Source: Jannaschia sp. Os4 (lineage in GTDB: Bacteria > Pseudomonadota > Alphaproteobacteria > Rhodobacterales > Rhodobacteraceae). From it: 64,000 nucleotides of DNA. Positions 1 to 64,000 of this stretch are shown here, one piece after another (position 1 is the stretch's first letter; each line of letters begins with the position of its first letter). The notes beneath the pieces are model-generated. The model was not told where the DNA came from, ran no database searches, and saw nothing but the letters and a program-made list of their open reading frames with translations. A program made the translations under genes and the position numbers. The stretch spans positions 62,001 to 126,000 of the forward strand of contig NZ_JAFCAR010000001.1 of NCBI RefSeq assembly GCF_016820245.1. Reading direction: 5' to 3'.

Positions 1-2
1 AC

Positions 3-446
3 GGCCTCTCCGACGACGGCTTCGCCAACGGCGGCCTCGCCTCCGGCGGGGCGGTCCCCGGCTCGGCGGACGACCCCACCTCGGCGGCCTACTTCCAGCA
101 GCGCGTCGGCGACCGCGTCCTCTTCGCGGTGGACCAGTCCACCCTCTCGGCGGAGGGACAGGAGGTGCTGCGCGGGCAGGCCCAGTGGCTCAACCAGAAC
201 CCCGGCTTCACCGCCCTGATCGAGGGCCACGCCGACGAGCAGGGCACCCGCGAGTACAACCTCGCCCTCGGCGGGCGTCGGGCCAACGCGGTCCGCGACT
301 ACCTCGTGCTGCAGGGCGTCGACGCCGGCCGCCTGCGGACGATCTCCTACGGCAAGGAGCGCCCGATCCAGGTCTGCTCGCAGGAGGCGTGCTACGCCCA
401 GAACCGCCGCTCGGTCACCGTTCTCGCGGCGGGCGCGGGCGTCTGA
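3..446 (+). CDS. pal: Peptidoglycan-associated lipoprotein Pal, C-terminal part (5' end outside window)
   Basis: This is the 3' part of an open frame that enters from the left edge. The C-terminal about 110 residues form an OmpA-like peptidoglycan-binding domain: the segments FAVDQSTLSAEGQEVL, IEGHADEQGTREYNLALG and RTISYGKERP are the usual Pal landmarks, with the Asp and Arg that contact diaminopimelate. Pal anchors the outer membrane to peptidoglycan in the Tol-Pal complex. The signal peptide and lipobox lie outside the window. The stop codon shares a base with the ATG of the next gene, the normal pal-ybgF coupling. Identity is firm from domain plus context. Confidence 0.93.
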   Translation, partial: GLSDDGFANGGLASGGAVPGSADDPTSAAYFQQRVGDRVLFAVDQSTLSAEGQEVLRGQAQWLNQNPGFTALIEGHADEQGTREYNLALGGRRANAVRDYLVLQGVDAGRLRTISYGKERPIQVCSQEACYAQNRRSVTVLAAGAGV

Positions 447-1258
447 TGCGATCCCTGCTCGCGATCCTCCTGCTGACCGCCGCCCCGGCGGCGGCGCAGG
501 AGACCTTGGCCGACATCCGCCAGCAGCTCGCCGTCCTCAACGTCGAGATGCAGACCCTGTCGCGCGAACTCTCGACCACCGGCGGCCCCGGCAGCCAACT
601 GGCGGGCACCTCCATCCCCGACCGCGTCGACAGCCTCGAGGCGCAGCTCCGCTCCCTCACCGCGCGGGTCGAGGACGTCTCTGCCCGCGTCGAGTCGGTC
701 AGCCGGGACGGCGCCAACCGGATCGAGGACCTGCGCTTCCAGCTCTGCGAGCTGACGAGCGACTGCGACATCGCCACCCTGCCCGACGGCGGCCCCTTGG
801 GCGGCGCGGGCACGGCGGCGGCGGCCGTCGCGCCGTCCGCCCCCGCCGCCCCCGCGGGCGGCGGCGCGCAGCTCGCCACCAGCGAGCAGGCCCAGTTCGA
901 CGCCGCCCGCGCCGCCCTCGAGTCCGGCGACGCGCAGGCGGCGGCCGAGGGCTTCGGCCAGTTCCTGCAGGCCTTCCCCTCCGGCCCCCTGACCCGCGAG
1001 GCGCAGCTGCTGCGCGGACGCGCCCTGACCCAGTCGGGCCGCGCCGACGAGGCCGCGCGCGTCTATCTCGGCGCCTTCACGGACGCCCCCGAAGGCCCCC
1101 GCGCGGCCGAGGCGCTCTTGGGCCTCGGCCGCGCGCTCGGCGCGCTGGGGCAGTCCTCCGAGGCATGCCTGACCCTGTCGGAGATCGAGATCCGCTTCCC
1201 CGCCTCGCCCACCTTGGCCGAGGCGCGCAGCGCGCAGGCCGAGCTTGGCTGCACCTGA
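446..1258 (+). CDS. cpoB: Cell division coordinator CpoB / YbgF-type TPR protein
   Basis: The gene encodes 270 residues. The start at 446 overlaps the pal stop (TGATG) and gives a clean Sec signal peptide ending in APAAAQE. A coiled-coil-prone segment follows (about residues 20-105, with LNVEMQTLSRELS and DSLEAQLRSLTARVED), then a Pro/Ala linker and a C-terminal TPR region (about 145-270, starting at QAQFDAARAALESGDAQAA). This is the YbgF/CpoB architecture: a periplasmic trimer that links Tol-Pal constriction to peptidoglycan synthesis. A longer in-frame reading upstream antisense to nothing exists but would run through pal, so 446 is preferred. Confidence 0.9.
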   Translation: MRSLLAILLLTAAPAAAQETLADIRQQLAVLNVEMQTLSRELSTTGGPGSQLAGTSIPDRVDSLEAQLRSLTARVEDVSARVESVSRDGANRIEDLRFQLCELTSDCDIATLPDGGPLGGAGTAAAAVAPSAPAAPAGGGAQLATSEQAQFDAARAALESGDAQAAAEGFGQFLQAFPSGPLTREAQLLRGRALTQSGRADEAARVYLGAFTDAPEGPRAAEALLGLGRALGALGQSSEACLTLSEIEIRFPASPTLAEARSAQAELGCT

Positions 1259-2384
1259 CGCCGACCCGGCGGGGGCGGTCGCCGCCGCCCTCGCCGACTG
1301 CGCCGGTCCCGCCGTGGTGGCCGTCTCCGGAGGCAGCGACTCGACCGCCCTCCTCCTCGCCGCCCACGCGGTCCACCCCGACCTCCGCGCCGTCACCCTC
1401 GACCACGGCCTCCGGCCCGCGGCGGCGGACGAGGCGCGCCGCGTCGCCGCGCGCTGCGCCGTCCTCGGCGTCCCGCACGTGACGATCCCCCTCGCGCTCC
1501 CGGACGGCCCCGCCCTGATGGCCCGCGCCCGCGCCGCGCGCCAAGCCGCCCTCCGCGCCCATGCGCGCGACGCCCCCATCCTCCTCGGGCACACCGCCGA
1601 CGACGTGGCCGAGACGGCATGGATGCGGCTCGCCCACGGCACCGGCCCCGACGGGCTTGCGGCGATGCGGGGCGACGGCCCGTGGGTCCGCCCCTTCCTC
1701 CGCCTCCGCCGCGCGGCCCTGCGCGACTGGCTCCGCGCCCGGGGCGAGCCGTGGATCGAGGATCCGTCCAACGCCGACCCCCGGTTCGAGCGCGCCCGCA
1801 CCCGCGCCACCCTCGTCGCGCTGGAGGGGATCGGCCCCACCGTCGGCCCCCTCGCCGACCTCGCCCACCACATGCGTGCGCTCCGCGACACGCGCGAGGA
1901 CGCCTTCCGCACCGGCCTCCTCACCCGCGCCGAGGAACGGGACGGCACCCTCCACGTCGCCGACTGGTCCCGCGACCTGCCCCGCACCCTCGCCGCCGCC
2001 ATCGGCTGGATGACCCGCGCGCCCCACCCGCCCCGCCGTGCCGCCCTCGCGCGGGCCGCCGCCACCCTGCGGGACGGAACCCCCACCGCCCTCGGCGGCG
2101 TCCTCGCCCGCCCCGGCCCGCGCCTGCACCTCGCGCGGGAGCCCGCCCGCACCCAAGGCCCCCGGTCCACCCGCGCCGCGTGGGACCACCGCTGGCACCT
2201 CGACGGCCCGCACGATCCGACCCTGCGCGTCGCGCGCCTCGGGCGGGGGCGCCACGCCGCCACGCCCGCGATCTGGCACGGGGACGATCTGGTCGCCGCG
2301 CCCGTCCGCGACGGCCCGGGCGCGTGGCGCGTGGCCTGCGACCCCTTCGCGCGGTGGCTCACGGAGGGCGGACGCCCGCGTTGA
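1245..2384 (+). CDS. tilS: tRNA(Ile)-lysidine synthase TilS
   Basis: TilS attaches lysine to C34 of tRNA-Ile2 (CAU anticodon) using ATP, converting it to an AUA reader. The N-terminal PP-loop SGGSDST is at residues 28-34, followed by the family landmarks TLDHGLRPAA, LGHTADDVAETAWMRL and WIEDPSNADPRFER, which carries the DxxN motif. The C-terminal part is Arg/Pro-rich and shorter than in E. coli TilS, as is usual in Rhodobacterales. The start is a TTG inside the end of cpoB (14-base overlap), suggesting translational coupling. The neighbours pal/cpoB upstream and ftsH downstream are the conserved alphaproteobacterial order. Confidence 0.92.
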   Translation: MAAPDADPAGAVAAALADCAGPAVVAVSGGSDSTALLLAAHAVHPDLRAVTLDHGLRPAAADEARRVAARCAVLGVPHVTIPLALPDGPALMARARAARQAALRAHARDAPILLGHTADDVAETAWMRLAHGTGPDGLAAMRGDGPWVRPFLRLRRAALRDWLRARGEPWIEDPSNADPRFERARTRATLVALEGIGPTVGPLADLAHHMRALRDTREDAFRTGLLTRAEERDGTLHVADWSRDLPRTLAAAIGWMTRAPHPPRRAALARAAATLRDGTPTALGGVLARPGPRLHLAREPARTQGPRSTRAAWDHRWHLDGPHDPTLRVARLGRGRHAATPAIWHGDDLVAAPVRDGPGAWRVACDPFARWLTEGGRPR

Positions 2385-2460
2385 ACCCCCGCCCCGCCCC
2401 GCCTATGTCTCCCTCTGACGCGCCTCGATCGGGCGCACCCCTCATCCCCGGAGAGATTCC

Positions 2461-4377
<1,917 letters not shown>

Positions 4378-4401
4378 CCGGCCCGGCCCACCCGATCGAC
4401 G

Positions 4402-4430
4402 AAGGCCCCGGAGCGATCCGGGGCCTTTCG
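4402..4430 (+). terminator. Rho-independent terminator after ftsH
   Basis: GGCCCCGG (4404-4411) and CCGGGGCC (4418-4425) form a perfect 8-bp stem with a 6-base loop, followed by TTTCGCTT. It lies 25 bases after the ftsH stop and closes the pal-cpoB-tilS-ftsH operon. Confidence 0.8.
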
Positions 4431-4480
4431 CTTCGGCGATCCCCCGGCTACCGATCCCCGACGCCACGCGGGAGCCCCTC

Positions 4481-5056
4481 ATGTCCGACGCCTTCTGGTC
4501 CGAGAGCGGCCCCGTCGAACTCGGCACCGCCGCGCTCCTCGCGATCCTCACCGCCGTGCTGCTGTGGCGCGCCGTCCGCGCGCCGCGGCTCTGGCACCTC
4601 CCCATGCTCGGCGCGCTGCTGACGATGCGCGAGTTCGACCTCGACAAGGCGGTCGAGCCCGGCCTCCTCAAGGCCCGCACCTACAGCGGCGACGCCCCCC
4701 TCGCGGTCAAGCTGCTCGGCCTCTTCGTGATCGTGCTCGCGCTCGTCTGCCTGTGGCGGGTGGCGCGCGACCTGCCCGCCGCGTGGCGCGCGCTGCGCGC
4801 GGGCGCGGCGTGGCCGTGGCTCGTGGGCACCGCCATCGTGGCGGTCGTGGTCGCCAAGTCCTTCGACGGGATCGGGCGCAAGCTCGCGCCCTTCGGCATC
4901 GACGTCCCGCCCGAGACCGTGCTCGCCCTCAGCCGCGTCGAGGAGGTGCTGGAGCTGCTCTTCGCCCTGCTGCTCCTGATCGCGGCCACCGTGGCGTGGC
5001 GGCGCGGGACGGACGCCCCGCCCGCGCCGATTGCTTCGATCCGTGACGGAAGGTGA
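4481..5056 (+). CDS. Multi-spanning membrane protein of unknown function
   Basis: The gene encodes 191 residues that I cannot assign to a named family. Four hydrophobic stretches are visible: about residues 13-30 (LGTAALLAILTAVLLW), 67-88 (VKLLGLFVIVLALVCLW), 108-126 (WPWLVGTAIVAVVVAKS) and 148-168 (LELLFALLLLIAATVAW). Between the first two lies a conserved-looking polar loop with MREFDLDKAVEPGLLK. The ATG follows GGGAGCCCC, a modest ribosome-binding site. The gene stands alone between the ftsH terminator and the MOSC gene. Inner-membrane location is inferred from the hydrophobicity pattern. Confidence 0.75.
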   Translation: MSDAFWSESGPVELGTAALLAILTAVLLWRAVRAPRLWHLPMLGALLTMREFDLDKAVEPGLLKARTYSGDAPLAVKLLGLFVIVLALVCLWRVARDLPAAWRALRAGAAWPWLVGTAIVAVVVAKSFDGIGRKLAPFGIDVPPETVLALSRVEEVLELLFALLLLIAATVAWRRGTDAPPAPIASIRDGR

Positions 5057-5107
5057 TTTGAGGCCGGGGCCCGACGCCTGCTAGCCGCCGCCGCAGGAGG
5101 ACCGCCC

Positions 5108-5704
5108 ATGCCCGCGCTCGAACCCACCGAACACCGCGCCCGCGTCGAATGGCTGGGCGTGGTCCCCGACCGCGACGCCGCCTTGGCCTCCGCCCCGCGC
5201 GACGCGCTGACCCTGACCTTCGCCGGACCCGAGGGCGAGGACCACGGCGGCCTCGTCAGACCCTCCTGCTCGCGCGTCACGGCACAGCACCCGCGCGGCA
5301 CGGAGATCCGCAACATCCGTCAACTGTCGGTGGTCTCGCGGGAGGAGCTGGACGCCGTCGCCGCCGAGATGGGGCTCGACGGGTTCGACCCGGCGTGGGT
5401 CGGGGCGACGATGGTCGTGTCGGGCCTGCCGGACTTCACCCACCTGCCGCCCTCGGCCCGGCTGCAGGTCGAGACGGACGGCCCGCCCTCGGGCGCGACC
5501 ATCGTGGTGGACATGGAGAACCGCCCCTGCATGCTGCCCGCCCCCGTGATCGAGGCGGAGCGGCCCGGCCACGGGCGCGCCTTCAAGGCGGCGGCCAAGG
5601 ACCGGCGCGGCGTCACCGCGTGGGTCGAGCGGGAGGGCGTCGTTCGCGTCGGCGACGCGCTGCGCCTCCACCTGCCCGCGCAGCGGGCGTGGCGCGGCGC
5701 CTAG
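5108..5704 (+). CDS. MOSC-domain protein
   Basis: The 198-residue product carries sequence features of a MOSC domain: an early HGGLVRPSCSR segment, QLSVVSREELDAVAAEMGL (start of the conserved sulfur-carrier core), GATMVVSGLPDFTHLPPS and a final GVTAWVEREGVVRVGD. MOSC domains of the YiiM and MoCo sulfurase type handle sulfur or molybdenum cofactor chemistry, but this stand-alone small form has no proven substrate. A strong AGGAGG lies 8 bases before the ATG. The usual catalytic Cys region is present as CMLP, but I cannot confirm which Cys is active. Family assignment is fairly sure; function is not. Confidence 0.75.
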   Translation: MPALEPTEHRARVEWLGVVPDRDAALASAPRDALTLTFAGPEGEDHGGLVRPSCSRVTAQHPRGTEIRNIRQLSVVSREELDAVAAEMGLDGFDPAWVGATMVVSGLPDFTHLPPSARLQVETDGPPSGATIVVDMENRPCMLPAPVIEAERPGHGRAFKAAAKDRRGVTAWVEREGVVRVGDALRLHLPAQRAWRGA

Positions 5705-5784
5705 GCCAGCGCGAGGCCCGTCAGCAGCGCGAGGGCGACCCCGGCGAAGACGCCGGCGTGGACGAGGATAGCGGAAGCGGTCAT
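5701..5784 (-). CDS. Possible 27-residue single-pass membrane peptide
   Basis: A short minus-strand frame runs from ATG at 5784 to TAG at 5701, starting MTASAILVHAGV and continuing as one uninterrupted hydrophobic helix rich in Ala, Leu, Val and Gly with no charged residue. The amino-acid composition is what a one-helix membrane peptide would show, and the stop overlaps the stop of the MOSC gene in convergent fashion. No convincing ribosome-binding site is visible upstream. It may be a real small protein or chance in a GC-rich strand. Confidence 0.3.
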   Translation of the reverse strand: MTASAILVHAGVFAGVALALLTGLALA

Positions 5785-6039
5785 GGCAGTGATCCGATGG
5801 CTCGATCCGGCGTCCCCTCTGCGGGGGATCGTCGGGGGGGTGACGATGCGTCTGTCGTCCCGTCGATAGGAGAACACCGAACTCCCGATCCGGTTCCCCG
5901 CGCCCGCCCGCGGCCCCGCGGGCGATTCCCGCCACGGCTCGCCCGCCGCGCCGTCCCCGCGCCGCGTCCTGTCGCATTCGGGTGTCGCGCCCCGCGCCCG
6001 CCCGTCCTAGGACGGGGCGAGAGCCGGCGGGGGTAGACC
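5785..6039. other. Intergenic region upstream of fhs with one 16-bp palindrome
   Basis: Between the MOSC gene and fhs there are 335 bases without a firm gene. The only structure I see besides the possible 27-residue frame is the perfect palindrome CCCGTCCTAGGACGGG at 6001-6016, ending 23 bases before the fhs start. No clear sigma-70 promoter stands out. Confidence 0.5.
6001..6016. promoter_or_regulatory. 16-bp perfect palindrome before fhs
   Basis: CCCGTCCTAGGACGGG is self-complementary over its whole length and lies just upstream of the fhs ribosome-binding site (GGCGGGGGTAG). It could be an operator or form a small hairpin in the 5' leader. No known binding protein is recognised. Confidence 0.35.
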
Positions 6040-7716
6040 ATGGCACACAAGACCGACATCGAGATCGCGCGCGAGGCGTCCAAGAAGCCCATCATGGAGA
6101 TCGGCGAGCGGCTGGGCATCCCCGCCGGGAGCCTGCTGCCCTACGGCCACGACAAGGCGAAGGTCGGCCAGTCCTTCATCGACGGCCTCGGCGACCGCGA
6201 GGACGGCAAGCTGATCCTCGTCACCGCGATCAACCCGACCCCGGCGGGCGAGGGCAAGACGACCACCACCGTGGGCCTTGGCGACGGGCTCAACCGCATC
6301 GGGCGGAACGCGATGGTCTGCATCCGCGAGGCCTCGCTCGGCCCCAACTTCGGCATGAAAGGCGGCGCGGCGGGCGGCGGCTACGCCCAGATCGTGCCCA
6401 TGGAGGAGATGAACCTCCACTTCACCGGCGACTTCCACGCGATCACCTCCGCGCACTCGCTGCTCTCGGCCATGATCGACAACCACGTCTACTGGGGCAA
6501 CGAGCTGGAGATCGACACCCGCCGCGTCGTCTGGCGGCGCGTCGTGGACATGAACGACCGCGCGCTGCGCCAGATCACGGCCTCGCTCGGCGGCGTGGCC
6601 AACGGCTTCCCGCGCGAGGCGGGCTTCGACATCACCGTCGCCTCCGAGGTGATGGCCTGCCTCTGCCTCGCCTCCGACCTCGCCGACCTGCAGGACCGGC
6701 TGGGCCGCATGATCGTGGCCTACCGCCGCGACCGCACCGCCGTCACCTGCGCCGACATCAAGGCCGACGGCGCGATGGCGGTGCTGCTCAAGGACGCGAT
6801 CCAGCCCAACCTCGTCCAGACGCTCGAGAACAACCCCGCCTTCGTCCACGGCGGCCCGTTCGCCAACATCGCGCATGGCTGCAACTCGGTCATCGCCACC
6901 AAGACCGCGCTCAAGCTCGCCGACTACGTGGTGACGGAGGCCGGCTTCGGCGCCGACCTCGGCGCCGAGAAGTTCATGAACATCAAGTGCCGCAAGGCGG
7001 GGCTGAAGCCCGCCGTGGTGGTCTGCGTCGCCACCGTGCGCGCGATGAAGATGAACGGCGGCGTGGCCAAGGCGGACCTCGGGGCCGAGAACGTGGACGC
7101 CGTGCGCAAGGGCTGCGCCAACCTCGGGCGCCACATCGAGAACCTCAAGTCGTTCGGCGTCCCCGTCGTGGTGGCGATCAACCACTTCGTCACCGACACC
7201 GACGCCGAGGTGCAGGCGATCCGGGACTACGTGGCGACGCAGGGCTCCGAGGCGATCCTGTCCAAGCACTGGGAGAAGGGCTCCGAAGGGTCCGCCGACC
7301 TCGCCGCCCGCGTGGCCGAGCTGGCCGACGCGGGCACCGCGAACTTCGCGCCGATCTACCCCGACGACATGCCGCTCGCCGAGAAGATCCAGACCATCTG
7401 CAAGCGCATCTACCGCGCCGACGAGGCGCTGATGGACAAGAAGATCCGCGACCAGCTTCGCGCGTGGGAGGAGATGGGCTACGGCCACCTGCCCGTCTGC
7501 ATGGCCAAGACGCAGTACTCGTTCTCCACCGACCCCAACCTGCGCGGCGCGCCCACGGGCCACTCCGTCCCCGTGCGCGAGGTGCGCCTGTCGGCAGGCG
7601 CGGGCTTCGTCGTCGCCGTCTGCGGGGAGATCATGACCATGCCCGGCCTGCCCCGCGTGCCCGCCGCCGAGTCGATCCGGCTCAACGACGAGGGGCTGGT
7701 CGAGGGGCTGTTCTGA
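6040..7716 (+). CDS. fhs: Formate--tetrahydrofolate ligase
   Basis: The 558-residue enzyme makes 10-formyl-THF from formate, ATP and THF. The signature P-loop [20 protein letters not shown] is at about residues 65-84, and further family segments are [39 protein letters not shown] and [14 protein letters not shown]. Length is normal for the family. The next gene is folD, so the pair interconverts formate, 10-formyl-, methenyl- and methylene-THF, feeding purine and Met synthesis or, in marine Rhodobacterales, oxidation of methyl groups from DMSP or methylated amines. A purine-rich ribosome-binding site (GGCGGGGG) precedes the ATG. Confidence 0.97.
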
Positions 7717-7721
7717 CGGGA

Positions 7722-7758
7722 CCGGGCCGGGCGGGGCATCGAGCCCCGCCCGGCCCGG
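7722..7758 (+). terminator. Long GC hairpin just after fhs
   Basis: CCGGGCCGGGCGGGG (7722-7736) pairs perfectly with 7744-7758, a 15-bp all-GC stem with a 7-base loop beginning 5 bases after the fhs stop. There is no U-tract, so it may slow polymerase or protect the fhs mRNA 3' end rather than terminate by itself. Confidence 0.5.
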
Positions 7759-7768
7759 GCCTCCGGCG

Positions 7769-7823
7769 GGAGTATTTCCGGAACATCGAAGCTGGCCCTC
7801 CTTCGATGGTCCCGAAATACTCC
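7769..7823. repeat. Palindromic intergenic element of the GGAGTATTT type
   Basis: The left arm 7769-7791 begins GGAGTATTTC and the right arm 7801-7823 ends GAAATACTCC. The two 23-base arms are complementary with 2 mismatches around a 9-base spacer. It is markedly more AT-rich than its surroundings. The motif resembles the dispersed GGGAGTATTT intergenic palindromes I know from Rhodobacteraceae genomes; only this copy was seen in the window. It sits between fhs and folD and could act as a terminator or mRNA boundary. Confidence 0.6.
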
Positions 7824-7879
7824 GGGGTGAGCCGCGGCACGCGGCGAGGGGCGGCGCCCCTCATGCAAGAGGGATCGAG

Positions 7880-8863
7880 ATGACCGACACCGAAACCACC
7901 GCCCCCGACGGCACCATCCAATCGGCCACCGGCGCGGTCGCGCCCCCCGTCGCCGCGCCGCGCGCGGGCGGCGCGGTGATCGACGGCAAGGCCTTCGCCG
8001 CGGGCGTCCGCGCCAAGGTTTCCGCCGAGGTGTCGCGCCTGAAGGCCGACCACGGCGTCACCCCCGGCCTCGCCGTCATCCTCGTGGGCGAGGACCCGGC
8101 GTCCGAGGTCTATGTCGGCCACAAGCACAAGGCGACGGTCGAGGTCGGGATGGAGAGCTTCGAGCACCGCCTGCCCGCCGACACCACCGAGGCCGACCTC
8201 TTCGCCCTGATCGACCGCCTCAACGCCGACGGTTCCGTCCACGGCATCCTCTGCCAGTTCCCCGTCCCCGGCCACCTGTCCGAGAGGCGCACCGTCGCCC
8301 GCATCGACCCCGCCAAGGACGTGGACGGGCTGTCGGTCACGAACGCGGGCCTCCTCGCCACCGGGGGCGACGCGCTCGTCTCCTGCACGCCGCTGGGCTG
8401 CCTGATGCTGCTGCGCGACCGCCTCGGCGACATGACGGGCAAGAACGCGGTCGTGATCGGGCGCTCCAACCTCTTCGGCAAGCCGATGGCGCAGCTCCTG
8501 CTGCGCGAGAACTGCACCGTCACCATCGCCCATTCCCGCACGAAGGACCTGCCGGAGGTCGCCCGCCGCGCCGACATCCTCGTGGCTGCCGTGGGCCGGG
8601 CCGAGATGGTGCGCGGCGACTGGGTCAGGCCGGGCGCCACCGTCATCGACGTGGGCATCACCCGCCAGCCGCATCCCGACAAGCCGGGCAAGACCCGCCT
8701 CGTGGGCGACGTGGACTTCGCCGCCGCGTCCCGCGTGGCGGACGCCATCACCCCCGTCCCCGGCGGGGTCGGACCGATGACCATCGCCTGCCTTCTGGCG
8801 AACACGGTGACGGCCTGCTGCCGCCAGCACGACCTCCCCACGCCGGAGGGCCTGACGGCCTGA
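7880..8863 (+). CDS. folD: Bifunctional methylene-THF dehydrogenase / methenyl-THF cyclohydrolase FolD
   Basis: The 327-residue protein interconverts 5,10-methylene-THF, 5,10-methenyl-THF and 10-formyl-THF. Visible family features are [20 protein letters not shown] (active-site Tyr and Lys region), the [13 protein letters not shown] segment, [10 protein letters not shown], the nucleotide-binding [18 protein letters not shown], and [10 protein letters not shown] near the C terminus. About 30 residues at the N terminus, rich in Thr, Ala and Pro, precede the usual start region ([15 protein letters not shown]) and look like a non-conserved extension; an internal start is possible but no in-frame ATG sits exactly there. 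It is the partner of fhs. Confidence 0.96.
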
Positions 8864-8871
8864 CCGTCGGA

Positions 8872-8923
8872 CGTACGGAACGTGAAGGCCGCCCCGCCGG
8901 GGACGTACGTTTCGTACGGAACG
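8872..8923. repeat. Short direct and inverted repeats between convergent genes
   Basis: CGTACGGAACG occurs at 8872-8882 and again at 8913-8923. GTACGGAACGT (8873-8883) is also an inverted match, one mismatch, to ACGTTTCGTAC (8908-8918). The block lies between the convergent stops of folD and the hydrolase gene, so a bidirectional hairpin or terminator is possible. Confidence 0.4.
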
Positions 8924-8976
8924 GCCGCCGGGAGGGGGTCCGCCCGCCCGTCCTTCGCACCCGCGGCATGACGCCG

Positions 8977-9720
8977 TCAGCCCGCGAGGAACCCCTCGAC
9001 GGCGGCCACGAACTCCCGCGGCCGCTCCGCGTGCAGCCAGTGGCCCGCCCCCTCGACCGTCTCGAACCGGGCGTCCGGGAACAGCGCGCGGATGCGGTCG
9101 TGATGCGCGGGCCGCACGTAGTCCGACGCCCCCCCCGTCAGGAACAGGACGGGCCCCTCGAAGGTGCCCGACACCTCGGGGAAGCCGATGATCCGGTCCA
9201 TCTCCCGCTCCAGCACGTCGAGGTTCAGCCGCCAGCGTTTCCCTTCCACGTCAAGGCTTTGCAGCAGGAACGCGCGGGTGCCGTCATCCGGCGCGGCGAG
9301 GTCGGCCTCGGACCTGCGGGTGACCCCCGACAGGTCCACGTCCCGCATCGCGTGGATCAGCGGCGCCTGCGTGTGGCCGTAGCCGACGGGCGCGATGTCG
9401 GCCACGACCAGACGCCGCACGAGGTCGGGCCGCGCGAGTGCGAGCACCATCGCCGCCTTGCCGCCCATCGAGTGCCCCAGCACGTCCGACGGCCCCGCCA
9501 GCGCGGCGGCGAGGTCGTCCGCAAGGTCCTGATAGGAATGATTTTCCGCCCAAGGGGAGTGGCCGTGGTTGCGCATGTCCACCGCCGTCACGGGGCGGGT
9601 CGCCGAGAGCCGCTTCGCCACCGCGCCCCAGTTGCGGGCGGACCCGAAGAGCCCGTGGGCGATCAGCAGCGGCACGCCCTCGGCGGGCCCGTGATGGATG
9701 GCGTTCAGCGCGACGGTCAT
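8977..9720 (-). CDS. Alpha/beta-fold hydrolase (YbfF-like esterase)
   Basis: This 247-residue cytoplasmic hydrolase has an oxyanion segment HGLFGSARNW at about 21-30, the acidic strand VDMRNHGHSPW, the nucleophile elbow GHSMGG (Ser at about residue 83), a loop Asp region in FLTGGASDYV and a terminal catalytic His in GAGHWLHAERP. The pattern and length match YbfF-type acyl-CoA or ester hydrolases; the substrate is unknown. Its stop faces folD convergently and its start is divergent from the small gene at 9766. Confidence 0.85.
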   Translation of the reverse strand: MTVALNAIHHGPAEGVPLLIAHGLFGSARNWGAVAKRLSATRPVTAVDMRNHGHSPWAENHSYQDLADDLAAALAGPSDVLGHSMGGKAAMVLALARPDLVRRLVVADIAPVGYGHTQAPLIHAMRDVDLSGVTRRSEADLAAPDDGTRAFLLQSLDVEGKRWRLNLDVLEREMDRIIGFPEVSGTFEGPVLFLTGGASDYVRPAHHDRIRALFPDARFETVEGAGHWLHAERPREFVAAVEGFLAG

Positions 9721-9765
9721 GCGCCGGGCCTAGCGGCCCCCGCCGCGCTTGGCTAGGCAAGCGGC

Positions 9766-10137
9766 ATGGAGCCCGCCGCCCTTCTCGCCCGCATCGACGC
9801 GATCGCCGCCCGCATGGCCGACCGCCTCCACGCCCGGCCCCGCCCCCTGCCCGCCCTCCTCGACGCCAGCGGAACCCGCCTGCCCCGCGCCGCCCGCACC
9901 CGCGCGCGCGAGCTGGTCGAGGCGCAGGCGCGCCTGTCCCACCCCGCCACCGCGACCCGCACCGACCTCGGGCGCGTCGCCGACCTGTGCACCGCGCTGG
10001 AGCGCGACCTCGACGCGATCCCCGAAGGACGGTTTCTCCGCCACGACTGGCGCGCCGCCTTCGTCACGGCGGGCTGGCGCGTGGCCGTGGTCGCCGTGCT
10101 CGCCCTCGTGGTCGTCTGGCTCGGGGGGCTCGCGTGA
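9766..10137 (+). CDS. Small protein with one C-terminal membrane helix, unknown function
   Basis: The 123-residue product is mostly helical, Arg/Ala-rich and soluble up to about residue 100, then has a single hydrophobic helix near the C terminus (WRVAVVAVLALVVVWLGGLA), so it may be tail-anchored with the bulk in the cytoplasm. The LPRAARTRARELVEAQARLS stretch is predicted helical. I recognise no named domain. The stop overlaps the GTG start of the next gene by four bases, so the two are probably co-expressed. Confidence 0.7.
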   Translation: MEPAALLARIDAIAARMADRLHARPRPLPALLDASGTRLPRAARTRARELVEAQARLSHPATATRTDLGRVADLCTALERDLDAIPEGRFLRHDWRAAFVTAGWRVAVVAVLALVVVWLGGLA

Positions 10138-10613
10138 CCGAGCCGCTCCACGTCCTGCGTGCCTCCGCCCCGCGCCGCGTCTTCGCGCTCGGCACCCAAG
10201 GCCTGCTGGGCCTCCTGCTGCTCTGGCTCGCGATGGCGCAGCCGCCGGAGGCGCCCGGATGGCGCATCGTCCTGCTCGTCCTCGGGGTGCTCGCGCTGGC
10301 CTTCGCGCTGCGCGGGTGGAACCGCTCGGCGGCGGGCATCGTCCTGCGGCGCGACGGGTTGTGGACCGAGGACGGCGAGGTCATCGCGCCGCTGGACCGC
10401 ATAGAGGCGGTGGAGCGCGGGGCCTTCGCCTTCAAGCCGTCCAACGGTTTCCTCGTTCGGATGTCCGCGCCGATGGAGCGCCGCTGGGTGCCCGGCCTGT
10501 GGTGGCGCTTCGGGCGCCGCGTGGGCGTGGGCGGCGTGACGGGGGGCGCGGAGACCAAGATGGTCGCAGACACCCTGATGGCGATGGTGAACGGCTACCC
10601 CGTCCCCGACTGA
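10134..10613 (+). CDS. Small inner-membrane protein with two membrane helices
   Basis: The 159-residue product starts from a GTG that overlaps the previous stop (GTGA). Two adjacent hydrophobic helices (about residues 20-35 and 43-60: GLLGLLLLWLAMA and IVLLVLGVLALAFAL) are followed by a soluble, beta-rich domain with IVLRRDGLWTEDGEVIAPL and RIEAVERGAFAFKPSNGFL, reminiscent of the bacterial PH-like domains that follow a membrane hairpin. That resemblance is an impression only. It ends 7 bases before the cobT stop on the other strand. Confidence 0.7.
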   Translation: MTEPLHVLRASAPRRVFALGTQGLLGLLLLWLAMAQPPEAPGWRIVLLVLGVLALAFALRGWNRSAAGIVLRRDGLWTEDGEVIAPLDRIEAVERGAFAFKPSNGFLVRMSAPMERRWVPGLWWRFGRRVGVGGVTGGAETKMVADTLMAMVNGYPVPD

Positions 10614-10620
10614 GGGACGC

Positions 10621-11613
10621 CTAGCCCTCGCTCACCCCCGCCTCGCCGAAGGTCGCCATGTCCGAGTGGCAGGCCAGCGCGCCCTTCACCACCTGCAGCG
10701 CCAGCGCCGCGCCCGACCCCTCGCCCAGCCGCAGGCCGAGGCGCAGGATCGGCGCCTTGCCCATCGCCTCGAGCATCCGCTCGTGCGCCCCCTCGGCCGA
10801 CAGGTGCCCCGCGATGCAGTGGTCCAGCGCGTCGTCCCGCTCGGCGCGCAGCACGAGGGCCGCGGCCCCGCAGATGAACCCGTCGAGGACCACGGGCACG
10901 CGGCGCGCCCGCGCCGCCGCGATGGCCCCCGCCATGGCCGCGATCTCGCGCCCCCCCAAGGCGGCGAGCGCCTCTAGGCCGGTGCGCGCCGGGTTGGCCG
11001 CCAGCGCCTCGGCCACGGCGGCCTCCTTGCGGGCCAGCCCGGAATCGTCGACGCCGGTGCCGCGCCCGGCCCAGCCGTCGCCGCCCAGCAGCGCGGCGGC
11101 CAGCGCGGCGGCGGGGGTGGTGTTGGCGATGCCCATCTCGCCCACGACCAGCGCGTCGGCCTCCGGATCGACCGCGTCCCACCCGGCGGAGAAGGCCGCG
11201 CAGCACTCGGCCTCGGTCATCGCGGGCCCTTCCGCGATGTCGCCGGTGGGCCGGTCGAGGTCGAGCGCGTGGACCGTCATCTCGGCCCCCGCCAGCTTGG
11301 ACAGCTGGTTGATCGCGGCGCCCCCGGCCTCGAAGTTGGCTACCATCTGCACGGTCACCTCCGCCGGGAACGCGCTGACGCCCCGCGCGGCGACCCCGTG
11401 GTTGCCCGCGAAGACGAGCACCTGCGGGCGCTCGATCCTCGGTCGCTCGGTCCCCTGCCACGCGGCCGCCCAGACGGCGATGTCCTCCAGCCGCCCCAGC
11501 GCCCCCGGCGGCTTGGTCAGGGTGGCGTCCCGCTCGCGCGCGGCGGCGGCGGCGGCGGTGTCGGGTCCGGGCCAGTCGGCGAGGGCGGCGCGGATGGCGG
11601 CGAAGTCGTGCAT
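10621..11613 (-). CDS. cobT: Nicotinate-nucleotide--dimethylbenzimidazole phosphoribosyltransferase CobT
   Basis: The 330-residue enzyme activates the lower ligand base of cobalamin to alpha-ribazole phosphate. The key segments are [49 protein letters not shown]-like (here [16 protein letters not shown]), [24 protein letters not shown] and EGSGAALAL, the last carrying the conserved Glu region. The start [11 protein letters not shown] at 11613 is chosen because the family begins there; longer in-frame readings upstream run over cobS. It is divergent from cobS with a 60-base gap containing both ribosome-binding regions, a common Rhodobacterales arrangement. Confidence 0.95.
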
Positions 11614-11673
11614 GGGGCTCTCCTGTTCGCGGCGGGTATGGACGGCGACGGGCCGGGGGGCCAGACGCGGCCC

Positions 11674-12396
11674 ATGCGCGCCGACCTCATCTCCGCCCTG
11701 ATGCTGATGACCCGCCTGCCCGTTCGCGGCACGCCGTCGCCCGCCGCCGACGGGGCGTGGGCGTGGCCCGTGGCGGGGGCGCTGGTGGGCCTGCTCGGCG
11801 CGCTCGCGGGGACGGGCGCGGCGGCGCTCGGGCTGCCGACCGCCTTCGCCGCGCTGCTCGCGGTCGCCGCGACGATCGCCGCAACCGGCGCGCTGCACGA
11901 GGACGGGCTGGCGGATTGCGCCGACGGGCTGTGGGGCGGCCGCACGCCCGCGCGGCGGCTGGATATCATGCGCGACAGCCGCCTCGGCTCCTACGGGGCG
12001 CTGGCGCTGGTGGTCGGCGTCGGGGCCAAGTGGTCCTTGGCGACCGCCGCCCTCGACCAAGGCACGCTGCTCTGGGCGCTCCCCGCCGCCGCGGCGGCGT
12101 CCCGCGCGCCGATGGCGTGGGCCATGCGCGCCCTGCCCGCGGCGCGGACGGACGGGCTCTCGCGCCATGTCGGCATCCCCGGCGCGCGGGAGGTCTGGCT
12201 CGGCGCCGGGCTCGCCGCGCTCCTCCTCGCGCCGTCCGGCCTTTCCGGCCTGCTCGCCGCCCTCGCCGTCGTGTTGACGGCCCTCGCCTGCGTCAGCCTC
12301 GCGCGCGCCAAGCTGGGCGGGCAGACCGGCGACGTGCTCGGCGGCACGCAGCAGATGTGCGAGATCGCGGCCCTCGCGGCGCTGACCCTCGCGTGA
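11674..12396 (+). CDS. cobS: Adenosylcobinamide-GDP ribazoletransferase CobS
   Basis: The 240-residue polytopic inner-membrane enzyme joins adenosylcobinamide-GDP and alpha-ribazole, the step after CobT. The signature [15 protein letters not shown], with its Asp-rich site, is at about residues 73-87. It is followed by [16 protein letters not shown] and, near the end, [20 protein letters not shown], all typical of CobS. At least five hydrophobic helices are visible. ATG at 11674 is used; an in-frame ATG at 11638 would add 12 polar residues. It is divergent from cobT. Confidence 0.94.
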
Positions 12397-12427
12397 CCCT
12401 GCGCAGGCGGCGCGCTAGATAGCGGCA

Positions 12428-13120
12428 ATGTCGCTCTGGACCCGCATCCTCGACCTGATCGCGCAGCTCGCCCCCGGCGAGCGGCTGACGGCGCTGTTCG
12501 ACCTGCTGCGCGGCCCGCCCGAGCGGTCGGTGGCCTTCACCATCGCGGTGATCGCGCTGGGGGCCAAGATGGCCAAGGCCGACGGGCAGGTGACGGTGGA
12601 GGAGGTGCACGCCTTCCGCGAGGTGTTCCACATCCCCCCCGAGGACGAGGCCCACGCCGCGCGCGTGTTCGACCTCGCCCGCACGGACGTCGCCGGCTAC
12701 GAGGCCTACGCCGCCAAGGTCGGCGCGATGTTCGACGAGGACGCGCCCGCGCTGCGCGACCTGCTGGAGGGGCTGTTCCACGTCGCCATCGCGGACGGGC
12801 ACTACGGCGACGACGAGGACGCGTTCCTGCATCGCGTGGCCGACCTGTTCGGCCTGACTGAGCGGGAGTTCCGGGCCATCCGCGCCCGCTGCGTCCCCAC
12901 GCGCATGGCGGGCTTCGAGCCGGACCCGCGCGAGGTGCTGGGCGTCGGCCCCGGGGCCAGCGTCGAGGAGGCGAAGGCCGCGTGGCGCAAGCTGGTGCGC
13001 GACACGCATCCCGACCGGATGATGGCGCGGGGCCTGCCGGAGGAGGCGGTCCGCCTCGCCGAGCGCCGCTTGGTCGCGGTGAACCGGGCGTGGGAGGCGG
13101 TCCGGCGCGAGGCGGCCTGA
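12428..13120 (+). CDS. TerB-like / J-domain protein (DjlA type)
   Basis: The 230-residue product has an N-terminal TerB-like helical domain (about 35-150), with AFTIAVIALGAKMAKADGQV and the repeated acidic pattern HVAIADGHYGDDEDAFL, and a C-terminal J domain (about 165-230) with the diagnostic HPD in RDTHPDRM. This is the DjlA layout without the N-terminal membrane anchor; the first 20 residues are only moderately hydrophobic. J domains stimulate DnaK ATPase, so this is probably a co-chaperone. The client is unknown. Confidence 0.85.
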   Translation: MSLWTRILDLIAQLAPGERLTALFDLLRGPPERSVAFTIAVIALGAKMAKADGQVTVEEVHAFREVFHIPPEDEAHAARVFDLARTDVAGYEAYAAKVGAMFDEDAPALRDLLEGLFHVAIADGHYGDDEDAFLHRVADLFGLTEREFRAIRARCVPTRMAGFEPDPREVLGVGPGASVEEAKAAWRKLVRDTHPDRMMARGLPEEAVRLAERRLVAVNRAWEAVRREAA

Positions 13121-13151
13121 CGCGGGCGCGGTGCGCCCTAGCTCGCCCGTC

Positions 13152-14150
13152 ATGTCCTTCCGCTTCCTCACGTGGAACGTCGAGTGGTTCAACACGCTCT
13201 TCGACGACCATTCCCGCCCCGCCCCCTCCGACGACTGGTCCGCCCGCTGGAACGTCACCAAGGCCCGCCAGATCGAGGCCATCGGCACCGTGCTGCGCGC
13301 GCTCGACCCCGACGCGGCGCTGATCGTCGAGGCGCCGGACGAATCGCGCAGGCGCTCGACCGTGACCGCGCTCGAGGCCCTCGCCGAGCGGCTCGAACTG
13401 CGCGTCCGCCGCACGGCGATCGGCTTCGGCAACGACACCAAGCAGGAACTGGCGCTGATGCACGACCCCGCGCGGGTGACGCCGGCCCACGCGCCGGGCG
13501 AGCACGACCGCGCGCCGCGCTTCGACGGCACGTGGAAGGCGGAGGGGGCGTCGGTCGTCTGGTCCAAGCCGCCCCTGGAGCTGGACCTCCACCTGCAGGG
13601 CTGGGCCGAGACGCTCCACCTGATCGGGGTGCACGCGAAGTCCAAGGCGGCGGGCGGCGACGACCCAGACGCGGCGCTCCGCCGGGCGGTGAGGAACCGG
13701 CGCAAGCACCTCGCCCAGTGCGCGTGGCTGCGCGGGCGGGTCGACGGGCGGCTGGCCGAGGGGCGCAGCATGATCGTGGCGGGCGACTTCAACGACGGGC
13801 CGGGGCTGGACCGGTTCGAGGCGCTGTTCGGGCGCTCCGGCCTCGAGATGGTCGTCGGCGAGGGCGAGGGCGCGCTGCACGACCCCGCCGCCATCCCGCC
13901 CGCGCTCGGGGTGGCCACGCCGCAGACGGCCCGGTTCTGGCACGCGGAGCAGGAGCACTACATCGGCGCGCTGCTCGACTTCGCGCTGGTCTCCGGCGAT
14001 CTGAAGGACCGCGCCCGGTGGCGCATCGTCCACCCTCTCGACGACCCCGCCGCCGCGGCCGACGACGAGCTGCAAGCCGCCCTCCTCGACGCCTCCGACC
14101 ACTTCCCGGTGGTCCTCGACCTCGCGCCGGAGGTATCCTCGGATCCATGA
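13152..14150 (+). CDS. Endonuclease/exonuclease/phosphatase (EEP) family protein
   Basis: The 332-residue protein has the EEP landmarks in order: TWNVEWFN near the N terminus, DAALIVEAPDE (metal-binding Glu), GVHAKSKAAGG, VAGDFNDGPG and the terminal DHFPVVLDL (catalytic SDH: here ASDHFPV). These build a Mg-dependent phosphoesterase active site of the exonuclease III / DNase I class. No signal peptide is evident. The ATG at 13152 is preferred to an in-frame GTG at 13131 because the first beta strand FRFLTWNV then starts directly. The substrate is unknown. The stop overlaps the next ATG. Confidence 0.85.
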   Translation: MSFRFLTWNVEWFNTLFDDHSRPAPSDDWSARWNVTKARQIEAIGTVLRALDPDAALIVEAPDESRRRSTVTALEALAERLELRVRRTAIGFGNDTKQELALMHDPARVTPAHAPGEHDRAPRFDGTWKAEGASVVWSKPPLELDLHLQGWAETLHLIGVHAKSKAAGGDDPDAALRRAVRNRRKHLAQCAWLRGRVDGRLAEGRSMIVAGDFNDGPGLDRFEALFGRSGLEMVVGEGEGALHDPAAIPPALGVATPQTARFWHAEQEHYIGALLDFALVSGDLKDRARWRIVHPLDDPAAAADDELQAALLDASDHFPVVLDLAPEVSSDP

Positions 14151-14479
14151 CCCGCCTCGCGCTCCTCCTCGCCCTCGCCGCCACGCCCCTCGCCGCGCAG
14201 GAGGCCGAGCCGCCCTCGCTTATGGAGCGCGGCCTGCGGCTCCTCATGGAGGGCTTGGCCGAGGAGATGGAGCCCGCGCTGCGCGACCTGCAGTCGCTGG
14301 CCGACGACGCGCAGCCGATGATGGAGGCGCTGCGCGACCAGCTGGGCGAGGCGTTCGGGGGGCTCGACGCCTACCACCCGCCCGAGGTGCTGGAGAACGG
14401 CGACATCCTGATCCGCCGCAAGCGGCCCGGCGACGACGTGGAGGTCGAGACGAACCCCGACGGGTCGATCGACCTCTAG
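14147..14479 (+). CDS. Small exported protein of a Rhodobacterales family, unknown function
   Basis: The 110-residue product has a Sec signal peptide (MTRLALLLALAATPLAAQEA) and a helical acidic middle with LMEGLAEEMEPALRDLQSLA and MMEALRDQLGE. It ends in a short conserved strand pair, HPPEVLENGDILIRRK. Similar small periplasmic proteins are often mis-named AAA+ ATPase in Rhodobacteraceae annotations; there is no P-loop here. The ATG overlaps the stop of the EEP gene, and its stop TAG interlocks with the rodA stop on the other strand (14476-14479, CTAG). Confidence 0.75.
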   Translation: MTRLALLLALAATPLAAQEAEPPSLMERGLRLLMEGLAEEMEPALRDLQSLADDAQPMMEALRDQLGEAFGGLDAYHPPEVLENGDILIRRKRPGDDVEVETNPDGSIDL

Positions 14480-15642
14480 CGCCGGATCAGCCGCCCCTCG
14501 TCGCCCCGCCGGGGCCGGTGCACGTGGGCCGACTGCACGATCCCGAAGCCCACCATCAGCACGAGCATCGCCGACCCCCCGTAGCTCACCAGCGGCAGGG
14601 GCACGCCGACGACGGGCGCCATGCCCATGACCATCGACATGTTCACCGCGAAGAACAGGAAGAACGTCACCGCGACGCCGACCGTCACGAGCGCGGAGAA
14701 GCGGTCCTTCATCCGCATGGCGGCCGCGACGCAGACCGCGATGATGACGAAGTAGAGGCCCAGCAGCGAGACCGACCCCACCAGCCCGAACTCCTCGGCC
14801 AAGGTGGTGAAGATGAAGTCGGTGTGCTTCTCGGGCAGGAAGTTGAGCCGCGCCTGCGTGCCTTGGAGGTAGCCTTTGCCGGACACGCCCCCCGACCCCA
14901 GCGCGATCTTCGACTGGGTGATGTGGTAGCCCGCGCCCAAGGGGTCGCTCTCCGGGTCGAGGAAGGTGTCGATGCGGCGGTACTGGTAGTCCTGCAGGAT
15001 CTGCCACGACTGCCCGCGCGACTGGAGCACGGCCCAGACCGCCGCGCCCGCGCCCGCGATGACGGTCGCGAAGTAGGCCCAGTGCACCCCCGCGAGGAAC
15101 ATCACCGCCCCCCCGCCCGCCAGAAGCAGGATGGAGGTGCCGAGGTCGGGCTGCTGGATCACGAGCAGCACGGGGAGGCAGATGATCGCCACCGGGATCG
15201 CCACGAAGACCGGGTGGGACACGCGCGACAGCGGCAGCCAGTCGTAGTAGGCCGCGAGCATCATCACGAGCGCGATCTTCATCACCTCGGACGGCTGCAG
15301 GCGCATGAAGCCGAGGTCGATCCACCGCTGCGCGCCGCCGCCCGTCACGCCGACCAGCTCCACCGCCACGAGGAGCAGCATCGCGCCCACGTAGACGACC
15401 GCGCTGACGTTGCGCCAGAACCAGATCGGGATCATCCCCACGATCACCATGGCCACGAGGCCCAGCACGAAGCGCTGCGCCTGCGGCTCGGCCCAGCGCG
15501 CGTCGCCGCCCGCCACCGAGTAGAGCGTCACGAGGCCGATCCCGACCACCGCGCAGATCGCCACGATCAGCGCCCAGTTCAGCGCGAGGAGCTTCTGCGG
15601 CCCTTGGGGGACCCGGGCGACGTTGTACTCGAGGAAGCTCAT
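14476..15642 (-). CDS. rodA: Rod-shape SEDS glycosyltransferase RodA
   Basis: The 388-residue, about ten-helix SEDS protein polymerises glycan from lipid II during elongation with PBP2. Typical segments are GGAQRWIDLGFMRLQPSEVMK, VIQQPDLGTSILLL, NFLPEKHTDFIFTTLAEEFG with the catalytic-region Glu-Glu, and PLVSYGGSAMLVLMVGFGI. The start overlaps the mrdA stop by four bases (ATGA), showing coupling. It is the last gene of the minus-strand mre operon. Confidence 0.96.
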   Translation of the reverse strand: MSFLEYNVARVPQGPQKLLALNWALIVAICAVVGIGLVTLYSVAGGDARWAEPQAQRFVLGLVAMVIVGMIPIWFWRNVSAVVYVGAMLLLVAVELVGVTGGGAQRWIDLGFMRLQPSEVMKIALVMMLAAYYDWLPLSRVSHPVFVAIPVAIICLPVLLVIQQPDLGTSILLLAGGGAVMFLAGVHWAYFATVIAGAGAAVWAVLQSRGQSWQILQDYQYRRIDTFLDPESDPLGAGYHITQSKIALGSGGVSGKGYLQGTQARLNFLPEKHTDFIFTTLAEEFGLVGSVSLLGLYFVIIAVCVAAAMRMKDRFSALVTVGVAVTFFLFFAVNMSMVMGMAPVVGVPLPLVSYGGSAMLVLMVGFGIVQSAHVHRPRRGDEGRLIRR

Positions 15643-17582
15643 GCCTCCGTGCTCCAGCCGACGCGGCCGGGGAACCGCTGCAGGTCCATCGCGCCGAACC
15701 GCGCGGCGATCTCGTCGCGCTGCCCGTCCGGGTAGGCCTCCAAGGGCGGGACGTCCCCGTGCAGCGCGTAGAGCATCACGTCGCGCGCCACCGGCGCCGC
15801 TGCCGACGAGCCGCCGCCGCCATGCTCGACGACCACGGACACGGCGTATTTCGGATCGTCCCGCGGCGCATAGCCGACGAACAGGCCGTGGTCGCGCCGG
15901 TTCCACGGCAGGTCCTCGTTGCGCACGACGCCCCGCGCGCGCTCGGCGGCGGTGATGTTGCGCACCTGCGAGGTGCCGGTCTTGCCCGCGAACTTCTGCC
16001 CCGCGAGGTCGAAGCGCGACCGCCCCGCCGTGCCGCCGCGCGCGTTGACCACCTGGTCCATCGCGTCCCGCACGAGGTCCAGCCACGAGCGCGGCAGGTC
16101 CAGCGGCCCCTTCACGCCCGACGGCTGGTCCACCCCGTCGATCGAGCGGACCATGCGCGGCTCGACCTCGAGCCCGCTGGCGAGCCGCGCCGTCATCACC
16201 GCCAGCTGCAGCGGCGAGGCCAGCACGAAGCCCTGCCCGATCGAGGCGTTCAGGCTGTCGCCCACCACCCATTCCTCGCCGCGGCGGGACCGCTTCCACT
16301 CCCGCGTCGGGTTCAGGCCCTCCGAGACCGAGGTCATCCCCATCTCGAACCGCTGCCCGAAGCCGAGCTTGCGCGCCATCGCGGCCATCCGGTCGATGCC
16401 GGTCCGCAGCGCCAGCTCGTAGTAGTAGACGTCGCAGGACTCGCGCAGCGACTCCGCGAGGTCGACGCTCCCGTGGCCGGCCCGCTTCCAGCAGTGGAAG
16501 CGCCGGTTCGACACGGTCAGGTGGCCCGGGCAGTTGATGCGCTCGCCGGGGCTGATCTCGCCCGCCTCCAGCGCCGCGAGCAGCGTGACCATCTTGTAGG
16601 TCGAGCCCGGCGGGTAGAGGCCCTGCACGATCTTGTTGTGCAGCGGGCGCCGCTCGTTGTCGCGCAACTCGGCGAAGTCCGGGACGGAGATGCCGCCGAT
16701 GAACTTGTTCGGGTCGTAGGAGGGCGAGGACACGGCCGCCAGCACGTCCCCGTTGCGGACGTCCAGCACGACCGCCGCCGCGCTCTCGTCGCCCAGCCGC
16801 GCCTGCACGAAGTTCTGCAGCCCCGCGTCGATCGACAGGCGCACGTCCGCGCCGCGCTCGCCCTCGGTGCGGCCCACCTCGCGCATGATGCGCCCGGCGG
16901 CGTTCACCTCGACCCGGCGGTTGCCCGCGCGGCCCCGGAGATGCGGCTCGAGGATCCGCTCGGCCCCGAGCTTGCCGATCTGGTACTCCGGCAGCGAGCG
17001 CAGCAGCTCCGGCTGCGGGTCGCGCTCGAGGTCCTGCTCCGAGACGCGGCCCGTGTAGCCCACGACATGCGCGTAGTCCTGCCCCAGCGGGTAGGACCGG
17101 GCGAGCGCCACCTCCGGCGTCACCCCCGGCAGGGCGGGCGCGTTCACGGCGATGGTCGACAGGTCCTCCCACGTCAGGCGGTCGCCCAGCGTTACGGGGA
17201 CGTGGGCGGGGGTGCGGCGCATCTCCTCGAGCGCGCGCTCGACCTGCTCGTCGTCGAGGCGGACGAGGGCGCGCAGCCGGCCGACCACCTTGTCCACGTC
17301 CTCCACGTTCTCGCGGGTGAGCGAGACGCGGTAAATCTGCTCGTTGCCCGCCAGCGGAATGCCGTTGCGGTCGAAGATCTGCCCGCGGGTGGGCGAGATC
17401 GGCTCGATCTTGATGCGGTTGTCCTCGGCCAGCAGCAGGAACTGGTCGGCCTGGTCGACCTGCAGGTGGCCCATCCGCGCGACCAGCAGCCCGCCGAACG
17501 CCGTCATCAGCCCGCCCGCGACCATGCCGCGCCGGGTGACGATGCGGGAGGCGAGCAACTGTTCCTGCGCGTTGCGCTTCAT
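15639..17582 (-). CDS. mrdA: Penicillin-binding protein 2 (elongasome transpeptidase)
   Basis: The 647-residue class B PBP has one N-terminal membrane helix (about 18-35), the pedestal motif SPTRGQIFDRNGIPLA, and a transpeptidase domain with the nucleophile box PPGSTYKM (SxxK), an SxN-region around RESCDVYYYELA, and KTGTSQVRN (KTG box). It crosslinks peptidoglycan of the lateral wall and works with RodA, MreC and MreD. Length and order are standard. The gene lies 19 bases downstream of mreD. Confidence 0.96.
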   Translation of the reverse strand: MKRNAQEQLLASRIVTRRGMVAGGLMTAFGGLLVARMGHLQVDQADQFLLLAEDNRIKIEPISPTRGQIFDRNGIPLAGNEQIYRVSLTRENVEDVDKVVGRLRALVRLDDEQVERALEEMRRTPAHVPVTLGDRLTWEDLSTIAVNAPALPGVTPEVALARSYPLGQDYAHVVGYTGRVSEQDLERDPQPELLRSLPEYQIGKLGAERILEPHLRGRAGNRRVEVNAAGRIMREVGRTEGERGADVRLSIDAGLQNFVQARLGDESAAAVVLDVRNGDVLAAVSSPSYDPNKFIGGISVPDFAELRDNERRPLHNKIVQGLYPPGSTYKMVTLLAALEAGEISPGERINCPGHLTVSNRRFHCWKRAGHGSVDLAESLRESCDVYYYELALRTGIDRMAAMARKLGFGQRFEMGMTSVSEGLNPTREWKRSRRGEEWVVGDSLNASIGQGFVLASPLQLAVMTARLASGLEVEPRMVRSIDGVDQPSGVKGPLDLPRSWLDLVRDAMDQVVNARGGTAGRSRFDLAGQKFAGKTGTSQVRNITAAERARGVVRNEDLPWNRRDHGLFVGYAPRDDPKYAVSVVVEHGGGGSSAAAPVARDVMLYALHGDVPPLEAYPDGQRDEIAARFGAMDLQRFPGRVGWSTEA

Positions 17583-17601
17583 GCGTGGACCCTCCGGTGG
17601 A

Positions 17602-18123
17602 TCAGGCGCGGCTGCCGAGGCTGTCGAGTTCGCCGGGCGCGAGGCGCCGGACCCCGAGCCCCATGGAGAATAGCGCGGCCGGCACGTAGAACACCACGGT
17701 CGCGAGCGCGTGAAGGGCCTGCCCCGTCAGCGGGGGCCGCTCGGCGAGAAGCAGCACGAGCGCGAGGTACTGCGCCGCGAAGGCCGCGAGGATCGTCAGC
17801 GCGGCGGAGCCGGCCTCGGACCAGAAGGGGAGCGCCTCGGTCTGGTCGACGCGGCGGCGCTGCCACTCGGCGGCGAGCAGCACGATCAGCGTCCACAGGC
17901 CGAGCGGGCGCATCAGGAGCGCGTCCTGCATCAGGATCACGGCCACCAAGAGCCAAGGCGGCACGTAGTCGGGACGCCGCAGCACCCACGCGAGCACGAG
18001 GCAGATCGTCAGCTCCGGCCCCGGCGTCGCGGTCTCGGACGCGCCGAAGGGCAGCAGCGCGAAGAACGTGATCGCCGCCGCCAGCCCCACGAACACCGTG
18101 CGCCATGCCCAGACGGAGCCCAT
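17602..18123 (-). CDS. mreD: Rod shape-determining protein MreD
   Basis: The 173-residue inner-membrane protein has five or six hydrophobic helices and the conserved PDYVPPWLLVAVILMQDALL segment with the Pro and Asp typical of MreD. It is weakly conserved in sequence, so the call rests on topology plus exact position between mreC and mrdA. Start ATG at 18123 abuts the mreC stop without a gap. Confidence 0.92.
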   Translation of the reverse strand: MGSVWAWRTVFVGLAAAITFFALLPFGASETATPGPELTICLVLAWVLRRPDYVPPWLLVAVILMQDALLMRPLGLWTLIVLLAAEWQRRRVDQTEALPFWSEAGSAALTILAAFAAQYLALVLLLAERPPLTGQALHALATVVFYVPAALFSMGLGVRRLAPGELDSLGSRA

Positions 18124-19053
18124 TCAGCCGCCCTCGCCCGCGTCGGTCTCCTCGTCCCCCGCCTGCGCCAGCGGCACGGCGAGGCCCGGCGCCCCCGGCG
18201 GCGCCACCAGCTCGCCCGTGCCCTCGATGGGCTCGGGCGGGCGGGTCCGCAGGATGCGCAGGAACTCCAGCCGCGTCGTGTCCGCCGCGAGGCGCAGCCG
18301 CAGCCGCCCGTCCGTCGCCAGCACCACGCGCCCCACGAGCAGGTCGGGCGGGAACACGCCGCCGTCGCCGCTGGTCACCACCCGGTCGCCGGCGCGCACG
18401 TCCTCGGGCCGCTCGATGAACTCCAGCACGGGAAAGGCCGTCGTGTCGCCCGACAGCACCGCGCGCAGGCCCGAGGGCTGCACCGTCACGGGGATGCGGC
18501 TGTCGCCGTCGGTCACGAGGATCACGCGGCTCGTCCGGTCGCCCACGCCCGAGATGCGGCCGACCAGCCCCAGCCCGTCCATCGCGGCCCAGCCGTCGCG
18601 CACCCCGTCCTCGCGCCCGATGTTGATCAGCACCGAGCGCCGGAACGGCGACCCGCTGTCGGTCATCACCACGCCCGTCACGTAGGTCAGGCCAGGCGAC
18701 AGGCGCACCTGGTTCAGGTCCAGCAGGCGCGCGTTCTCCTGCTCCAGTTGCAGCGCGGCCTCGCGCCACGACTGCATCGCCTGCAGCTCGCGGCGCAGCT
18801 CGCGGTTCTGCTCGTAGACCCGCGCGTAGCCCTCGAAGTCGTCCCAGACGTGGCCCGCCCACGTCACCGGCCCCAGCGCCCACTCGACGTTCGGCACCAC
18901 CGCGTCGACCACGGCGGCGCGCAGCCGCTCGGCCCGCGGGTTGTCGATCCGCCAGAGCAGCACAAGCAGCACGAGGCAGACGCAGGTGATCGTCAGCAGC
19001 AGCCGCCGCACCGGGCGGGCGTAGACTTCCTCGCTGCTGCGTCCCTTGGCCAT
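18124..19053 (-). CDS. mreC: Rod shape-determining protein MreC
   Basis: The 309-residue protein has a short cytoplasmic N terminus, one membrane helix (about 16-36), a coiled coil (about 73-105, with YEQNRELRRELQAMQSWRE) and the two beta domains typical of MreC, with the landmark GSPFRRSVLINIGREDGVRDGW and VVTSGDGGVFPPDLLVGRV. A Pro/Gly/Glu-rich tail of about 40 residues ends the protein. It links MreB inside the cell to PBP2 in the periplasm. It is 28 bases downstream of mreB. Confidence 0.94.
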   Translation of the reverse strand: MAKGRSSEEVYARPVRRLLLTITCVCLVLLVLLWRIDNPRAERLRAAVVDAVVPNVEWALGPVTWAGHVWDDFEGYARVYEQNRELRRELQAMQSWREAALQLEQENARLLDLNQVRLSPGLTYVTGVVMTDSGSPFRRSVLINIGREDGVRDGWAAMDGLGLVGRISGVGDRTSRVILVTDGDSRIPVTVQPSGLRAVLSGDTTAFPVLEFIERPEDVRAGDRVVTSGDGGVFPPDLLVGRVVLATDGRLRLRLAADTTRLEFLRILRTRPPEPIEGTGELVAPPGAPGLAVPLAQAGDEETDAGEGG

Positions 19054-19081
19054 GCGGCCCCCTCCCCGGTCGGTGGGCGGT

Positions 19082-20191
<1,110 letters not shown>

Positions 20192-20219
20192 TTACGCCCG
20201 GGGCGGCGCGGTGTGAAGG

Positions 20220-20546
20220 TCACGCGGTGGTGCGGATGCGCCACATTTCGCCGGTGGCGGGGTCCGCCGCCCATGCCTCCCGCCGCGGGGCGGGCGCGCC
20301 CGGCGGGGCCGCCCACGGGATGGCGGGCGCGGCGGGGCGCGGCCGGGCGGCGGCGGCGCGCAGCACCGCGGCTCGCTCCCCGTGGCCCATGCGCGGCCAG
20401 CGCGCGATCTCGGACGGGGAGCGGCGGCAGCGCACGCAGAGGCGGTCGCCCTCGTCCAGGCGGCAGGTGTTGCATGGCGCAGCGACGGCGCGGCGCGCGG
20501 ACAGGCGCGACAGGAGCCCCCAGAGGGGCGCGGTTCGGTCGGACAT
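20220..20546 (-). CDS. DUF1289-family Cys-rich protein with a Pro-rich tail
   Basis: The 108-residue product contains a DUF1289 core at about residues 24-58: CRLDEGDRLCVRCRRSPSEI, then ARWPRMGHGERAAVL. Three of the four usual Cys residues are inside the core and one is just before it (PCNTC), giving a probable metal-binding knuckle. After about residue 65 it turns into an Ala/Pro/Arg-rich tail not typical of this short family. ATG at 20546 follows a GAGAGG ribosome-binding site on the minus strand. Function of the family is unknown. Confidence 0.75.
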   Translation of the reverse strand: MSDRTAPLWGLLSRLSARRAVAAPCNTCRLDEGDRLCVRCRRSPSEIARWPRMGHGERAAVLRAAAARPRPAAPAIPWAAPPGAPAPRREAWAADPATGEMWRIRTTA

Positions 20547-20728
20547 GCTCGGTCCTCTCGGGGTCGGCGGGGATGCCGTGGACCGGTTGATCCGGCCTCG
20601 CGTCCGGGGCTGCGCCCGGAAAGAGGCGAGAATGCGGCAGGTGCGGAGGACGCCGGGCATGGGCGGGCGAGGGATCGGCTTGGCACGGACGTGCCACGCC
20701 GATCGTTAACGCCCGGTTCGGGGCGGCG

Positions 20729-22294
20729 TCAGCCCGCGTCCTTGTAGGACACCTCGGCCCGGTCGCCGCCCGCCTTGCCGCGCCGCACCATCAGGCGGTT
20801 CAGCGCGTTGACGTAGGCCTTGGCGGAGGCGGTCACCGTGTCGGTGTCGGCGGAGGCGCCGGTCACGATGCGCCCCTCCTCCTCCATCCGCACGGTCACG
20901 GTCGCCTGCGCGTCCGTCCCCTCGGTGACGGCGGCCACCTGGTAGAGCTGCAGCCGCGCGCGGTGGTCGATCAGCGCCTTGACCGCGTTGAACGCAGCGT
21001 CGACGGGGCCGTCGCCCGACGCCTTCGCCTGCTTGGACGTGCCGTCCACCGACAGGCGCAGCTCCGCCTCGGCGGGGCCGTCCGTGCCGCAGACCACGCG
21101 CAGGTGCTCCAGCCGGATGGTGTCCTGCTGGCTGCGCTCCTCGGACTGCATCAGCGCGACGAGGTCGTCGTCCAGCACCTCCTTCTTGCGGTCGGCCAGC
21201 GCCTTGAACCGCACGAAGACGTCCATCAGCTGGTTGTCCTCGACCGCGTAGCCCAAGCTCTCCAGCTTGGCCCGCAGCGCGGCGCGCCCCGAATGCTTGC
21301 CCAAGGGCAGCGAGGTGCCCGACAGGCCGATGTCCTCGGGGCGCATGATCTCGAAGTTCTCGCGGTTCTTCAGCATCCCATCCTGGTGGATGCCGCTCTC
21401 GTGGGCGAAGGCGTTCTTGCCCACGATCGCCTTGTTGGGCTGCACCGCGAAGCCCGACACGGCCGAGACCCGGCGCGAGATCGCCATGATCTTCGACGGG
21501 TCCACCCCGGTCTCGTAGGGCATGATGTCGCCACGCACCCGCAGCGCCATCACCACCTCCTCGAGCGCGGTGTTGCCCGCCCGCTCGCCCAAGCCGTTGA
21601 TCGTGCACTCGATCTGGCGCGCGCCCCCCTCGACGGCGGCGAGCGCGTTGGCCGTCGCCATGCCGAGGTCGTTGTGGCAGTGCGTGGCGAAAACCACGTC
21701 CTCCGCGCCCTCGACCTCCGCGATCAGGCGCCGGATCAGGTCCGCGCTCTCGCGCGGCGCGGTGTAGCCCACCGTGTCGGGGATGTTGATCGTGCTGGCG
21801 CCCGCGGCGATGGCGATCCGCACCACCCGCGCGAGGTAGTCCCACTCGGTCCGCGTGGCGTCCATCGGCGACCACTGCACGTCGTCGCACAGGTTGCGGG
21901 CATGGGTGACCGTCTCGTGGATGCGGTCGGCCATCTCGTCCATGGTCAGGTCCGGGATGGCGCGGTGCAGCGGGCTGGTGCCGATGAAGGTGTGGATGCG
22001 CGGGGACGCGGCGTGGCGCACCGCCTCCCAGCAGCGGTCGATGTCCTTGAGGTTCGCGCGGGCCAGCCCGCAGACGGTGGCGTCCTTGGTCTGGCGCGCG
22101 ATCTCGGATACGGCGGCGAAGTCCCCCTCCGAGGCGATGGGGAAGCCCGCCTCGATGATGTCCACGCCCATCTCGTCGAGCAGCGCGGCGATCTCCAGCT
22201 TCTCCTCGTGTGTCATGGTGGCGCCGGGCGACTGCTCGCCGTCGCGCAGGGTGGTGTCGAAGATGCGCACGCGCGGCTTCGTGTCGGTGGTCAT
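20729..22294 (-). CDS. leuA: 2-isopropylmalate synthase
   Basis: The 521-residue enzyme condenses acetyl-CoA and 2-oxoisovalerate, the first committed step of leucine synthesis. The N-terminal HMGL-like TIM barrel has FDTTLRDGEQSPGATM (residues 11-26), the metal His pair in FATHCHNDLGMATANALA and the NGLGERAGNTALEEV loop. The C-terminal LeuA regulatory domain (about 390-515), with KQAKASGDGPVDAAFNAVKAL, mediates leucine feedback. It is preceded by a leucine-rich leader peptide and alternative hairpins, so attenuation control is likely. Confidence 0.97.
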   Translation of the reverse strand: MTTDTKPRVRIFDTTLRDGEQSPGATMTHEEKLEIAALLDEMGVDIIEAGFPIASEGDFAAVSEIARQTKDATVCGLARANLKDIDRCWEAVRHAASPRIHTFIGTSPLHRAIPDLTMDEMADRIHETVTHARNLCDDVQWSPMDATRTEWDYLARVVRIAIAAGASTINIPDTVGYTAPRESADLIRRLIAEVEGAEDVVFATHCHNDLGMATANALAAVEGGARQIECTINGLGERAGNTALEEVVMALRVRGDIMPYETGVDPSKIMAISRRVSAVSGFAVQPNKAIVGKNAFAHESGIHQDGMLKNRENFEIMRPEDIGLSGTSLPLGKHSGRAALRAKLESLGYAVEDNQLMDVFVRFKALADRKKEVLDDDLVALMQSEERSQQDTIRLEHLRVVCGTDGPAEAELRLSVDGTSKQAKASGDGPVDAAFNAVKALIDHRARLQLYQVAAVTEGTDAQATVTVRMEEEGRIVTGASADTDTVTASAKAYVNALNRLMVRRGKAGGDRAEVSYKDAG

Positions 22295-22319
22295 TTGGGG
22301 TGTGTCCTGTCTGGTCCCT

Positions 22320-22366
22320 CCGGCGCCCTACCCGTCCGAGCGTGTGGCGCCGGTTCGGCCACGCTC
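22320..22366 (-). promoter_or_regulatory. Putative leucine attenuator of leuA (two exclusive hairpins)
   Basis: Read on the minus strand, GAGCGTG (22366-22360) can pair with CACGCTC (22344-22338), and CCGGCGCC (22353-22346) can pair with GGCGCCGG (22327-22320). The second pairing uses bases inside the first hairpin, so only one can form. The leader-peptide stop codon overlaps the 5' arm of the first hairpin, so a ribosome finishing the leader would favour the second. No U-run follows it, so control could be translational or Rho-assisted. Confidence 0.55.
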
Positions 22367-22400
22367 AGCGGAGGCTAAGAAGGAGGTCCAGACGGATCAT
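22365..22400 (-). CDS. Leucine leader peptide upstream of leuA
   Basis: An 11-residue frame, MIRLDLLLSLR, with five Leu codons in eight positions, ends 70 bases before the leuA start. Leu-rich leaders of this kind before leuA let ribosome stalling sense charged tRNA-Leu. No strong ribosome-binding site is visible, and the call rests on composition, position and overlap of the stop with the alternative hairpins. Confidence 0.7.
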   Translation of the reverse strand: MIRLDLLLSLR

Positions 22401-22447
22401 GGGGCCGGTCTAGCGGCCCCGCGCGAGGCTGTGAAGCCCCGCGCGCC

Positions 22448-23128
22448 TCAGGCGTCGGGCAGATGCGCGCGCATGTGGCTCCAGAGCTTGTGCGGGGCGA
22501 CCCGCGCCCGCAGCCAGTGGACGGGCACGCCCACCTCCTCCAGCGCGTTCTCGATCGTCGCCTCGGCCTGCGCCGAGCGGGTGTTGCGCCGCAGCAGCGC
22601 CATGCGGGGCGTGCCGTCCCCGTCCACAATCAGGAGGTCGACCGACAGGTCCGCGATCTCCGGCGCGCGGCCCTCCGAGGGGATCACGAAGGCCGAGAGC
22701 GACACCTTGGCGTGCACGCCACAGAGCGGGGCCTCCTCCTCGATGCGGTCCTGCAGGAACCCGTGCAGGCGCAGCAGCGGGGCGTCCATCAGCGCGCGGC
22801 TGGTGAGCGGCGCGACCGGCGCGGGCGCGGGGGCCGGCGCGGGCACGGCGGCGCGGGGGCGCACCGGGTGGCGCGGGTCGCCGTCCATCGGCGACTCGGT
22901 CGGCGGGGACAGGCCGGCGGCGCGGGCGAGGGGCACCCACTCGTTGGCCCACGATCCGCTGCCGCGGAGGTCGTCGGCGCGGGCGGGCATCGCGCCCGCC
23001 TCGTCGGTGGCGAGCCCGTGGATCCGCACGCCCCCGGCGCGCGCGACGCGGGCCATGAAGGGCGGGAGGGCGGGACGGGGCAGGCCCGGCATCTTGATCT
23101 GGGGGAGGCGCATGGTCGGCTCCGTCAA
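22448..23128 (-). CDS. Conserved-looking protein of unknown function, weak DUF2726-like end
   Basis: The 226-residue product has a disordered N-terminal half rich in Pro and Ala (an APAPAPAPVAP run around residues 95-105) and a compact C-terminal half (about 110-226) with VHAKVSLSAFVIPSE, IADLSVDLLIVDGDGTPR, MALLRR and VGVPVHWLRARVAPHKLW. The order of strand, acidic strand and a late GVPV strand reminds me of DUF2726/VRR-NUC-like nuclease folds, but the expected catalytic residues are not clearly present. No signal peptide or membrane helix is seen. It is on the same strand as leuA, 153 bases upstream, and probably has its own promoter. Confidence 0.65.
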   Translation of the reverse strand: MTEPTMRLPQIKMPGLPRPALPPFMARVARAGGVRIHGLATDEAGAMPARADDLRGSGSWANEWVPLARAAGLSPPTESPMDGDPRHPVRPRAAVPAPAPAPAPVAPLTSRALMDAPLLRLHGFLQDRIEEEAPLCGVHAKVSLSAFVIPSEGRAPEIADLSVDLLIVDGDGTPRMALLRRNTRSAQAEATIENALEEVGVPVHWLRARVAPHKLWSHMRAHLPDA

Positions 23129-23222
23129 TGGGTCGACCGCGACCCTCGGGGCCGCGCGGGGCGGAAGTGTGACGGGGACGGGGTGGCGGCGGGACGATGT
23201 CGCGCCCCGTTTCGGGTGGCGC

Positions 23223-24758
23223 TCAGACCCGCTCGCCCGCCTCCATCCGCGCCAGCCACGCCTCCGCGTCGGCGATCACCGCGTCCCGCCGGGCCGCGTC
23301 CATCCGGTCCCACGTCCGGTACATGTTCCCCATGCGCGGGTTGTCCTCGAACCGCGCGCGGTGCCGGTTCAGGAAGTGCCAGTAGAGCAGGTTGAACGGG
23401 CACGCCCCCTTCCCGACCTTGGTCTTCACCGAGTAGGCGCAGTGCTGGCAGTGGTCCGACATGCGGTCGATGTAGGCGCCGCTCGACACGTAGGGCTTGG
23501 ACGCCACCACGCCCCCGTCCGCGAACTGGCTCATGCCGACCACGTTGGGCGCCTCCACCCACTCGTAGGCGTCCGCATAGACGATCAGGTACCACTCGCT
23601 CACCTGCTGCGGGTCCAGCCCCGCCAGCAGCCCGAAGTTGCCCGTCACCATCAGCCGCTGGATGTGGTGGGCATAGGCGTTGTCCATCGTGGCGCGCACC
23701 GCCTCGTGGACGCAGCGCATGTCCGTCTCGCCGGTCCACCAGAACTCCGGGAGGTTGCGGTCGTGGCCCAGTTCGTTCCGCTGCGGATAGTTGGGCCCCT
23801 CCAGGAAGTAGACGCCCCGGATGTACTCCCGCCAGCCAATGATCTGGCGCACGAACCCCTCGACCGCGTTGATCGGCGCCTCGCCCCGTCGATACGCCTC
23901 CACGGCCGCCTCGCAGACCTCCCGCCACCCGAGCAGCCCCGCGTTCATGTAGATGCTCAGCACCGCGTGGTAGAGATACGGCTCGCCCGTCACCATCGCG
24001 TCCTGGAAGTCGCCGAACTTGGGCAGGTTGTGCTTCACCCAGTGGGCCAGCGCGCGTCGCGCCTGCCCCGGCTCGGTCCCCAGCCAGAAGTCGTCGAGCG
24101 ACCCGTAGCGGTTCCCGAACTGCGCCTTCACCAGCGCCAGCACCTCCTCCACCGTCTCGTCCGGCGTGAACCGCATCGGGGCGGAGGCGTCCGACACGTC
24201 GTCCGGCGCGGGCTTGCGGTTGTCGTGGTCGTAGTTCCAGCGGTCCCCCTCGGGCTTGCCGTCGGCGTCCATCAGGAGCCCGGTCTTCCGCCGCATCTCG
24301 CGGTAGAACCACTCCATCCGCAGTTCCTTGCGCCCCTCGGCCCATGCCTCGAACTCGGCGTGGGAGCACAGGAACCGGTCGTCCGGGAACAGATGGGTCG
24401 GAAGCGGCCCGTCCTCCAAGGCGGCGATCAGGCGGAACTCGCCCGGCTCCGTGCCGATGGCCTCCGTGGCGCCCGTCGCGTCGGCCGCGCGCAGCAGCTC
24501 GCCTGGGATGGAATGGGTGTTCTCCGGGTCGTCCAGCTTGGTGTATCGCACCTCCCACCCGTCCGCGCGCAGCCGCTCGGCATGCTTGCGCATGGCGGCG
24601 AAGAGGAACGCGATCTTCTTGGGATGGTGCGCGACGTAGTCCGTCTCGGCCCGCACCTCGGCCATCACCACCACGTCGGTCTCCTTCGACCCCTCCCGCA
24701 GCGCCGACAGGTCGTCCGACAGCTGGTCCCCCAGCACGAGCACCAGCCGCCTCACCAT
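23223..24758 (-). CDS. phrB: FeS-containing (6-4) photolyase, PhrB/CryB type
   Basis: The 511-residue protein belongs to the FeS-BCP photolyase group (deoxyribodipyrimidine photolyase-related). It starts with the photolyase domain strand RRLVLVLGDQLS. Four Cys at 349, 437, 440 and 453, the last three inside DHCQHCAYSV and GACPFN, match in spacing the four cluster ligands of Agrobacterium PhrB (350, 438, 441, 454). FAD-binding helices lie at about 300-420, with IIGWREYIRGVYF and MVTGNFGLLAG. It repairs UV (6-4) photoproducts using light and is expected to bind FAD, a lumazine-type antenna and a 4Fe-4S cluster. It overlaps the preceding SDR gene by 7 bases. Confidence 0.93.
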   Translation of the reverse strand: MVRRLVLVLGDQLSDDLSALREGSKETDVVVMAEVRAETDYVAHHPKKIAFLFAAMRKHAERLRADGWEVRYTKLDDPENTHSIPGELLRAADATGATEAIGTEPGEFRLIAALEDGPLPTHLFPDDRFLCSHAEFEAWAEGRKELRMEWFYREMRRKTGLLMDADGKPEGDRWNYDHDNRKPAPDDVSDASAPMRFTPDETVEEVLALVKAQFGNRYGSLDDFWLGTEPGQARRALAHWVKHNLPKFGDFQDAMVTGEPYLYHAVLSIYMNAGLLGWREVCEAAVEAYRRGEAPINAVEGFVRQIIGWREYIRGVYFLEGPNYPQRNELGHDRNLPEFWWTGETDMRCVHEAVRATMDNAYAHHIQRLMVTGNFGLLAGLDPQQVSEWYLIVYADAYEWVEAPNVVGMSQFADGGVVASKPYVSSGAYIDRMSDHCQHCAYSVKTKVGKGACPFNLLYWHFLNRHRARFEDNPRMGNMYRTWDRMDAARRDAVIADAEAWLARMEAGERV

Positions 24759-25396
24759 TCCACCGCCTCGCCCTTCCAGTCCCGGAACACGCCCGTCTCC
24801 TCCAGACCGAGCAGCACGCCGATCAGCCGGTCCGCGCTCTCCTCCGGCGACAGCTTCTTCGCCTTGTATCCTTCGGTGAACGGCGTCTCGACCGTGCCGG
24901 GGTGGAGCGCGGCCACCACCGACCCCTTCACCCGGCGCGCCAACTCGACGCTGGCCGTCCGCACCACCTGGTTCGCGGCGGCCTTGGCCGCGCGGTAGGA
25001 ATACCAGCCGCCCATCCGGTTGTCCCCGATGCTGCCCACACGCGCCGTCAGCACACCGACCCGCCCGCCGGGGGCCAGCAGACGCGGCATGTGGCGCAGC
25101 ACCAGCGCGGGGCCGATGGCGTTGACGGCGAAGGTCCGGGCCATCGCATTGGCGTCGATCGCGTCCAGCGCCTTCTCCGGCGCGTGGCCCTCGGGCGCGA
25201 GGATGCCGGTCGCCACCATCACCACGTCGAAGGCCGGGTCCAGCGCGCCCAGCACCCGGTCCACGGCCTCCGCGTCGGTCACGTCCAGCCCGTCGCCCGA
25301 CCGCGACAGCCCCACGACATCCCCCTCCCGGCCCAGCCGCGCAGCCAGCGCCGCGCCGATCCCGCCGGAGGCGCCGAGGACGAGGGAACGTGTCAT
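24752..25396 (-). CDS. Short-chain dehydrogenase (C-factor-like), partner of the photolyase
   Basis: The 214-residue SDR has the cofactor loop LGASGGIGAALAARLG at about residues 7-22, the structural VMVATGI strand, NAIGPALVL, and a catalytic YSYRAAKAAANQ (Tyr and Lys of YxxxK). Short C-factor/YciK-like SDRs of this kind often sit next to phrB/cryB genes in alphaproteobacteria. Its stop overlaps the photolyase start by 7 bases, so they form an operon. A role in making or recycling a photolyase cofactor, or an unrelated light or oxidative stress role, is only a guess. Confidence 0.85.
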   Translation of the reverse strand: MTRSLVLGASGGIGAALAARLGREGDVVGLSRSGDGLDVTDAEAVDRVLGALDPAFDVVMVATGILAPEGHAPEKALDAIDANAMARTFAVNAIGPALVLRHMPRLLAPGGRVGVLTARVGSIGDNRMGGWYSYRAAKAAANQVVRTASVELARRVKGSVVAALHPGTVETPFTEGYKAKKLSPEESADRLIGVLLGLEETGVFRDWKGEAVEW

Positions 25397-25439
25397 CGTT
25401 CCCGACCTAGGCGACGGCGGCCCCCCGGCGAGTCCGCCG

Positions 25440-25648
25440 GGCATTTCCTTCCCTAAGGAAATGCCGCCCTCCGCCCCGTGCGATCTCTCGTAGGGTGGGC
25501 ATCACCATGCCCACCATCCCCCTAACCTCCGATCCACGCACCCGCGCGATACGGCCGCGCAGCGGCCCGCGCATCGCCGGGCCGTCCCCCGGCCCGGCGA
25601 TCCTTCACCGCTGGCGCAACGTCGAGCCTTCGTGCGGGGGTGATGGAT
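25440..25648. repeat. Non-coding block with three perfect hairpins and one imperfect hairpin
   Basis: The 368 bases between the SDR start (25396) and the gene at 25765 hold no gene I can support. Instead there are: an 11-bp perfect stem GGCATTTCCTT/AAGGAAATGCC (25440-25465, loop CCCT); a 9-bp perfect stem GGTGGGCAT/ATGCCCACC (25494-25515, loop CACC), preceded by GTAGG; a 12-bp perfect stem ATCGCCGGGCCG/CGGCCCGGCGAT (25573-25601, loop TCCCC); and a 10-bp stem with one mismatch (25600-25609 with 25639-25648). The second resembles the dispersed GTAGGGTGGGCA...TGCCCACC repeat found in many proteobacteria. No U-tracts follow the stems. Confidence 0.65.
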
Positions 25649-25764
25649 AAACCGCCCCCCTCCGACGTGGCATCGCCGCGCCACGGCCCTGCGACGCGCT
25701 CCCGCCGCCCCATGCGGCGCCCGACCCCATCGACCCGGACGCGCCGCCACGCCATCCTCCCTCC

Positions 25765-26523
25765 ATGCGCCTCGCCCTCGCCCTCGCCCTGCTCGCCGCC
25801 CCTGCCCCGGCGCTGGAGCTGACGGAGACCGCCCGCTACGATTTGGACCGCCCCGCGAGCTTGGACTACGACCCCACCTTCTGCGGCCTCTGGATCGCCA
25901 ACGAGGGCCCCGAGGCCATCCTCGTCACCTTGGAGGGCGAGGAGCTGCGCCGCGTCTCCTCGGACCTCTCCCGCATCAAGGCCATCGCCATCGAGGGCGA
26001 CGCGCTGATCGTCGGCGACGGCTACGGCAAGCTGCAACGCATCTCCAAGGACGGCACGCCGCTGGCCGAGCCCTTCGCCCTCGACGGCGGCTGGGCCGAC
26101 ACCGAGGGCATCGCCGTCGATGCCGACGGCCTCCTCGTCACGGTCGAGGACGACCCCGAGCGCCTCACGTGGTTCCGCCCCGACGGCACGCTGGACCGCC
26201 GCATCGGCACGCTCGCCCTCGACCCGCCGCTGACCGAGGCGCAGGGCATCGCCATCGACACCCGCACCGGCCACCTGCTGATCGTGGACGACCGCGAGGG
26301 CACCAACAGCCTCTACGAGTTCGACGCCGAGGGCCGCTTCCTCGCCCGCGCGCCAATGTGGGAGTTCGGCGACGACCCCGAGGGCATCGCGATCCGCCCC
26401 GGCTCCGGCCAGCTCTTCGTCGCCTTCGACGCGGGCGCCGAGATCGTGTCCTTCGACTACGTCCCCACCCTGCCCGAGGGCGCGGCCCCGCTGCCGCCGG
26501 GCACGGACTGCATGATGTTCTGA
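25765..26523 (+). CDS. Exported SdiA-regulated-type beta-propeller protein
   Basis: The 252-residue product has a short signal peptide (MRLALALALLAAPAPALELT) and then repeats of about 40 residues typical of a propeller: ADTEGIAVDADGLLVTVEDD, AQGIAIDTRTGHLLIVDDRE and DPEGIAIRPGSGQLFVAFDA. The repeated EGIAI-D-x-G-x-LxV pattern fits the SdiA-regulated / phytase-like propeller group. Periplasmic location is inferred. Ligand or enzymatic activity is unknown. The gene is monocistronic and convergent with nadE. Confidence 0.75.
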   Translation: MRLALALALLAAPAPALELTETARYDLDRPASLDYDPTFCGLWIANEGPEAILVTLEGEELRRVSSDLSRIKAIAIEGDALIVGDGYGKLQRISKDGTPLAEPFALDGGWADTEGIAVDADGLLVTVEDDPERLTWFRPDGTLDRRIGTLALDPPLTEAQGIAIDTRTGHLLIVDDREGTNSLYEFDAEGRFLARAPMWEFGDDPEGIAIRPGSGQLFVAFDAGAEIVSFDYVPTLPEGAAPLPPGTDCMMF

Positions 26524-26614
26524 CGGCGCGCGCGGATCGTCATCCGACGATCCGACTCCCTCCGATTTGCGGCGACTCCCGTAGACGAGATGCACGAGGT
26601 CCGTCCGACGCGCG

Positions 26615-26658
26615 TATGCACGCGGTATGTACGGCATATGTACGCCGTATGTACGGGG
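26615..26658. repeat. Four tandem 11-bp repeats TATGTACGSSG
   Basis: TATGCACGCGG, TATGTACGGCA, TATGTACGCCG and TATGTACGGGG lie head to tail at 26615, 26626, 26637 and 26648. The 8-base core is TATGTACG (one C in the first). The period is 11 bp, about one helical turn, in the convergent spacer between the propeller gene and nadE, so it is not an obvious promoter element. Confidence 0.75.
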
Positions 26659-26714
26659 AGCGCCCCCTGCGAACGGTGGCCCGGAGGGGTTGACGCGGGC
26701 ACGCTCGGCGTCCC

Positions 26715-28376
26715 TCAGGACGGGTCGCGCCACCGGTTCACGATCGGATAGCGCCGGTCCAGCCAGAACGCCCGCTGCGTCAGCCGCGCCCCCGGCGCCG
26801 ACTGGAACCGCTTGTACTCGCTCAGGTAGACCAGCCGCTCCACGTGCTTGACCGTCTCCCGGTCGTGCCCCGCCGCGACGATCTCGGCCACCGACTGCTC
26901 CTCGTCGATCAGCCGCATCAGGATGTCGTCCAGCACCGGATAGGGCGGCAGGCTGTCCTCGTCCTTCTGGTCCTCCCGCAGCTCCGCCGAGGGCGGCTTG
27001 TCGATCACCCGCGGCGGGATGACCTCGCCCTCCGGGCCGCGGAACCAGTTGACGTGATTGGCATTCCGCCAGCGGCAGCACTCGAACAGATGCGTCTTGT
27101 AGAGGTCCTTCACCGGGTTGTAGCCGCCCGACATGTCCCCGTAGATCGTGGCGTACCCCACCGCGACCTCGGACTTGTTGCCCGTCGTCAGGAGCATCTC
27201 CCCGAACTTGTTCGACAGCGCCATCAGCAGCAGGCCCCGCAGGCGCGACTGGACGTTCTCCTCGGTCACGTCCGGATCGCGCCCCTCGAAGAACCCGGCT
27301 AGCGCCTCGGTGACGGCGGCGCGGGGGCCGGCGATGGGCAGCGTGTCGAGCTTGCAGCCGAGGTTCCGCGCGGTGCGCTCCGCGTCCTCGAGGGAATGCG
27401 GCGAGGTGTACTCGCTGGGCAGCATCACGCAGCGCACGTTCTCCGGCCCGATCGCGTCCGCCGCGATGGCCGCGACGATCGCGCTATCGACGCCCCCAGA
27501 CAGGCCCAGCAGCGCCTTGGAGAACCCCGCCTTGCCCATGTAATCGCGCAGGCCCACGACCATCGCCTGGTAGTCCGCGCCCGCCCCCTCGGGCTGCGGC
27601 GCCTTCGTCCCGTGGCCGGCGCGCAGGCCGTCCGGCGTCCGCTCGAAGTCGACATGGGCCACCGCCGCCTCGAAGGCCGGCAGGTGGTGGGTCAGCTCGC
27701 CGCCGGGGTTGAGCACGAAGGACGCGCCGTCGAAGATCTGGTCGTCCTGCCCGCCCACGAGGTTGAGGTAGACCAGCGGCAACCCCGTCTCGACGGTGCG
27801 CGCGACCATGTGGCCGTAGCGGACGTCCTGCTTGCCGCGGAAGTAGGGCGAGCCGTTGGGCACGAGCAGGATCTCCGCCCCCGTCTCGGCCAAGGTCTCG
27901 GTCACGTCGTCGAACCACGCGTCCTCGCAGATCGGCGTGCCGATGCGGACGTTGCCCACCGCGTAGGGGCCGGACACGTCTCCGGGCTCGAACTGCCGCT
28001 TCTCGTCGAAGACCTTGTAGTTGGGCAGGTGGTGCTTGCGGATCTCCGCGCCCACCGCGCCGCCCTGCAGGACGTACCACGCGTTGTAGGGCTTCTCCGC
28101 CCCCTCGGGCCACACGGGGCACCCGATGCCCAGCGCGGGGCCGGAGGCGGTGGCCTCGGCCAGCGCGGCCAAGTGCCGCTGGGCGTCGGCCACGAAGGCG
28201 GGCTTCCGCACGAGGTCCTGCGGCTGGTAGCCCGTCAGCGCCATCTCCGGCAGGGCGACCAGCGCCGCGCCCGCGTCGCGGCCCTCCGCCCATGCCCGCT
28301 CGGCCATCTCCGCGTTGCCCGACAGGTCCCCCATCACCGGGTTCGTCTGGGCGATGGTGATGCGGAAGCCGTCCAT
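26715..28376 (-). CDS. nadE: Glutamine-dependent NAD+ synthetase
   Basis: The 553-residue two-domain enzyme performs the last step of NAD synthesis. The N-terminal nitrilase-fold glutaminase domain (about 1-250) shows the Glu in LPEMALTGYQPQDL, the Lys in KHHLPNYKVFDE and the Cys in PICEDAWF. The C-terminal synthetase domain (about 265-553) has the ATP pyrophosphatase loop LLGLSGGVDSAI and TTGNKSEVAVGYATIYGDMS. Ammonia from glutamine is channelled to deamido-NAD. ATG at 28376 begins MDGFRITIAQTNPVMGDLSG, the normal family start. Confidence 0.96.
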   Translation of the reverse strand: MDGFRITIAQTNPVMGDLSGNAEMAERAWAEGRDAGAALVALPEMALTGYQPQDLVRKPAFVADAQRHLAALAEATASGPALGIGCPVWPEGAEKPYNAWYVLQGGAVGAEIRKHHLPNYKVFDEKRQFEPGDVSGPYAVGNVRIGTPICEDAWFDDVTETLAETGAEILLVPNGSPYFRGKQDVRYGHMVARTVETGLPLVYLNLVGGQDDQIFDGASFVLNPGGELTHHLPAFEAAVAHVDFERTPDGLRAGHGTKAPQPEGAGADYQAMVVGLRDYMGKAGFSKALLGLSGGVDSAIVAAIAADAIGPENVRCVMLPSEYTSPHSLEDAERTARNLGCKLDTLPIAGPRAAVTEALAGFFEGRDPDVTEENVQSRLRGLLLMALSNKFGEMLLTTGNKSEVAVGYATIYGDMSGGYNPVKDLYKTHLFECCRWRNANHVNWFRGPEGEVIPPRVIDKPPSAELREDQKDEDSLPPYPVLDDILMRLIDEEQSVAEIVAAGHDRETVKHVERLVYLSEYKRFQSAPGARLTQRAFWLDRRYPIVNRWRDPS

Positions 28377-28524
28377 GTCGTCTCTCCCGGGCGCGGTCGC
28401 GGCGGACCTAGCCCGCCACACCGGCGAGGGAAAGCGCCGCCCCCGTTGCGGGACGCGCGCGCGCGCCCTACCCTCCGCCCAAAATCCGCGCCCCGGAGGA
28501 GGGACGCCGGACACGGAGGGACGA

Positions 28525-30021
28525 ATGGCCAAGTGGCTCACGAGCGTCGCGGTCGCGGCGCTGATCGCCGGCGCGGCGCAGGCGCAGGTGCTGACCAAGC
28601 AGTACGAGGACGGCGGCGTCTACGAGGGCACCTTCCGCGACGGGGTCCAGCACGGCGAGGGCACCTACACCCTGCCGAACGGCTACACCTACACCGGCGA
28701 ATGGGCGGACGGCGAGATCCAAGGGATCGGACGGGCCGAGTTCCCCGACGGGTCGGTCTACGAGGGCCAGTTCGCCGCGGGCCAGCCCGAGGGCGAAGGC
28801 AAGATCACCTTCGCCGACGGCGGCACCTACGAGGGCGCGTGGGTCGAGGGCCGGATCGAGGGCGAGGGCGTCGCCGACTACGCCAACGGCGTCCGCTACA
28901 CCGGCACCTTCGTCAACGCGCTGCACGATGGCCAAGGCGTCATGGAGGCGCCCACCGGCTACCGCTACGAGGGCGGCTGGGTCGCGGGGGCCAAGGAAGG
29001 CGAGGGCCGCATCACCTACCCGGACGGGGCGACCTACGAGGGGGAGATGGCCGGCGGCGTGCGCGAGGGCACCGGCACGCTGCGGATGCCCGACGGCCTC
29101 ACCTACGTGGGCGAGTGGCGCGGCGGGCAGATCAACGGCACCGGCGTGCTCACCCAGCCCAACGGCGACGTCTACGAGGGCACGCTCGTGGACGGGCGGC
29201 GGGACGGGACCGGCAAGGTGACCTACGCCACGGGCGACGTCTACGAGGGCGAGTTCCTCGACGACCGGCGCCACGGGACGGGCACCTTCACCGGGCAGGA
29301 CGGCTACGAGTACGTCGGCCAGTGGGTCGAGGGCCGGATCGAGGGCGAGGGGCGCGTGCGCTATCCGGACGGCTCGGTCTACGAGGGGGCCTTCGCCGAC
29401 GACCTCGCGCACGGGGTCGGCAAGATCACCTACACGGACGGCGCGACCTACGAGGGCGAATGGGCCGAGGGCGTGATCCAAGGCACGGGCCGGGCCGAGT
29501 ATCCCAACGGGCTGGTCTACGAGGGGGAGTTCCTGAACGCCCAGAACCACGGCGTCGGCACGATGACCTTCACCGATGGCTACCGCTACGAGGGCGAGTG
29601 GGCGCAGGGCCTGCGCCATGGCGAGGGCCGCGCGACCTATGCCGACGGCACCGTCTACGAGGGGCGCTTCCAGCGCGGCCAGCGCGACGGGCAGGGCAAG
29701 ATCACCATGGCGGACGGCTTCACCTACGAGGGCGGCTGGACCGACGGCGAGATCGACGGCGAGGGCGTGGCCACCTACGCCAACGGCGACCGCTACGAGG
29801 GGTCGTTCTCCGCCGGGCGGCGGCAGGGCGCGGGGACGATGTTCTACGCCGCCGGGCAGGTGGAGCAGGGTCAGTGGGACCAAGGCGAGCTGGTCCGCGA
29901 GGGCGCCGTGGTGACCCCCGCGGGCGCCGCGCCGGCCGAGCCGGACGCGCCGGCGGAGGCGGAAGACGCCGAGGGGGCGGAGGAGACCGGGGGCGGGGCG
30001 GAGACCGGTTCGGGCAACTAA
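28525..30021 (+). CDS. Exported MORN-repeat protein with 19 repeats
   Basis: The 498-residue product has a signal peptide (MAKWLTSVAVAALIAGAAQA) followed by 19 consecutive MORN repeats, all exactly 23 residues (pattern DGxxYEGxWxxGxxxGxGxxxYP), from about residue 27 to 460. The last one is degenerate. A Pro/Ala/Glu/Gly-rich acidic tail of about 35 residues ends the protein. MORN arrays bind lipids or form extended scaffolds; bacterial exported versions are often loosely named PIP 5-kinase-like although no kinase domain is present here. The ATG follows GGAGGGACG. Function is unknown; envelope or periplasmic placement is inferred. Confidence 0.9.
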   Translation: MAKWLTSVAVAALIAGAAQAQVLTKQYEDGGVYEGTFRDGVQHGEGTYTLPNGYTYTGEWADGEIQGIGRAEFPDGSVYEGQFAAGQPEGEGKITFADGGTYEGAWVEGRIEGEGVADYANGVRYTGTFVNALHDGQGVMEAPTGYRYEGGWVAGAKEGEGRITYPDGATYEGEMAGGVREGTGTLRMPDGLTYVGEWRGGQINGTGVLTQPNGDVYEGTLVDGRRDGTGKVTYATGDVYEGEFLDDRRHGTGTFTGQDGYEYVGQWVEGRIEGEGRVRYPDGSVYEGAFADDLAHGVGKITYTDGATYEGEWAEGVIQGTGRAEYPNGLVYEGEFLNAQNHGVGTMTFTDGYRYEGEWAQGLRHGEGRATYADGTVYEGRFQRGQRDGQGKITMADGFTYEGGWTDGEIDGEGVATYANGDRYEGSFSAGRRQGAGTMFYAAGQVEQGQWDQGELVREGAVVTPAGAAPAEPDAPAEAEDAEGAEETGGGAETGSGN

Positions 30022-30092
30022 ACTTCGCCCATTAACGGAACGGCAAGATCGCGTCGTCTAGGCGAGCCGGGACAAGCTTCCGGAGACCGATC

Positions 30093-30473
30093 ATGACGAC
30101 CGCCCGTATCGCCCTCGCGACCCTCTGTGTGCTCGGCCTCGCCGCTTGCGCACAGACCAGCGTCCAGCCTCTGTCGCGGACGAGCTTCAAGGTCGATACC
30201 ACCGCCGCGCCCGCGTGCGGCCCAGCGGGCGCGCGGAACGTCGCGTTCCGAACGGCCGCGATCGAAGTGATCCGACGAGGCGAGGACCTCTTCGTGATCG
30301 AGGGCGACCAGAGCGGCTACGATGGATGGTCCGGGATTCACGCGCAGGGCATGGTCGTGCAGGTCGTGTCACCGGGAAGCGCGAGGGCACGCGATGCGCT
30401 GTCGGCTCGGCGTACGCTCGGTCCCGGATGGGAGGAGATGGTCGCCGAGGGGACGCCGATCACCTGCACATGA
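30093..30473 (+). CDS. Small lipoprotein of unknown function
   Basis: The 126-residue product has a lipoprotein signal peptide with lipobox LAAC (Cys at about residue 19) followed by AQTSVQPLS. The mature part has two further Cys (in APACGPAG and the terminal ITCT), possibly a disulfide. GC content and codon use are visibly lower than in the neighbours. I recognise no domain. It ends 3 bases before the convergent aminotransferase stop. Confidence 0.65.
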   Translation: MTTARIALATLCVLGLAACAQTSVQPLSRTSFKVDTTAAPACGPAGARNVAFRTAAIEVIRRGEDLFVIEGDQSGYDGWSGIHAQGMVVQVVSPGSARARDALSARRTLGPGWEEMVAEGTPITCT

Positions 30474-30475
30474 GG

Positions 30476-31696
30476 CTAAGATAGCGCCTTCGCCGCCTCC
30501 GCCACCCCGGAGCCGCCCATTGGCACGCCGAGGCGGTTCAGCCCCGTCTCGACCACGCCGAGAGTCCCGAGCAGCGAATGCGCCGCGAGGTGGCCCATGT
30601 GCCCGATGCGGAAGAAGCCGTGCCACTCCGGCGTCCCCAGCGGGGCCATGCCGACGCCGATGCCCAGCGTCGTGCCCAGCGTCTCGGCCGCCTCGCGCAG
30701 CCGCGTCGCGCGCCCGTCGTCCAGCCGCAACGTCGTCACCGCGCTCGACCGGTGCGCCCGGTCGCGCACGTTGGCCTCCAGCCCGCCCGGCGCCGCCCAC
30801 GCGTCCAGCGCGTCCCACACGGCCCCGGCCAGCCGGTCGTGGCGCGCCCAGACCCGCTCCATCCCCTCGTCCATCAGCAGGTCCAGCGCAGCGCGCAGAC
30901 CGTAGAGGTGATGCGTCGGGCCTGTGCCGTTGAAGTAGCGGAAGTACACCTCCGGGTTCGTCCGCGGCCGCCAGTCCCAGTAGGGCGTGGCGAGGTCCGC
31001 CCGCTCCCGCGCCCGGTCGGCGCGGTCGTTGTAGAACACGAAGCACGTCCCCGCCGGGACCATCAGCCCCTTCTGGCAGCCGGTGATCGCGACGTCGACG
31101 CCCCAGTCGTCCATCTCGAACCGGTCGCAGGCCATGGACGCGATGCAGTCCGCGTGCAGCAGCGCGGGGTGCCCGGCGGCATCCATCTCGCGGCGCACGG
31201 CGGCCATGTCGGCCTTGAGCGAGGTGGAGGTGTCCGTGTGCACCATCAGCACCGAGCGGATCTCGTGGTCGGCATCGTCACGCAGGCGCGCGCCGATGAT
31301 CGCCGGATCGAACGCCGCCCGGTCGTCCCCGCCCTCCAGCATCTCGACCCGCAGCCCGAGGCCCCGCGCCGTCCCCGCCCAGTTCTGCGCGAAGTTGCCC
31401 GTGTCCGGCACCAGCACGAGGTCGCCGCGCGCATGGGTGTTGACCAGCCCCGCCTCCCACGCGGCGTGGCCGTTGCCGATGTAGATCGTCGCGTGATGCT
31501 CGGTCCGCGCCACGCGCTTCAGGTCGGGGATCAGCGAATGGGTCAGGTCGACCAGTTCGCCTTGGTAGATGTTGGGCGAGGGCCGGTGCATGGCGCGCAG
31601 CACCGCGTCGGGCACCATCGAGGGGCCGGGGATCGCGACGACGTGGGCGCCGCGCGACAGGTCCGCGTCGGCATGCGTGTGGGCGAGATCGTCCAT
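30476..31696 (-). CDS. PLP-dependent class-V aminotransferase (alanine/serine--glyoxylate type)
   Basis: The 406-residue fold-type I enzyme starts with HVVAIPGPSMVPDAVLRAMH, the usual first segment of alanine/serine-glyoxylate aminotransferases, and has a PLP-binding Asp region in LLHADCIASMACDRFEMDDW and the Schiff-base Lys in TGCQKGLMVPAG. A late RIGHMGHL carries the carboxylate-binding Arg. Related enzymes in Rhodobacterales include serine-glyoxylate aminotransferase and pyridoxamine-pyruvate aminotransferase; I cannot choose between substrates. It is divergent from ygfZ with a 95-base gap. Confidence 0.86.
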   Translation of the reverse strand: MDDLAHTHADADLSRGAHVVAIPGPSMVPDAVLRAMHRPSPNIYQGELVDLTHSLIPDLKRVARTEHHATIYIGNGHAAWEAGLVNTHARGDLVLVPDTGNFAQNWAGTARGLGLRVEMLEGGDDRAAFDPAIIGARLRDDADHEIRSVLMVHTDTSTSLKADMAAVRREMDAAGHPALLHADCIASMACDRFEMDDWGVDVAITGCQKGLMVPAGTCFVFYNDRADRARERADLATPYWDWRPRTNPEVYFRYFNGTGPTHHLYGLRAALDLLMDEGMERVWARHDRLAGAVWDALDAWAAPGGLEANVRDRAHRSSAVTTLRLDDGRATRLREAAETLGTTLGIGVGMAPLGTPEWHGFFRIGHMGHLAAHSLLGTLGVVETGLNRLGVPMGGSGVAEAAKALS

Positions 31697-31791
31697 CGGG
31701 GGCCTCCTTGCGCTCGCCCCGGGGCTACGCCCGCGCCGGCCGCGGCGCAATCCGCCCTTCCCCCGGCATCAGCCATCCTTATGTCGGGCGG

Positions 31792-32547
31792 ATGGACCGC
31801 ACCCTGATCATCGTGACCGGCCCCGACCGCGACGCCTTCCTCAAGGGGCTGCTCACCCGCGACGTCCCGGACGAGGGGCTGGGCTACGCCGCGCTGCTGA
31901 CGCCGCAAGGCAAGTACCTCGCCGACTTCCTGACGCTCCGCCGCCCGGACGCGATCTGGCTGGACGTGCACCCCGACCTCGCGGCGGGGCTCGTGCAGCG
32001 GCTGACAATGTACAAGCTGCGCGCCGATGTTGGCCTCTCGACGGAGGCGGTCGTGGTCGAGCGGGGCCTCGGCGCCCCCCCCGAGGGCGGGGCACTGCGC
32101 GATCCGCGTCCGGGGATGGGGTGGCGGCGCTACCATCCCGTCCGCGCAGGGGGGCCGGCCCCGGCCCCTGCGGAGGACGGCACCGACTGGGACGCCGTGC
32201 GGGTGGAGCACCTGATCCCCGAGACCGGCGTCGAGCTGATCCCGAACGAATCCTTCGTCCTCGAGATGGGGTTCGAGCGGCTGGGCGGCGTCGATTTCCG
32301 CAAGGGCTGCTACGTGGGCCAGGAGATCGTCGCGCGGATGAAGCACAAAACCGAGCTGCGGAAGGGGCTGGCCCGCGTCCGCCTGTCCGGCCCCGCCGCG
32401 CCGGGCACGCCGATCCTGTCGGCGGACGGGCGCCCGGCCGGCACCCTCCACACGGTGTCCGGCGACCGCGCGCTGGCCTACCTGCGCTTCGACCGGGCGG
32501 AGGGGGAGATGACGGCGGGCGAGGCGACGGCCGTGCGGGACGCCTGA
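31792..32547 (+). CDS. ygfZ: Folate-dependent iron-sulfur protein YgfZ/GcvT-like
   Basis: The 251-residue protein is a shortened aminomethyltransferase-like fold. It carries the diagnostic YgfZ signature KGCYVGQEIVARMKHK at about residues 170-185, with the functional Cys. YgfZ uses THF to help assemble or repair some Fe-S enzymes such as MiaB. The start at 31792 gives MDRTLIIVTGPDRDAFLKG, the expected first strand and helix; an in-frame GTG/ATG further upstream would enter the spacer. It is divergent from the aminotransferase. Confidence 0.9.
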   Translation: MDRTLIIVTGPDRDAFLKGLLTRDVPDEGLGYAALLTPQGKYLADFLTLRRPDAIWLDVHPDLAAGLVQRLTMYKLRADVGLSTEAVVVERGLGAPPEGGALRDPRPGMGWRRYHPVRAGGPAPAPAEDGTDWDAVRVEHLIPETGVELIPNESFVLEMGFERLGGVDFRKGCYVGQEIVARMKHKTELRKGLARVRLSGPAAPGTPILSADGRPAGTLHTVSGDRALAYLRFDRAEGEMTAGEATAVRDA

Positions 32548-32623
32548 CCCCTTCGCTCCGGTCGATGCGACGCATAAACGATCCGCATTGGACGCGGACC
32601 ATTTGCCCTGCCACCGTCCGGCC

Positions 32624-33463
32624 ATGACCCAGATCACCGAGTTCGCCGCCTTCTCCGACGGCCCGACGGGCGGCAACCCCGCCGGGGTGCTCGTCGCCCC
32701 GGTCCTGCTCCCGCGCGGGGAGATGCAGTCCACCGCGCGCCGCCTCGGCCATTCCGAGACCGTCTTCGCCGCGCCCGACGGCGAGGGATGGACCGTCCGC
32801 TACTTCGCCCCCGAAGCCGAGGTCGCCTTCTGCGGCCACGCCACCATCGCGCTTGGGGCGCGGCTGGGGGAACTTCACGGGCCGGGCACCTACGCCCTGT
32901 CGCTGCGCGACGGCGCCATCACCGTCGAGACCCGCGCCGAGGGCGACCTCTGGGCCGCCACGCTCGTCTCGCCGCCCACGCGGTCCGCGCCGCTGGAGGC
33001 GGGGGAGACCAAGGCGCTGCTCGACCTCTTCGCGCTCGCGGCGGACGACCTCGACCCCCGCATCCCCCCGTCCCGAGCGCATGGCGGGGTGGACCACGCC
33101 GTCCTCGCCCTGCGCGACTGCGCCCGCCTCGCCGCGATGGCCTACGATTTCGCGGCGGGCCGCGACCTCATGCGGCGGATGGACGTCGTCACCGTCTCCC
33201 TGATCCGCGCGGACGGCCCGGCGCGATTCGACGCGCGCAACGCCTTCGCCGCGGGCAGCGTGGTGGAGGACCCTGCGACCGGGGCGGCGGCGGCGGCGCT
33301 CGGTGGGCTCCTGGTGGATCTCGGGTGGCCGGGCCTCGTGGAGGGAGGGACGTTCGACGTCGCCCAAGGCGAGGACATGGGCATGCCCTCCCGCCTGCGG
33401 GTCGAGGTGACGGGGACGTCGGGCGCATCCGTGCGCGTCTCGGGCACGGCGCGACGGCTCTAG
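32624..33463 (+). CDS. PhzF-family isomerase-like protein
   Basis: The 279-residue protein has a PhzF fold: TEFAAFSDGPTGGNPAGVLV at the N terminus, the conserved HSETVFA (active-site Glu region), VRYFAPEAEVAFCGHATIALG, and the mirrored second-half segment VEDPATGAAAAALGGLL. The family includes phenazine isomerase PhzF and many isomerases or epimerases of unknown substrate; no phenazine genes are near. Start chosen at ATG 32624, just before the first strand. Confidence 0.85.
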   Translation: MTQITEFAAFSDGPTGGNPAGVLVAPVLLPRGEMQSTARRLGHSETVFAAPDGEGWTVRYFAPEAEVAFCGHATIALGARLGELHGPGTYALSLRDGAITVETRAEGDLWAATLVSPPTRSAPLEAGETKALLDLFALAADDLDPRIPPSRAHGGVDHAVLALRDCARLAAMAYDFAAGRDLMRRMDVVTVSLIRADGPARFDARNAFAAGSVVEDPATGAAAAALGGLLVDLGWPGLVEGGTFDVAQGEDMGMPSRLRVEVTGTSGASVRVSGTARRL

Positions 33464-33539
33464 CCCCGCCCGCCGCGACACCCGGCCCCTTGACCGGACC
33501 CCCGCCTCCGCCCTCTGCTGGGGGGCGGAGGTACCGACC

Positions 33540-33773
33540 ATGCTCGCCCGTCCCCTCGCCATCCTCGTCCTCGCCGCCCTGCCCGCACGCGCGGAGCCGG
33601 ACGTCACCCGCTCCGGCAGCGACTGCGACTGCGTCACCGCAAGCGGCTTCGCAGTCGCCCAAGGGCAGACGACCTGCCTCGCGATCGGGCGACGGAGCTT
33701 CGTCGCGCTCTGCGCCATGTCGCAGAACGTGCCGGTCTTCCGCGACACGGGCGAGGCCTGCGTCACCGGCTGA
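33540..33773 (+). CDS. Small exported Cys-rich protein
   Basis: The 77-residue product has a signal peptide (about residues 1-18, LARPLAILVLAALPARA) and a mature domain of about 58 residues with five Cys (in DCDCVT, TTCLAIG, ALCAMSQ and EACVTG). The pattern suggests disulfides in the periplasm. A GGAGGT lies 7 bases before the ATG. I recognise no family. Confidence 0.65.
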   Translation: MLARPLAILVLAALPARAEPDVTRSGSDCDCVTASGFAVAQGQTTCLAIGRRSFVALCAMSQNVPVFRDTGEACVTG

Positions 33774-33848
33774 CCGGCGCGCTCCGGACGCATTGCCCCG
33801 CGGACGCCGCGCCCATACCTCTCCGTCCGACCCGTCCAGGAGAGTGAC

Positions 33849-35660
33849 ATGCGCGACCCCCGCACCTTCGACGCCGAGATGTCCGGCGGAGCCGACCTCG
33901 GCGACCTGCCGGTCTGGGACCTGACCGACCTCTACGCCGCCCCCGACGCGCCGGAACTGGAGCGCGACCTTGACTGGCTGGAAGGGGAATGCGCCGCCTA
34001 CGCCGCCGACTACGAGGGCAAGCTGGCGGACCTGTCGGCCGACGGGATGCTGCGTGCGGTCCAGCGCAACGAGAGGATCGACGAGGTCGCGGGCCGGGTC
34101 ATGTCCTACGCGGGCCTGCGCTACTACCAGGAGACGACGAACGGCGACCGCGCCAAGTTCATGTCGGACATGCAGGACCGGATCACGACGATCACGACGC
34201 CGCTGGTGTTCTTCGGGCTGGAGTTCAACCGCCTCGACGAAGGCGCGCTGGAGGCGCTCTACGCCGACAACGTCGACCTCGCCCGCTACCGCCCCGCCCT
34301 CGACCGCCTGCGCGCGATGGCGCCCTACCAGCTGTCGGACGAGCTGGAGAAGTTCCTCCACGACACCTCCGTCGTGGGCGCGTCGGCGTGGAACAAGCTC
34401 TTCGACGAGACCATCGCGGGGCTGGAGTTCACGGTCGACGGCGAGACGCTGAACATCGAGGGCACGCTCAACCTGCTGACCGAGCAGGACCGGTCCAAGC
34501 GCGAGGCGGCCGCCAAGGAACTGGCTCGCGTGTTCGGGCAGAACGTCCGTACCTTCGCGCGCGTCCACAACACGCTGGCCAAGGAGAAGGAGATCACGGA
34601 CCGCTGGCGGGGCCTGCCCTCGCCGCAGGCGGGCCGCCACCTGTCGAACCACGTCGAGCCCGAGGTGGTGCAGGCGCTGCGCGACGCCGTGGTCGCCGCC
34701 TACCCGCGACTCAGCCACCGCTACTACGCGCTCAAGGCCAAGTGGATGGGGCTCGACACCCTGCAGGTCTGGGACCGCAACGCGCCGCTGCCGATGGAGG
34801 AGACGCGCACCGTCGGCTGGGACGAGGCGCGCAGGACGGTGATGGACGCCTATGCGGGCTTCGACCCGCGCATGGCCGAGATCGCCAAGCCCTTCTTCGA
34901 GGACGGCTGGATCGACGCGGGCGTGAAGCCGGGCAAGGCGCCCGGCGCATTCGCCCACCCCACGGTCACGAGCGTGCATCCCTACGTGATGCTCAACTAC
35001 CTCGGGAAGCCGCGCGACGTGATGACGCTGGCCCATGAGCTGGGCCACGGGGTCCACCAGGTGCTGGCGGCCGGACAGGGCGAGATGCTCTCCTCCACGC
35101 CCCTGACGCTGGCCGAGACGGCTTCGGTGTTCGGCGAGATGCTGACCTTCCGCGCCATGCTCGAAGGCGCGCCGGACGATCAGGCGCGCAAGGTCATGCT
35201 CGCCGGCAAGGTGGAGGACATGATCAACACGGTCGTCCGCCAGATCGCGTTCTACGACTTCGAGTCGAAGCTCCACGCCGCGCGGCGCGACGGCGAGCTG
35301 ACCCCCGACGACATCGACGCGCTGTGGATGTCCGTGCAGGCCGAGAGCCTCGGGCCGGTGTTCGAGTTCATGCCGGGCTACGAGCACTTCTGGGCCTACA
35401 TCCCGCACTTCGTGCATTCGCCCTTCTACGTCTACGCCTACGCCTTCGGGGACGGCCTCGTGAACGCACTCTACGCCGCCTACGAGGACGCGCCCGAGGG
35501 CTTCCAGGAGAAGTATTTCGACATGCTCCGCGCGGGCGGGTCCAAGCACCACAAGGAGCTGCTCGCGCCCTTCGGGCTGGACGCGAGCGATCCCGCCTTC
35601 TGGGACAAGGGCCTGTCGATGATCGAGGGGTTCATCGACGAGCTGGAGGCGATGGGGTGA
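33849..35660 (+). CDS. pepF: Oligoendopeptidase F (M3 metallopeptidase)
   Basis: The 603-residue cytoplasmic zinc peptidase cuts short peptides. The M3 zinc motif HELGHG (in MTLAHELGHGVHQVL) is at about residues 397-402 with the third ligand Glu downstream in LAETASVFGEMLT. The N-terminal oligopeptidase F domain includes SYAGLRYYQETTNGDRAKFM. Ending YEHFWAYIPHFVHSPFYVYAYAFG is also typical. A strong AGGAGAG precedes the ATG. The length is normal. Confidence 0.95.
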   Translation: MRDPRTFDAEMSGGADLGDLPVWDLTDLYAAPDAPELERDLDWLEGECAAYAADYEGKLADLSADGMLRAVQRNERIDEVAGRVMSYAGLRYYQETTNGDRAKFMSDMQDRITTITTPLVFFGLEFNRLDEGALEALYADNVDLARYRPALDRLRAMAPYQLSDELEKFLHDTSVVGASAWNKLFDETIAGLEFTVDGETLNIEGTLNLLTEQDRSKREAAAKELARVFGQNVRTFARVHNTLAKEKEITDRWRGLPSPQAGRHLSNHVEPEVVQALRDAVVAAYPRLSHRYYALKAKWMGLDTLQVWDRNAPLPMEETRTVGWDEARRTVMDAYAGFDPRMAEIAKPFFEDGWIDAGVKPGKAPGAFAHPTVTSVHPYVMLNYLGKPRDVMTLAHELGHGVHQVLAAGQGEMLSSTPLTLAETASVFGEMLTFRAMLEGAPDDQARKVMLAGKVEDMINTVVRQIAFYDFESKLHAARRDGELTPDDIDALWMSVQAESLGPVFEFMPGYEHFWAYIPHFVHSPFYVYAYAFGDGLVNALYAAYEDAPEGFQEKYFDMLRAGGSKHHKELLAPFGLDASDPAFWDKGLSMIEGFIDELEAMG

Positions 35661-35703
35661 GCATGGCCCTCCGGGGAGATGGAGCGAGCGGCGGCCCGGG
35701 CCC

Positions 35704-36204
35704 ATGATGGCGATCCCGGGCTGGGACCCCCTCCCCCGCCGCGAGGAGGACCGTGCGTGGGACGCGGTCTAGGCGCGGCTGAAGTTCCGACCGAGCATCT
35801 CCGTCTTCCCCGGCTTCGAGGAGCCCCGTCCGTCCGTGACTTACGGGATAGAGGCCGCGTGGACGGGGCTTACCGCAGCTGATACCCAAGTGCTGACGGA
35901 CCTCGAGACGAAGGCGCTCGCCGCGTTCCGTGCGGCCGCGGGACCAGCGTGTACACTCTGGGCGCTCGACTGGCAGCACGCCTGCTACGCCTTTCGTCCG
36001 AGCGCGGCGCGACCGGACGACCCATGGCCCATCCCTGCGCTCCCCGATGGGGATTACCACCTGTTCCTCGACCCAGGTCTCCGCTTCGGCTGGCTCGGCC
36101 ACCCGTGGGAGCAGACGATCTGCCTGTTCGGCGCGCCGCTCCTCGCCGCGCTGAAGCGACACTGCCCCCTGCTGTTGCGCGATCCCGTTCGCCGCAAGGA
36201 CTAG
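35704..36204 (+). pseudogene. DUF2716-family gene interrupted by an in-frame amber codon
   Basis: One continuous reading frame from ATG 35704 to the stop at 36202-36204 is broken only by TAG at 35770-35772 (codon 23). Before it stands MMAIPGWDPLPRREEDRAWD and after it ARLKFRPSISVFPGFEEPRP, VTYGI, LDWQHACYAFRP, PDGDYHLFLDPG and GWLGHPWEQTICLFG, all in the order of the DUF2716 family. The amber sits where the family has the first helix. A GTG at 35836 could give a 122-residue N-truncated product lacking that helix and the FRPS strand. Probably a recent nonsense mutation. Function of DUF2716 is unknown. Confidence 0.75.
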
Positions 36205-36214
36205 CCTGCTGACG

Positions 36215-36241
36215 CAAAAGACCCCGGTCCGAGGACCGGGG
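36215..36241 (-). terminator. Terminator hairpin of the lipoprotein gene at 36329
   Basis: CCCCGGTCC (36222-36230) and GGACCGGGG (36233-36241) form a perfect 9-bp stem. On the minus strand it is followed by TCTTTTGC, a short U-tract, so it serves the minus-strand gene; it also lies 17 bases after the stop of the broken DUF2716 gene on the plus strand. Confidence 0.75.
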
Positions 36242-36328
36242 CGAGTGCGTCGCATCTCCGCCGGGGGACAGGGGGCGGGTCGCGGGGCGCGGCGGGCGCA
36301 GGCATCGCCCGCCGCGGAGGTCATCGGG

Positions 36329-36514
36329 TCATTCGGAGGAGCCGGAGGCGACCCACTTGCCGCCCTTCCAGACCAGCTTGCCGGCGCCTACGCCCGCCTG
36401 CACGGCGGCGCGGGTGGTGACGACGGCGGCGTCGCCGGTGTTCTTCGCGATGTCGCCCGCCGAGCAGGCGCCGAGGGCGAGGGCGGCGGTCGCGATCAGG
36501 AGGAAGCGGGGCAT
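36329..36514 (-). CDS. Small lipoprotein
   Basis: The 61-residue product has a lipobox signal MPRFLLIATAALALGACSAG with Cys at residue 17. The mature 45 residues are Ala/Thr/Gly/Val-rich: GDAAVVTTRAAVQAGVGAG then KLVWKGGKWVASGSSE. A GGAAGGAC ribosome-binding site precedes the ATG at 36514; longer in-frame readings upstream lose the lipobox near the N terminus. The gene has its own terminator and is divergent from the LysR gene. Confidence 0.7.
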   Translation of the reverse strand: MPRFLLIATAALALGACSAGDIAKNTGDAAVVTTRAAVQAGVGAGKLVWKGGKWVASGSSE

Positions 36515-36639
36515 GCGTATGTCCTTCCGGTTCGGTCGGATGGCGGGGCGCCGTCCGTTGACCCCCATATGCCTCCTCGGAATGTCCATGGAAAACGAAT
36601 AATATTGACTGTTATGGCAAGCATAGCTCATACATCCAT
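36515..36639. promoter_or_regulatory. AT-rich divergent promoter region (lipoprotein / LysR regulator)
   Basis: These 125 bases are far more AT-rich than the surroundings. A plausible plus-strand promoter is TTGACT (36605-36610), 17 bases, TCATAC (36628-36633), just before the LysR ATG. TCCATATGGA (36635-36644) is a perfect palindrome spanning the start codon. LysR-type regulators usually bind such a divergent spacer, so autoregulation and control of the lipoprotein gene are likely. Confidence 0.45.
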
Positions 36640-37563
36640 ATGGACGTTGCCCTCCTTCGAACCTTCCTCGCCGTCTCGGACACGGGCAGCCTCTCCGCCG
36701 CCTCCGGGCGCCTCTTCGTCACGCAGTCGGCCGTCTCGCTGCGACTCCGGCGGCTGGAGGACCTGCTCGGGCGCCCCCTCTTCGAGCGGTCCAAGGCAGG
36801 TGCCAAGCTCACCCCCGCTGGGCAGGCCTTCGAGCGCTACGCCCTGTCCCTCACCCGCCTGTGGGAGGAGGCCCGCCAGCAGGTCGCCGTGCCCGACGGC
36901 TTCGCCCGCGCGGTCGCCATCGGCGCGCAGTACTCGCTGTGGCCGCGCTTGGGCTTCCGCTGGATCGACGCGCTGCGGGCGGCGGATCCCGGCCTCGCCA
37001 TCCGCGCCGAGTTGGGGATGCCGGACCGCCTCACGCGGTTCCTGACAGAGGGGCAGGTTCAGGCCGCCCTGACCTACGCCCCCACGCTGCGCCCCGGCCT
37101 CTCGGTGCGCCCGGTGCTGGAGGACGAGCTGGTGATGGTCTCCGCCGCCCCCTTCGAGGGCCCCGATGACCCGGCCCTCCGCGCGGCCTACGCCTTCTGC
37201 GACTGGGGGCCCGAGTTCGCCGAGGCGCATCATGCCGCGCTGCCCGACCTCTCCACGGGGATCGCCTTCTCGCTCGGGACGCTCGCCGCCGACTGGATCG
37301 CCACGCGCGGGGCCGCCGCCTACATGCCCGCGCGGGCCGTGCGGGCCGACCTCGACGCGGGGCGGCTCCACCTCGTGCCCGACGCGCCGCCCTTCCCCTA
37401 CCCGGCGTGGGTCGTGACCCGCGACGACCTGGACCCGGAGGTCGCCGAGACGCTGTCGACCACCCTCGCGCAGGTGGCCGCCGCCGCCGCGGCCGCGCAG
37501 GAGGCCGTCCTCGACAGGCTGGAGGCGGTCAGCGACGGCCCCGTCGCCGCGATGGAGGCCTAG
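36640..37563 (+). CDS. LysR-family transcriptional regulator
   Basis: The 307-residue regulator has an N-terminal winged helix-turn-helix (about 1-60: LLRTFLAVSDTGSLSAASGR, VTQSAVSLRLRRLEDLLGRP, LFERSKAG) and a C-terminal LysR substrate-binding fold (about 90-290). An Ala-rich run (VAAAAAAAQEAV) near the C terminus is unusual. The start is ATG at 36640 with almost no leader, so the transcript may be nearly leaderless. The effector is unknown. Convergent with the Gfo/Idh/MocA gene, stops overlapping by four bases. Confidence 0.9.
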   Translation: MDVALLRTFLAVSDTGSLSAASGRLFVTQSAVSLRLRRLEDLLGRPLFERSKAGAKLTPAGQAFERYALSLTRLWEEARQQVAVPDGFARAVAIGAQYSLWPRLGFRWIDALRAADPGLAIRAELGMPDRLTRFLTEGQVQAALTYAPTLRPGLSVRPVLEDELVMVSAAPFEGPDDPALRAAYAFCDWGPEFAEAHHAALPDLSTGIAFSLGTLAADWIATRGAAAYMPARAVRADLDAGRLHLVPDAPPFPYPAWVVTRDDLDPEVAETLSTTLAQVAAAAAAAQEAVLDRLEAVSDGPVAAMEA

Positions 37564-38534
37564 GCGGGCCGTCCGCCCGCCGCCGCGTAGGCCGCGTCGA
37601 TCACCGCTTGGGTCCCGCGCGCGTCCTCCAAGGTCCACGGGAACGCCGCCTCGCCCCGGACGGCGGCGGCGAAGGCCTCCACCTGCAGGACGTACTGGTT
37701 CACGTCCGGCCACCGCTCCACGACGGTGCGGGATCCGGTGACGACCTCCACCCGGGCCTCGCCGAACCGGCCGGGGTTGTAGGGCGCCGTCATCCGGATC
37801 AGCCCGGCGTCGCCGTGGAACAGGATGAACTGCTCCCGGATCATGCGCATCGCGTTCACCCAGTGCGCCGACACCCCGTCCGGGAAGCGCGCCGAGACGC
37901 GCGCGACCACGTCGCACCCCGCCTCCCAGTCGATGTCCGCATGGATCACCTCCGGCTCCGCCCCGAGCGCGAACCGCGTCGAGCCGTAGGTGTAGACCCC
38001 GACGTCCGGCAGCGCGCCGCCCCCTGTCGCGGCCGCGTTGCGGATGTTCCCCGGATCGTCGGAGTTGTCGTAGGTGAACACCGCCTCGACGTGGCGCAGC
38101 CGTCCGACCGCGCCCTCGGCCAGCAGCGCACGCACCCGGTGCCATTGGGGGTGGTGCACGATCATGTAGGCCTCCGCCGCCACCAGCCCGCTGCGGTCGC
38201 GCGCGTCGATCAGCGGCTGGATCGCCCCGGCGGACATCGCCGCAGGCTTCTCGACGAGCACGTGCTTGCCCGCCTCCAGCGCGCGGACGCCCCACTCGAC
38301 GTGCATCGTGTGCGGGAGCGGCACGTAGACCGCGTCCACCTCCGGGTCGGCCAGCAGGTCGTCGTAGGCGCCATGCACCCGCAGACCCGGGGCCAGCGCC
38401 TCGAACGGCGCGGCCTTGGCCGGGTCGCGGGTCGCGAGCGCGACCAGCGCGCTGCCCCGCGCGAGGTGGATCGCGGGCCCCATGTCGGACAGGGCGAACC
38501 CCGACGCCCCTAGGATGCCCCATCTGATCGTCAT
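37560..38534 (-). CDS. Gfo/Idh/MocA-family oxidoreductase
   Basis: The 324-residue NAD(P)-dependent sugar or polyol dehydrogenase has an N-terminal Rossmann domain starting IRWGILGASGFAL, the family signature VLVEKPAAMS (Lys of the EKP motif, about residues 94-97), and a C-terminal beta-sheet domain with GGGALPDVGVYT, where the catalytic Asp-His region is expected. Substrate unknown; D-xylose, glucose-fructose and inositol-type enzymes all share this form. Confidence 0.88.
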   Translation of the reverse strand: MTIRWGILGASGFALSDMGPAIHLARGSALVALATRDPAKAAPFEALAPGLRVHGAYDDLLADPEVDAVYVPLPHTMHVEWGVRALEAGKHVLVEKPAAMSAGAIQPLIDARDRSGLVAAEAYMIVHHPQWHRVRALLAEGAVGRLRHVEAVFTYDNSDDPGNIRNAAATGGGALPDVGVYTYGSTRFALGAEPEVIHADIDWEAGCDVVARVSARFPDGVSAHWVNAMRMIREQFILFHGDAGLIRMTAPYNPGRFGEARVEVVTGSRTVVERWPDVNQYVLQVEAFAAAVRGEAAFPWTLEDARGTQAVIDAAYAAAGGRPA

Positions 38535-38556
38535 GCGCCGCCCTCCTGCGCCCGGC

Positions 38557-39588
38557 CTAGCCGCTGATCGCCTGCCACGCCACCGCGCCACCGTAGATCG
38601 CCACGAGCGCGACGCTCTCGAACCCGATCCCCGCCGGGCCCCGCTTCTCGCGCCGCACCTGCCCCGCCAGCAGCACGGCGGTCATCAGGATCCCCACCGA
38701 GAGCCAGAAGAAGTCGCCGTCCTGCAGCGCATGGAACAGCGACCCCTCGCGGTAGGCCCCGTCCGAGGCGGCGAGGAACAGCGTGTCGAACGTGTTGCCC
38801 CCGATGATGCCGCCGACCGCCAGTTGCAGCGCCCCGCGCCGCACCGCGGCGATGGTGGTCACGAGTTCCGGGAGCGACGTCACCACGGCGGACATCAGCG
38901 CGCCGCCCAAGGTCGAGGAGATGCCGAACCGCGCGATGGTCTCGGACGTGGCCTGCGCCACCACCCACCCCGAGGCCGCGAGGAGGACGGCGAGACCCGC
39001 GAAGGCCAGCGCGGGCCCCCACGGCGACCGGTCGGCCTCGGACGCGTCCTCCGGCTCGTCGGCGCGGGTGTCCTCGGTCTGGACGGGCGTCCACATCGGG
39101 CGCGCGCGGACCTCCGCCGTCAGCTTCAGCGCGTAGGCGTAGGTGGCGACCATCAGCGCCGAGACGGGGTGCAGCCCCAGCACCGTGACGGGGGGCGCCG
39201 ACCATGCCACGAGCGGCAGGGTCAGCAGCGTGACGAGCGTGATGCCTTGGAAGATGTTGGCCACCTCGGCGGCGGCGTGCTCGAGGTTCACCTTGCGGTA
39301 GGTCAGGTCCGCCACGGCGAGGAAGGCGGTCTGCGCCGCGATCCCGCCCACGCCGTTGGAGAAGGCGAGGGACGCGTCCCCCGTCCACGCGGACGAGACC
39401 GAGACGACTAGGCCGGACAGGGAGGTGGCCGCGCCGAGGACGACGCCGCCCACGATCGCCTCGCCCCAGCCCGCGCGGTCGGCGATCACGTCGGCCAGCG
39501 CCGTCATGCGGATCGAGACCACGAGGATCACCGCGCCCGCCGCGGCGAAGGCGAGGAAGAGCCAGACGGTCGACAGGTCGGCGAGCAT
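38557..39588 (-). CDS. Cation/Ca2+ exchanger (CaCA family) with an altered first alpha repeat
   Basis: The 343-residue protein has about ten membrane helices in two inverted halves joined by an acidic cytoplasmic loop (about 168-190, TEDTRADEPEDASEADRS). The second alpha repeat is canonical, ending VVTSLPELVTTIAAVRRG and GGNTFDTLFL. The first repeat reads GAATSLSGLVVSVSSAW: the Pro-Glu expected after TSL is replaced by Ser-Gly, so one of the two symmetry-related acidic ion ligands is missing. It probably exchanges Na+ or H+ for Ca2+ or another cation; the change may shift specificity. Confidence 0.8.
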   Translation of the reverse strand: MLADLSTVWLFLAFAAAGAVILVVSIRMTALADVIADRAGWGEAIVGGVVLGAATSLSGLVVSVSSAWTGDASLAFSNGVGGIAAQTAFLAVADLTYRKVNLEHAAAEVANIFQGITLVTLLTLPLVAWSAPPVTVLGLHPVSALMVATYAYALKLTAEVRARPMWTPVQTEDTRADEPEDASEADRSPWGPALAFAGLAVLLAASGWVVAQATSETIARFGISSTLGGALMSAVVTSLPELVTTIAAVRRGALQLAVGGIIGGNTFDTLFLAASDGAYREGSLFHALQDGDFFWLSVGILMTAVLLAGQVRREKRGPAGIGFESVALVAIYGGAVAWQAISG

Positions 39589-39621
39589 CGTCGCCCAACC
39601 GCGGAGCAGGAGGCCCGTTCC

Positions 39622-39891
39622 CTACTTCAACTGGCTGTCCTTCGACCCGCGCCGGTTGATCCCCGCCCGCGGCGCGGCCCGCACGTCCCGCTCGGAGGCG
39701 CAGTCGAGGCACAGCTTCACCCCCGGCAGCGCCGCGCGGCGGCTCTCGGGGATCGGCTCCTCGCATTCGGCGCAATGGGTCAGGCTCTTGCCGGCGGGCC
39801 GGGCCTTCGCCCGCATCCGCGCGAGCTCGTCCTGCACCGACGCCTCGATCTGCTCGCCCACCGCCCCGTCCTTGGCCCAGCCGCCCGCCAT
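39622..39891 (-). CDS. DksA/TraR-like C4 zinc-finger protein
   Basis: The 89-residue product has a helical N terminus (IEASVQDELARMRAKARP) and a C4 zinc finger: THCAECEEPIPESRR, then GVKLCLDCASERD. This is the short TraR/YbiI form of the DksA family, which can bind the RNA polymerase secondary channel. It ends in a basic tail. Its ATG overlaps the DUF1428 stop by one base (TGATG). Confidence 0.88.
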   Translation of the reverse strand: MAGGWAKDGAVGEQIEASVQDELARMRAKARPAGKSLTHCAECEEPIPESRRAALPGVKLCLDCASERDVRAAPRAGINRRGSKDSQLK

Positions 39892-40259
39892 CACGCGCGC
39901 TCGGACATGACGGGCGCGAAGCCGCCCCAGATCATCCGCGCCCCGTCGAAGGGCATCTCGGACATCCCCGCCATCACCTCCGCGAACGCGGGGTCCCGCA
40001 TCCTCGCGTTGGCCGCCTCGTAGGTCGCTTTGTCGGGCCACTCGATCCACGAGAGGACGACCGTCTCGCCCGGCTCGGCCTTCACGGCCATCGGCATCGA
40101 CGTGACCTCGCCGTCGGGCACGTCGTCGCCCCATGTCTCGACCGCCGCCGTGGCCCCAAGCGGCTTGAAGATCACCTCCCATGCCTCGCGGGCATGGGCC
40201 ACGAACTCGGCCTTGCGCGCCTCGGGCACGGCCGCCACGGCCCCCATGTAGTAGGTCAT
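39891..40259 (-). CDS. DUF1428-family protein
   Basis: The 122-residue protein of the dimeric alpha-beta barrel type shows the family segments AVPEARKAEFVAHAREAWEV, FKPLGATAAVETWGDDVPDG, VVLSWIEWPDKATYEAANAR and MPFDGARMIWGGFAPV. DUF1428 proteins are small and cytoplasmic; their function is not established. ATG at 40259 gives the normal start MTYYMGAVAAVP. It is translationally coupled to the downstream zinc-finger gene. Confidence 0.88.
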   Translation of the reverse strand: MTYYMGAVAAVPEARKAEFVAHAREAWEVIFKPLGATAAVETWGDDVPDGEVTSMPMAVKAEPGETVVLSWIEWPDKATYEAANARMRDPAFAEVMAGMSEMPFDGARMIWGGFAPVMSERA

Positions 40260-40290
40260 CGGCACATCCTCCCGGCCCCACCCTACCATG

Positions 40291-40320
40291 AAAGAGAGGG
40301 CGCGGTCGCCCACGCCCTCT
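40291..40320 (-). terminator. Probable rpoH terminator
   Basis: AGAGGGCG (40295-40302) and CGCCCTCT (40313-40320) form a perfect 8-bp stem with a 10-base loop. On the minus strand it is followed by CTTTC. It lies 53 bases after the rpoH stop. Confidence 0.55.
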
Positions 40321-40372
40321 GCTCCTCGGTCCGATCATCCCGGCGGGACGGCCCCGCAATGGGCCGATCCGG

Positions 40373-41272
40373 TCAGGCCGTGACCTTCACGACGCCCTTC
40401 TCGCGCGCCAGTTCCTTCACGCGCTTCTGCAGCTTCTCGAAGGCGCGAACCTCGATCTGGCGGATGCGCTCGCGCGAGACGCCGTACTTGCCCGACAGGT
40501 CCTCCAGCGTGACCGTCTCCTCGGACAGGCGCCGCTGGGTCAGGATGTCCTTCTCGCGGTCGTTGAGCACGTCCATCGCCTCGGCCATCAAGCCGATCCG
40601 GGTCTGGTACTCGTCCTTCTCGGCATAGTCCGCCGCTTGGTCCGCGTCGTCGTCGGCCAGCCAGTCCTGCCACTGGGTCGTCGAGTCCCCGTCCGAGCCG
40701 ACCATAACGTTCAGGGACGCGTCGCCCCCGGACATGCGGCGGTTCATCGACGTCACCTCGGCCTCGGTCACGCCGAGGTCGTTGGCGATGCGCTGGACGT
40801 TCTCGGGGCGCAGGTCGCCCTCCTCCAGCGCGCCGATGCGGTTCTTCGCCTTGCGGAGGTTGAAGAACAGCTTCTTCTGCGCGGACGTCGTGCCCAGCTT
40901 CACCATCGACCACGAGCGCAGGACGTATTCCTGGATCGCGGCGCGGATCCACCACATCGCGTAGGTGGCGAGGCGGAAGCCCTTCTCGGGGTCGAACTTC
41001 TTGACGGCCTGCATCAGGCCGACGTTCGCCTCCGAGATCACCTCGGCCTGCGGCAGGCCGTAGCCGCGATAACCCATGGCGATCTTGGCGGCGAGGCGCA
41101 GGTGGCTGGTGACGAGCTGGTGGGCCGCGTCGCGGTCCTCGTCCTCGACCCAGCGCTTGGCGAGCATGTATTCCTGCTCCGGCTCCAGCATGGGGAACTT
41201 GCGGATTTCCTGCAGGTAGCGGTTGAGGCCCTGTTCGGGGGACGGGGCCGGCAATGACGTGGCGTTGGCCAA
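40373..41272 (-). CDS. rpoH: RNA polymerase heat-shock sigma factor RpoH
   Basis: This is a 299-residue sigma-70-family factor of the sigma-32 group. It has region 2 (about 50-120: LRLAAKIAMGYRGYGLPQAE, FDPEKGFRLATYAMWWIRAA), the RpoH box QKKLFFNLRKAKNRIG at about 131-146, and region 4 with LSGKYGVSRERIRQIEVRAF near the C terminus. It directs transcription of chaperone and protease genes and is expected to be turned over by FtsH, whose gene is at 2461. Rhodobacterales often have two RpoH paralogues; only this one is in the window. Upstream lies a perfect 10-bp-arm dyad. Confidence 0.96.
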   Translation of the reverse strand: MANATSLPAPSPEQGLNRYLQEIRKFPMLEPEQEYMLAKRWVEDEDRDAAHQLVTSHLRLAAKIAMGYRGYGLPQAEVISEANVGLMQAVKKFDPEKGFRLATYAMWWIRAAIQEYVLRSWSMVKLGTTSAQKKLFFNLRKAKNRIGALEEGDLRPENVQRIANDLGVTEAEVTSMNRRMSGGDASLNVMVGSDGDSTTQWQDWLADDDADQAADYAEKDEYQTRIGLMAEAMDVLNDREKDILTQRRLSEETVTLEDLSGKYGVSRERIRQIEVRAFEKLQKRVKELAREKGVVKVTA

Positions 41273-41357
41273 ATGCGTGTCTCCCTCTCGGTCCGGGGGC
41301 GTGGACCACCCCCTTTTGGAAGAAGGATGTGGGCGCCCCCGATGGGGTGTTCAAGAC

Positions 41358-41378
41358 TGAACCGAACCGTTCGGTTCA
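41358..41378. promoter_or_regulatory. Perfect dyad upstream of rpoH
   Basis: TGAACCGAAC and GTTCGGTTCA are perfect 10-bp arms around one C. It lies 86-106 bases upstream of the rpoH start and 95 bases after the stop of the pseudouridine synthase gene on the same strand. It may be an operator or a hairpin. Directly beyond it on the minus strand is CTTGAA (plus 41350-41355), similar to a sigma-32 -35 box, but the matching -10 is poor. Confidence 0.45.
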
Positions 41379-41472
41379 CTAAATCGTGCACCCGCAGGAT
41401 GGGGGGCCGGGGCGCTACGCACAATCTGCGCGCGAACCCCCTCCCCCGTGCGCGGACGCACATGTCCCCCTT

Positions 41473-42480
41473 TCAACGGCGCGACGGATTCAGCCGTTCC
41501 ATCAGCGTGGCCATGTCGTCCGGGATCGGCGCGCGAAACCGCATCCGCGCGCCGTCCGCCGGGTGCTCGAAGCCAAGGGTCTCGGCGTGGAGCGCCTGCC
41601 GCGGGAAGGCCCGCGCCGCCTCGGCCCCCGGCTGCGACGACGGCAGGCGGCGGGTGCCGCCATAGACCGGGTCGCCGATCAGCCCATGGCCCGCATACTG
41701 CAGGTGCACCCGGATCTGATGGGTCCGCCCCGTCTCCAGCCGGCAGGCGACCAGAGCGGCGGCGCCGTAGGCCTCCACCACCTCCACCCGAGTCACGGCG
41801 TGGCGCCCCGCGTCCCACGTCACCGCCTGCCGCTGCCGGTCCGTGCGATGCCGCACGAGATGGGTCGCCACCTTCAGCGTGGCCCCCTCCCACGACACGC
41901 CGCGCAGCCCGCGCAGGCGCGGATCGGCCGGGTCCGGCACCCCGAAGCACAGCGCGAGGTAGCGGCGCTCGGCGGTGTGGGCGGCGAACTGCGCGGCCAG
42001 CGCGTGGTGGGCTCGGTCGGACTTGGCCACCACCAGGAGGCCGGACGTGTCCTTGTCGATCCGGTGCACGATCCCCGGCCGCCGCGCCCCGCCCACGCCG
42101 GAAAGGTCCCCGCCCAGATGGTGCAGCAGCGCGTTGACCAGCGTCCCCGACGGCGTTCCCGGCGCGGGATGGACGACCATGCCGGCGGGCTTGTCCACCA
42201 CCAGCAGGTCGTCGTCCTCGTGCAGGATCGACAGCGGGATGGCCTCGGGCTGGTCGTCGGGGGTGGCGGCCTCGGGCACGTCGATCTCGACACGGTCGCC
42301 CTCCGCCGCGCGGTCCTTCGCCCCCGCCACGCGCCCGTTGACCCGGACGCGCCCCTCCCCCAACAGACGGGCGAGCCGGGAGCGCGACAGGTGCGCCTCC
42401 GCGGGCACGTCGCGCGCGACCGCCTTGTCGAGCCGCGCGGGCGGCTCCGGGCCGAGGAGGAACGAGACGATGCCGGACAC
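41473..42480 (-). CDS. rluD: RluD-type 23S rRNA pseudouridine synthase
   Basis: The 335-residue protein has an N-terminal S4 domain (about 15-75: LSRSRLARLLGEGRVRVNG) and a RluA-type catalytic domain with HRIDKDTSGLLVVAKSD (catalytic Asp), ETGRTHQIRVHLQYAGHGLI and GDPVYGG. It isomerises uridines in helix 69 or a similar site of 23S rRNA. The best start is GTG at 42480 (protein VSGIVSFLLG); this overlaps, head to head, the ATG region of the divergent gene at 42470. RluC/RluA specificity cannot be excluded. Confidence 0.9.
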   Translation of the reverse strand: MSGIVSFLLGPEPPARLDKAVARDVPAEAHLSRSRLARLLGEGRVRVNGRVAGAKDRAAEGDRVEIDVPEAATPDDQPEAIPLSILHEDDDLLVVDKPAGMVVHPAPGTPSGTLVNALLHHLGGDLSGVGGARRPGIVHRIDKDTSGLLVVAKSDRAHHALAAQFAAHTAERRYLALCFGVPDPADPRLRGLRGVSWEGATLKVATHLVRHRTDRQRQAVTWDAGRHAVTRVEVVEAYGAAALVACRLETGRTHQIRVHLQYAGHGLIGDPVYGGTRRLPSSQPGAEAARAFPRQALHAETLGFEHPADGARMRFRAPIPDDMATLMERLNPSRR

Positions 42481-42754
42481 GCCCGACCCTCTGCCCCCGG
42501 ACCTGCGGTTCCTCAAGGGGCTCGTGCTGGCGCTGACCGCGACGATGATCGGCGCCGCCGTGGCCGTGGTGGCGCTCCTCTGGACGCGCCTGCCCGCGCC
42601 GGTGCGCGCGCCCGAGGGGCTTGCGATCCCGGCGGGCACCCCGGTCGAGGCGGTCACGCGCGGGCGCGGCTGGTGGATCGTGACGACGGCGGACGGGCGG
42701 GTGATGACCTTCGACGCCGACGGCGCGATGCTGCGCGAGATCGACCTGAACTGA
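42470..42754 (+). CDS. Small one-helix membrane protein (DUF6476-like)
   Basis: The 94-residue product has one membrane helix (about 16-38: LKGLVLALTATMIGAAVAVV), then a short soluble beta part with WWIVTTADGRVMTFDADGAM. Proteins of this size and layout next to rluD are common in Rhodobacteraceae. The ATG lies 10 bases inside the opposite-strand start of the pseudouridine synthase. It ends 3 bases before the convergent idnD stop. Function unknown. Confidence 0.75.
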   Translation: MPDTPDPLPPDLRFLKGLVLALTATMIGAAVAVVALLWTRLPAPVRAPEGLAIPAGTPVEAVTRGRGWWIVTTADGRVMTFDADGAMLREIDLN

Positions 42755-42757
42755 CGC

Positions 42758-43792
42758 TCAGAACGCGATCTGCGCCTTGACCACCCGCGCCCGGTCACCC
42801 GCCATCTCGAACCCCGCGACCGCGTCCTCCACGCCCACCGTCTCGGACACGAGGTCGGCCGTCTCGATCAGCCCCTTGCGCATCAGGCTGACGCCGGTGG
42901 CGAACTCCGGGTGGAAGCGGAACGACCCGCGCCACCCGATCTCCTTGGCCGTCATCTGCTGCAGCGGCACGGTCATGTCGCCGCCCAGCCCCAGCTGCAC
43001 GACGGTGCCGCGGGGCCGCACGGCGGGGATCGCCCCGCGCAGCGCCGCCTCGGCGCCCGAGCACTCGAACAGGACGTCGAACGCCCCCTTGCCGCCCGAG
43101 TAGGGGGCCAGCGCGTCCCCGTCGCGCGCGTCCAGCGTCGCGTCCGCCCCGCCCCGCTGCGCCGCCGCCAAGGGCAGCGCGGCGAGGTCCGTCCCCACCA
43201 CGAGGTCCGCCCCCGCCCGACGCGCCACGCGCACCATCAACTGCCCGATCGGCCCCAGCCCCGTCACCAGCACCGACTTGCCCTGCAGGTCCCCGGCCTG
43301 CCGCCCGGCATGCAGGCAGACGGCCAAAGGCTCGGCCATCGCCGCCTCCGCGGCCGAGAGCGCGCCCGCCGGCACGCATTGCGCGGCATCCGCCACGATC
43401 ACCTCGCGGAACGCCCCTTGGATGTGCGGCATCGGCATCGCCGAGCCGTAGAAGCGCATGTTCTCGCAATGGTTCGGCAGCCCCTCGAGGCAGTATGCGC
43501 AGGCGCGGCAGGGCCGCGACGGCGACACCGCGACCCGCTCGCCCACGGAGAGGCCGTCCACCCCCTCCCCCAGCGCCTCGACCACGCCCGCCACCTCGTG
43601 CCCGAGGATCATCGGCTCCCGCAGGCGCACCGTGCCGAAGCCGCCATGCTGGTAGTAGTGCAGGTCCGACCCGCAGATGCCCCCGCGCTCGATCCGCACC
43701 CGCACCTCGCCGGGGCCGGGATCGCCGACGGCGCGCTCCTCCAGCCGGAGGTCGCGGGGGGCGTGGAGGACGAGCGCGCGCGCGGTGGTCAT
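42758..43792 (-). CDS. idnD: L-idonate 5-dehydrogenase (zinc MDR family)
   Basis: The 344-residue medium-chain dehydrogenase has the catalytic-zinc segments GGICGSDLHYYQHGGFG and ILGHEVAGVVEALGEGV, a four-Cys structural zinc lobe in CRACAYCLEGLPNHCENM, and a Rossmann NAD site VLVTGLGPIGQLMVRVARRA. Sequence and the divergent SDR partner at 43930 support oxidation of L-idonate to 5-ketogluconate. Sorbitol/xylitol-type activity is an alternative. The spacer between the two genes (138 bases) probably holds both promoters. Confidence 0.85.
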   Translation of the reverse strand: MTTARALVLHAPRDLRLEERAVGDPGPGEVRVRIERGGICGSDLHYYQHGGFGTVRLREPMILGHEVAGVVEALGEGVDGLSVGERVAVSPSRPCRACAYCLEGLPNHCENMRFYGSAMPMPHIQGAFREVIVADAAQCVPAGALSAAEAAMAEPLAVCLHAGRQAGDLQGKSVLVTGLGPIGQLMVRVARRAGADLVVGTDLAALPLAAAQRGGADATLDARDGDALAPYSGGKGAFDVLFECSGAEAALRGAIPAVRPRGTVVQLGLGGDMTVPLQQMTAKEIGWRGSFRFHPEFATGVSLMRKGLIETADLVSETVGVEDAVAGFEMAGDRARVVKAQIAF

Positions 43793-43929
43793 CGGGGGGG
43801 CTTCCTTGACGGCGGGGACGCCCCACCCCACACCGGGCGCGACCGCTCGTCCAGCCCCGCCGGTGCTTGACGGCAACCCTTCGTTCACCTTTCGCCGCCA
43901 TATCCCGAGCGACCCACGGAGCCCCGCCC

Positions 43930-44697
43930 ATGTCCCATCCGCTCTTCGACCTCACGGGCCGCCGCGCGCTGGTCACCGGCTCGTCGCAGGGGATCGGACT
44001 GGCGCTGGCCAAGGGCCTTGCCGAGGCGGGGGCCGAGGTCGTGCTCAACGGCCGCGACGCCGCCAAGCTGGAGGTGGCCGCCGCCGGCCTGCGCGAGACC
44101 GGCGCGACCGCCCGCACGCTCGCCTTCGACGTCACCGACCACGCCGCCGCCCGCGCCGCCGTCGACGGGCTGGAGTCCGAGGGGCTGGCGCTCGACATCC
44201 TCGTGAACAACGCCGGGATGCAGCACCGCACCCCGCTGGAGGACTTCGCGCCCGAGGACTTCGAGCGGCTGATGACCACCAACGTGTCCAGCGTGTTCAA
44301 CGTGGGCCAAGCGGTCGCGCGCCACATGATCGCGCGGGGCGCGGGGCGGATCGTCAACATCGCGTCGGTGCAGTCCGCCCTCGCCCGACCCGGCATCGCC
44401 CCCTACACCGCCTCCAAGGGCGCGGTGACCAACCTCACCAAGGGGATGGCGACCGACTGGGCCAAGCACGGGCTGCAGGTCAACGCGTTGGCGCCCGGCT
44501 ACTTCGAGACGCCGCTCAACGCCGCGCTCGTGGCCGACCCCGCCTTCACCGAATGGCTGGCCAAGCGGACGCCCGCCGGACGCTGGGGCCGGGTCGAGGA
44601 ACTGGTCGGCGCCTGCATCTTCCTGTCGTCCGACGCGGCGAGCTTCGTGAACGGCACGACGCTCTTCGTGGACGGCGGCGTCACCGCCTCGCTCTAG
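43930..44697 (+). CDS. idnO: Gluconate 5-dehydrogenase-like SDR
   Basis: The 255-residue SDR has the cofactor loop VTGSSQGIGLALAKGLAEAG, the LVNNAGMQHRTPLEDF motif (typical of gluconate 5-dehydrogenase), catalytic Ser in NIASVQSALARPG and YTASKGAV (YxxxK), and the C-terminal FVNGTTLFVDGGVTASL. It would reduce 5-ketogluconate to gluconate, completing L-idonate use with idnD. ATG at 43930 follows GGAGCC. The next gene starts 1 base after the stop. Confidence 0.87.
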   Translation: MSHPLFDLTGRRALVTGSSQGIGLALAKGLAEAGAEVVLNGRDAAKLEVAAAGLRETGATARTLAFDVTDHAAARAAVDGLESEGLALDILVNNAGMQHRTPLEDFAPEDFERLMTTNVSSVFNVGQAVARHMIARGAGRIVNIASVQSALARPGIAPYTASKGAVTNLTKGMATDWAKHGLQVNALAPGYFETPLNAALVADPAFTEWLAKRTPAGRWGRVEELVGACIFLSSDAASFVNGTTLFVDGGVTASL

Positions 44698-44698
44698 G

Positions 44699-46462
44699 GT
44701 GCTGCGCCGCCTCCTCCAGCGGGGCCTGACCCGGGCCATGCGCGCCCGCGCGGACGGCCCGGCCCGGGCGGGCGCGCACCTGATCCACATCGAGACCGCG
44801 CACCGGGTCGACGGACGGCTCGTCCTCGCCGGATGGTCCACCGCCGGGGAGGTCGCGCTCGCCATGCCGGACGGGACCCCGTTCGACGTGGCGCTCCGCA
44901 TGGGTCGCGAAGACGTGCGCGCCCATGCCGCCGAGCAGGGGATCGCCGTCGTCGAGCGGCCCGCGCTCGTCGCCCTCGGCCCCCGCGCGCCGATGCCGGA
45001 GCGGCTGGACGCCGTGGTCGAGGGGGTGGCGGCGACCGTGCATCCGCCGCGGACCACCGCCCTGCCGGGCGCCTTGGCCGAGCACCTCACGCGGATGGGC
45101 TTCGCGCCCAAAGCCTTGGCCGAGGCGGCCCGCGGGGCGGGCGACACCGAGTCCCTGCCCGATCGGGACCGCGCCAGCATCGACCACGTGCTGACCAGCC
45201 CCGCCGACGGCGCGACCGTGGTCGCGGGCTGGGCCTTGGCGACGCCGGGCACGCGGCTCCGGGTCGAGGCATCGGACGGCGCGACCGCCGAGGCCGAGCA
45301 GATCGTCCACCACCCCCGCGCCGACGTGCTGGAGGGGTTCGGGCTCTCGCCGGGGATCGAGCCGGGCCTCCTCGCCTACCTGCCGCCGGGACGGCGGGGC
45401 CGGACGGTGCGGATCGTCGCCGTCTCCGAGGGGCGCAGCCGCACCCTCGCCCGCTCCGGCCCGACGGACGCGCTGTCGGCCGACGCGGTGGCCGCCGCGC
45501 GCACGCTCTTCGCCCTGCCCGGACGGGAGGCGGCGTTCCGCGCGCGCGCCGAGCGGATCGACCTGCCCGTGCTCCAGCCGCTCGTCGATGCCCATGCCGC
45601 CCGCGCGCTCGCGGCGACCGTCCACCGCGAGACTGTGGGCCACCCGCCCCCCGAGCCGGAGGCGTCGCTGATCGTGCCGCTCCACGGACGGGACGACTTC
45701 GTCGAGCACCAGATGATCGAGTTCTCGCGCGACCCGTGGCTGCGCGCGCGGGCCGAGCTGGTCTACGTCGTCGACGACCCCCGCCTGATCGAGGGCGCGC
45801 GGACCCGGATGCGCCGCGCGGCGATGCTGTGGGACATGCCCGCGACGATGGTCTGGACCGGGACGAACGGGGGCTACGCCGTCGCCAACCGCATCGGCGT
45901 CGCGGCCGCGCGGGGGCCGCGCCTGCTGTTCCTCAACTCCGACGTGGTGCCGCGGGCGGCGGGATGGCTGGAGCGGATGGTCGAGACCTTGGAGGGCAGC
46001 CCGGGCGCCGGCGCGGTGGGCGCGCGGCTGCTGTTCGCGTCAGGCGGGCTGCAGCACGTCGGCATGACCTTCGCGCACGACGCGCGGCTGGGCATCTGGG
46101 TCAACCGGCATCCGATGCTGGGCGTCACCCCCGCCGACGTCCCGATGTCCGGGCCGGTGGAGGTGGTCGCGGCGACGGGGGCCTGCCTCCTGCTGCGCCG
46201 CAGCGACCACGACGCGGCCGGCGGCTGGGACACGGGCTACCTGATCGGGGACTTCGAGGACAGCGACCTGTGCCTGTCGCTCCGCGATCGCGGCCAGCGC
46301 ATCCTCGTGGAGCCGCGCGCGACCCTCGTCCACCTCGAGCGCCAGTCCGTCGGACGGGGCGAGGCGGACGGGATGCGGATGCGCACGACGATCCTCAACG
46401 CGGTGCGCCACGAGGCGCGCTGGGGCGGGACGCTCGCCCGGCTGGCGGAGGCCGGCCGGTGA
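44699..46462 (+). CDS. GT2-family glycosyltransferase with duplicated N-terminal GW module
   Basis: The 587-residue protein starts at GTG 44699, one base after idnO. Residues about 320-545 are a GT-A fold GT2 glycosyltransferase: EASLIVPLHGRDDF, TNGGYAVANRIGVAAARG, LLFLNSDVVP (the DxD-equivalent NSD) and the late acceptor region DFEDSDLCLSLRDRGQ. The N-terminal 300 residues hold two similar beta-rich modules, around residues 27-50 (IHIETAHRVDGRLVLAGWS) and 160-184 (IDHVLTSPADGATVVAGWAL). Inferred role: sugar transfer in surface polysaccharide assembly, given the capsule genes next door. Sugar unknown. Confidence 0.85.
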   Translation: MLRRLLQRGLTRAMRARADGPARAGAHLIHIETAHRVDGRLVLAGWSTAGEVALAMPDGTPFDVALRMGREDVRAHAAEQGIAVVERPALVALGPRAPMPERLDAVVEGVAATVHPPRTTALPGALAEHLTRMGFAPKALAEAARGAGDTESLPDRDRASIDHVLTSPADGATVVAGWALATPGTRLRVEASDGATAEAEQIVHHPRADVLEGFGLSPGIEPGLLAYLPPGRRGRTVRIVAVSEGRSRTLARSGPTDALSADAVAAARTLFALPGREAAFRARAERIDLPVLQPLVDAHAARALAATVHRETVGHPPPEPEASLIVPLHGRDDFVEHQMIEFSRDPWLRARAELVYVVDDPRLIEGARTRMRRAAMLWDMPATMVWTGTNGGYAVANRIGVAAARGPRLLFLNSDVVPRAAGWLERMVETLEGSPGAGAVGARLLFASGGLQHVGMTFAHDARLGIWVNRHPMLGVTPADVPMSGPVEVVAATGACLLLRRSDHDAAGGWDTGYLIGDFEDSDLCLSLRDRGQRILVEPRATLVHLERQSVGRGEADGMRMRTTILNAVRHEARWGGTLARLAEAGR

Positions 46463-47703
46463 GCCACCGCGTCCTGACCTTCGCCCACGGCTCCCCTGAG
46501 TTCAGCCGCGGCGGCGCCGAGACGGCCGCCCATGCGCTGGCCGGAGCCTACCGCGCCCATCCGGAGGTGGAGCGCTCGGTCTTCGTCGGGCGCCACGACA
46601 ACGGGCGCGGCGCGACCGGCAGGCTGATCCCGCTGCGCCCCGACGAGTACCTCTACGAGCAGGCGATCGACGACTGGTTCCGGCTGCAGTCCGCGAACCC
46701 GGAGGCGATGCTGGACGGTCTCGCCGACCTCGCGCGCGCGCTGCGGCCCACGATCATCCACCTGCACCACTACATCCACGTCGGGCTGGAGATGATCCGC
46801 GTCCTGCGCCGGGCCGCGCCGGGCGCCCGCATCCTCCTGACGCTGCACGAGTACATCGCGATCTGCGAGAACCAAGGCCAGATGATCAAGACGGGGTCCA
46901 TGGACCTGTGCCGCCGCTCGGGGCTGGAGGCGTGCCACCGCTGCTTCCCCGCGCGCAGCCCCGAGGACTTCTGGCTCCGCCGCCACCGCATCCTGCGCTA
47001 CTTCGACGACGTCGACCTGTTCGTCGCGCCCTCGGAGTTCCTGCGCGGGCGCTACGTCGACTGGGGCCTCGCGCCGGACCGGATCGTCACGCTGGAGAAC
47101 GGCCAGCCGCCGATGGCTCCCCTGCCCCCGCGCCCGCTCGGCCCCGGCGAGGGGCGCGGGCGGTTTGGCTATTTCGGGCAGATCACGCCCTACAAGGGGA
47201 TCGAGACGGTGCTGCGCGCGCTGGCCGCCGTCCCGCCCGAGGCGCGGGGCGGGATCACCTTGGAGGTCAACGCCGCCGAGATGCGCCATCAGCCGGACGG
47301 GCTGCGGGAGCGGATCGACGACCTGCTCCGCCCCTTGGAGGCGCAGGGAAGCGTCCAGTGGCGCGGGGCCTACGAGCCCGACCAGATGGCCGAGCGGCTG
47401 GCGACGGTGGACTGGGTCGTGGTGCCCTCGGTCTGGTGGGAGAACTCGCCGATGGTGATCCAGGAGGCGTTCGGCCACGGGCGGCCCGTGGTCTGCTCGG
47501 ACATCGGGGGCATGGCCGAGAAGGTCGCGGACGAGGTCGACGGGGTCCACGTGCCGATGGGCAGCCGGTCCGCGTGGTCCGCCGCGCTGCGCCGCCTCGC
47601 CGCGCCCGACGCCGCTGCGGGGTGGGACCGGCTGCGCGCGGGCATCACCCCTCCGCCGACGGCGGCCCAGCAGGTGGAGCGGCTCCTGGAGCTGGCGGGC
47701 TGA
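46459..47703 (+). CDS. GT4-type glycosyltransferase
   Basis: The 414-residue GT-B protein begins at a GTG overlapping the previous stop by four bases. N-terminal domain: TFAHGSPEFSRGGAETAAHA (sugar-acceptor Gly-rich loop). Between them is a Cys-containing insert after LTLHEYIAICENQGQ with LCRRSGLEACHRCF. C-terminal domain: RFGYFGQITPYKGIETVL, VVPSVWWENSPMVIQEAFG (the EX7E region) and GHGRPVVCSDIGGMAEKV. It retains a nucleotide-sugar. Its last 59 bases overlap, antisense, the end of the KpsS-like gene. Confidence 0.88.
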   Translation: MSHRVLTFAHGSPEFSRGGAETAAHALAGAYRAHPEVERSVFVGRHDNGRGATGRLIPLRPDEYLYEQAIDDWFRLQSANPEAMLDGLADLARALRPTIIHLHHYIHVGLEMIRVLRRAAPGARILLTLHEYIAICENQGQMIKTGSMDLCRRSGLEACHRCFPARSPEDFWLRRHRILRYFDDVDLFVAPSEFLRGRYVDWGLAPDRIVTLENGQPPMAPLPPRPLGPGEGRGRFGYFGQITPYKGIETVLRALAAVPPEARGGITLEVNAAEMRHQPDGLRERIDDLLRPLEAQGSVQWRGAYEPDQMAERLATVDWVVVPSVWWENSPMVIQEAFGHGRPVVCSDIGGMAEKVADEVDGVHVPMGSRSAWSAALRRLAAPDAAAGWDRLRAGITPPPTAAQQVERLLELAG

Positions 47704-48964
47704 CGCCCTCGTTCCCCGCCCCCTTCACCCCCGCGCGGGGGCGATCACTCAGCAGGTCGTGGATCGTCCCGTCCTCCACCCGGCGGACGATCTCCGCCGC
47801 CGCGAGGCGGCGTCCGTTCGGCTCGTAGAACGATCCCTTCACCTGGATCCGGGCCAGCGCCCGCAGGAGGCGGTCCGTCGCATCGGGATCGGGCGGCCCG
47901 GCCTCGGTCCAGAAGCGGTCCAGCCCACCCTGCCACGTCACGCCCGGCGCGTCGTAGACGGCCGTTCCCATCGCCACCGTCGGGCACCCCGCCCGCAGCG
48001 CCGTCAGCCCCACGGTCGAGTTCACGGTGACCACGCCGCGCGCGGCCCGCAGCAGGTCGCCGAGGTCGCCGCCCCGCACCGCGTGGACCCGGTCCGCGAT
48101 CCCGTGGCGCGCGGCCATGCGCGGCACCACCGCGCTCCAGCGGCGCAGGCCCACGTCCAGCGGATGCGTCTTGAAGAGCAGCCGCCGCCCCGCCGGGGCA
48201 TGCGCGGCGAAGGAGGCGAGCACCTCGTCGACGAAGTCCGCGAGGTCGTCGTAGCGCGAGGACTCGCGGATCTGGTAGTCCTCGGCGATCTGCAGCGGGA
48301 CGAGGTCGAACGGCGCGCCGGAGCGGTGCAGCGCCGCGATCTCGCGCTCCGCCGCCCGCGCCTGGACCGGCATCCGCAGCAACTGCGCCACCCATGCGAG
48401 ATAGAAGAACGGGGGCCAGAGCGGCCAGTCGTGCCGCCAGTGCGGCCACCACGGCCACGACGCGGACTGAGCGAGGTGGAAGCCCACGTCGGCCATCGCC
48501 TCGTCGCGGAACCAGCGATGGCCGTGGCGCACCTCCATGTCAGGCAGGGGCCGGTCTTCGGCGAGGGCCGCCAGCGCCGCCGGATCCGAGGGGAAGCGCG
48601 ACACCGCGCCCATTCCCTCGGGCTCCAAGGTGATCCAGTCCGGGCGCAGGTAGCCGAACTCGACCGCCCACGCGCGCGCGCGCGCCTTGCGCGCGACGTC
48701 CAGGGCGCGAGCATGCTGCGGAACCCGGTCGGCGTAGTAGATCACGTCCGTGACCCCCTCGCGCGCGATCAGGTCGGCCAGCCATGCGGGCCAGTCCTCC
48801 AGCCTGCCCCGGTAGGAGATCGCCGCCCGCGCGCCCCAGAAGAGGCGGTCGCCCAAGCCGAAGTTCACCTTGACCACCCGGTGCCCAGCCGTCTCGAAGG
48901 CGCGGCCGAGGTCGCGCCAGAACGGGCCGGGCGGGCCTTGCAGCAGGAGCACCGTGCGGGGCAT
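47645..48964 (-). CDS. KpsS/RkpJ-like capsule polysaccharide export protein
   Basis: The 439-residue protein belongs to the capsule polysaccharide export (KpsS/LipB) group: RTVLLLQGPPGPFWRDLGRA at the start, VKVNFGLGDRLFWG, ITLEPEGMGAVSRFP, FKTHPLDVGLRRW and NSTVGLTALRAGCPTVAMG. KpsS-type enzymes are Kdo transferases building the poly-Kdo linker on the lipid anchor of group 2 capsules. ATG at 48964 starts directly at the conserved strand; an in-frame ATG at 48991 would add 9 residues and overlap the divergent SDR start. The C-terminal 30 residues are Pro/Ala-rich and read antisense to the GT4 gene. Confidence 0.85.
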   Translation of the reverse strand: MPRTVLLLQGPPGPFWRDLGRAFETAGHRVVKVNFGLGDRLFWGARAAISYRGRLEDWPAWLADLIAREGVTDVIYYADRVPQHARALDVARKARARAWAVEFGYLRPDWITLEPEGMGAVSRFPSDPAALAALAEDRPLPDMEVRHGHRWFRDEAMADVGFHLAQSASWPWWPHWRHDWPLWPPFFYLAWVAQLLRMPVQARAAEREIAALHRSGAPFDLVPLQIAEDYQIRESSRYDDLADFVDEVLASFAAHAPAGRRLLFKTHPLDVGLRRWSAVVPRMAARHGIADRVHAVRGGDLGDLLRAARGVVTVNSTVGLTALRAGCPTVAMGTAVYDAPGVTWQGGLDRFWTEAGPPDPDATDRLLRALARIQVKGSFYEPNGRRLAAAEIVRRVEDGTIHDLLSDRPRAGVKGAGNEGVSPPAPGAAPPAGPPSAEG

Positions 48965-48984
48965 CCCCGCGGAGGGAGGACGCG

Positions 48985-49803
48985 ATGTCATCGAAGGGAC
49001 CGGACTGGCGCGGGATCGCGATCACGGGCGCGTCCGGCGGGATCGGCGCGGCGCTGGCCGAGGCGGTGGCGGCGCCGGGTCGGACGCTGCTGCTGATGGG
49101 GCGCGACGCGGACCGGCTCGCGGCGGCGGCCGCGCGAGTCCGGGCACGGGGCGGCGCGGTCGAGACCGCGGCCCTGCCCCTCTCGGACCGGGCGGCGCTG
49201 GCCGAGACGCTGCAGGAGTTCGATCGCCGCCATCCGGTCGACCTGCTGGTGGCGAACGCGGGCGTCAAGACGGGCAACGCGCGCGGCGTTGAGCCGGCGG
49301 CGCAGACGGCGCGGGTGCTCGACGTCAACCTCGGCGCCGCCTTCGCCACCGTCGGCGCCGTGCTGCCCGCGATGCAGGCGCGCGGGCGGGGCCGGATCGC
49401 GCTGACCGGCTCGATGGCGGCGGTCGCGCCCGTGGGGGACCTGCTCTCCTACGCGGCGAGCAAGGCGGGCCTCCATGCCTACGCGAAGGGGCTCCGGCGC
49501 GCGGTGGCCGGGACGGGCGTGGGGGTCACGCTGCTGGTGCCGGGCTTCGTGGACACGCCGATGACCGATCGCCACGCGGGGCCGACGCCCCTCCTGCTCG
49601 CGCCCGAGGCGGCGGCGCGGCGCTTCGCGGACGGCCTCGCGCGGGGGGCGCGGGTCGTCGCCGCGCCGCGGCGCCTGTGGTGGCTCGCACGGCTGGGCGA
49701 GGCGCTGCCGGGGCCTTGGGCGGATCGCGCGGTGGCGGGTCATGCCGCCCGCATCGCGCCGGACGCGGACGAGGTCAGAGACGAACCTCCCGCGAGGCCC
49801 TGA
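48985..49803 (+). CDS. Short-chain dehydrogenase (RkpH-like) of the capsule-lipid cluster
   Basis: The 272-residue SDR has the cofactor site AITGASGGIGAALAEAV, LLVANAGVKTGNARG, the catalytic Ser in ALTGSMAAVAPVGD, YAASKAGLHAYAKGL (YxxxK) and a C-terminal extension of about 60 residues (ARVVAAPRRLWWLARLGEALP) that resembles the membrane-facing tail of 3-ketosphinganine reductase-like and DltE-like SDRs. Good AGGGAGGA ribosome-binding site. Next to an oxoamine synthase and a PKS, it could reduce the 3-oxo group of their product. Its 3' end overlaps the oxoamine synthase end by 29 bases. Confidence 0.85.
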   Translation: MSSKGPDWRGIAITGASGGIGAALAEAVAAPGRTLLLMGRDADRLAAAAARVRARGGAVETAALPLSDRAALAETLQEFDRRHPVDLLVANAGVKTGNARGVEPAAQTARVLDVNLGAAFATVGAVLPAMQARGRGRIALTGSMAAVAPVGDLLSYAASKAGLHAYAKGLRRAVAGTGVGVTLLVPGFVDTPMTDRHAGPTPLLLAPEAAARRFADGLARGARVVAAPRRLWWLARLGEALPGPWADRAVAGHAARIAPDADEVRDEPPARP

Positions 49804-51109
49804 CCCGGGCCGCCGTCAGGTCGGCGGCCCGCTCGAGCACGTCGTCGGTGTGGTCGGCGTTCAGGAAGAACCGCAGCCGCGCGGAGCGGTCCGGCAACGC
49901 GGGCGCGACCATGCAGGGCACGTTCACCCCGTCCTCCAGGAGCCCGTTCGACACCCACGCCGTGCGCAGCGAGTCGCCGATGATCACCGGCGTCACCGCG
50001 TGGCCCGCGCAGGGTCCGGTCTCCAGCCCCCGCTCCGTCATCAGGCGCAGCATCGTCGCCCCGCGCGAGGCAAGGCGGGCGACGCGCTCCGGCTCGGCCG
50101 CCATGATCCGGAGCGCCGCGAGGGTGGCGGCGGCCGAGGGGACCGGCATCCCGACCGAGTAGAGGAAGCCCGGGGCGTTGTAGCGCATCAGGTCGATCAG
50201 GTCGCGCGACCCCGCGATCACGCCCCCGCACGAGCAGAGCGTCTTGCTGAGCGTCCCCATGATGACGTCGACCCGGCGCGGGTCCACGCCCGTCGCCTCG
50301 CACAGGCCCCGGCCCGTCGCGCCGAGCACCCCGAAGGAATGCGCCTCGTCCAAGGTCAGCCATGCGTCGTGCCGCTCCTTCACCTCGACGAAGGCGGGCA
50401 GGTCGGCGCAGTCGCCGTCCATCGAGTAGAGCCCCTCGACGCAGATCAGCGCGCGCCCGTACTTGTGCCGGTTCGCCGTCAGCCAGTCGTCGAGCCAGTC
50501 CGCGTCGTCATGCGGCACGGAGACGTGGGTCGCCCCCGAGGCGCGGATGCCCTCGAAGACCGAGTTGTGGGACAGCGCGTCGGCCAGCACCACGTCCTCC
50601 GGCCCCATCAGGGTGCGGATGATCGCGACGTTGGTCGCGTGGCCCGACACGGTAACGAGCGCCGCCTCGTGGCCCACGAAGGCGGCGAGCGCGGCGTCGA
50701 GATCCTCGTGCAGCGCGAGGTTGCCGCCCGCGGGCCGCGCCGCGCGCGCGGACACGCCGTAGGTCGCCATCGCCGCCGTGGCCGCGTCATGGAGGCGCGG
50801 GTCGCCGTTCATCGAGAGGTAGTCGTAGGAGGCGAAGTGATCGACCCAGCGCCCCTCCACCTCGGCGCGGATGCCGTCGACGGCCGAGACGGTGCGGAAG
50901 AACGGGCTGGCCAGCCCGGTCACCTGCCCCATCGCCCGTCCCACGGAGACCTGCCGGAAGAGCGGATGGCTACCGACGTCGGCCCCGCGCGAGCGGACCT
51001 TGGCCCGCGGCGCGGCCTCCGGCGGCGCGGAGGGGATCGACGCCTCGGGGGCGGGGGTCGCCGCGACGCGCCCGTGGAGCGCCCGCAGGTCCTTCATCCG
51101 GCCCCCCAT
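49775..51109 (-). CDS. Alpha-oxoamine synthase (AONS/KBL/SPT family), RkpG/WcbT-like
   Basis: The 444-residue PLP enzyme has an N-terminal 50-residue tail, then the conserved fold: NYLSM-like FASYDYLSMNGDPRL (91-106), ARPAGGNLALHEDLDAALA, HNSVFEGIRASGA (181-193), LDEAHSFGVLGATGRG (PLP Asp254 and His257) and MGTLSKTLCSCGG with the Schiff-base Lys289. Members condense an acyl thioester with an amino acid, losing CO2 (serine palmitoyltransferase, BioF, Kbl). Its ATG overlaps the PKS stop (TGATG), so the two are one translational unit and it most likely releases the PKS-bound chain as an amino-ketone. Confidence 0.92.
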   Translation of the reverse strand: MGGRMKDLRALHGRVAATPAPEASIPSAPPEAAPRAKVRSRGADVGSHPLFRQVSVGRAMGQVTGLASPFFRTVSAVDGIRAEVEGRWVDHFASYDYLSMNGDPRLHDAATAAMATYGVSARAARPAGGNLALHEDLDAALAAFVGHEAALVTVSGHATNVAIIRTLMGPEDVVLADALSHNSVFEGIRASGATHVSVPHDDADWLDDWLTANRHKYGRALICVEGLYSMDGDCADLPAFVEVKERHDAWLTLDEAHSFGVLGATGRGLCEATGVDPRRVDVIMGTLSKTLCSCGGVIAGSRDLIDLMRYNAPGFLYSVGMPVPSAAATLAALRIMAAEPERVARLASRGATMLRLMTERGLETGPCAGHAVTPVIIGDSLRTAWVSNGLLEDGVNVPCMVAPALPDRSARLRFFLNADHTDDVLERAADLTAARVRASREVRL

Positions 51110-54100
51110 CAGGAGGCCGCCGGGGCCTGCGGGGGATGGCGCTCGACCTCCGCCCTCTCGCCGGGCGCGTCGGGGGCCGCGATCCGCCGCAGCCGGGCGC
51201 GGGACTCGGCGCCCAGCGCGTCCTCGTCCGCGAGGTGGCGGCGCTCCATCTCGGCCAAGGCGTCGTCGCCGTCCGGCGCCTCCGCCGCGCCGTCGAGCAG
51301 GGAGGCGGCCATCTTCGCCAAGGTGAGCGCCTCGTCCACGGCCATCGTCTGCATCGCCTGCCCGATCCGCTCCTCGACCCCGAGGCGCAGGTTCATCGCG
51401 AGCAGGCTGTCGAAACCCATCTGCATCAGCGGCTGCCGCGGATCGACGTCGGCGGGGGCGAGGCGCAGCACACGGGCCGCCTCCTCGACGACGGCCTCCA
51501 GCAGCGCGGCGCGCGCGCCCTCGGCCCCCTTCTCGGCGAGGAGGGTCGGCAGGTGCAGCCGTCCGCCCTCGGACTTGGGCCGCCGTGCGTCGACGAGGTC
51601 GAAGAGCGGGCCGGACATCACCACGGCCTGCACCGCGACGCGGCTCCACTCGACGGGGGCGAGCGTCACGGTCGGGCGCGGGTCGCCGCCGTCCAGCCAT
51701 TCGCGCAGGCGGCGCAGCGCGGTGGCGGCGGGCATCGGGTGCATCCGGCGGGCCAGCGCCGTGCGGAGCGCCTCCGAGCGGTCGAGGATCCCCGCGTCTT
51801 CGATCGGCCCCCACGCCACCGCGAGCGCGGGCCGTCCGGCGGCGTGGCGGCGGCGGGCCAGCGCCTCGAGGGCCATGTTCGCCGCGCAATACGGCCCCTG
51901 CGCCGTCGAGCCGAAGCGCGAGGCCACGGAGGCGTACATCCAGAAGTGGTCGAGCGGATCGTCCGCCGTCAGCCGGTCGAGGTTCGCGGCGCCGAGCGTC
52001 TTGGGCGCGAGGGCGGCGGCGACGCGCGCCTCCGTCATCTCGTCCAGATCGGCGTTGTCGTAGACGGTCGCCGCATGGACGACGCCCCGGATCGGCCCGG
52101 CGGCCCGCGCCGCGTCCAGCGCCGCCGCGAGCGCGGCCGCATCCGTGACGTCCGCGCGCAGCACCTCGAAGGGCAGGCCCGCCGCCTCGGCCCGCGCGCG
52201 ATCGGCGGCGCCCATGCGGCCCGAGCGCGAGACCAGCCACAGCCGCTCGGCGCCCTGCGCGTGCAGCCAGAGCGCGGTCTCCAGCCCGAAGCCCCCGGGG
52301 CCGCCGACGACGACCCATCCGCCCCGGATGGGCGCCGCTTCCCGCGTCGCGGCCGCGCCCGCCACGGGCGCGCGCAGCACGAGCTTGCCCATGTGCGAGG
52401 CCCGCGACATGCGCCGCAGCGCCTCGGCGGCGTCGCCCGCCTCCAGCACCGTCACCGGCAGGCCGGGCCGGTCCTCGGCGGCGAGGTCGGTCCGCAACGC
52501 CTCCATCATCGGACGCAGGGAGTCGGCCCGGTGGGACAGGAGCTGGTCCACGTCCACGACGTGCAGCGACACGTTCTCGCGCAGCGCGCGCAGCGTGATC
52601 GCCCCGTTCTCGTAGAGGTCGCGCTTGCCCAGCTCCACGAACCGCCCGAACGGCGCGGTGCAGCCGAGGCCCCGCTCCAGCGCCTCGCCGGCGAGGCTGT
52701 TGACCACGACGTCCGCGCCGCGCCCGTCCGTCGCCGCGCGCACCTCGCGCTCGAAGCCGGGCGAGCGGCTGTCGAACGCCAGGTCCGCGCCCATCGCGCG
52801 GGCGAGGCGGCGGCGGGCGGGGGAGCCGGCGGTCGCGAGCACGCGCGCGCCCATCGCCTTCGCCACCTGGACGGCCGCGAGGCCCACCCCGCCGGCCGCG
52901 CCGTGGATCAGCACGGTCTCTCCCGGACGCAGGCGCCCCGCCTCCTCCAGCGCGTAGCGCGCCGTCAGCAACGCCACCGGCAGGGCCGCCCCCGCCTCGA
53001 AGGACATGCCCTCGGGCAGCGGCAGCAAGGCCCGCGCGTCGACGGTCGCGTGGGTGGCGAAGGCATGGGACGCGAAACCCATCACCCTGTCGCCCGGCGC
53101 GAAGGCGGCACCGTCGCCGGCGCGCGTCACGGTGCCCGCCATCTCCATCCCGAGGCAGGCCCCGGCGAAGCCCCGCTCCAGCGCCTCGGGCGGCAGAAGG
53201 CCCTGCGCCCACATCGTGTCGCGGAAGTTCACCCCGGCGGCCTCGACCGCGACCTCCACCTCGCCCGGCCCCGGCGCCGCCTCCGTCACCGCGCGCCAGC
53301 GCAGCCCGTCGAGCGCCATCGTCCGCCGCGCCGCCTCGAGCCGCCGGGGACCGCGCGCCACCGTCGCCGGGTCGGGCAGCGGCACGAGGCGCGGCGCGGC
53401 CGACCCGTCGGCCCCGCACACGACCTCCTGCTCGGCGGAGGCGAGGAGGGTGGCGACCTCCGCCGCGTCGGCCTCCGGCCCGTGGGCGAGGAGGCGGATG
53501 TCGCGCTCCATCTCGTTGGCGGCCACGCGCCGCCACGCGGCCCCGACCTCCCACCGGTCGGCCACCGGCGCGACCAGCCAGAGCGGCCCCCGCGACGGCG
53601 GCAGGTCGCGCAGGATCGCGAACCATGCCGCGTCGTCCTGCGGGTCCACGACATGCGCCGCGACCGGCGCGCCCCGGCCCGACATCTCGGCGAGCGCGTC
53701 GGCGAGCGGGCCCGCGCCGGTGACGGTCAGGCGCGGGACGGGGAGGTCCACGGCGCCGCCGGTACGGCGGGCATGGACGATCCGCACCGCCTCGCGTCCG
53801 GCGGAGGGCGTCTCGGACGGGTCCAGCCCCTCGCCCGCCCACGCGTGGCGCAAGGCCGCCAGCGCGTCGGCGCGGCGATGGCGCCCGGTCATCCGGGCAA
53901 AGAGGTCGGCGGCCTCCTCGAACGCGACGATGCCGCCGCCGGGGACGAGCAAGCGCGCCAAGGCGGCCTGCGCCGCCGCGCCGCCCGCCGCGGTCGAGAG
54001 CGACAGGCCGACGATCAGGTCGAAACCCGCCTCGGCATCCTCGGCCTCGGACGTCGTCGCGAAGGCGGTGGGAACGGACGGGTCCAGCGCGGCACGGCGG

Positions 54101-57100
54101 CGGGCGCTGGCGTCGTCGTCCTCGGCCAGCACGGTGACGTGGTCGGCCACCCCGCGCAGCGCGGCGATCACGGCGTCGCCCGCGTCGCCCGCCACGGCGG
54201 CGCGCCCCACGCGGCCCGGCCACGCCCGCAGGACCGCCACGGCGGTCGTCGCGAGATCGGGAAGCGGCGCGGATCCGTCCCCCTCGCCCGCCTCCAGCGC
54301 GGCGCGCAGCTCGGTCGCCGCCTCCGGCGCCTCGACCGGCACCATCGCGGCGAGCTCGTCCAAGGACGGGAACGGCTCGGCCTCGTCCGCGAGGCCCGCC
54401 TCCGCGAGCCACGCGGCGGCGGCGGGGTCGGCGTCCCGCCGCTCCCACGCGAGGCGCCCGCCGAGCGCCGCGCGCAGCACGTCCGCGTCCGACGGCTCGA
54501 CCCCCTCGGAACGCGCGACGGCCGCGACCGCGTCCGCCAGCCCCGAGGCGCCCGTCCCTGCCAGCGGGACCAGGACCTCGTCCCAGTAGGGGTTCACCGC
54601 CGCGCCTCGCGCCATGTCCGGCAGCATGCGCAGGCGCAGCCCCTCCATCTCCAGCACGGCACGCCCCTCCGCGTCATGGGCGACGACGTCGACGGCCACG
54701 CTCTCGGCCCAGCCGCCCGCGCGCCGCACCCGCGAGCCGGCGATGGCCCCGCCCGGTCCGAGCCGGACCCGGTCGATCCGCGCGGGGACGCGCAGCACCT
54801 CCGCGTCGAACCCCTCGTCGCGCACCAGCGCCCCGGCCGGATGCAGCGCCGCGTCCGCGGCGGCCGGGTCGAACAGGAGCGCCGGGTCGACCGCGTCGCG
54901 GGGGAGGATCCGGGCGTGGACCTCCCCCGGTCCGCGCCGGAGATCCGCGACCCGCGCGAAGGCGGGGCCATAGCGCAGCCCGCTCCGCCCGAGCGCGTCG
55001 TAGAGCGTCGCGCCCGCCTCGTCGGACGCGGGGGGCGACACCGTCTCCGCCACCGCCTCGCCCGCGAAGGCGCGCGCGACCGCGGCCACGGACCACGGCC
55101 CGCCGCCGACCGGGCCCGTCTCCAGCCGCAGCGCCCGCGCGGCGCGGTCCAGCACGACGCGCAGCGGAAGGGGCGCGTCCTCGGGCAGCTCGACCGGGCG
55201 CAGGAACTCGACGTCGCGCAGCTCGACGGCGTCGAGGCCGAGCCCCTCGCGCGCGGCGGCGGCGAACATCTCGACCATCGCGGCCCCGGGCAGCAGGACG
55301 CGCCCGCCGACCACGTGGTCCCCGAGCCAAGGGTCGCGCGCGAGCGTGATCGCGCCGCGCCACTCGTCCCCGTCGGGACGCGGCCGTCCGCCCATCAGCG
55401 GGTGCTGCGGGCGGCGGGCGAACAGGTCCAGCGCGTCCGCGCGGGCCAGCCGGTGACGCGTCCTCTCGAACGGATAGGCGGGGAGCCCGTCGATGGCCCG
55501 CCGCTCCGGCCCGAGGACGGCCGCGCGGTCCACCCGCCCGCCGGCGGCGGTCACCGCGCGGGCGATGGCGGGGGCGTCGCGGCGCTCGGCCCGGGTCGCG
55601 TCCAGCGTCTCCAGCACGACGGTCTCGGCCTCGTGCCCCGCGAGGCTGTCGCGGAGGTAGGCGCGCAGGACGGTCTTGGGCGAGATCTCGAGGATCACCC
55701 CCATGCCCGCGTCGGCCAAGGCCCGCGCCCCGTCGCGGAAGGCCACGGCGCGGCGGGCGTTGCGCCACCAGTAGCTCGCGTCGAGCGGGCCGTCGTGGAC
55801 CGCGCCGGACCAGCCCGAGACGAAGGCCACGTCCGAGACGCCGTCCCCGGCGATGCCGTCCACGGCGGCGCGCAGGTCGGCCTCCAACGGGTCGAGCGCG
55901 GAGGAATGGTAGGGGAAGGCGATCTTCAGGACGCGCCCGGCCACGCGCGCCTTGCGCGCGGCCTTGGCGAGCGCGGCGACGTCGTCGGCGGATCCCGAGA
56001 CGGTCACGCTCTCGGGCGCGTTGACCGCCGAGATCTCGCAGGCGAGGCCCGCCTCCGCGATCAGCGCCTCGATCCGCGCGGGCGCGGCGGCGAAGGCGGC
56101 CATCCCGCCGGTCCCCTCCAAGGGCGCGAACGCCCGGACCCGGCCCGCGACGATGCGCGCGCCCTCGGCGCGCGAGATGCGGCCCGCGACGACGGCCGCC
56201 GCGACCTCGCCCAGCGAATGGCCCAGGACCGCATGGGGCGTCACGCCCGCGGCGGCCAGCGCGTCCACGATCGCGAGATGGAGCGCGAAGGTCAGCGGCT
56301 GCGCCACCGCCCCCTCGCCCAGGCGGGCGTCCAGCCCCGGATCTGCGAGCGTCTCCTCGAGCCCGTCGATCCCCTCGGCGGCGAACAGGGCGGCGGTCTC
56401 GCGCAGGGAGGCGGCGAAGACCGGGTCGGTCGCCATCATGTGCCGCCCCGCCCCGGCCCAGAGCGCGCCGTTGCCCGAGAAGGCGAAGGCCACCGGCGCA
56501 TCGCGCAGCCCGCCCTCGCGGGCGGCGTCCGGCCCGCTGCCGGGGGCGTCGGCGAGCCAGGCGTCCAAGGCGTCGTGCAGCGTCGCGGCATCCCCGGCGG
56601 GCAGAACCAGCGCGTGCCGGAGCCGCGCGCGGCGATGGTTGGCCGTGGCGATCCGGTCCCCCAAGGCCGGGCCGTCCTGCGTCCGCCACCCGCGGGCGAG
56701 CGCCTTCAGGGAATCCGCCGTCGCCGCCGTGAGCATCAAGGCGGTCGGCAGGGCCTGCGACGTCGGCTCGGGGTGCCACCGCGCGGCCCGGATCACCGCA
56801 TGGGCGTTCGCGCCGCCGAACCCGAAGGAGTTCACGGCGGCCAGCGCGGGCCGCTCCGCGTTGTCCAAGGGGACCGCCTCGCGCGCGACGCGGAGGCCGA
56901 GGGAGTCGAAGTCGATCTCGGGGTTCAGGACGTCGGCGTGGAGGGACGGCGGCAGGAGGCCGTGCTCCAGCGCCATCTGCGCCTTCAGGAGCCCCACCAA
57001 CCCCGCCGCGGGCTCCAGGTGCCCGAAGTTCGTCTTGGCCGAGCCGATGGGCAGCGGCGCGTCCCGCCGCACGCCGTAGGCCCCGCCGATGGCCGCCGCC

Positions 57101-58080
57101 TCGCGCGGGTCGCCCACGGCGGTGCCGGTGCCGTGGGCCTCCACGAAGGCGAGGTCGCCGGGGTCGAAGCCCGCCCCCTCCATCGCGCGCTCCATCAGCG
57201 CCTGCTGCCGCGCGCCCGAGGGCAGCGCGATCCCCGCCGTCCGCCCGGCCGAGCCGACCGCCGTCGTCACCAGCTCCGACCGCGCCCGCCGCCCGGCCGC
57301 GCGGGCCGCCTCGGCCCGCTCCAGCACGAAGACGACCACGCCCTCCGCGCGGACGTAGCCGTCCGCGCCCGCCGCGAAGGCGCGGCACAGGCCGTCGGGC
57401 GACAGCATCCCGGCCTGCGAGAAGCCGACGAACGGCAGCGGCGACAGCAGGAGGTTCGACGCGCCCACCACCGCGAGGTCGATCTCCCCGGAGGCGAGCG
57501 CGCGCCGCGCCTGGTCCAGCGCGAACAGCCCGGAGGAGCAGGCCGTGTCCACCGTGTGCGACGGCCCGTGGAGGTCGTAGAGATGCGCGATCCGGTTTGA
57601 CAGGATCGAGAGCGTGTTGCCCAGCATGTATTGCGGGCCGGCCATCGTCATGTCGCCCAGCGCCGTCAGCGCGTAGTCCGCCGAGGAGCCCCCGACGAAC
57701 ACCCCCGCCCGCTCGCCGTCGAGCCGGCCCGGCTCGATGCCCGCGTGGTCGAAGGCCCGCGCCACGTTCTGCAGCAGGAGCCGCTGCTGCGGGTCCATCT
57801 GCTCGGCCTCGGCGGGGGAGATGCCGAAATAGGACGTGTCGAAGGCGAAGGGGTCGTCCAGGACGCCGGCCGCCGTCACGTAGGAGAGGCCGCGCGCGCG
57901 AAGGCCCGGCGCCGCGAACCGGGCGGCGCTCCACCGCTCGGGCCCGATCTCGCCCACGGTGCAGCGCCCGCCGGCGAGGACGTCCCACGCCGCGTCCGCG
58001 CCGTCCGCGCCCGGCAGGGTCGCGGCGTAGCCGGTGATCGCGATGCGGGACCCGGTCGTGTCGGGACGCGTTTCGTCCAT
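51109..58080 (-). CDS. Fully reducing type I PKS/FAS (KS-AT-DH-ER-KR-ACP), RkpA/WcbR-like
   Basis: The 2323-residue megasynthase has one complete module. KS (about 10-430): VDTACSSG with Cys181, His316 (EAHGTGT) and His354 (NFGHLEP). AT (about 528-830): GHSLGE with Ser622 and FPYHSSALDP with His725. DH (about 893-1160): HVVGGRVLLP with His922 and Asp1076. A spacer of about 420 residues has no intact methyltransferase motif. ER (about 1590-1905): HGAAGGVG. KR (about 1918-2140): GGPGGFG, Ser2051, Tyr2064, Asn2068. ACP (about 2192-2262): GFDSLLAM with Ser2225. There is no thioesterase; the next gene is the oxoamine synthase. All catalytic residues look intact, so an iterative, fatty-acid-like saturated product is expected. 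ATG 58080 starts MDETRPDTTGSRIAITG. Confidence 0.93.
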   Translation of the reverse strand: MDETRPDTTGSRIAITGYAATLPGADGADAAWDVLAGGRCTVGEIGPERWSAARFAAPGLRARGLSYVTAAGVLDDPFAFDTSYFGISPAEAEQMDPQQRLLLQNVARAFDHAGIEPGRLDGERAGVFVGGSSADYALTALGDMTMAGPQYMLGNTLSILSNRIAHLYDLHGPSHTVDTACSSGLFALDQARRALASGEIDLAVVGASNLLLSPLPFVGFSQAGMLSPDGLCRAFAAGADGYVRAEGVVVFVLERAEAARAAGRRARSELVTTAVGSAGRTAGIALPSGARQQALMERAMEGAGFDPGDLAFVEAHGTGTAVGDPREAAAIGGAYGVRRDAPLPIGSAKTNFGHLEPAAGLVGLLKAQMALEHGLLPPSLHADVLNPEIDFDSLGLRVAREAVPLDNAERPALAAVNSFGFGGANAHAVIRAARWHPEPTSQALPTALMLTAATADSLKALARGWRTQDGPALGDRIATANHRRARLRHALVLPAGDAATLHDALDAWLADAPGSGPDAAREGGLRDAPVAFAFSGNGALWAGAGRHMMATDPVFAASLRETAALFAAEGIDGLEETLADPGLDARLGEGAVAQPLTFALHLAIVDALAAAGVTPHAVLGHSLGEVAAAVVAGRISRAEGARIVAGRVRAFAPLEGTGGMAAFAAAPARIEALIAEAGLACEISAVNAPESVTVSGSADDVAALAKAARKARVAGRVLKIAFPYHSSALDPLEADLRAAVDGIAGDGVSDVAFVSGWSGAVHDGPLDASYWWRNARRAVAFRDGARALADAGMGVILEISPKTVLRAYLRDSLAGHEAETVVLETLDATRAERRDAPAIARAVTAAGGRVDRAAVLGPERRAIDGLPAYPFERTRHRLARADALDLFARRPQHPLMGGRPRPDGDEWRGAITLARDPWLGDHVVGGRVLLPGAAMVEMFAAAAREGLGLDAVELRDVEFLRPVELPEDAPLPLRVVLDRAARALRLETGPVGGGPWSVAAVARAFAGEAVAETVSPPASDEAGATLYDALGRSGLRYGPAFARVADLRRGPGEVHARILPRDAVDPALLFDPAAADAALHPAGALVRDEGFDAEVLRVPARIDRVRLGPGGAIAGSRVRRAGGWAESVAVDVVAHDAEGRAVLEMEGLRLRMLPDMARGAAVNPYWDEVLVPLAGTGASGLADAVAAVARSEGVEPSDADVLRAALGGRLAWERRDADPAAAAWLAEAGLADEAEPFPSLDELAAMVPVEAPEAATELRAALEAGEGDGSAPLPDLATTAVAVLRAWPGRVGRAAVAGDAGDAVIAALRGVADHVTVLAEDDDASARRRAALDPSVPTAFATTSEAEDAEAGFDLIVGLSLSTAAGGAAAQAALARLLVPGGGIVAFEEAADLFARMTGRHRRADALAALRHAWAGEGLDPSETPSAGREAVRIVHARRTGGAVDLPVPRLTVTGAGPLADALAEMSGRGAPVAAHVVDPQDDAAWFAILRDLPPSRGPLWLVAPVADRWEVGAAWRRVAANEMERDIRLLAHGPEADAAEVATLLASAEQEVVCGADGSAAPRLVPLPDPATVARGPRRLEAARRTMALDGLRWRAVTEAAPGPGEVEVAVEAAGVNFRDTMWAQGLLPPEALERGFAGACLGMEMAGTVTRAGDGAAFAPGDRVMGFASHAFATHATVDARALLPLPEGMSFEAGAALPVALLTARYALEEAGRLRPGETVLIHGAAGGVGLAAVQVAKAMGARVLATAGSPARRRLARAMGADLAFDSRSPGFEREVRAATDGRGADVVVNSLAGEALERGLGCTAPFGRFVELGKRDLYENGAITLRALRENVSLHVVDVDQLLSHRADSLRPMMEALRTDLAAEDRPGLPVTVLEAGDAAEALRRMSRASHMGKLVLRAPVAGAAATREAAPIRGGWVVVGGPGGFGLETALWLHAQGAERLWLVSRSGRMGAADRARAEAAGLPFEVLRADVTDAAALAAALDAARAAGPIRGVVHAATVYDNADLDEMTEARVAAALAPKTLGAANLDRLTADDPLDHFWMYASVASRFGSTAQGPYCAANMALEALARRRHAAGRPALAVAWGPIEDAGILDRSEALRTALARRMHPMPAATALRRLREWLDGGDPRPTVTLAPVEWSRVAVQAVVMSGPLFDLVDARRPKSEGGRLHLPTLLAEKGAEGARAALLEAVVEEAARVLRLAPADVDPRQPLMQMGFDSLLAMNLRLGVEERIGQAMQTMAVDEALTLAKMAASLLDGAAEAPDGDDALAEMERRHLADEDALGAESRARLRRIAAPDAPGERAEVERHPPQAPAAS

Positions 58081-58280
58081 TGCTCCCACCTCGCTCGGCC
58101 GGTCCGGGGCCGTTCGGATCGACTGCATCGTGGTTATCCACCGCCTGCACCGGCGACAACCCGAGGGCACGGGTCCGCCGATGGAACGCGGGCCATTGGA
58201 CGCCCCCGCCGCCGAGGTATAGGCCCCGTCGGGGGATCGGGGCGGGACCGGCGGGAACGTGCCGCCGCGCGGGAGGGTCG
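58081..58280. promoter_or_regulatory. Divergent spacer between the PKS and the glycosyltransferase pair
   Basis: These 200 bases separate two divergent operons of the capsule locus and should hold both promoters. The centre (58125-58165) is relatively AT-rich. I see no clear -35/-10 pair or operator. A GGGAGGG ribosome-binding site precedes the ATG at 58281. Confidence 0.4.
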
Positions 58281-59348
58281 ATGGAAGGCGAGACGGCCGT
58301 CGCGGACCGGAGCGGATCGGCGGGCGCGCGAGTCGCGCCCCGGCCGCCCATGCCGTCCGCCCCGCGCGGCCCGCGCGCCGGGGCCAGCCCGACGGCGGAC
58401 CTCTACCTCGGGTTCTCGGCCGAGCCTCTGAGGGCGGACGGCGTGCTGCGCATGGTCGCGCCGACGGTCGCCCTCGCCGGGGACACCTTGGTCATCCTGC
58501 GCCACGCGCGGGGCCTGCGCCGCCCACCCCCGCACCGCCGGGTGGCTTGGCTGATCGACGACGACGTCGCGGCAGGGTTGGGCGATCGCGCGCTGCCATG
58601 GGCCTACCGGGCGCATCTCGCGCGGACGGCATGGCCCGCATGGCGGCGGTGGTCGCGGCGCGCGGACCTCATCCTCGCGGCCTCGCCCGCCCTCGCCGAC
58701 CGGCTGCGCGCGGTCGGCGCGACGGCGCCGATCACCGTCCTCCCGCCCGCGTGGCCCGCGGACGCGATGGCCCGGCCCGGCACCGGCCCGATCCGGCGGG
58801 TGGCCCTCTCGATGGGTCTCTCGCACGCCCGCGACGCGGCCCCCTTGGGGGCGGCGCTGGCGGACCTGCTGTCGCGCTGGCCGGACCTCCGGGTCGAGGT
58901 GACCGGCGCCGGATCGGGCATGGCGCCCCTGCGCGGCCACGCCCGGGCCGATCTGCGCCCCGAGGCCCCGTGGCCCGCCTACTGGGACCGGCTGCGCGGG
59001 CGCAGCTACGACCTCGGTCTGGTCCCCCACCTCGCGGGCGGCCCGTTCAACGCGTCCCGGTCCGGCGCGAAGCTCGGCGAGCACGCGGTCGCCGGGGCGG
59101 CGGTCCTCGGCCAGGCCGGGTGGGCACCCGGGGACGCGGCCCGGCGCGCGGGGCGCGCCCTGTCTGTCGAGGGCGGCGCGGAAGCCTGGACCGCCGCCAT
59201 CGAGGCGGCCCTGCAGGATCCGGCCCCCGCCCGCGCGGCCGCCGAGGCGGCGTGGACCCACCTGCGCGCCGACGCGGCGGGGGAGCGGCAGCGCGCGGTG
59301 TGGCGCGCCATCGCCGAAGGAACGCCGCCGCCGGAGGCCGCGCCGTGA
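58281..59348 (+). CDS. GT-B-type glycosyltransferase-like protein
   Basis: The 355-residue protein has a polar N-terminal 40 residues, then RVAWLIDDDVAAGLGD, RADLILAASPALADRLRAVG, ITVLPPAWPADAM (inter-domain region), RRVALSMGLSHARDAAPL, LRVEVTGAGSGM and a C-terminal KLGEHAVAGAAVLGQAGWAPG. This is the order of a GT4-like GT-B enzyme, though key motifs are divergent, so the subgroup is uncertain. The ATG at 58281 follows GGGAGGG; longer readings run back into the PKS promoter. The stop overlaps the next GTG by four bases. Confidence 0.75.
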   Translation: MEGETAVADRSGSAGARVAPRPPMPSAPRGPRAGASPTADLYLGFSAEPLRADGVLRMVAPTVALAGDTLVILRHARGLRRPPPHRRVAWLIDDDVAAGLGDRALPWAYRAHLARTAWPAWRRWSRRADLILAASPALADRLRAVGATAPITVLPPAWPADAMARPGTGPIRRVALSMGLSHARDAAPLGAALADLLSRWPDLRVEVTGAGSGMAPLRGHARADLRPEAPWPAYWDRLRGRSYDLGLVPHLAGGPFNASRSGAKLGEHAVAGAAVLGQAGWAPGDAARRAGRALSVEGGAEAWTAAIEAALQDPAPARAAAEAAWTHLRADAAGERQRAVWRAIAEGTPPPEAAP

Positions 59349-61933
59349 CCGACCGCCCCGACACGGTCGCCCCGCCCGGCCCGGTCCGGGTCGGCGGAGG
59401 CGTGGCGCAGGGCCGCGTCGCCGAGGCGTGGCGCGTCGTCCTCGAGGCGGTGCGCCGCAGGATCGCCCGCCGCGTGCGCGGCCCGCGGCTGTCCCTCGCG
59501 CGGTCGGGCAACCCTGGCCATCTCGACGCCGTGCGGGTCGAGCGCGGCGAGACCTTCGTGAAGGGCTGGACCGGCGGGCGGCGCGTGACGCTGCGGACCG
59601 AGCAGCAGACCCTCACCCTCGCCCCCCGCGACGCGCGCGAGGACGTGGTCGGCATCCCCGGCGGCGCGCGCGGGTTCGAGGCGCGCCTGCGCGGCGTGAC
59701 CTTCCTCGACGTCGCCGTCGACAGCCGCGCGGCCCTGCGGGTCCGGCTCGACACCCCGTGGCAATGGACGAAGGCGTGGGCGCGGCTCTACCCGACGGTC
59801 GCGCTCGCGATCCCGTTCCGGCACGGGCGCGACCTGTGGCGCTACCTCGTCCGCGGCGACGCCGTCGCGGCGGCGCGGCTGGAGGCGCTGCTCGTCCCCG
59901 CGCCGCCCGCGCCGAGCGTGCCGCGCGCGGCGGCCCGCCTGTTCGCGGACCGGGACGCGCCGCCCGTGCCCGCCCCCGTCGAGCCGGTCGACATCGTCGT
60001 GCCGGTCCACGACGCCCATGACGACCTCGTGGCCTGCCTCGAGCGGCTGGAGCGGCACACGGAGCCGCGGCACCGGGTGATCCTCGTGGACGACGCCTCG
60101 CCCGATCCGCGCATCGCGCCGCTCCTCGCCGCGTTCGCGGCCCGCCGTCCCGGGACCTTCGTCCTGCGCCTCGACGAGAACGGGGGCTTCGTCGCCGCCG
60201 CCAACGCGGGCCTCGCCGCCGCCCGGGGCGACGTGGTCCTGCTGAACACGGACGCCTTCGTCTCGCCCGGCTGGCTGGACCGGCTGATGCGGCCGATGCG
60301 CGACGACCCGACGGTCGCCACCGTCACCCCGCTGACCACCGACGGCGAGATCGCGTCCGCCCCGCGCATCTGCCGCCGCAGCGAGCCCGACGACGCGGCC
60401 CTCGCGGCGATGGAGGCGGCGGCGCTGCGGCTCGACCCGCTCCGCGCGACGGTCGAGGCGCCCACCGGCGTGGGCTTCTGCATGGCGATGGCCGCGCGCT
60501 GGCTGGACCGCGTCCCCGCCTTCGACCCCGCGTTCGGGCGCGGCTACGGCGAGGAGGTCGACTGGTGCCGCAAGGTCGAGGCTCTCGGCGGGCGCCACCT
60601 CCTGACGGGCGCGGTCTTCGTCCGGCACCGGGGCGGCGGATCCTTCGGGGCGGAGAAGGCCGAGCGCGTCGCGCGCAACAACCGGATCGTCTCCAAGCGC
60701 CACCGGGGCTACGACGCCGAGGTCGCGGCCTTCGTCGCCCGCGACCCGCTGATCGGCCCGCGCTTCGCCCTCGACCTCGCCGCCGCGGCGGCGGAGACCG
60801 GAGCGGACGGGACCGGCCCGCTGCCGATCTACCTCGGCCACCATCTCAAGGGCGGGGCCGAGCAGTGGCTGCGCGAGACGCTCGGCCGCGACAGGGACGC
60901 GGGGCGCCACGCCATCGTCGTCCGCGACGGAATCGGCAGCGACCACGCCCTGATCGAGCTGCACCGCGCCCGGCGCGGCGACGTGCCGCCCCGGGTGACG
61001 CGGGTGGACGTCCCGCTCGACGACCTGAAGGCGTTCCTCGCCCTGCCCGTCCGGCGGGAGCTGACCTATTCCTGCCTCGTGGGCGCGCGCGCGCCGCTCG
61101 CGCTGCTGCGGCGGGCCGTCGCGTCCCTCGCGCCGGAGGACGGGCTGCGCGTCCTCTTCCACGACTTCTACCCGCTCTGCCCCTCCTACAACCTCCTGAC
61201 CGCGCAGGGGGCGTTCTGCGGCCTGCCCGCGCGGGCGGCCTGCGACGCCTGCCACGCAACGCTCGTCGACAGCGGCGCGGGCGAGGGCGCGCGCCCGGTC
61301 GACGTGCCCGCGTGGCGGGCGCAATGGCGCGGGGTGCTCGGACGGGCGGACGAGATCGTGACCTTCGCACCCTCCTCCCGCGACCTCGTCGCGCGGGTCT
61401 GGCCGCACCTCGCCGACCGCATCCTCGTGCGCCCCCACGACCCGTCGGTCGTGCCCGCGACCGTCGCGCCCCCGGCACGGGCCGACGGGCTACCGGTGGT
61501 GGGCGTGCTCGGCGCGATCGGACAGGCCAAGGGCGCCGCGGTCCTGCACCGCTTGGCCGAGACGGCGGGGGACCGGCTGCGCCTCGTGGTGATCGGGCGG
61601 ATCAGTTCGGGATGGAGCCATCCGCACCTGCATGTCCACGGGGACTACGACCGCGACCACATCGCCGACCTCGCCGCGGATGCGGGGATCGAGCGGTGGC
61701 TGATCCCCTCGATCTGGCCGGAGACGTTCTCCTACACGACGCACGAGGCGCTCGCGACGGGCCTGCCGGTCCACGCCTTCGACCTCGGGGCGCAGGCGGA
61801 CGCGCTGCGGGACCATCCGAACGGCCACCTCCTGCCGCTCGACGCGACGCCGGAGGCCTTGGCCGAGGCGCTCGGCGCGGCGCCGCGGCGGAAGGGCCGG
61901 CGGGGCGGACGACTCCGGCGGCGCCGGGCCTGA
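59345..61933 (+). CDS. Bifunctional glycosyltransferase (GT2 plus GT4-like domains)
   Basis: The 862-residue protein starts at a GTG overlapping the previous stop. A GW module at 59-77 (LDAVRVERGETFVKGWTGG) matches those in the protein at 44699. GT2 domain, about 214-460: PVDIVVPVHDAHDDL, RVILVDDASPDP, ENGGFVAAANAGLAAARG, VLLNTDAFVSPGW, GYGEEVDWCRKVEALGG. GT-B domain, about 490-850: IYLGHHLKGGAEQWL, FHDFYPLCPSYNLL with a Cys knuckle (CGLPARAACDACH), VVGVLGAIGQAKGAAVLHRL and LIPSIWPETFSYTTHEALAT. It probably adds two sugars in one surface polysaccharide repeat. It ends in a basic tail. Confidence 0.87.
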   Translation: MTDRPDTVAPPGPVRVGGGVAQGRVAEAWRVVLEAVRRRIARRVRGPRLSLARSGNPGHLDAVRVERGETFVKGWTGGRRVTLRTEQQTLTLAPRDAREDVVGIPGGARGFEARLRGVTFLDVAVDSRAALRVRLDTPWQWTKAWARLYPTVALAIPFRHGRDLWRYLVRGDAVAAARLEALLVPAPPAPSVPRAAARLFADRDAPPVPAPVEPVDIVVPVHDAHDDLVACLERLERHTEPRHRVILVDDASPDPRIAPLLAAFAARRPGTFVLRLDENGGFVAAANAGLAAARGDVVLLNTDAFVSPGWLDRLMRPMRDDPTVATVTPLTTDGEIASAPRICRRSEPDDAALAAMEAAALRLDPLRATVEAPTGVGFCMAMAARWLDRVPAFDPAFGRGYGEEVDWCRKVEALGGRHLLTGAVFVRHRGGGSFGAEKAERVARNNRIVSKRHRGYDAEVAAFVARDPLIGPRFALDLAAAAAETGADGTGPLPIYLGHHLKGGAEQWLRETLGRDRDAGRHAIVVRDGIGSDHALIELHRARRGDVPPRVTRVDVPLDDLKAFLALPVRRELTYSCLVGARAPLALLRRAVASLAPEDGLRVLFHDFYPLCPSYNLLTAQGAFCGLPARAACDACHATLVDSGAGEGARPVDVPAWRAQWRGVLGRADEIVTFAPSSRDLVARVWPHLADRILVRPHDPSVVPATVAPPARADGLPVVGVLGAIGQAKGAAVLHRLAETAGDRLRLVVIGRISSGWSHPHLHVHGDYDRDHIADLAADAGIERWLIPSIWPETFSYTTHEALATGLPVHAFDLGAQADALRDHPNGHLLPLDATPEALAEALGAAPRRKGRRGGRLRRRRA

Positions 61934-61945
61934 GGAAGGGGGGGA

Positions 61946-62022
61946 TGGTACCACCTCCCCGGCTCGAACGGGGGACCTCCTGATCCACAATCAGGCGCTC
62001 TAACCAACTGAGCTAAGGCGGC
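61946..62022 (-). tRNA. tRNA-His (anticodon GTG)
   Basis: On the minus strand the sequence folds as a full cloverleaf, 77 nt with encoded CCA (61946-61948). The acceptor arm is GCCGCCT with AGGTGGT, the D arm contains AGCTCAGTTGGTTAGAGC, the anticodon stem CCTGA/TCAGG frames loop TTGTGGA with anticodon GTG, and the T arm is CCCCG/CGGGG around TTCGAGC. The base before G1 is T, not G, and the discriminator is A73, the alphaproteobacterial exception to the G-1/C73 rule. Confidence 0.96.
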
Positions 62023-62085
62023 ACGCGGGGTGGAATTAGCGAAGCGGTCCGGCCCATGCAAGGGGGCCGGACGTCACGGCCCCCG

Positions 62086-62568
62086 TCACAGGGCGAGCCG
62101 CCACGTCTGCTCGACGGTGGGCTGGCCGAACGCCTCGACGGGCGCCTCGGAGGTCAGCTCGAACCCCCGCCGCGCATAGAGGCGCCCCGCCGCGCGGTGG
62201 CTCTCGTGCGTCCAGAGCACCACCTCGGCGGCCCCGGTCGCGCGGCAATGGTCGATCAGCAGGTCCAGCATCCGGCGGGCGAGCCCGGTGCCGCGCATCG
62301 CGGGCTCCACGAGGAACATCCGCAGCTTCGCCGTCCCCGGCACCGGGCGGGTCGTGAAGATGCAGCCCTGCCGCCCGCCCTCGGCATCGACGGCGATCCA
62401 CGCCCGCTCGTGTTCGGTCCGGCTCTCCACGAAATCGGCCAGGAGGCGGAGCACGAGCGCCTCGAACCGGATGTCGTAGCCCTCGTAGGCCCAGTAGAGC
62501 GCGCCGTGGCGCTGCGCGACCCAGCCCGCGTCGCCGGGCTGCAGGTCCCGGAAGGTGATCTCGTCCAT
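62086..62568 (-). CDS. GNAT-family N-acetyltransferase
   Basis: The 160-residue protein has a GNAT fold: RMFLVEPAMRGTGLARRMLD carries the acetyl-CoA pyrophosphate loop (RGTGLA, the R/QxxGxG/A motif) at about residues 90-98, followed by VVLWTHESHRAAGRLYARRG, the typical motif B with the late Tyr. The target is unknown. ATG at 62568 (MDEITFRDLQPGD) is used; an in-frame ATG 9 bases upstream is possible. Confidence 0.88.
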   Translation of the reverse strand: MDEITFRDLQPGDAGWVAQRHGALYWAYEGYDIRFEALVLRLLADFVESRTEHERAWIAVDAEGGRQGCIFTTRPVPGTAKLRMFLVEPAMRGTGLARRMLDLLIDHCRATGAAEVVLWTHESHRAAGRLYARRGFELTSEAPVEAFGQPTVEQTWRLAL

Positions 62569-62613
62569 GCACGCCATCTTGCCCGGTGGGGGCGGCGCGT
62601 CTAGGGACCGCGC

Positions 62614-62802
62614 ATGGGCATCAACGACGAGAGCGACGCCGAGGCGGGCCTCCAGATCGGACCGACCGATCAGGGCATGGTCCGCATCTACGTCGAGGGC
62701 GGCGGCGTGGAGCTGCCGATGGACTTCGAGCCGGAGGAGGCCGAGGAGATCGCGCAGGAGATCCTCGCCGCCGTCGAGATGGCGCGCAAGGCGAGGGGCT
62801 AG
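62614..62802 (+). CDS. Small conserved protein (DUF6324-like)
   Basis: The 62-residue acidic protein has LQIGPTDQGMVRIYVEGGGV and MDFEPEEAEEIAQEIL. Its composition and GPTDQGMVRIYVE segment match a small Rhodobacterales family of unknown function. ATG at 62614 has only a weak ribosome-binding site. Its stop overlaps the stop of the mmcB-like gene by four bases, convergent. Confidence 0.75.
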   Translation: MGINDESDAEAGLQIGPTDQGMVRIYVEGGGVELPMDFEPEEAEEIAQEILAAVEMARKARG

Positions 62803-63272
62803 CGCGATCCCAGCATCGGGTCGCGGGTCCAGTGCAGCCGCGTGGCCGCGTTGCGCGCGAACTTGTGCACGAGCTTGCGGCGCCGCGCCGGGGACAGGCC
62901 CAAGGGCTCGGGCATCCGCACGACCTCGGCCCCGAAGGCGTCCGCGATGATGAGGCCGGTGTCCGCGGGCAGCAACTCGGTCGGGAAGTCGGTGTCGACC
63001 GCCCAGAAGAACCGGTCGCAATGCCTGAGGTAGCCCTGCCACTTGTGGTCGCCCGCGAAGTCGGCACGGCCGGACTTGCACTCGACCACCCACAGTTCCG
63101 ACTTGGGCCCCAGCGCCATGACGTCCACGCGCAGCCCGCGCTCGGGCACGAACTCCTCGAGGCAGGCCATGTCGTGGTCGCGCAGATGCCGCATCACGCC
63201 CCGCGCGAGCAGCTGGCCCGGCTGGAGCGGCGCGTCGAGCGGCAGCTCGGCGGATGTGATCAGGTCCTTCAT
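62799..63272 (-). CDS. mmcB: MmcB-family DNA repair protein
   Basis: The 157-residue protein has a nuclease-like core: GLRVDVMALGPKSELWVVEC followed by KSGRADFAGDHKWQGYLRHC, then DRFFWAVDTDFP and GLIIADAFGAEVV. The Asp, Glu and Lys of the PD-(D/E)xK-type site are present (DV, VECKS). MmcB in Caulobacter contributes to mitomycin C damage tolerance and is induced by SOS. No LexA box was recognised in the short upstream spacer. ATG at 63272 is preferred over a frame reading 45 bases further up. Confidence 0.85.
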   Translation of the reverse strand: MKDLITSAELPLDAPLQPGQLLARGVMRHLRDHDMACLEEFVPERGLRVDVMALGPKSELWVVECKSGRADFAGDHKWQGYLRHCDRFFWAVDTDFPTELLPADTGLIIADAFGAEVVRMPEPLGLSPARRRKLVHKFARNAATRLHWTRDPMLGSR

Positions 63273-63611
63273 GGGCACCGAACCTGAACGAAAGGTGAAT
63301 CGACGTCCAGCCGCCACCTCCCTCCCTTGTCGGCGGAGGCCCGCCCGCCTAGTTCGGGGCTTGGCGGATTTCTGTGCTTCTCGTCATCCATGGGCAGAAT
63401 ATCCGGTGGCCTTAAGCAACCGAACGATGGCTGGCTCTGGTCGGATCGTGGTCCGGCTACCTGGCTGTCACCTGATTAGTCAGGTCCTCGGGATTGCTTG
63501 CCCGACGGTCGCCACGGTTTCCGCCAACCAAGCGACAAACGCCGCCCCACCGGGGCGGCGTTTGCGCGTCGGCCCCATCGCGCGGCGCGGCGGGCGCCAC
63601 GATCGCGCCCC
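63273..63611. other. Intergenic region without a recognisable gene
   Basis: These 339 bases between the mmcB start and the truB stop hold no gene I can support. They contain a less GC-rich patch (63360-63490), a small dyad ACCTGA/TCAGGT (63470-63485) and the terminator at 63537-63563. The rpsO gene that follows truB in many relatives is not present here. Confidence 0.6.
63537..63563 (-). terminator. Terminator after truB
   Basis: AAACGCCGCCCC (63537-63548) and GGGGCGGCGTTT (63552-63563) form a perfect 12-bp stem with a 3-base loop, ending in TTT on either strand. It lies 48 bases after the truB stop and can work in both directions. Confidence 0.85.
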
Positions 63612-64000
63612 TTACCGCACGAACACCTTCGTCGGCTGCACCATCCCCCCGAGATACCGTCCCACGGCCACCGCCCGCCCGTCGAGCGACGCCCACACCG
63701 TCTCTCCGGGCGACGCGCCCGTCAGCGCCTCCGCCGGGTTCCCGTGCGAGAGCCGCGCGGCGGCGACCGCATCCACCCTCACCTCGGCCAGCCCACCCAG
63801 CCCCGCCTCCAAGGGCAGCAGCCGGTCCGACACGTCCCCCTCCAGCGCCTCCAGGCCGACGCCGTCCTCCGCCCGGAACGGCCCCGACCATTCCCGCCGC
63901 AGCCATGCGACGTGCCCGAGGCAGCCCAAGGCCCGCCCGAGGTCGCGCGCGACGGAGCGGACGTAGCCGCCCTTGCCGCACTCGAAGACGAACTCCGCCC
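63612..64000 (-). CDS. truB: tRNA pseudouridine(55) synthase TruB, C-terminal part (5' end outside window)
   Basis: This is the 3' part of a minus-strand gene entering from the right edge. The visible about 128 residues contain the TruB segment FECGKGGYVRSVARDLGRAL, followed by LGCLGHVAWLRREWSGPF and a C-terminal PUA-like end with GETVWASLDGRAVAVGRYLG. TruB makes pseudouridine 55 in the T loop of tRNAs. The catalytic Asp lies outside the window. It is followed by a strong terminator. Confidence 0.92.
   Translation of the reverse strand, partial: AEFVFECGKGGYVRSVARDLGRALGCLGHVAWLRREWSGPFRAEDGVGLEALEGDVSDRLLPLEAGLGGLAEVRVDAVAAARLSHGNPAEALTGASPGETVWASLDGRAVAVGRYLGGMVQPTKVFVR

What the first reader, a model, noticed from the sequence alone, without database searches (positions are those of the whole stretch)
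44699..61933. Capsule-lipid type locus: PKS/FAS, alpha-oxoamine synthase, SDR and KpsS-like gene framed by glycosyltransferases
Seen: a complete KS-AT-DH-ER-KR-ACP protein, an AONS-family PLP enzyme coupled to it by TGATG, an SDR, a KpsS-like protein, and four glycosyltransferase genes in 17 kb. Known: rkpA/rkpG/rkpH/rkpJ of Sinorhizobium K-antigen and wcb genes of Burkholderia capsule combine the same enzyme classes. Inferred: the set makes a dedicated lipid or amino-lipid anchor/carrier for a surface polysaccharide. I do not know of such a locus being characterised in this group, and transporter genes (kpsMT, kpsC, kpsF) are absent from the window.
Basis: partly seen in the sequence, partly recalled or inferred. 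Interest (0 to 1): 0.8.

Follow-up and report, generated by a model that had tools for sequence, protein, structure and literature searches.

The report
Polyketide-built lipid anchor for capsule
A 17 kb bacterial gene cluster looks like a factory for an unusual, probably sphingosine-like lipid on which a second sugar capsule is built, a variant of the long unsolved Sinorhizobium "rkp" capsule lipid that can now be tested directly.

Summary
In detail: window 44699-61933 carries a KS-AT-DH-ER-KR-ACP PKS, an alpha-oxoamine synthase (AONS) coupled by TGATG, an SDR, a KpsS-like beta-Kdo transferase and four glycosyltransferase genes, one of them weak. PKS and AONS fall in the RkpA and RkpG clades. 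Capsule export genes lie elsewhere in the genome. In 5 of 7 PKS relatives with flanks of about 14-20 kb, KpsM/T/E lie near the locus and are closer to this genome's C2 set than to its C4 set. An extra KpsS occurs in 9 of 10 PKS-AONS genomes and 0 of 18 others.

I go further: a Pseudomonas PKS-AONS-SDR cluster makes sphinganines (PMC12134224). I propose that this locus makes a sphinganine-like base as acceptor for its own KpsS, a capsule anchor beside the ordinary one. It is a variant: the RkpI phosphoglycerol transferase was found in 0 of 28 family genomes, and its KpsS is not of the RkpJ clade (74). The chemistry is inferred. A sphingolipid anchor has been suggested before, for Porphyromonas gingivalis (PMC5126122, 123).

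The parts
51109..58170 (-). Iterative type I PKS/FAS, KS-AT-DH-ER-KR-ACP, no thioesterase match; RkpA/WcbR-like (longest frame; the true start may be an ATG 14 or 30 codons in)
   Evidence: Pfam; RkpA 39-41%; KS tree; motifs
49775..51109 (-). Alpha-oxoamine synthase, RkpG/WcbT-like, coupled to the PKS by TGATG
   Evidence: RkpG 45%; tree; coupling; clade-specific Tyr95
48985..49803 (+). Short-chain dehydrogenase/reductase, proposed 3-ketosphinganine reductase; tail-to-tail overlap with the AONS
   Evidence: Pfam; S-Y-K residues; beside KpsS in several relatives
47645..48991 (-). KpsS-like beta-Kdo transferase (PF05159), accessory 'a' clade
   Evidence: Q and D of QxxxD and the H-P of KxHP the same in 26 of 26 aligned rows; tree
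44699..46462 (+). Glycosyltransferase family 2
   Evidence: Pfam
46459..47703 (+). Glycosyltransferase family 4
   Evidence: Pfam
58281..59348 (+). Probable glycosyltransferase (GT4-like, weak profile match); homologs near the G168 and G101 loci
59345..61933 (+). Two-domain glycosyltransferase GT2+GT4; homologs near the PKS loci of G061, G168, G036
   Evidence: Pfam
61946..62022 (-). tRNA-His, right border of the cluster (no attachment-site repeat found in the window)

Best explanation
The locus is an accessory capsule-lipid module of the rkp-1/wcb kind. The PKS iteratively builds a long saturated acyl chain on its ACP (inferred from domains). The AONS off-loads it by decarboxylative condensation with an amino acid, most likely L-serine, giving a 3-keto-sphinganine (inferred from the SgaB precedent). 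The SDR reduces it to a sphinganine-like base (inferred). The dedicated KpsS-like enzyme puts the first beta-Kdo on this base, directly or through an unknown head group (inferred); further Kdo or glycosyltransferases (in this genome possibly the C5 KpsC) build the polysaccharide, and the C2 KpsM/T/E with a KpsD/Wza protein export it. This cell would thus run two anchor systems: the ordinary KpsS on contig C5 and this one.
For: Homology and gene set match S. meliloti rkp-1. AONS tree: 24-row clade with RkpG, SH-aLRT 100. KS tree: 15-row clade with RkpA 99/98, the two modular rows outside. KpsS keeps Q and D of QxxxD and the H-P of KxHP in 26 of 26 rows; in KpsC the QxxxD aspartate is the proven nucleophile (PMC10148158 passages). 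Extra PF05159 match above 195 bits in 9 of 10 PKS-AONS genomes, 0 of 18 others (93; 1.4e-6, 94; line drawn after seeing the scores). KpsM/T/E within the fetched flanks in 5 of 7 relatives, all five KpsE nearer to the own C2 than C4 copy. In G083 the KpsS pair and an SDR stay together on a contig other than that of PKS+AONS. P. fluorescens SgaB is a serine-specific SPT and the cells make C24-C28 sphinganines (PMC12134224, 41, 42). Two Novosphingobium plasmids pair KpsS with SDR, LTA synthase and a sterol-desaturase-family gene without PKS or AONS in the stretch. A P. gingivalis SPT mutant shows less K-antigen capsule (PMC5126122 passages).
Against: No lipid or mutant data for this organism or locus. 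PfSgaB's sequence was not held; kinship to SgaB rests on architecture and a plasmid Pseudomonas homolog. The SDR profile did not single out 3-ketosphinganine reductases among the best 60 of 488. RkpI, found in 7 of 7 unfused plasmid relatives opened, is absent here, so a lyso-PG-like head group has no candidate enzyme. Exporters are not linked to the locus in this genome. G095 has no extra KpsS; G168 has no KpsMTE and no SDR in its flanks; G101 and G083 have the PKS-type KpsS pair but no KpsC/KpsS pair of the ordinary kind by score and length, so the KpsC step cannot be general. The P. gingivalis effect on capsule is partial and may be indirect.
Confidence: 0.55

Rival explanations
1. The cluster makes a free glycosphingoid or amino-glycolipid for the outer membrane (or a secreted one), not a capsule anchor; KpsS and the glycosyltransferases decorate the lipid with a short glycan.
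For: Four glycosyltransferase genes in the cluster; no match to the three exporter families in the 64 kb window; Thioclava and Paracoccus plasmids carry a PKS of the same KS clade with a glycosyltransferase and no annotated AONS or kps gene in the 25 kb shown; Planktothrix and Streptomyces relatives fuse AONS to the PKS without annotated kps genes nearby.
Against: KpsMTE near the locus in 5 of 7 relatives; rkp-1 is tied to K-antigen and poly-Kdo secretion (PMC4881576 passages).
Confidence: 0.23
2. A transient lipid carrier or export signal, as the rkp literature words it, rather than the lasting anchor.
For: A review of S. fredii describes rkp-1 products as making a specific lipid carrier for secretion (passages).
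Against: The ABC-dependent pathway assembles on a lipid that forms the glycolipid terminus (PMC10148158 passages, 73; PMC12220298 passages); the dedicated KpsS suggests the same here.
Confidence: 0.12
3. The AONS uses glycine or alanine, or the product is not a sphingoid but another amino-ketone lipid.
For: The clade has its own signature (Tyr in 24 of 24 rows where Asn stands in 81 of 81 others), so specificity cannot be read off known SPTs.
Against: SgaB showed virtually exclusive preference for serine over alanine and glycine (PMC12134224, 41); the best-scoring solved structures are serine palmitoyltransferases.
Confidence: 0.2
4. A silent relic of a laterally acquired cluster without present function.
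For: 0 of 19 other species of the genus have the AONS at E <= 1e-55 (103); exporters are unlinked.
Against: Frames are intact and most catalytic motifs kept; base composition and codon use are not foreign.
Confidence: 0.08

Closest known systems
rkp-1 region (rkpA-G-H-I-J) of Sinorhizobium meliloti (L121; the rkp names are recalled, the record gives products only)
   Same: PKS, coupled AONS, SDR, KpsS-like protein, homologous gene by gene; capsule polysaccharide role in print
   Different: No RkpI (LtaS/GacH-like phosphoglycerol transferase) found in the whole genome here; the KpsS is outside the RkpJ clade (74); gene orientations differ; glycosyltransferases flank it
wcb-type loci of Burkholderiales (Caballeronia L122, Paraburkholderia L145; the name wcb is recalled)
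   Same: PKS, AONS, SDR near capsule export genes
   Different: Those add an LTA synthase and an LpxC-like deacetylase (between PKS and AONS); neither is among the window cluster genes
SgaA/SgaB/SgaC sphingolipid cluster of Pseudomonas fluorescens MYb115 (PMC12134224)
   Same: Iterative PKS + AONS + SDR; shown there: C24-C28 sphinganines and SPT activity of SgaB
   Different: Described as secondary metabolism acting on a worm host; the main text has no hit for capsul, rkp, polysaccharide or export. PfSgaB sequence not compared; supplements not seen
Group 2 ABC-dependent capsule with KpsS/KpsC and (lyso)phosphatidylglycerol anchor
   Same: PF05159 beta-Kdo transferases and KpsMTE/KpsD-type export genes in the genome
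   Different: Proposed acceptor is a PKS-made sphingoid lipid with its own KpsS; the ordinary KpsC/KpsS pair sits separately on contig C5
Sphingolipid-dependent capsule presentation in Porphyromonas gingivalis (PMC5126122, passages)
   Same: The authors speculate that sphingolipids may anchor surface polysaccharides; SPT mutant has less K-antigen capsule
   Different: Classical SPT, no PKS; effect partial; no link drawn to rkp/wcb/PKS loci in the passages seen
Vi capsule of Salmonella Typhi
   Same: Precedent for a capsule lipid anchor other than lyso-PG (PMC12220298 passage)
   Different: Its anchor is an acylated N-acetylhexosamine resembling lipid A

Membership tests
rkp-1/wcb capsule-lipid locus | One-module KS-AT-DH-ER-KR-ACP PKS of the RkpA clade | tested here: met
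   (15-row clade with RkpA, 99/98; the clade also holds two PKSs without AONS)
rkp-1/wcb capsule-lipid locus | AONS of the RkpG clade next to the PKS | tested here: met
   (SH-aLRT 100; quick tree with long-branch warnings)
rkp-1/wcb capsule-lipid locus | RkpH-like SDR in the cluster | tested here: met
   31% to RkpH, 40% to the Caballeronia SDR; SDRs are a broad family, so weak alone
rkp-1/wcb capsule-lipid locus | RkpI, LtaS/GacH-like phosphoglycerol transferase | tested here: not met
   0 of 28 family genomes incl. own; the same profile finds it in Methylobacterium and Sneathiella, which were not in the profile
rkp-1/wcb capsule-lipid locus | KpsS-like protein of the RkpJ clade | tested here: not met
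   window KpsS is in a separate clade of accessory KpsS; it is a KpsS-like enzyme with catalytic motifs
rkp-1/wcb capsule-lipid locus | Needed for capsule production | not testable with these tools
   needs a mutant
PKS-type sphinganine (Sga) cluster | Adjacent iterative PKS and AONS plus SDR | tested here: met
PKS-type sphinganine (Sga) cluster | AONS has serine palmitoyltransferase activity; product sphinganine | not testable with these tools
   enzyme assay and lipidomics needed
PKS-type sphinganine (Sga) cluster | Sequence kinship with PfSgaB itself | not tested
   sequence not held; a Pseudomonas plasmid AONS (L144) lies in the same clade (75)
ABC-dependent (group 2) capsule system | KpsS/KpsC and KpsMTE plus KpsD/Wza in the genome | tested here: met
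   PF05159, PF02563, PF01061 over cut-off; KpsE by TIGR01010 under its cut-off; KpsT by similarity to relatives
ABC-dependent (group 2) capsule system | (Lyso)phosphatidylglycerol anchor | not testable with these tools
   chemistry needed
Modular secondary-metabolite PKS | KS groups with modular PKSs | tested here: not met
   the two modular rows fall outside the 19-row clade, 100/100 (89); one unannotated Streptomyces KS is inside it

The most novel reading that the evidence does not exclude
There is a second, widespread class of capsule anchor: PKS-made sphingoid bases. The rkp-1, wcb and Sga clusters are one pathway; in this family it runs without the phosphoglycerol transferase, so a dedicated KpsS glycosylates the sphingoid base itself in the cytoplasm, in this genome beside an ordinary capsule pathway. 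The 'secondary-metabolite' sphingolipids of Pseudomonas would then be anchor precursors.
Probability: 0.4. Interest if true: 0.78.

Novelty: new variant of a known kind. Interest (0 to 1): 0.5.

Why it matters
In the passages seen, the lipid made by the rkp-1 genes is described only as a specific lipid carrier. Joining these genes to a proven PKS/AONS sphinganine pathway gives a definite chemical prediction for the end of capsules in rhizobia, Burkholderiales and this family. It would widen the list of capsule anchors, give the PKS sphingolipids a cell-envelope role, and turn a speculation made for P. gingivalis (PMC5126122, 123) into a testable pathway. Library searches listed no paper that, by title and start of abstract, joins rkp, wcb or PKS-AONS loci to sphingoid capsule anchors; these lists were partly capped (15 of 23, 15 of 76, 15 of 28), listed papers were mostly not opened, and most subscription papers are not held.

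Tried and rejected
Secondary-metabolite PKS: rejected by the KS tree and AONS tree. Ordinary KpsS of a group 2 locus: rejected, since the ordinary pair is on C5 and the window KpsS is in another clade. Recent foreign island at tRNA-His: longest exact repeat of the tRNA region elsewhere in the window is 14 bases, no composition shift; lateral gain is still possible because 0 of 19 congeners have the AONS. Phosphoglycerol-sphinganine as acceptor in this family: lowered, no RkpI. In other groups the LtaS-type reaction is, from general knowledge, periplasmic, which sits badly with a cytoplasmic KpsS; left open. SDR as 3-ketosphinganine reductase by profile against solved structures: inconclusive (96, best 60 of 488 seen). 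KpsS alone finds no solved structure; its profile finds only four KpsC entries, weakly (E 0.0015 to 0.0044, 95). KpsS structure prediction without an alignment: mean pLDDT 50.3, too poor, not used. The one genome-contig scan used narrow peptides and gave mostly other AONS enzymes.

Rows dropped and limits: G064 fell out of the AONS tree (reading under 250 aa); Acidisoma_2 was left out of the motif count in 76 but stands in tree 74 as a long branch. The 195-bit line was chosen after seeing the scores (best of the 18 others: 181.6). The 14 genomes without AONS were taken from the head of the list (G001-G018 without G004, G008, G014 and the AONS-bearing G012), not at random. G126, G152, G064 and G133 show no PKS in the fetched flanks. 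G095's PKS is a fragment at a contig end. Functions of the 81 other AONS rows were not assigned here. KS rows outside the rkp-type group were chosen by me from the best hits. Start sites are my choice.

Full report
WHAT IS THERE. The window (C1:62001-126000 of a 3.54 Mb genome in 10 contigs) holds, from left to right: GT2 44699-46462(+), GT4 46459-47703(+), KpsS-like 47645-48991(-), SDR 48985-49803(+), AONS 49775-51109(-), PKS 51109-58170(-), a GT4-like gene 58281-59348(+) and a GT2+GT4 gene 59345-61933(+), then tRNA-His. PKS and AONS overlap by TGATG (102). The genes just to the left match a pseudouridine synthase and dehydrogenases.

KINSHIP. The plasmid collection holds an S. meliloti record with the rkp-1 order: export protein, PKS, AONS, SDR, (unannotated RkpI frame), KpsS-like, KpsF (the Rkp names are recalled, the record gives only products). 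Window versus S. meliloti: PKS 39.4% over 1171 aa and 40.7% over 717, AONS 44.7%, SDR 31.2%, KpsS 39.0% (33). The AONS tree of 105 rows puts the window with RkpG, Burkholderiales, Pseudomonas, Shinella, Methylobacterium and family members in a 24-row clade (SH-aLRT 100, quick method, long-branch warnings); the own genome's three paralogs lie elsewhere. At one column all 24 rows have Tyr where all 81 others have Asn (110). The KS tree of 26 rows has a 15-row alphaproteobacterial clade with RkpA (99/98) inside a 19-row clade (100/100); the two modular rows and five others are outside, while the Thioclava and Paracoccus PKSs without AONS and one Streptomyces KS are inside.

CAPSULE LINK. The genome has an ordinary KpsC / KpsD-like / KpsS set on C5, KpsT/E/M on C2, a second KpsT/E on C4 (the TIGR01010 matches to KpsE are below that model's cut-off) and a further Poly_export protein on C1 (15). 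In the family, 14 of 198 genomes, own included, have an AONS at E <= 1e-55 (25). Flanks were opened for the other 13, some cut by contig ends, most of all G162 and G095. Nine of the 13 have the PKS (G061, G168, G162, G036, G101, G083, G104, G095 as a fragment, G012); four show none (G126, G152: 34; G064, G133: 121). Of the seven PKS relatives with flanks of about 14-20 kb, six have a KpsS-like gene in them (not G083) and five have KpsM, KpsT and KpsE (G061, G036, G101, G104, G012). All five KpsE are nearer to the own C2 KpsE (35-44%) than to C4 (23-30%), so the C2 exporter is the likely partner. PF05159 over 28 genomes: a match above 195 bits in 9 of the 10 PKS-AONS genomes (not G095) and 0 of 18 others, whose best is 181.6 (93); exact probability 1.4e-6 (94), with the line drawn after the fact. 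An ordinary full-length KpsS match (152-187 bits, outside the PKS locus) is in 24 of 28, a cut one in G162, none in G101, G083 and G017 (93). So the two-pathway picture holds for this genome and most, not all, relatives. G162 shows PKS, SDR and both KpsS types on a second contig, and G083 keeps both KpsS and an SDR together on another contig than PKS and AONS: there SDR and KpsS go together without the PKS.

KPSS. A 27-row tree separates an accessory clade 'a' (window, G101a, G168a, G061a, G036a, 98/97, with G104 and G012 next, 94/100), a clade 'b' of the same four relatives (94/99), the rhizobial RkpJ clade (98/99), and a group with E. coli group 3, Polaromonas, Paracoccus, Pseudorhodobacter and the own C5 KpsS (94/91); the order among these clades is not resolved. 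Gln and Asp of QxxxD, the His-Pro of KxHP and an N-S-T are the same in 26 of 26 rows; the QxxxD aspartate is the nucleophile in KpsC (PMC10148158, passages). So the window enzyme has the make-up of an active beta-Kdo transferase.

WHAT LIPID. PMC12134224 (abstract, sections 7, 8 and 15 and passages seen: 38, 39, 41, 42, 106, 107) shows that P. fluorescens PKS SgaA and AONS SgaB make C24, C26 and C28 sphinganines and most likely phosphoglycerol sphingolipids; purified SgaB is a serine-specific SPT; an SDR, SgaC, is proposed as the ketone reductase. The main text has no hit for rkp, capsul, polysaccharide, export or glycosyltransferase. A plasmid Pseudomonas relative (L144) has PKS, AONS, then PhyH, a PF05159 protein, GNAT, LTA synthase, then SDR, KpsS, a second such protein, KpsF, kdsB, kdsA. 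The SDR is five locus-tag steps after the AONS there (RS26440 to RS26415) and also in MYb115 (RS19800 to RS19775): a hint, not a test, that the Sga cluster is such a capsule locus. Of nine plasmid loci of the AONS clade opened (28-30, 45-50; nine of the 15 best hits), seven have capsule export or PF05159 genes in the stretch; the two without (Planktothrix, Streptomyces) fuse AONS and PKS. One of the seven, Acidisoma, has AONS and SDR but no annotated PKS there. All seven also have an LTA-synthase-type gene (28-30 and 45-50, with 34, 53, 54 for those unannotated). Its profile matches the phosphoglycerol transferase GacH (9.3e-28) and LtaS in solved structures. Two Novosphingobium plasmids have KpsS, LTA synthase, SDR and a sterol-desaturase-family gene without annotated PKS or AONS in 29 kb; four other annotated KpsS loci (Cupriavidus, Paracoccus, E. 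coli, Polaromonas) have neither SDR nor LTA synthase annotated; two more opened had no annotation. That sphingomonads use their classical SPT for the base is my inference.

EARLIER SUGGESTION. PMC5126122 (passages) reports less K-antigen capsule in a P. [quoted passage not shown] So the general idea is in print as a speculation, for a classical SPT and another phylum.

THE VARIANT. The RkpI/LTA-synthase profile finds nothing in 28 of 28 family genomes, own included, while it finds Methylobacterium and Sneathiella, not used in the profile, and S. meliloti; it also misses Beijerinckia, which has PKS and AONS, and two further genomes. Hence the core PKS-AONS-KpsS set exists without it in some lineages. 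Since RkpI and the RkpJ-clade KpsS were tested and not met, I do not file the window as an rkp-1 locus in the strict sense, but as a variant of that kind.

HOW IT LIKELY WORKS. Shown: the genes, their kinship, motifs, co-occurrence. Inferred: acyl chain by PKS, release by AONS with serine, reduction by SDR, Kdo transfer by KpsS, chain building by glycosyltransferases (and perhaps KpsC), export by C2 KpsMTE. Confidence: capsule-lipid locus of rkp/wcb type about 0.85, amino-lipid of sphingoid type about 0.65, sphingoid as acceptor of the local KpsS about 0.5.

DISTRIBUTION. 0 of 19 other species of the genus have the AONS, and 14 of 198 family genomes do: accessory and patchy. Base composition and codon use are not foreign.

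AGAINST. No chemistry, no mutant; SgaB itself not compared; SDR assignment open; G095 and G168 lack parts of the pattern; G101 and G083 lack an ordinary KpsC/KpsS pair (93); the related PKS with a glycosyltransferase but no annotated AONS in Thioclava and Paracoccus shows that kin of this PKS can sit in other settings.

NOVELTY. New here, as far as the listings show, are the link of these loci to PKS sphinganines, the version without RkpI, the accessory KpsS clade and the evidence for two parallel anchor pathways in one genome (searches; lists partly capped).

Noticed in passing
L144 (NZ_CP016850.1), 8329-31083: Plasmid typed as mobilizable in Pseudomonas carrying PKS, AONS, LTA synthase, SDR, KpsS, two further capsular biosynthesis proteins, KpsF, kdsB and kdsA: a nearly complete transferable capsule-anchor set.
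   Followed up: partly
L155 10615-15209; L159 10641-15233: Two Novosphingobium plasmids pair KpsS with LTA synthase, SDR and a sterol-desaturase-family protein, without annotated PKS or AONS; a possible capsule anchor on classical sphingoid bases.
   Followed up: partly
L163 11971-20074; L164 11950-21438: Rhodobacterales plasmids (Thioclava, Paracoccus) with a PKS of the RkpA-like KS clade next to a glycosyltransferase, without annotated AONS or kps genes nearby: an uncharacterised glycolipid-like cluster.
   Followed up: no
window 49775-51109 (AONS residue 95): Column where all 24 rows of the RkpG-type AONS clade have Tyr and all 81 other rows have Asn: a diagnostic residue.
   Followed up: partly
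own genome C2:140222-143077, beside KpsMTE: 951-aa protein with many glycine/aspartate-rich repeats, by eye like hemolysin-type calcium-binding repeats, next to the C2 capsule exporter (translation).
   Followed up: no
G126, G152, G133, G064 loci (L140, L142, L177, L175): A second AONS type without PKS in the flanks; G126, G152 and G133 group with Acidisoma's AONS (G064 not placed), and in G126, G133 and G064 an RkpH-like SDR lies within 3 kb.
   Followed up: partly
G101 and G083: Two family members with the PKS-type KpsS pair but without a KpsC/KpsS pair of the ordinary kind by score and length: possible organisms with the PKS-type anchor only.
   Followed up: no
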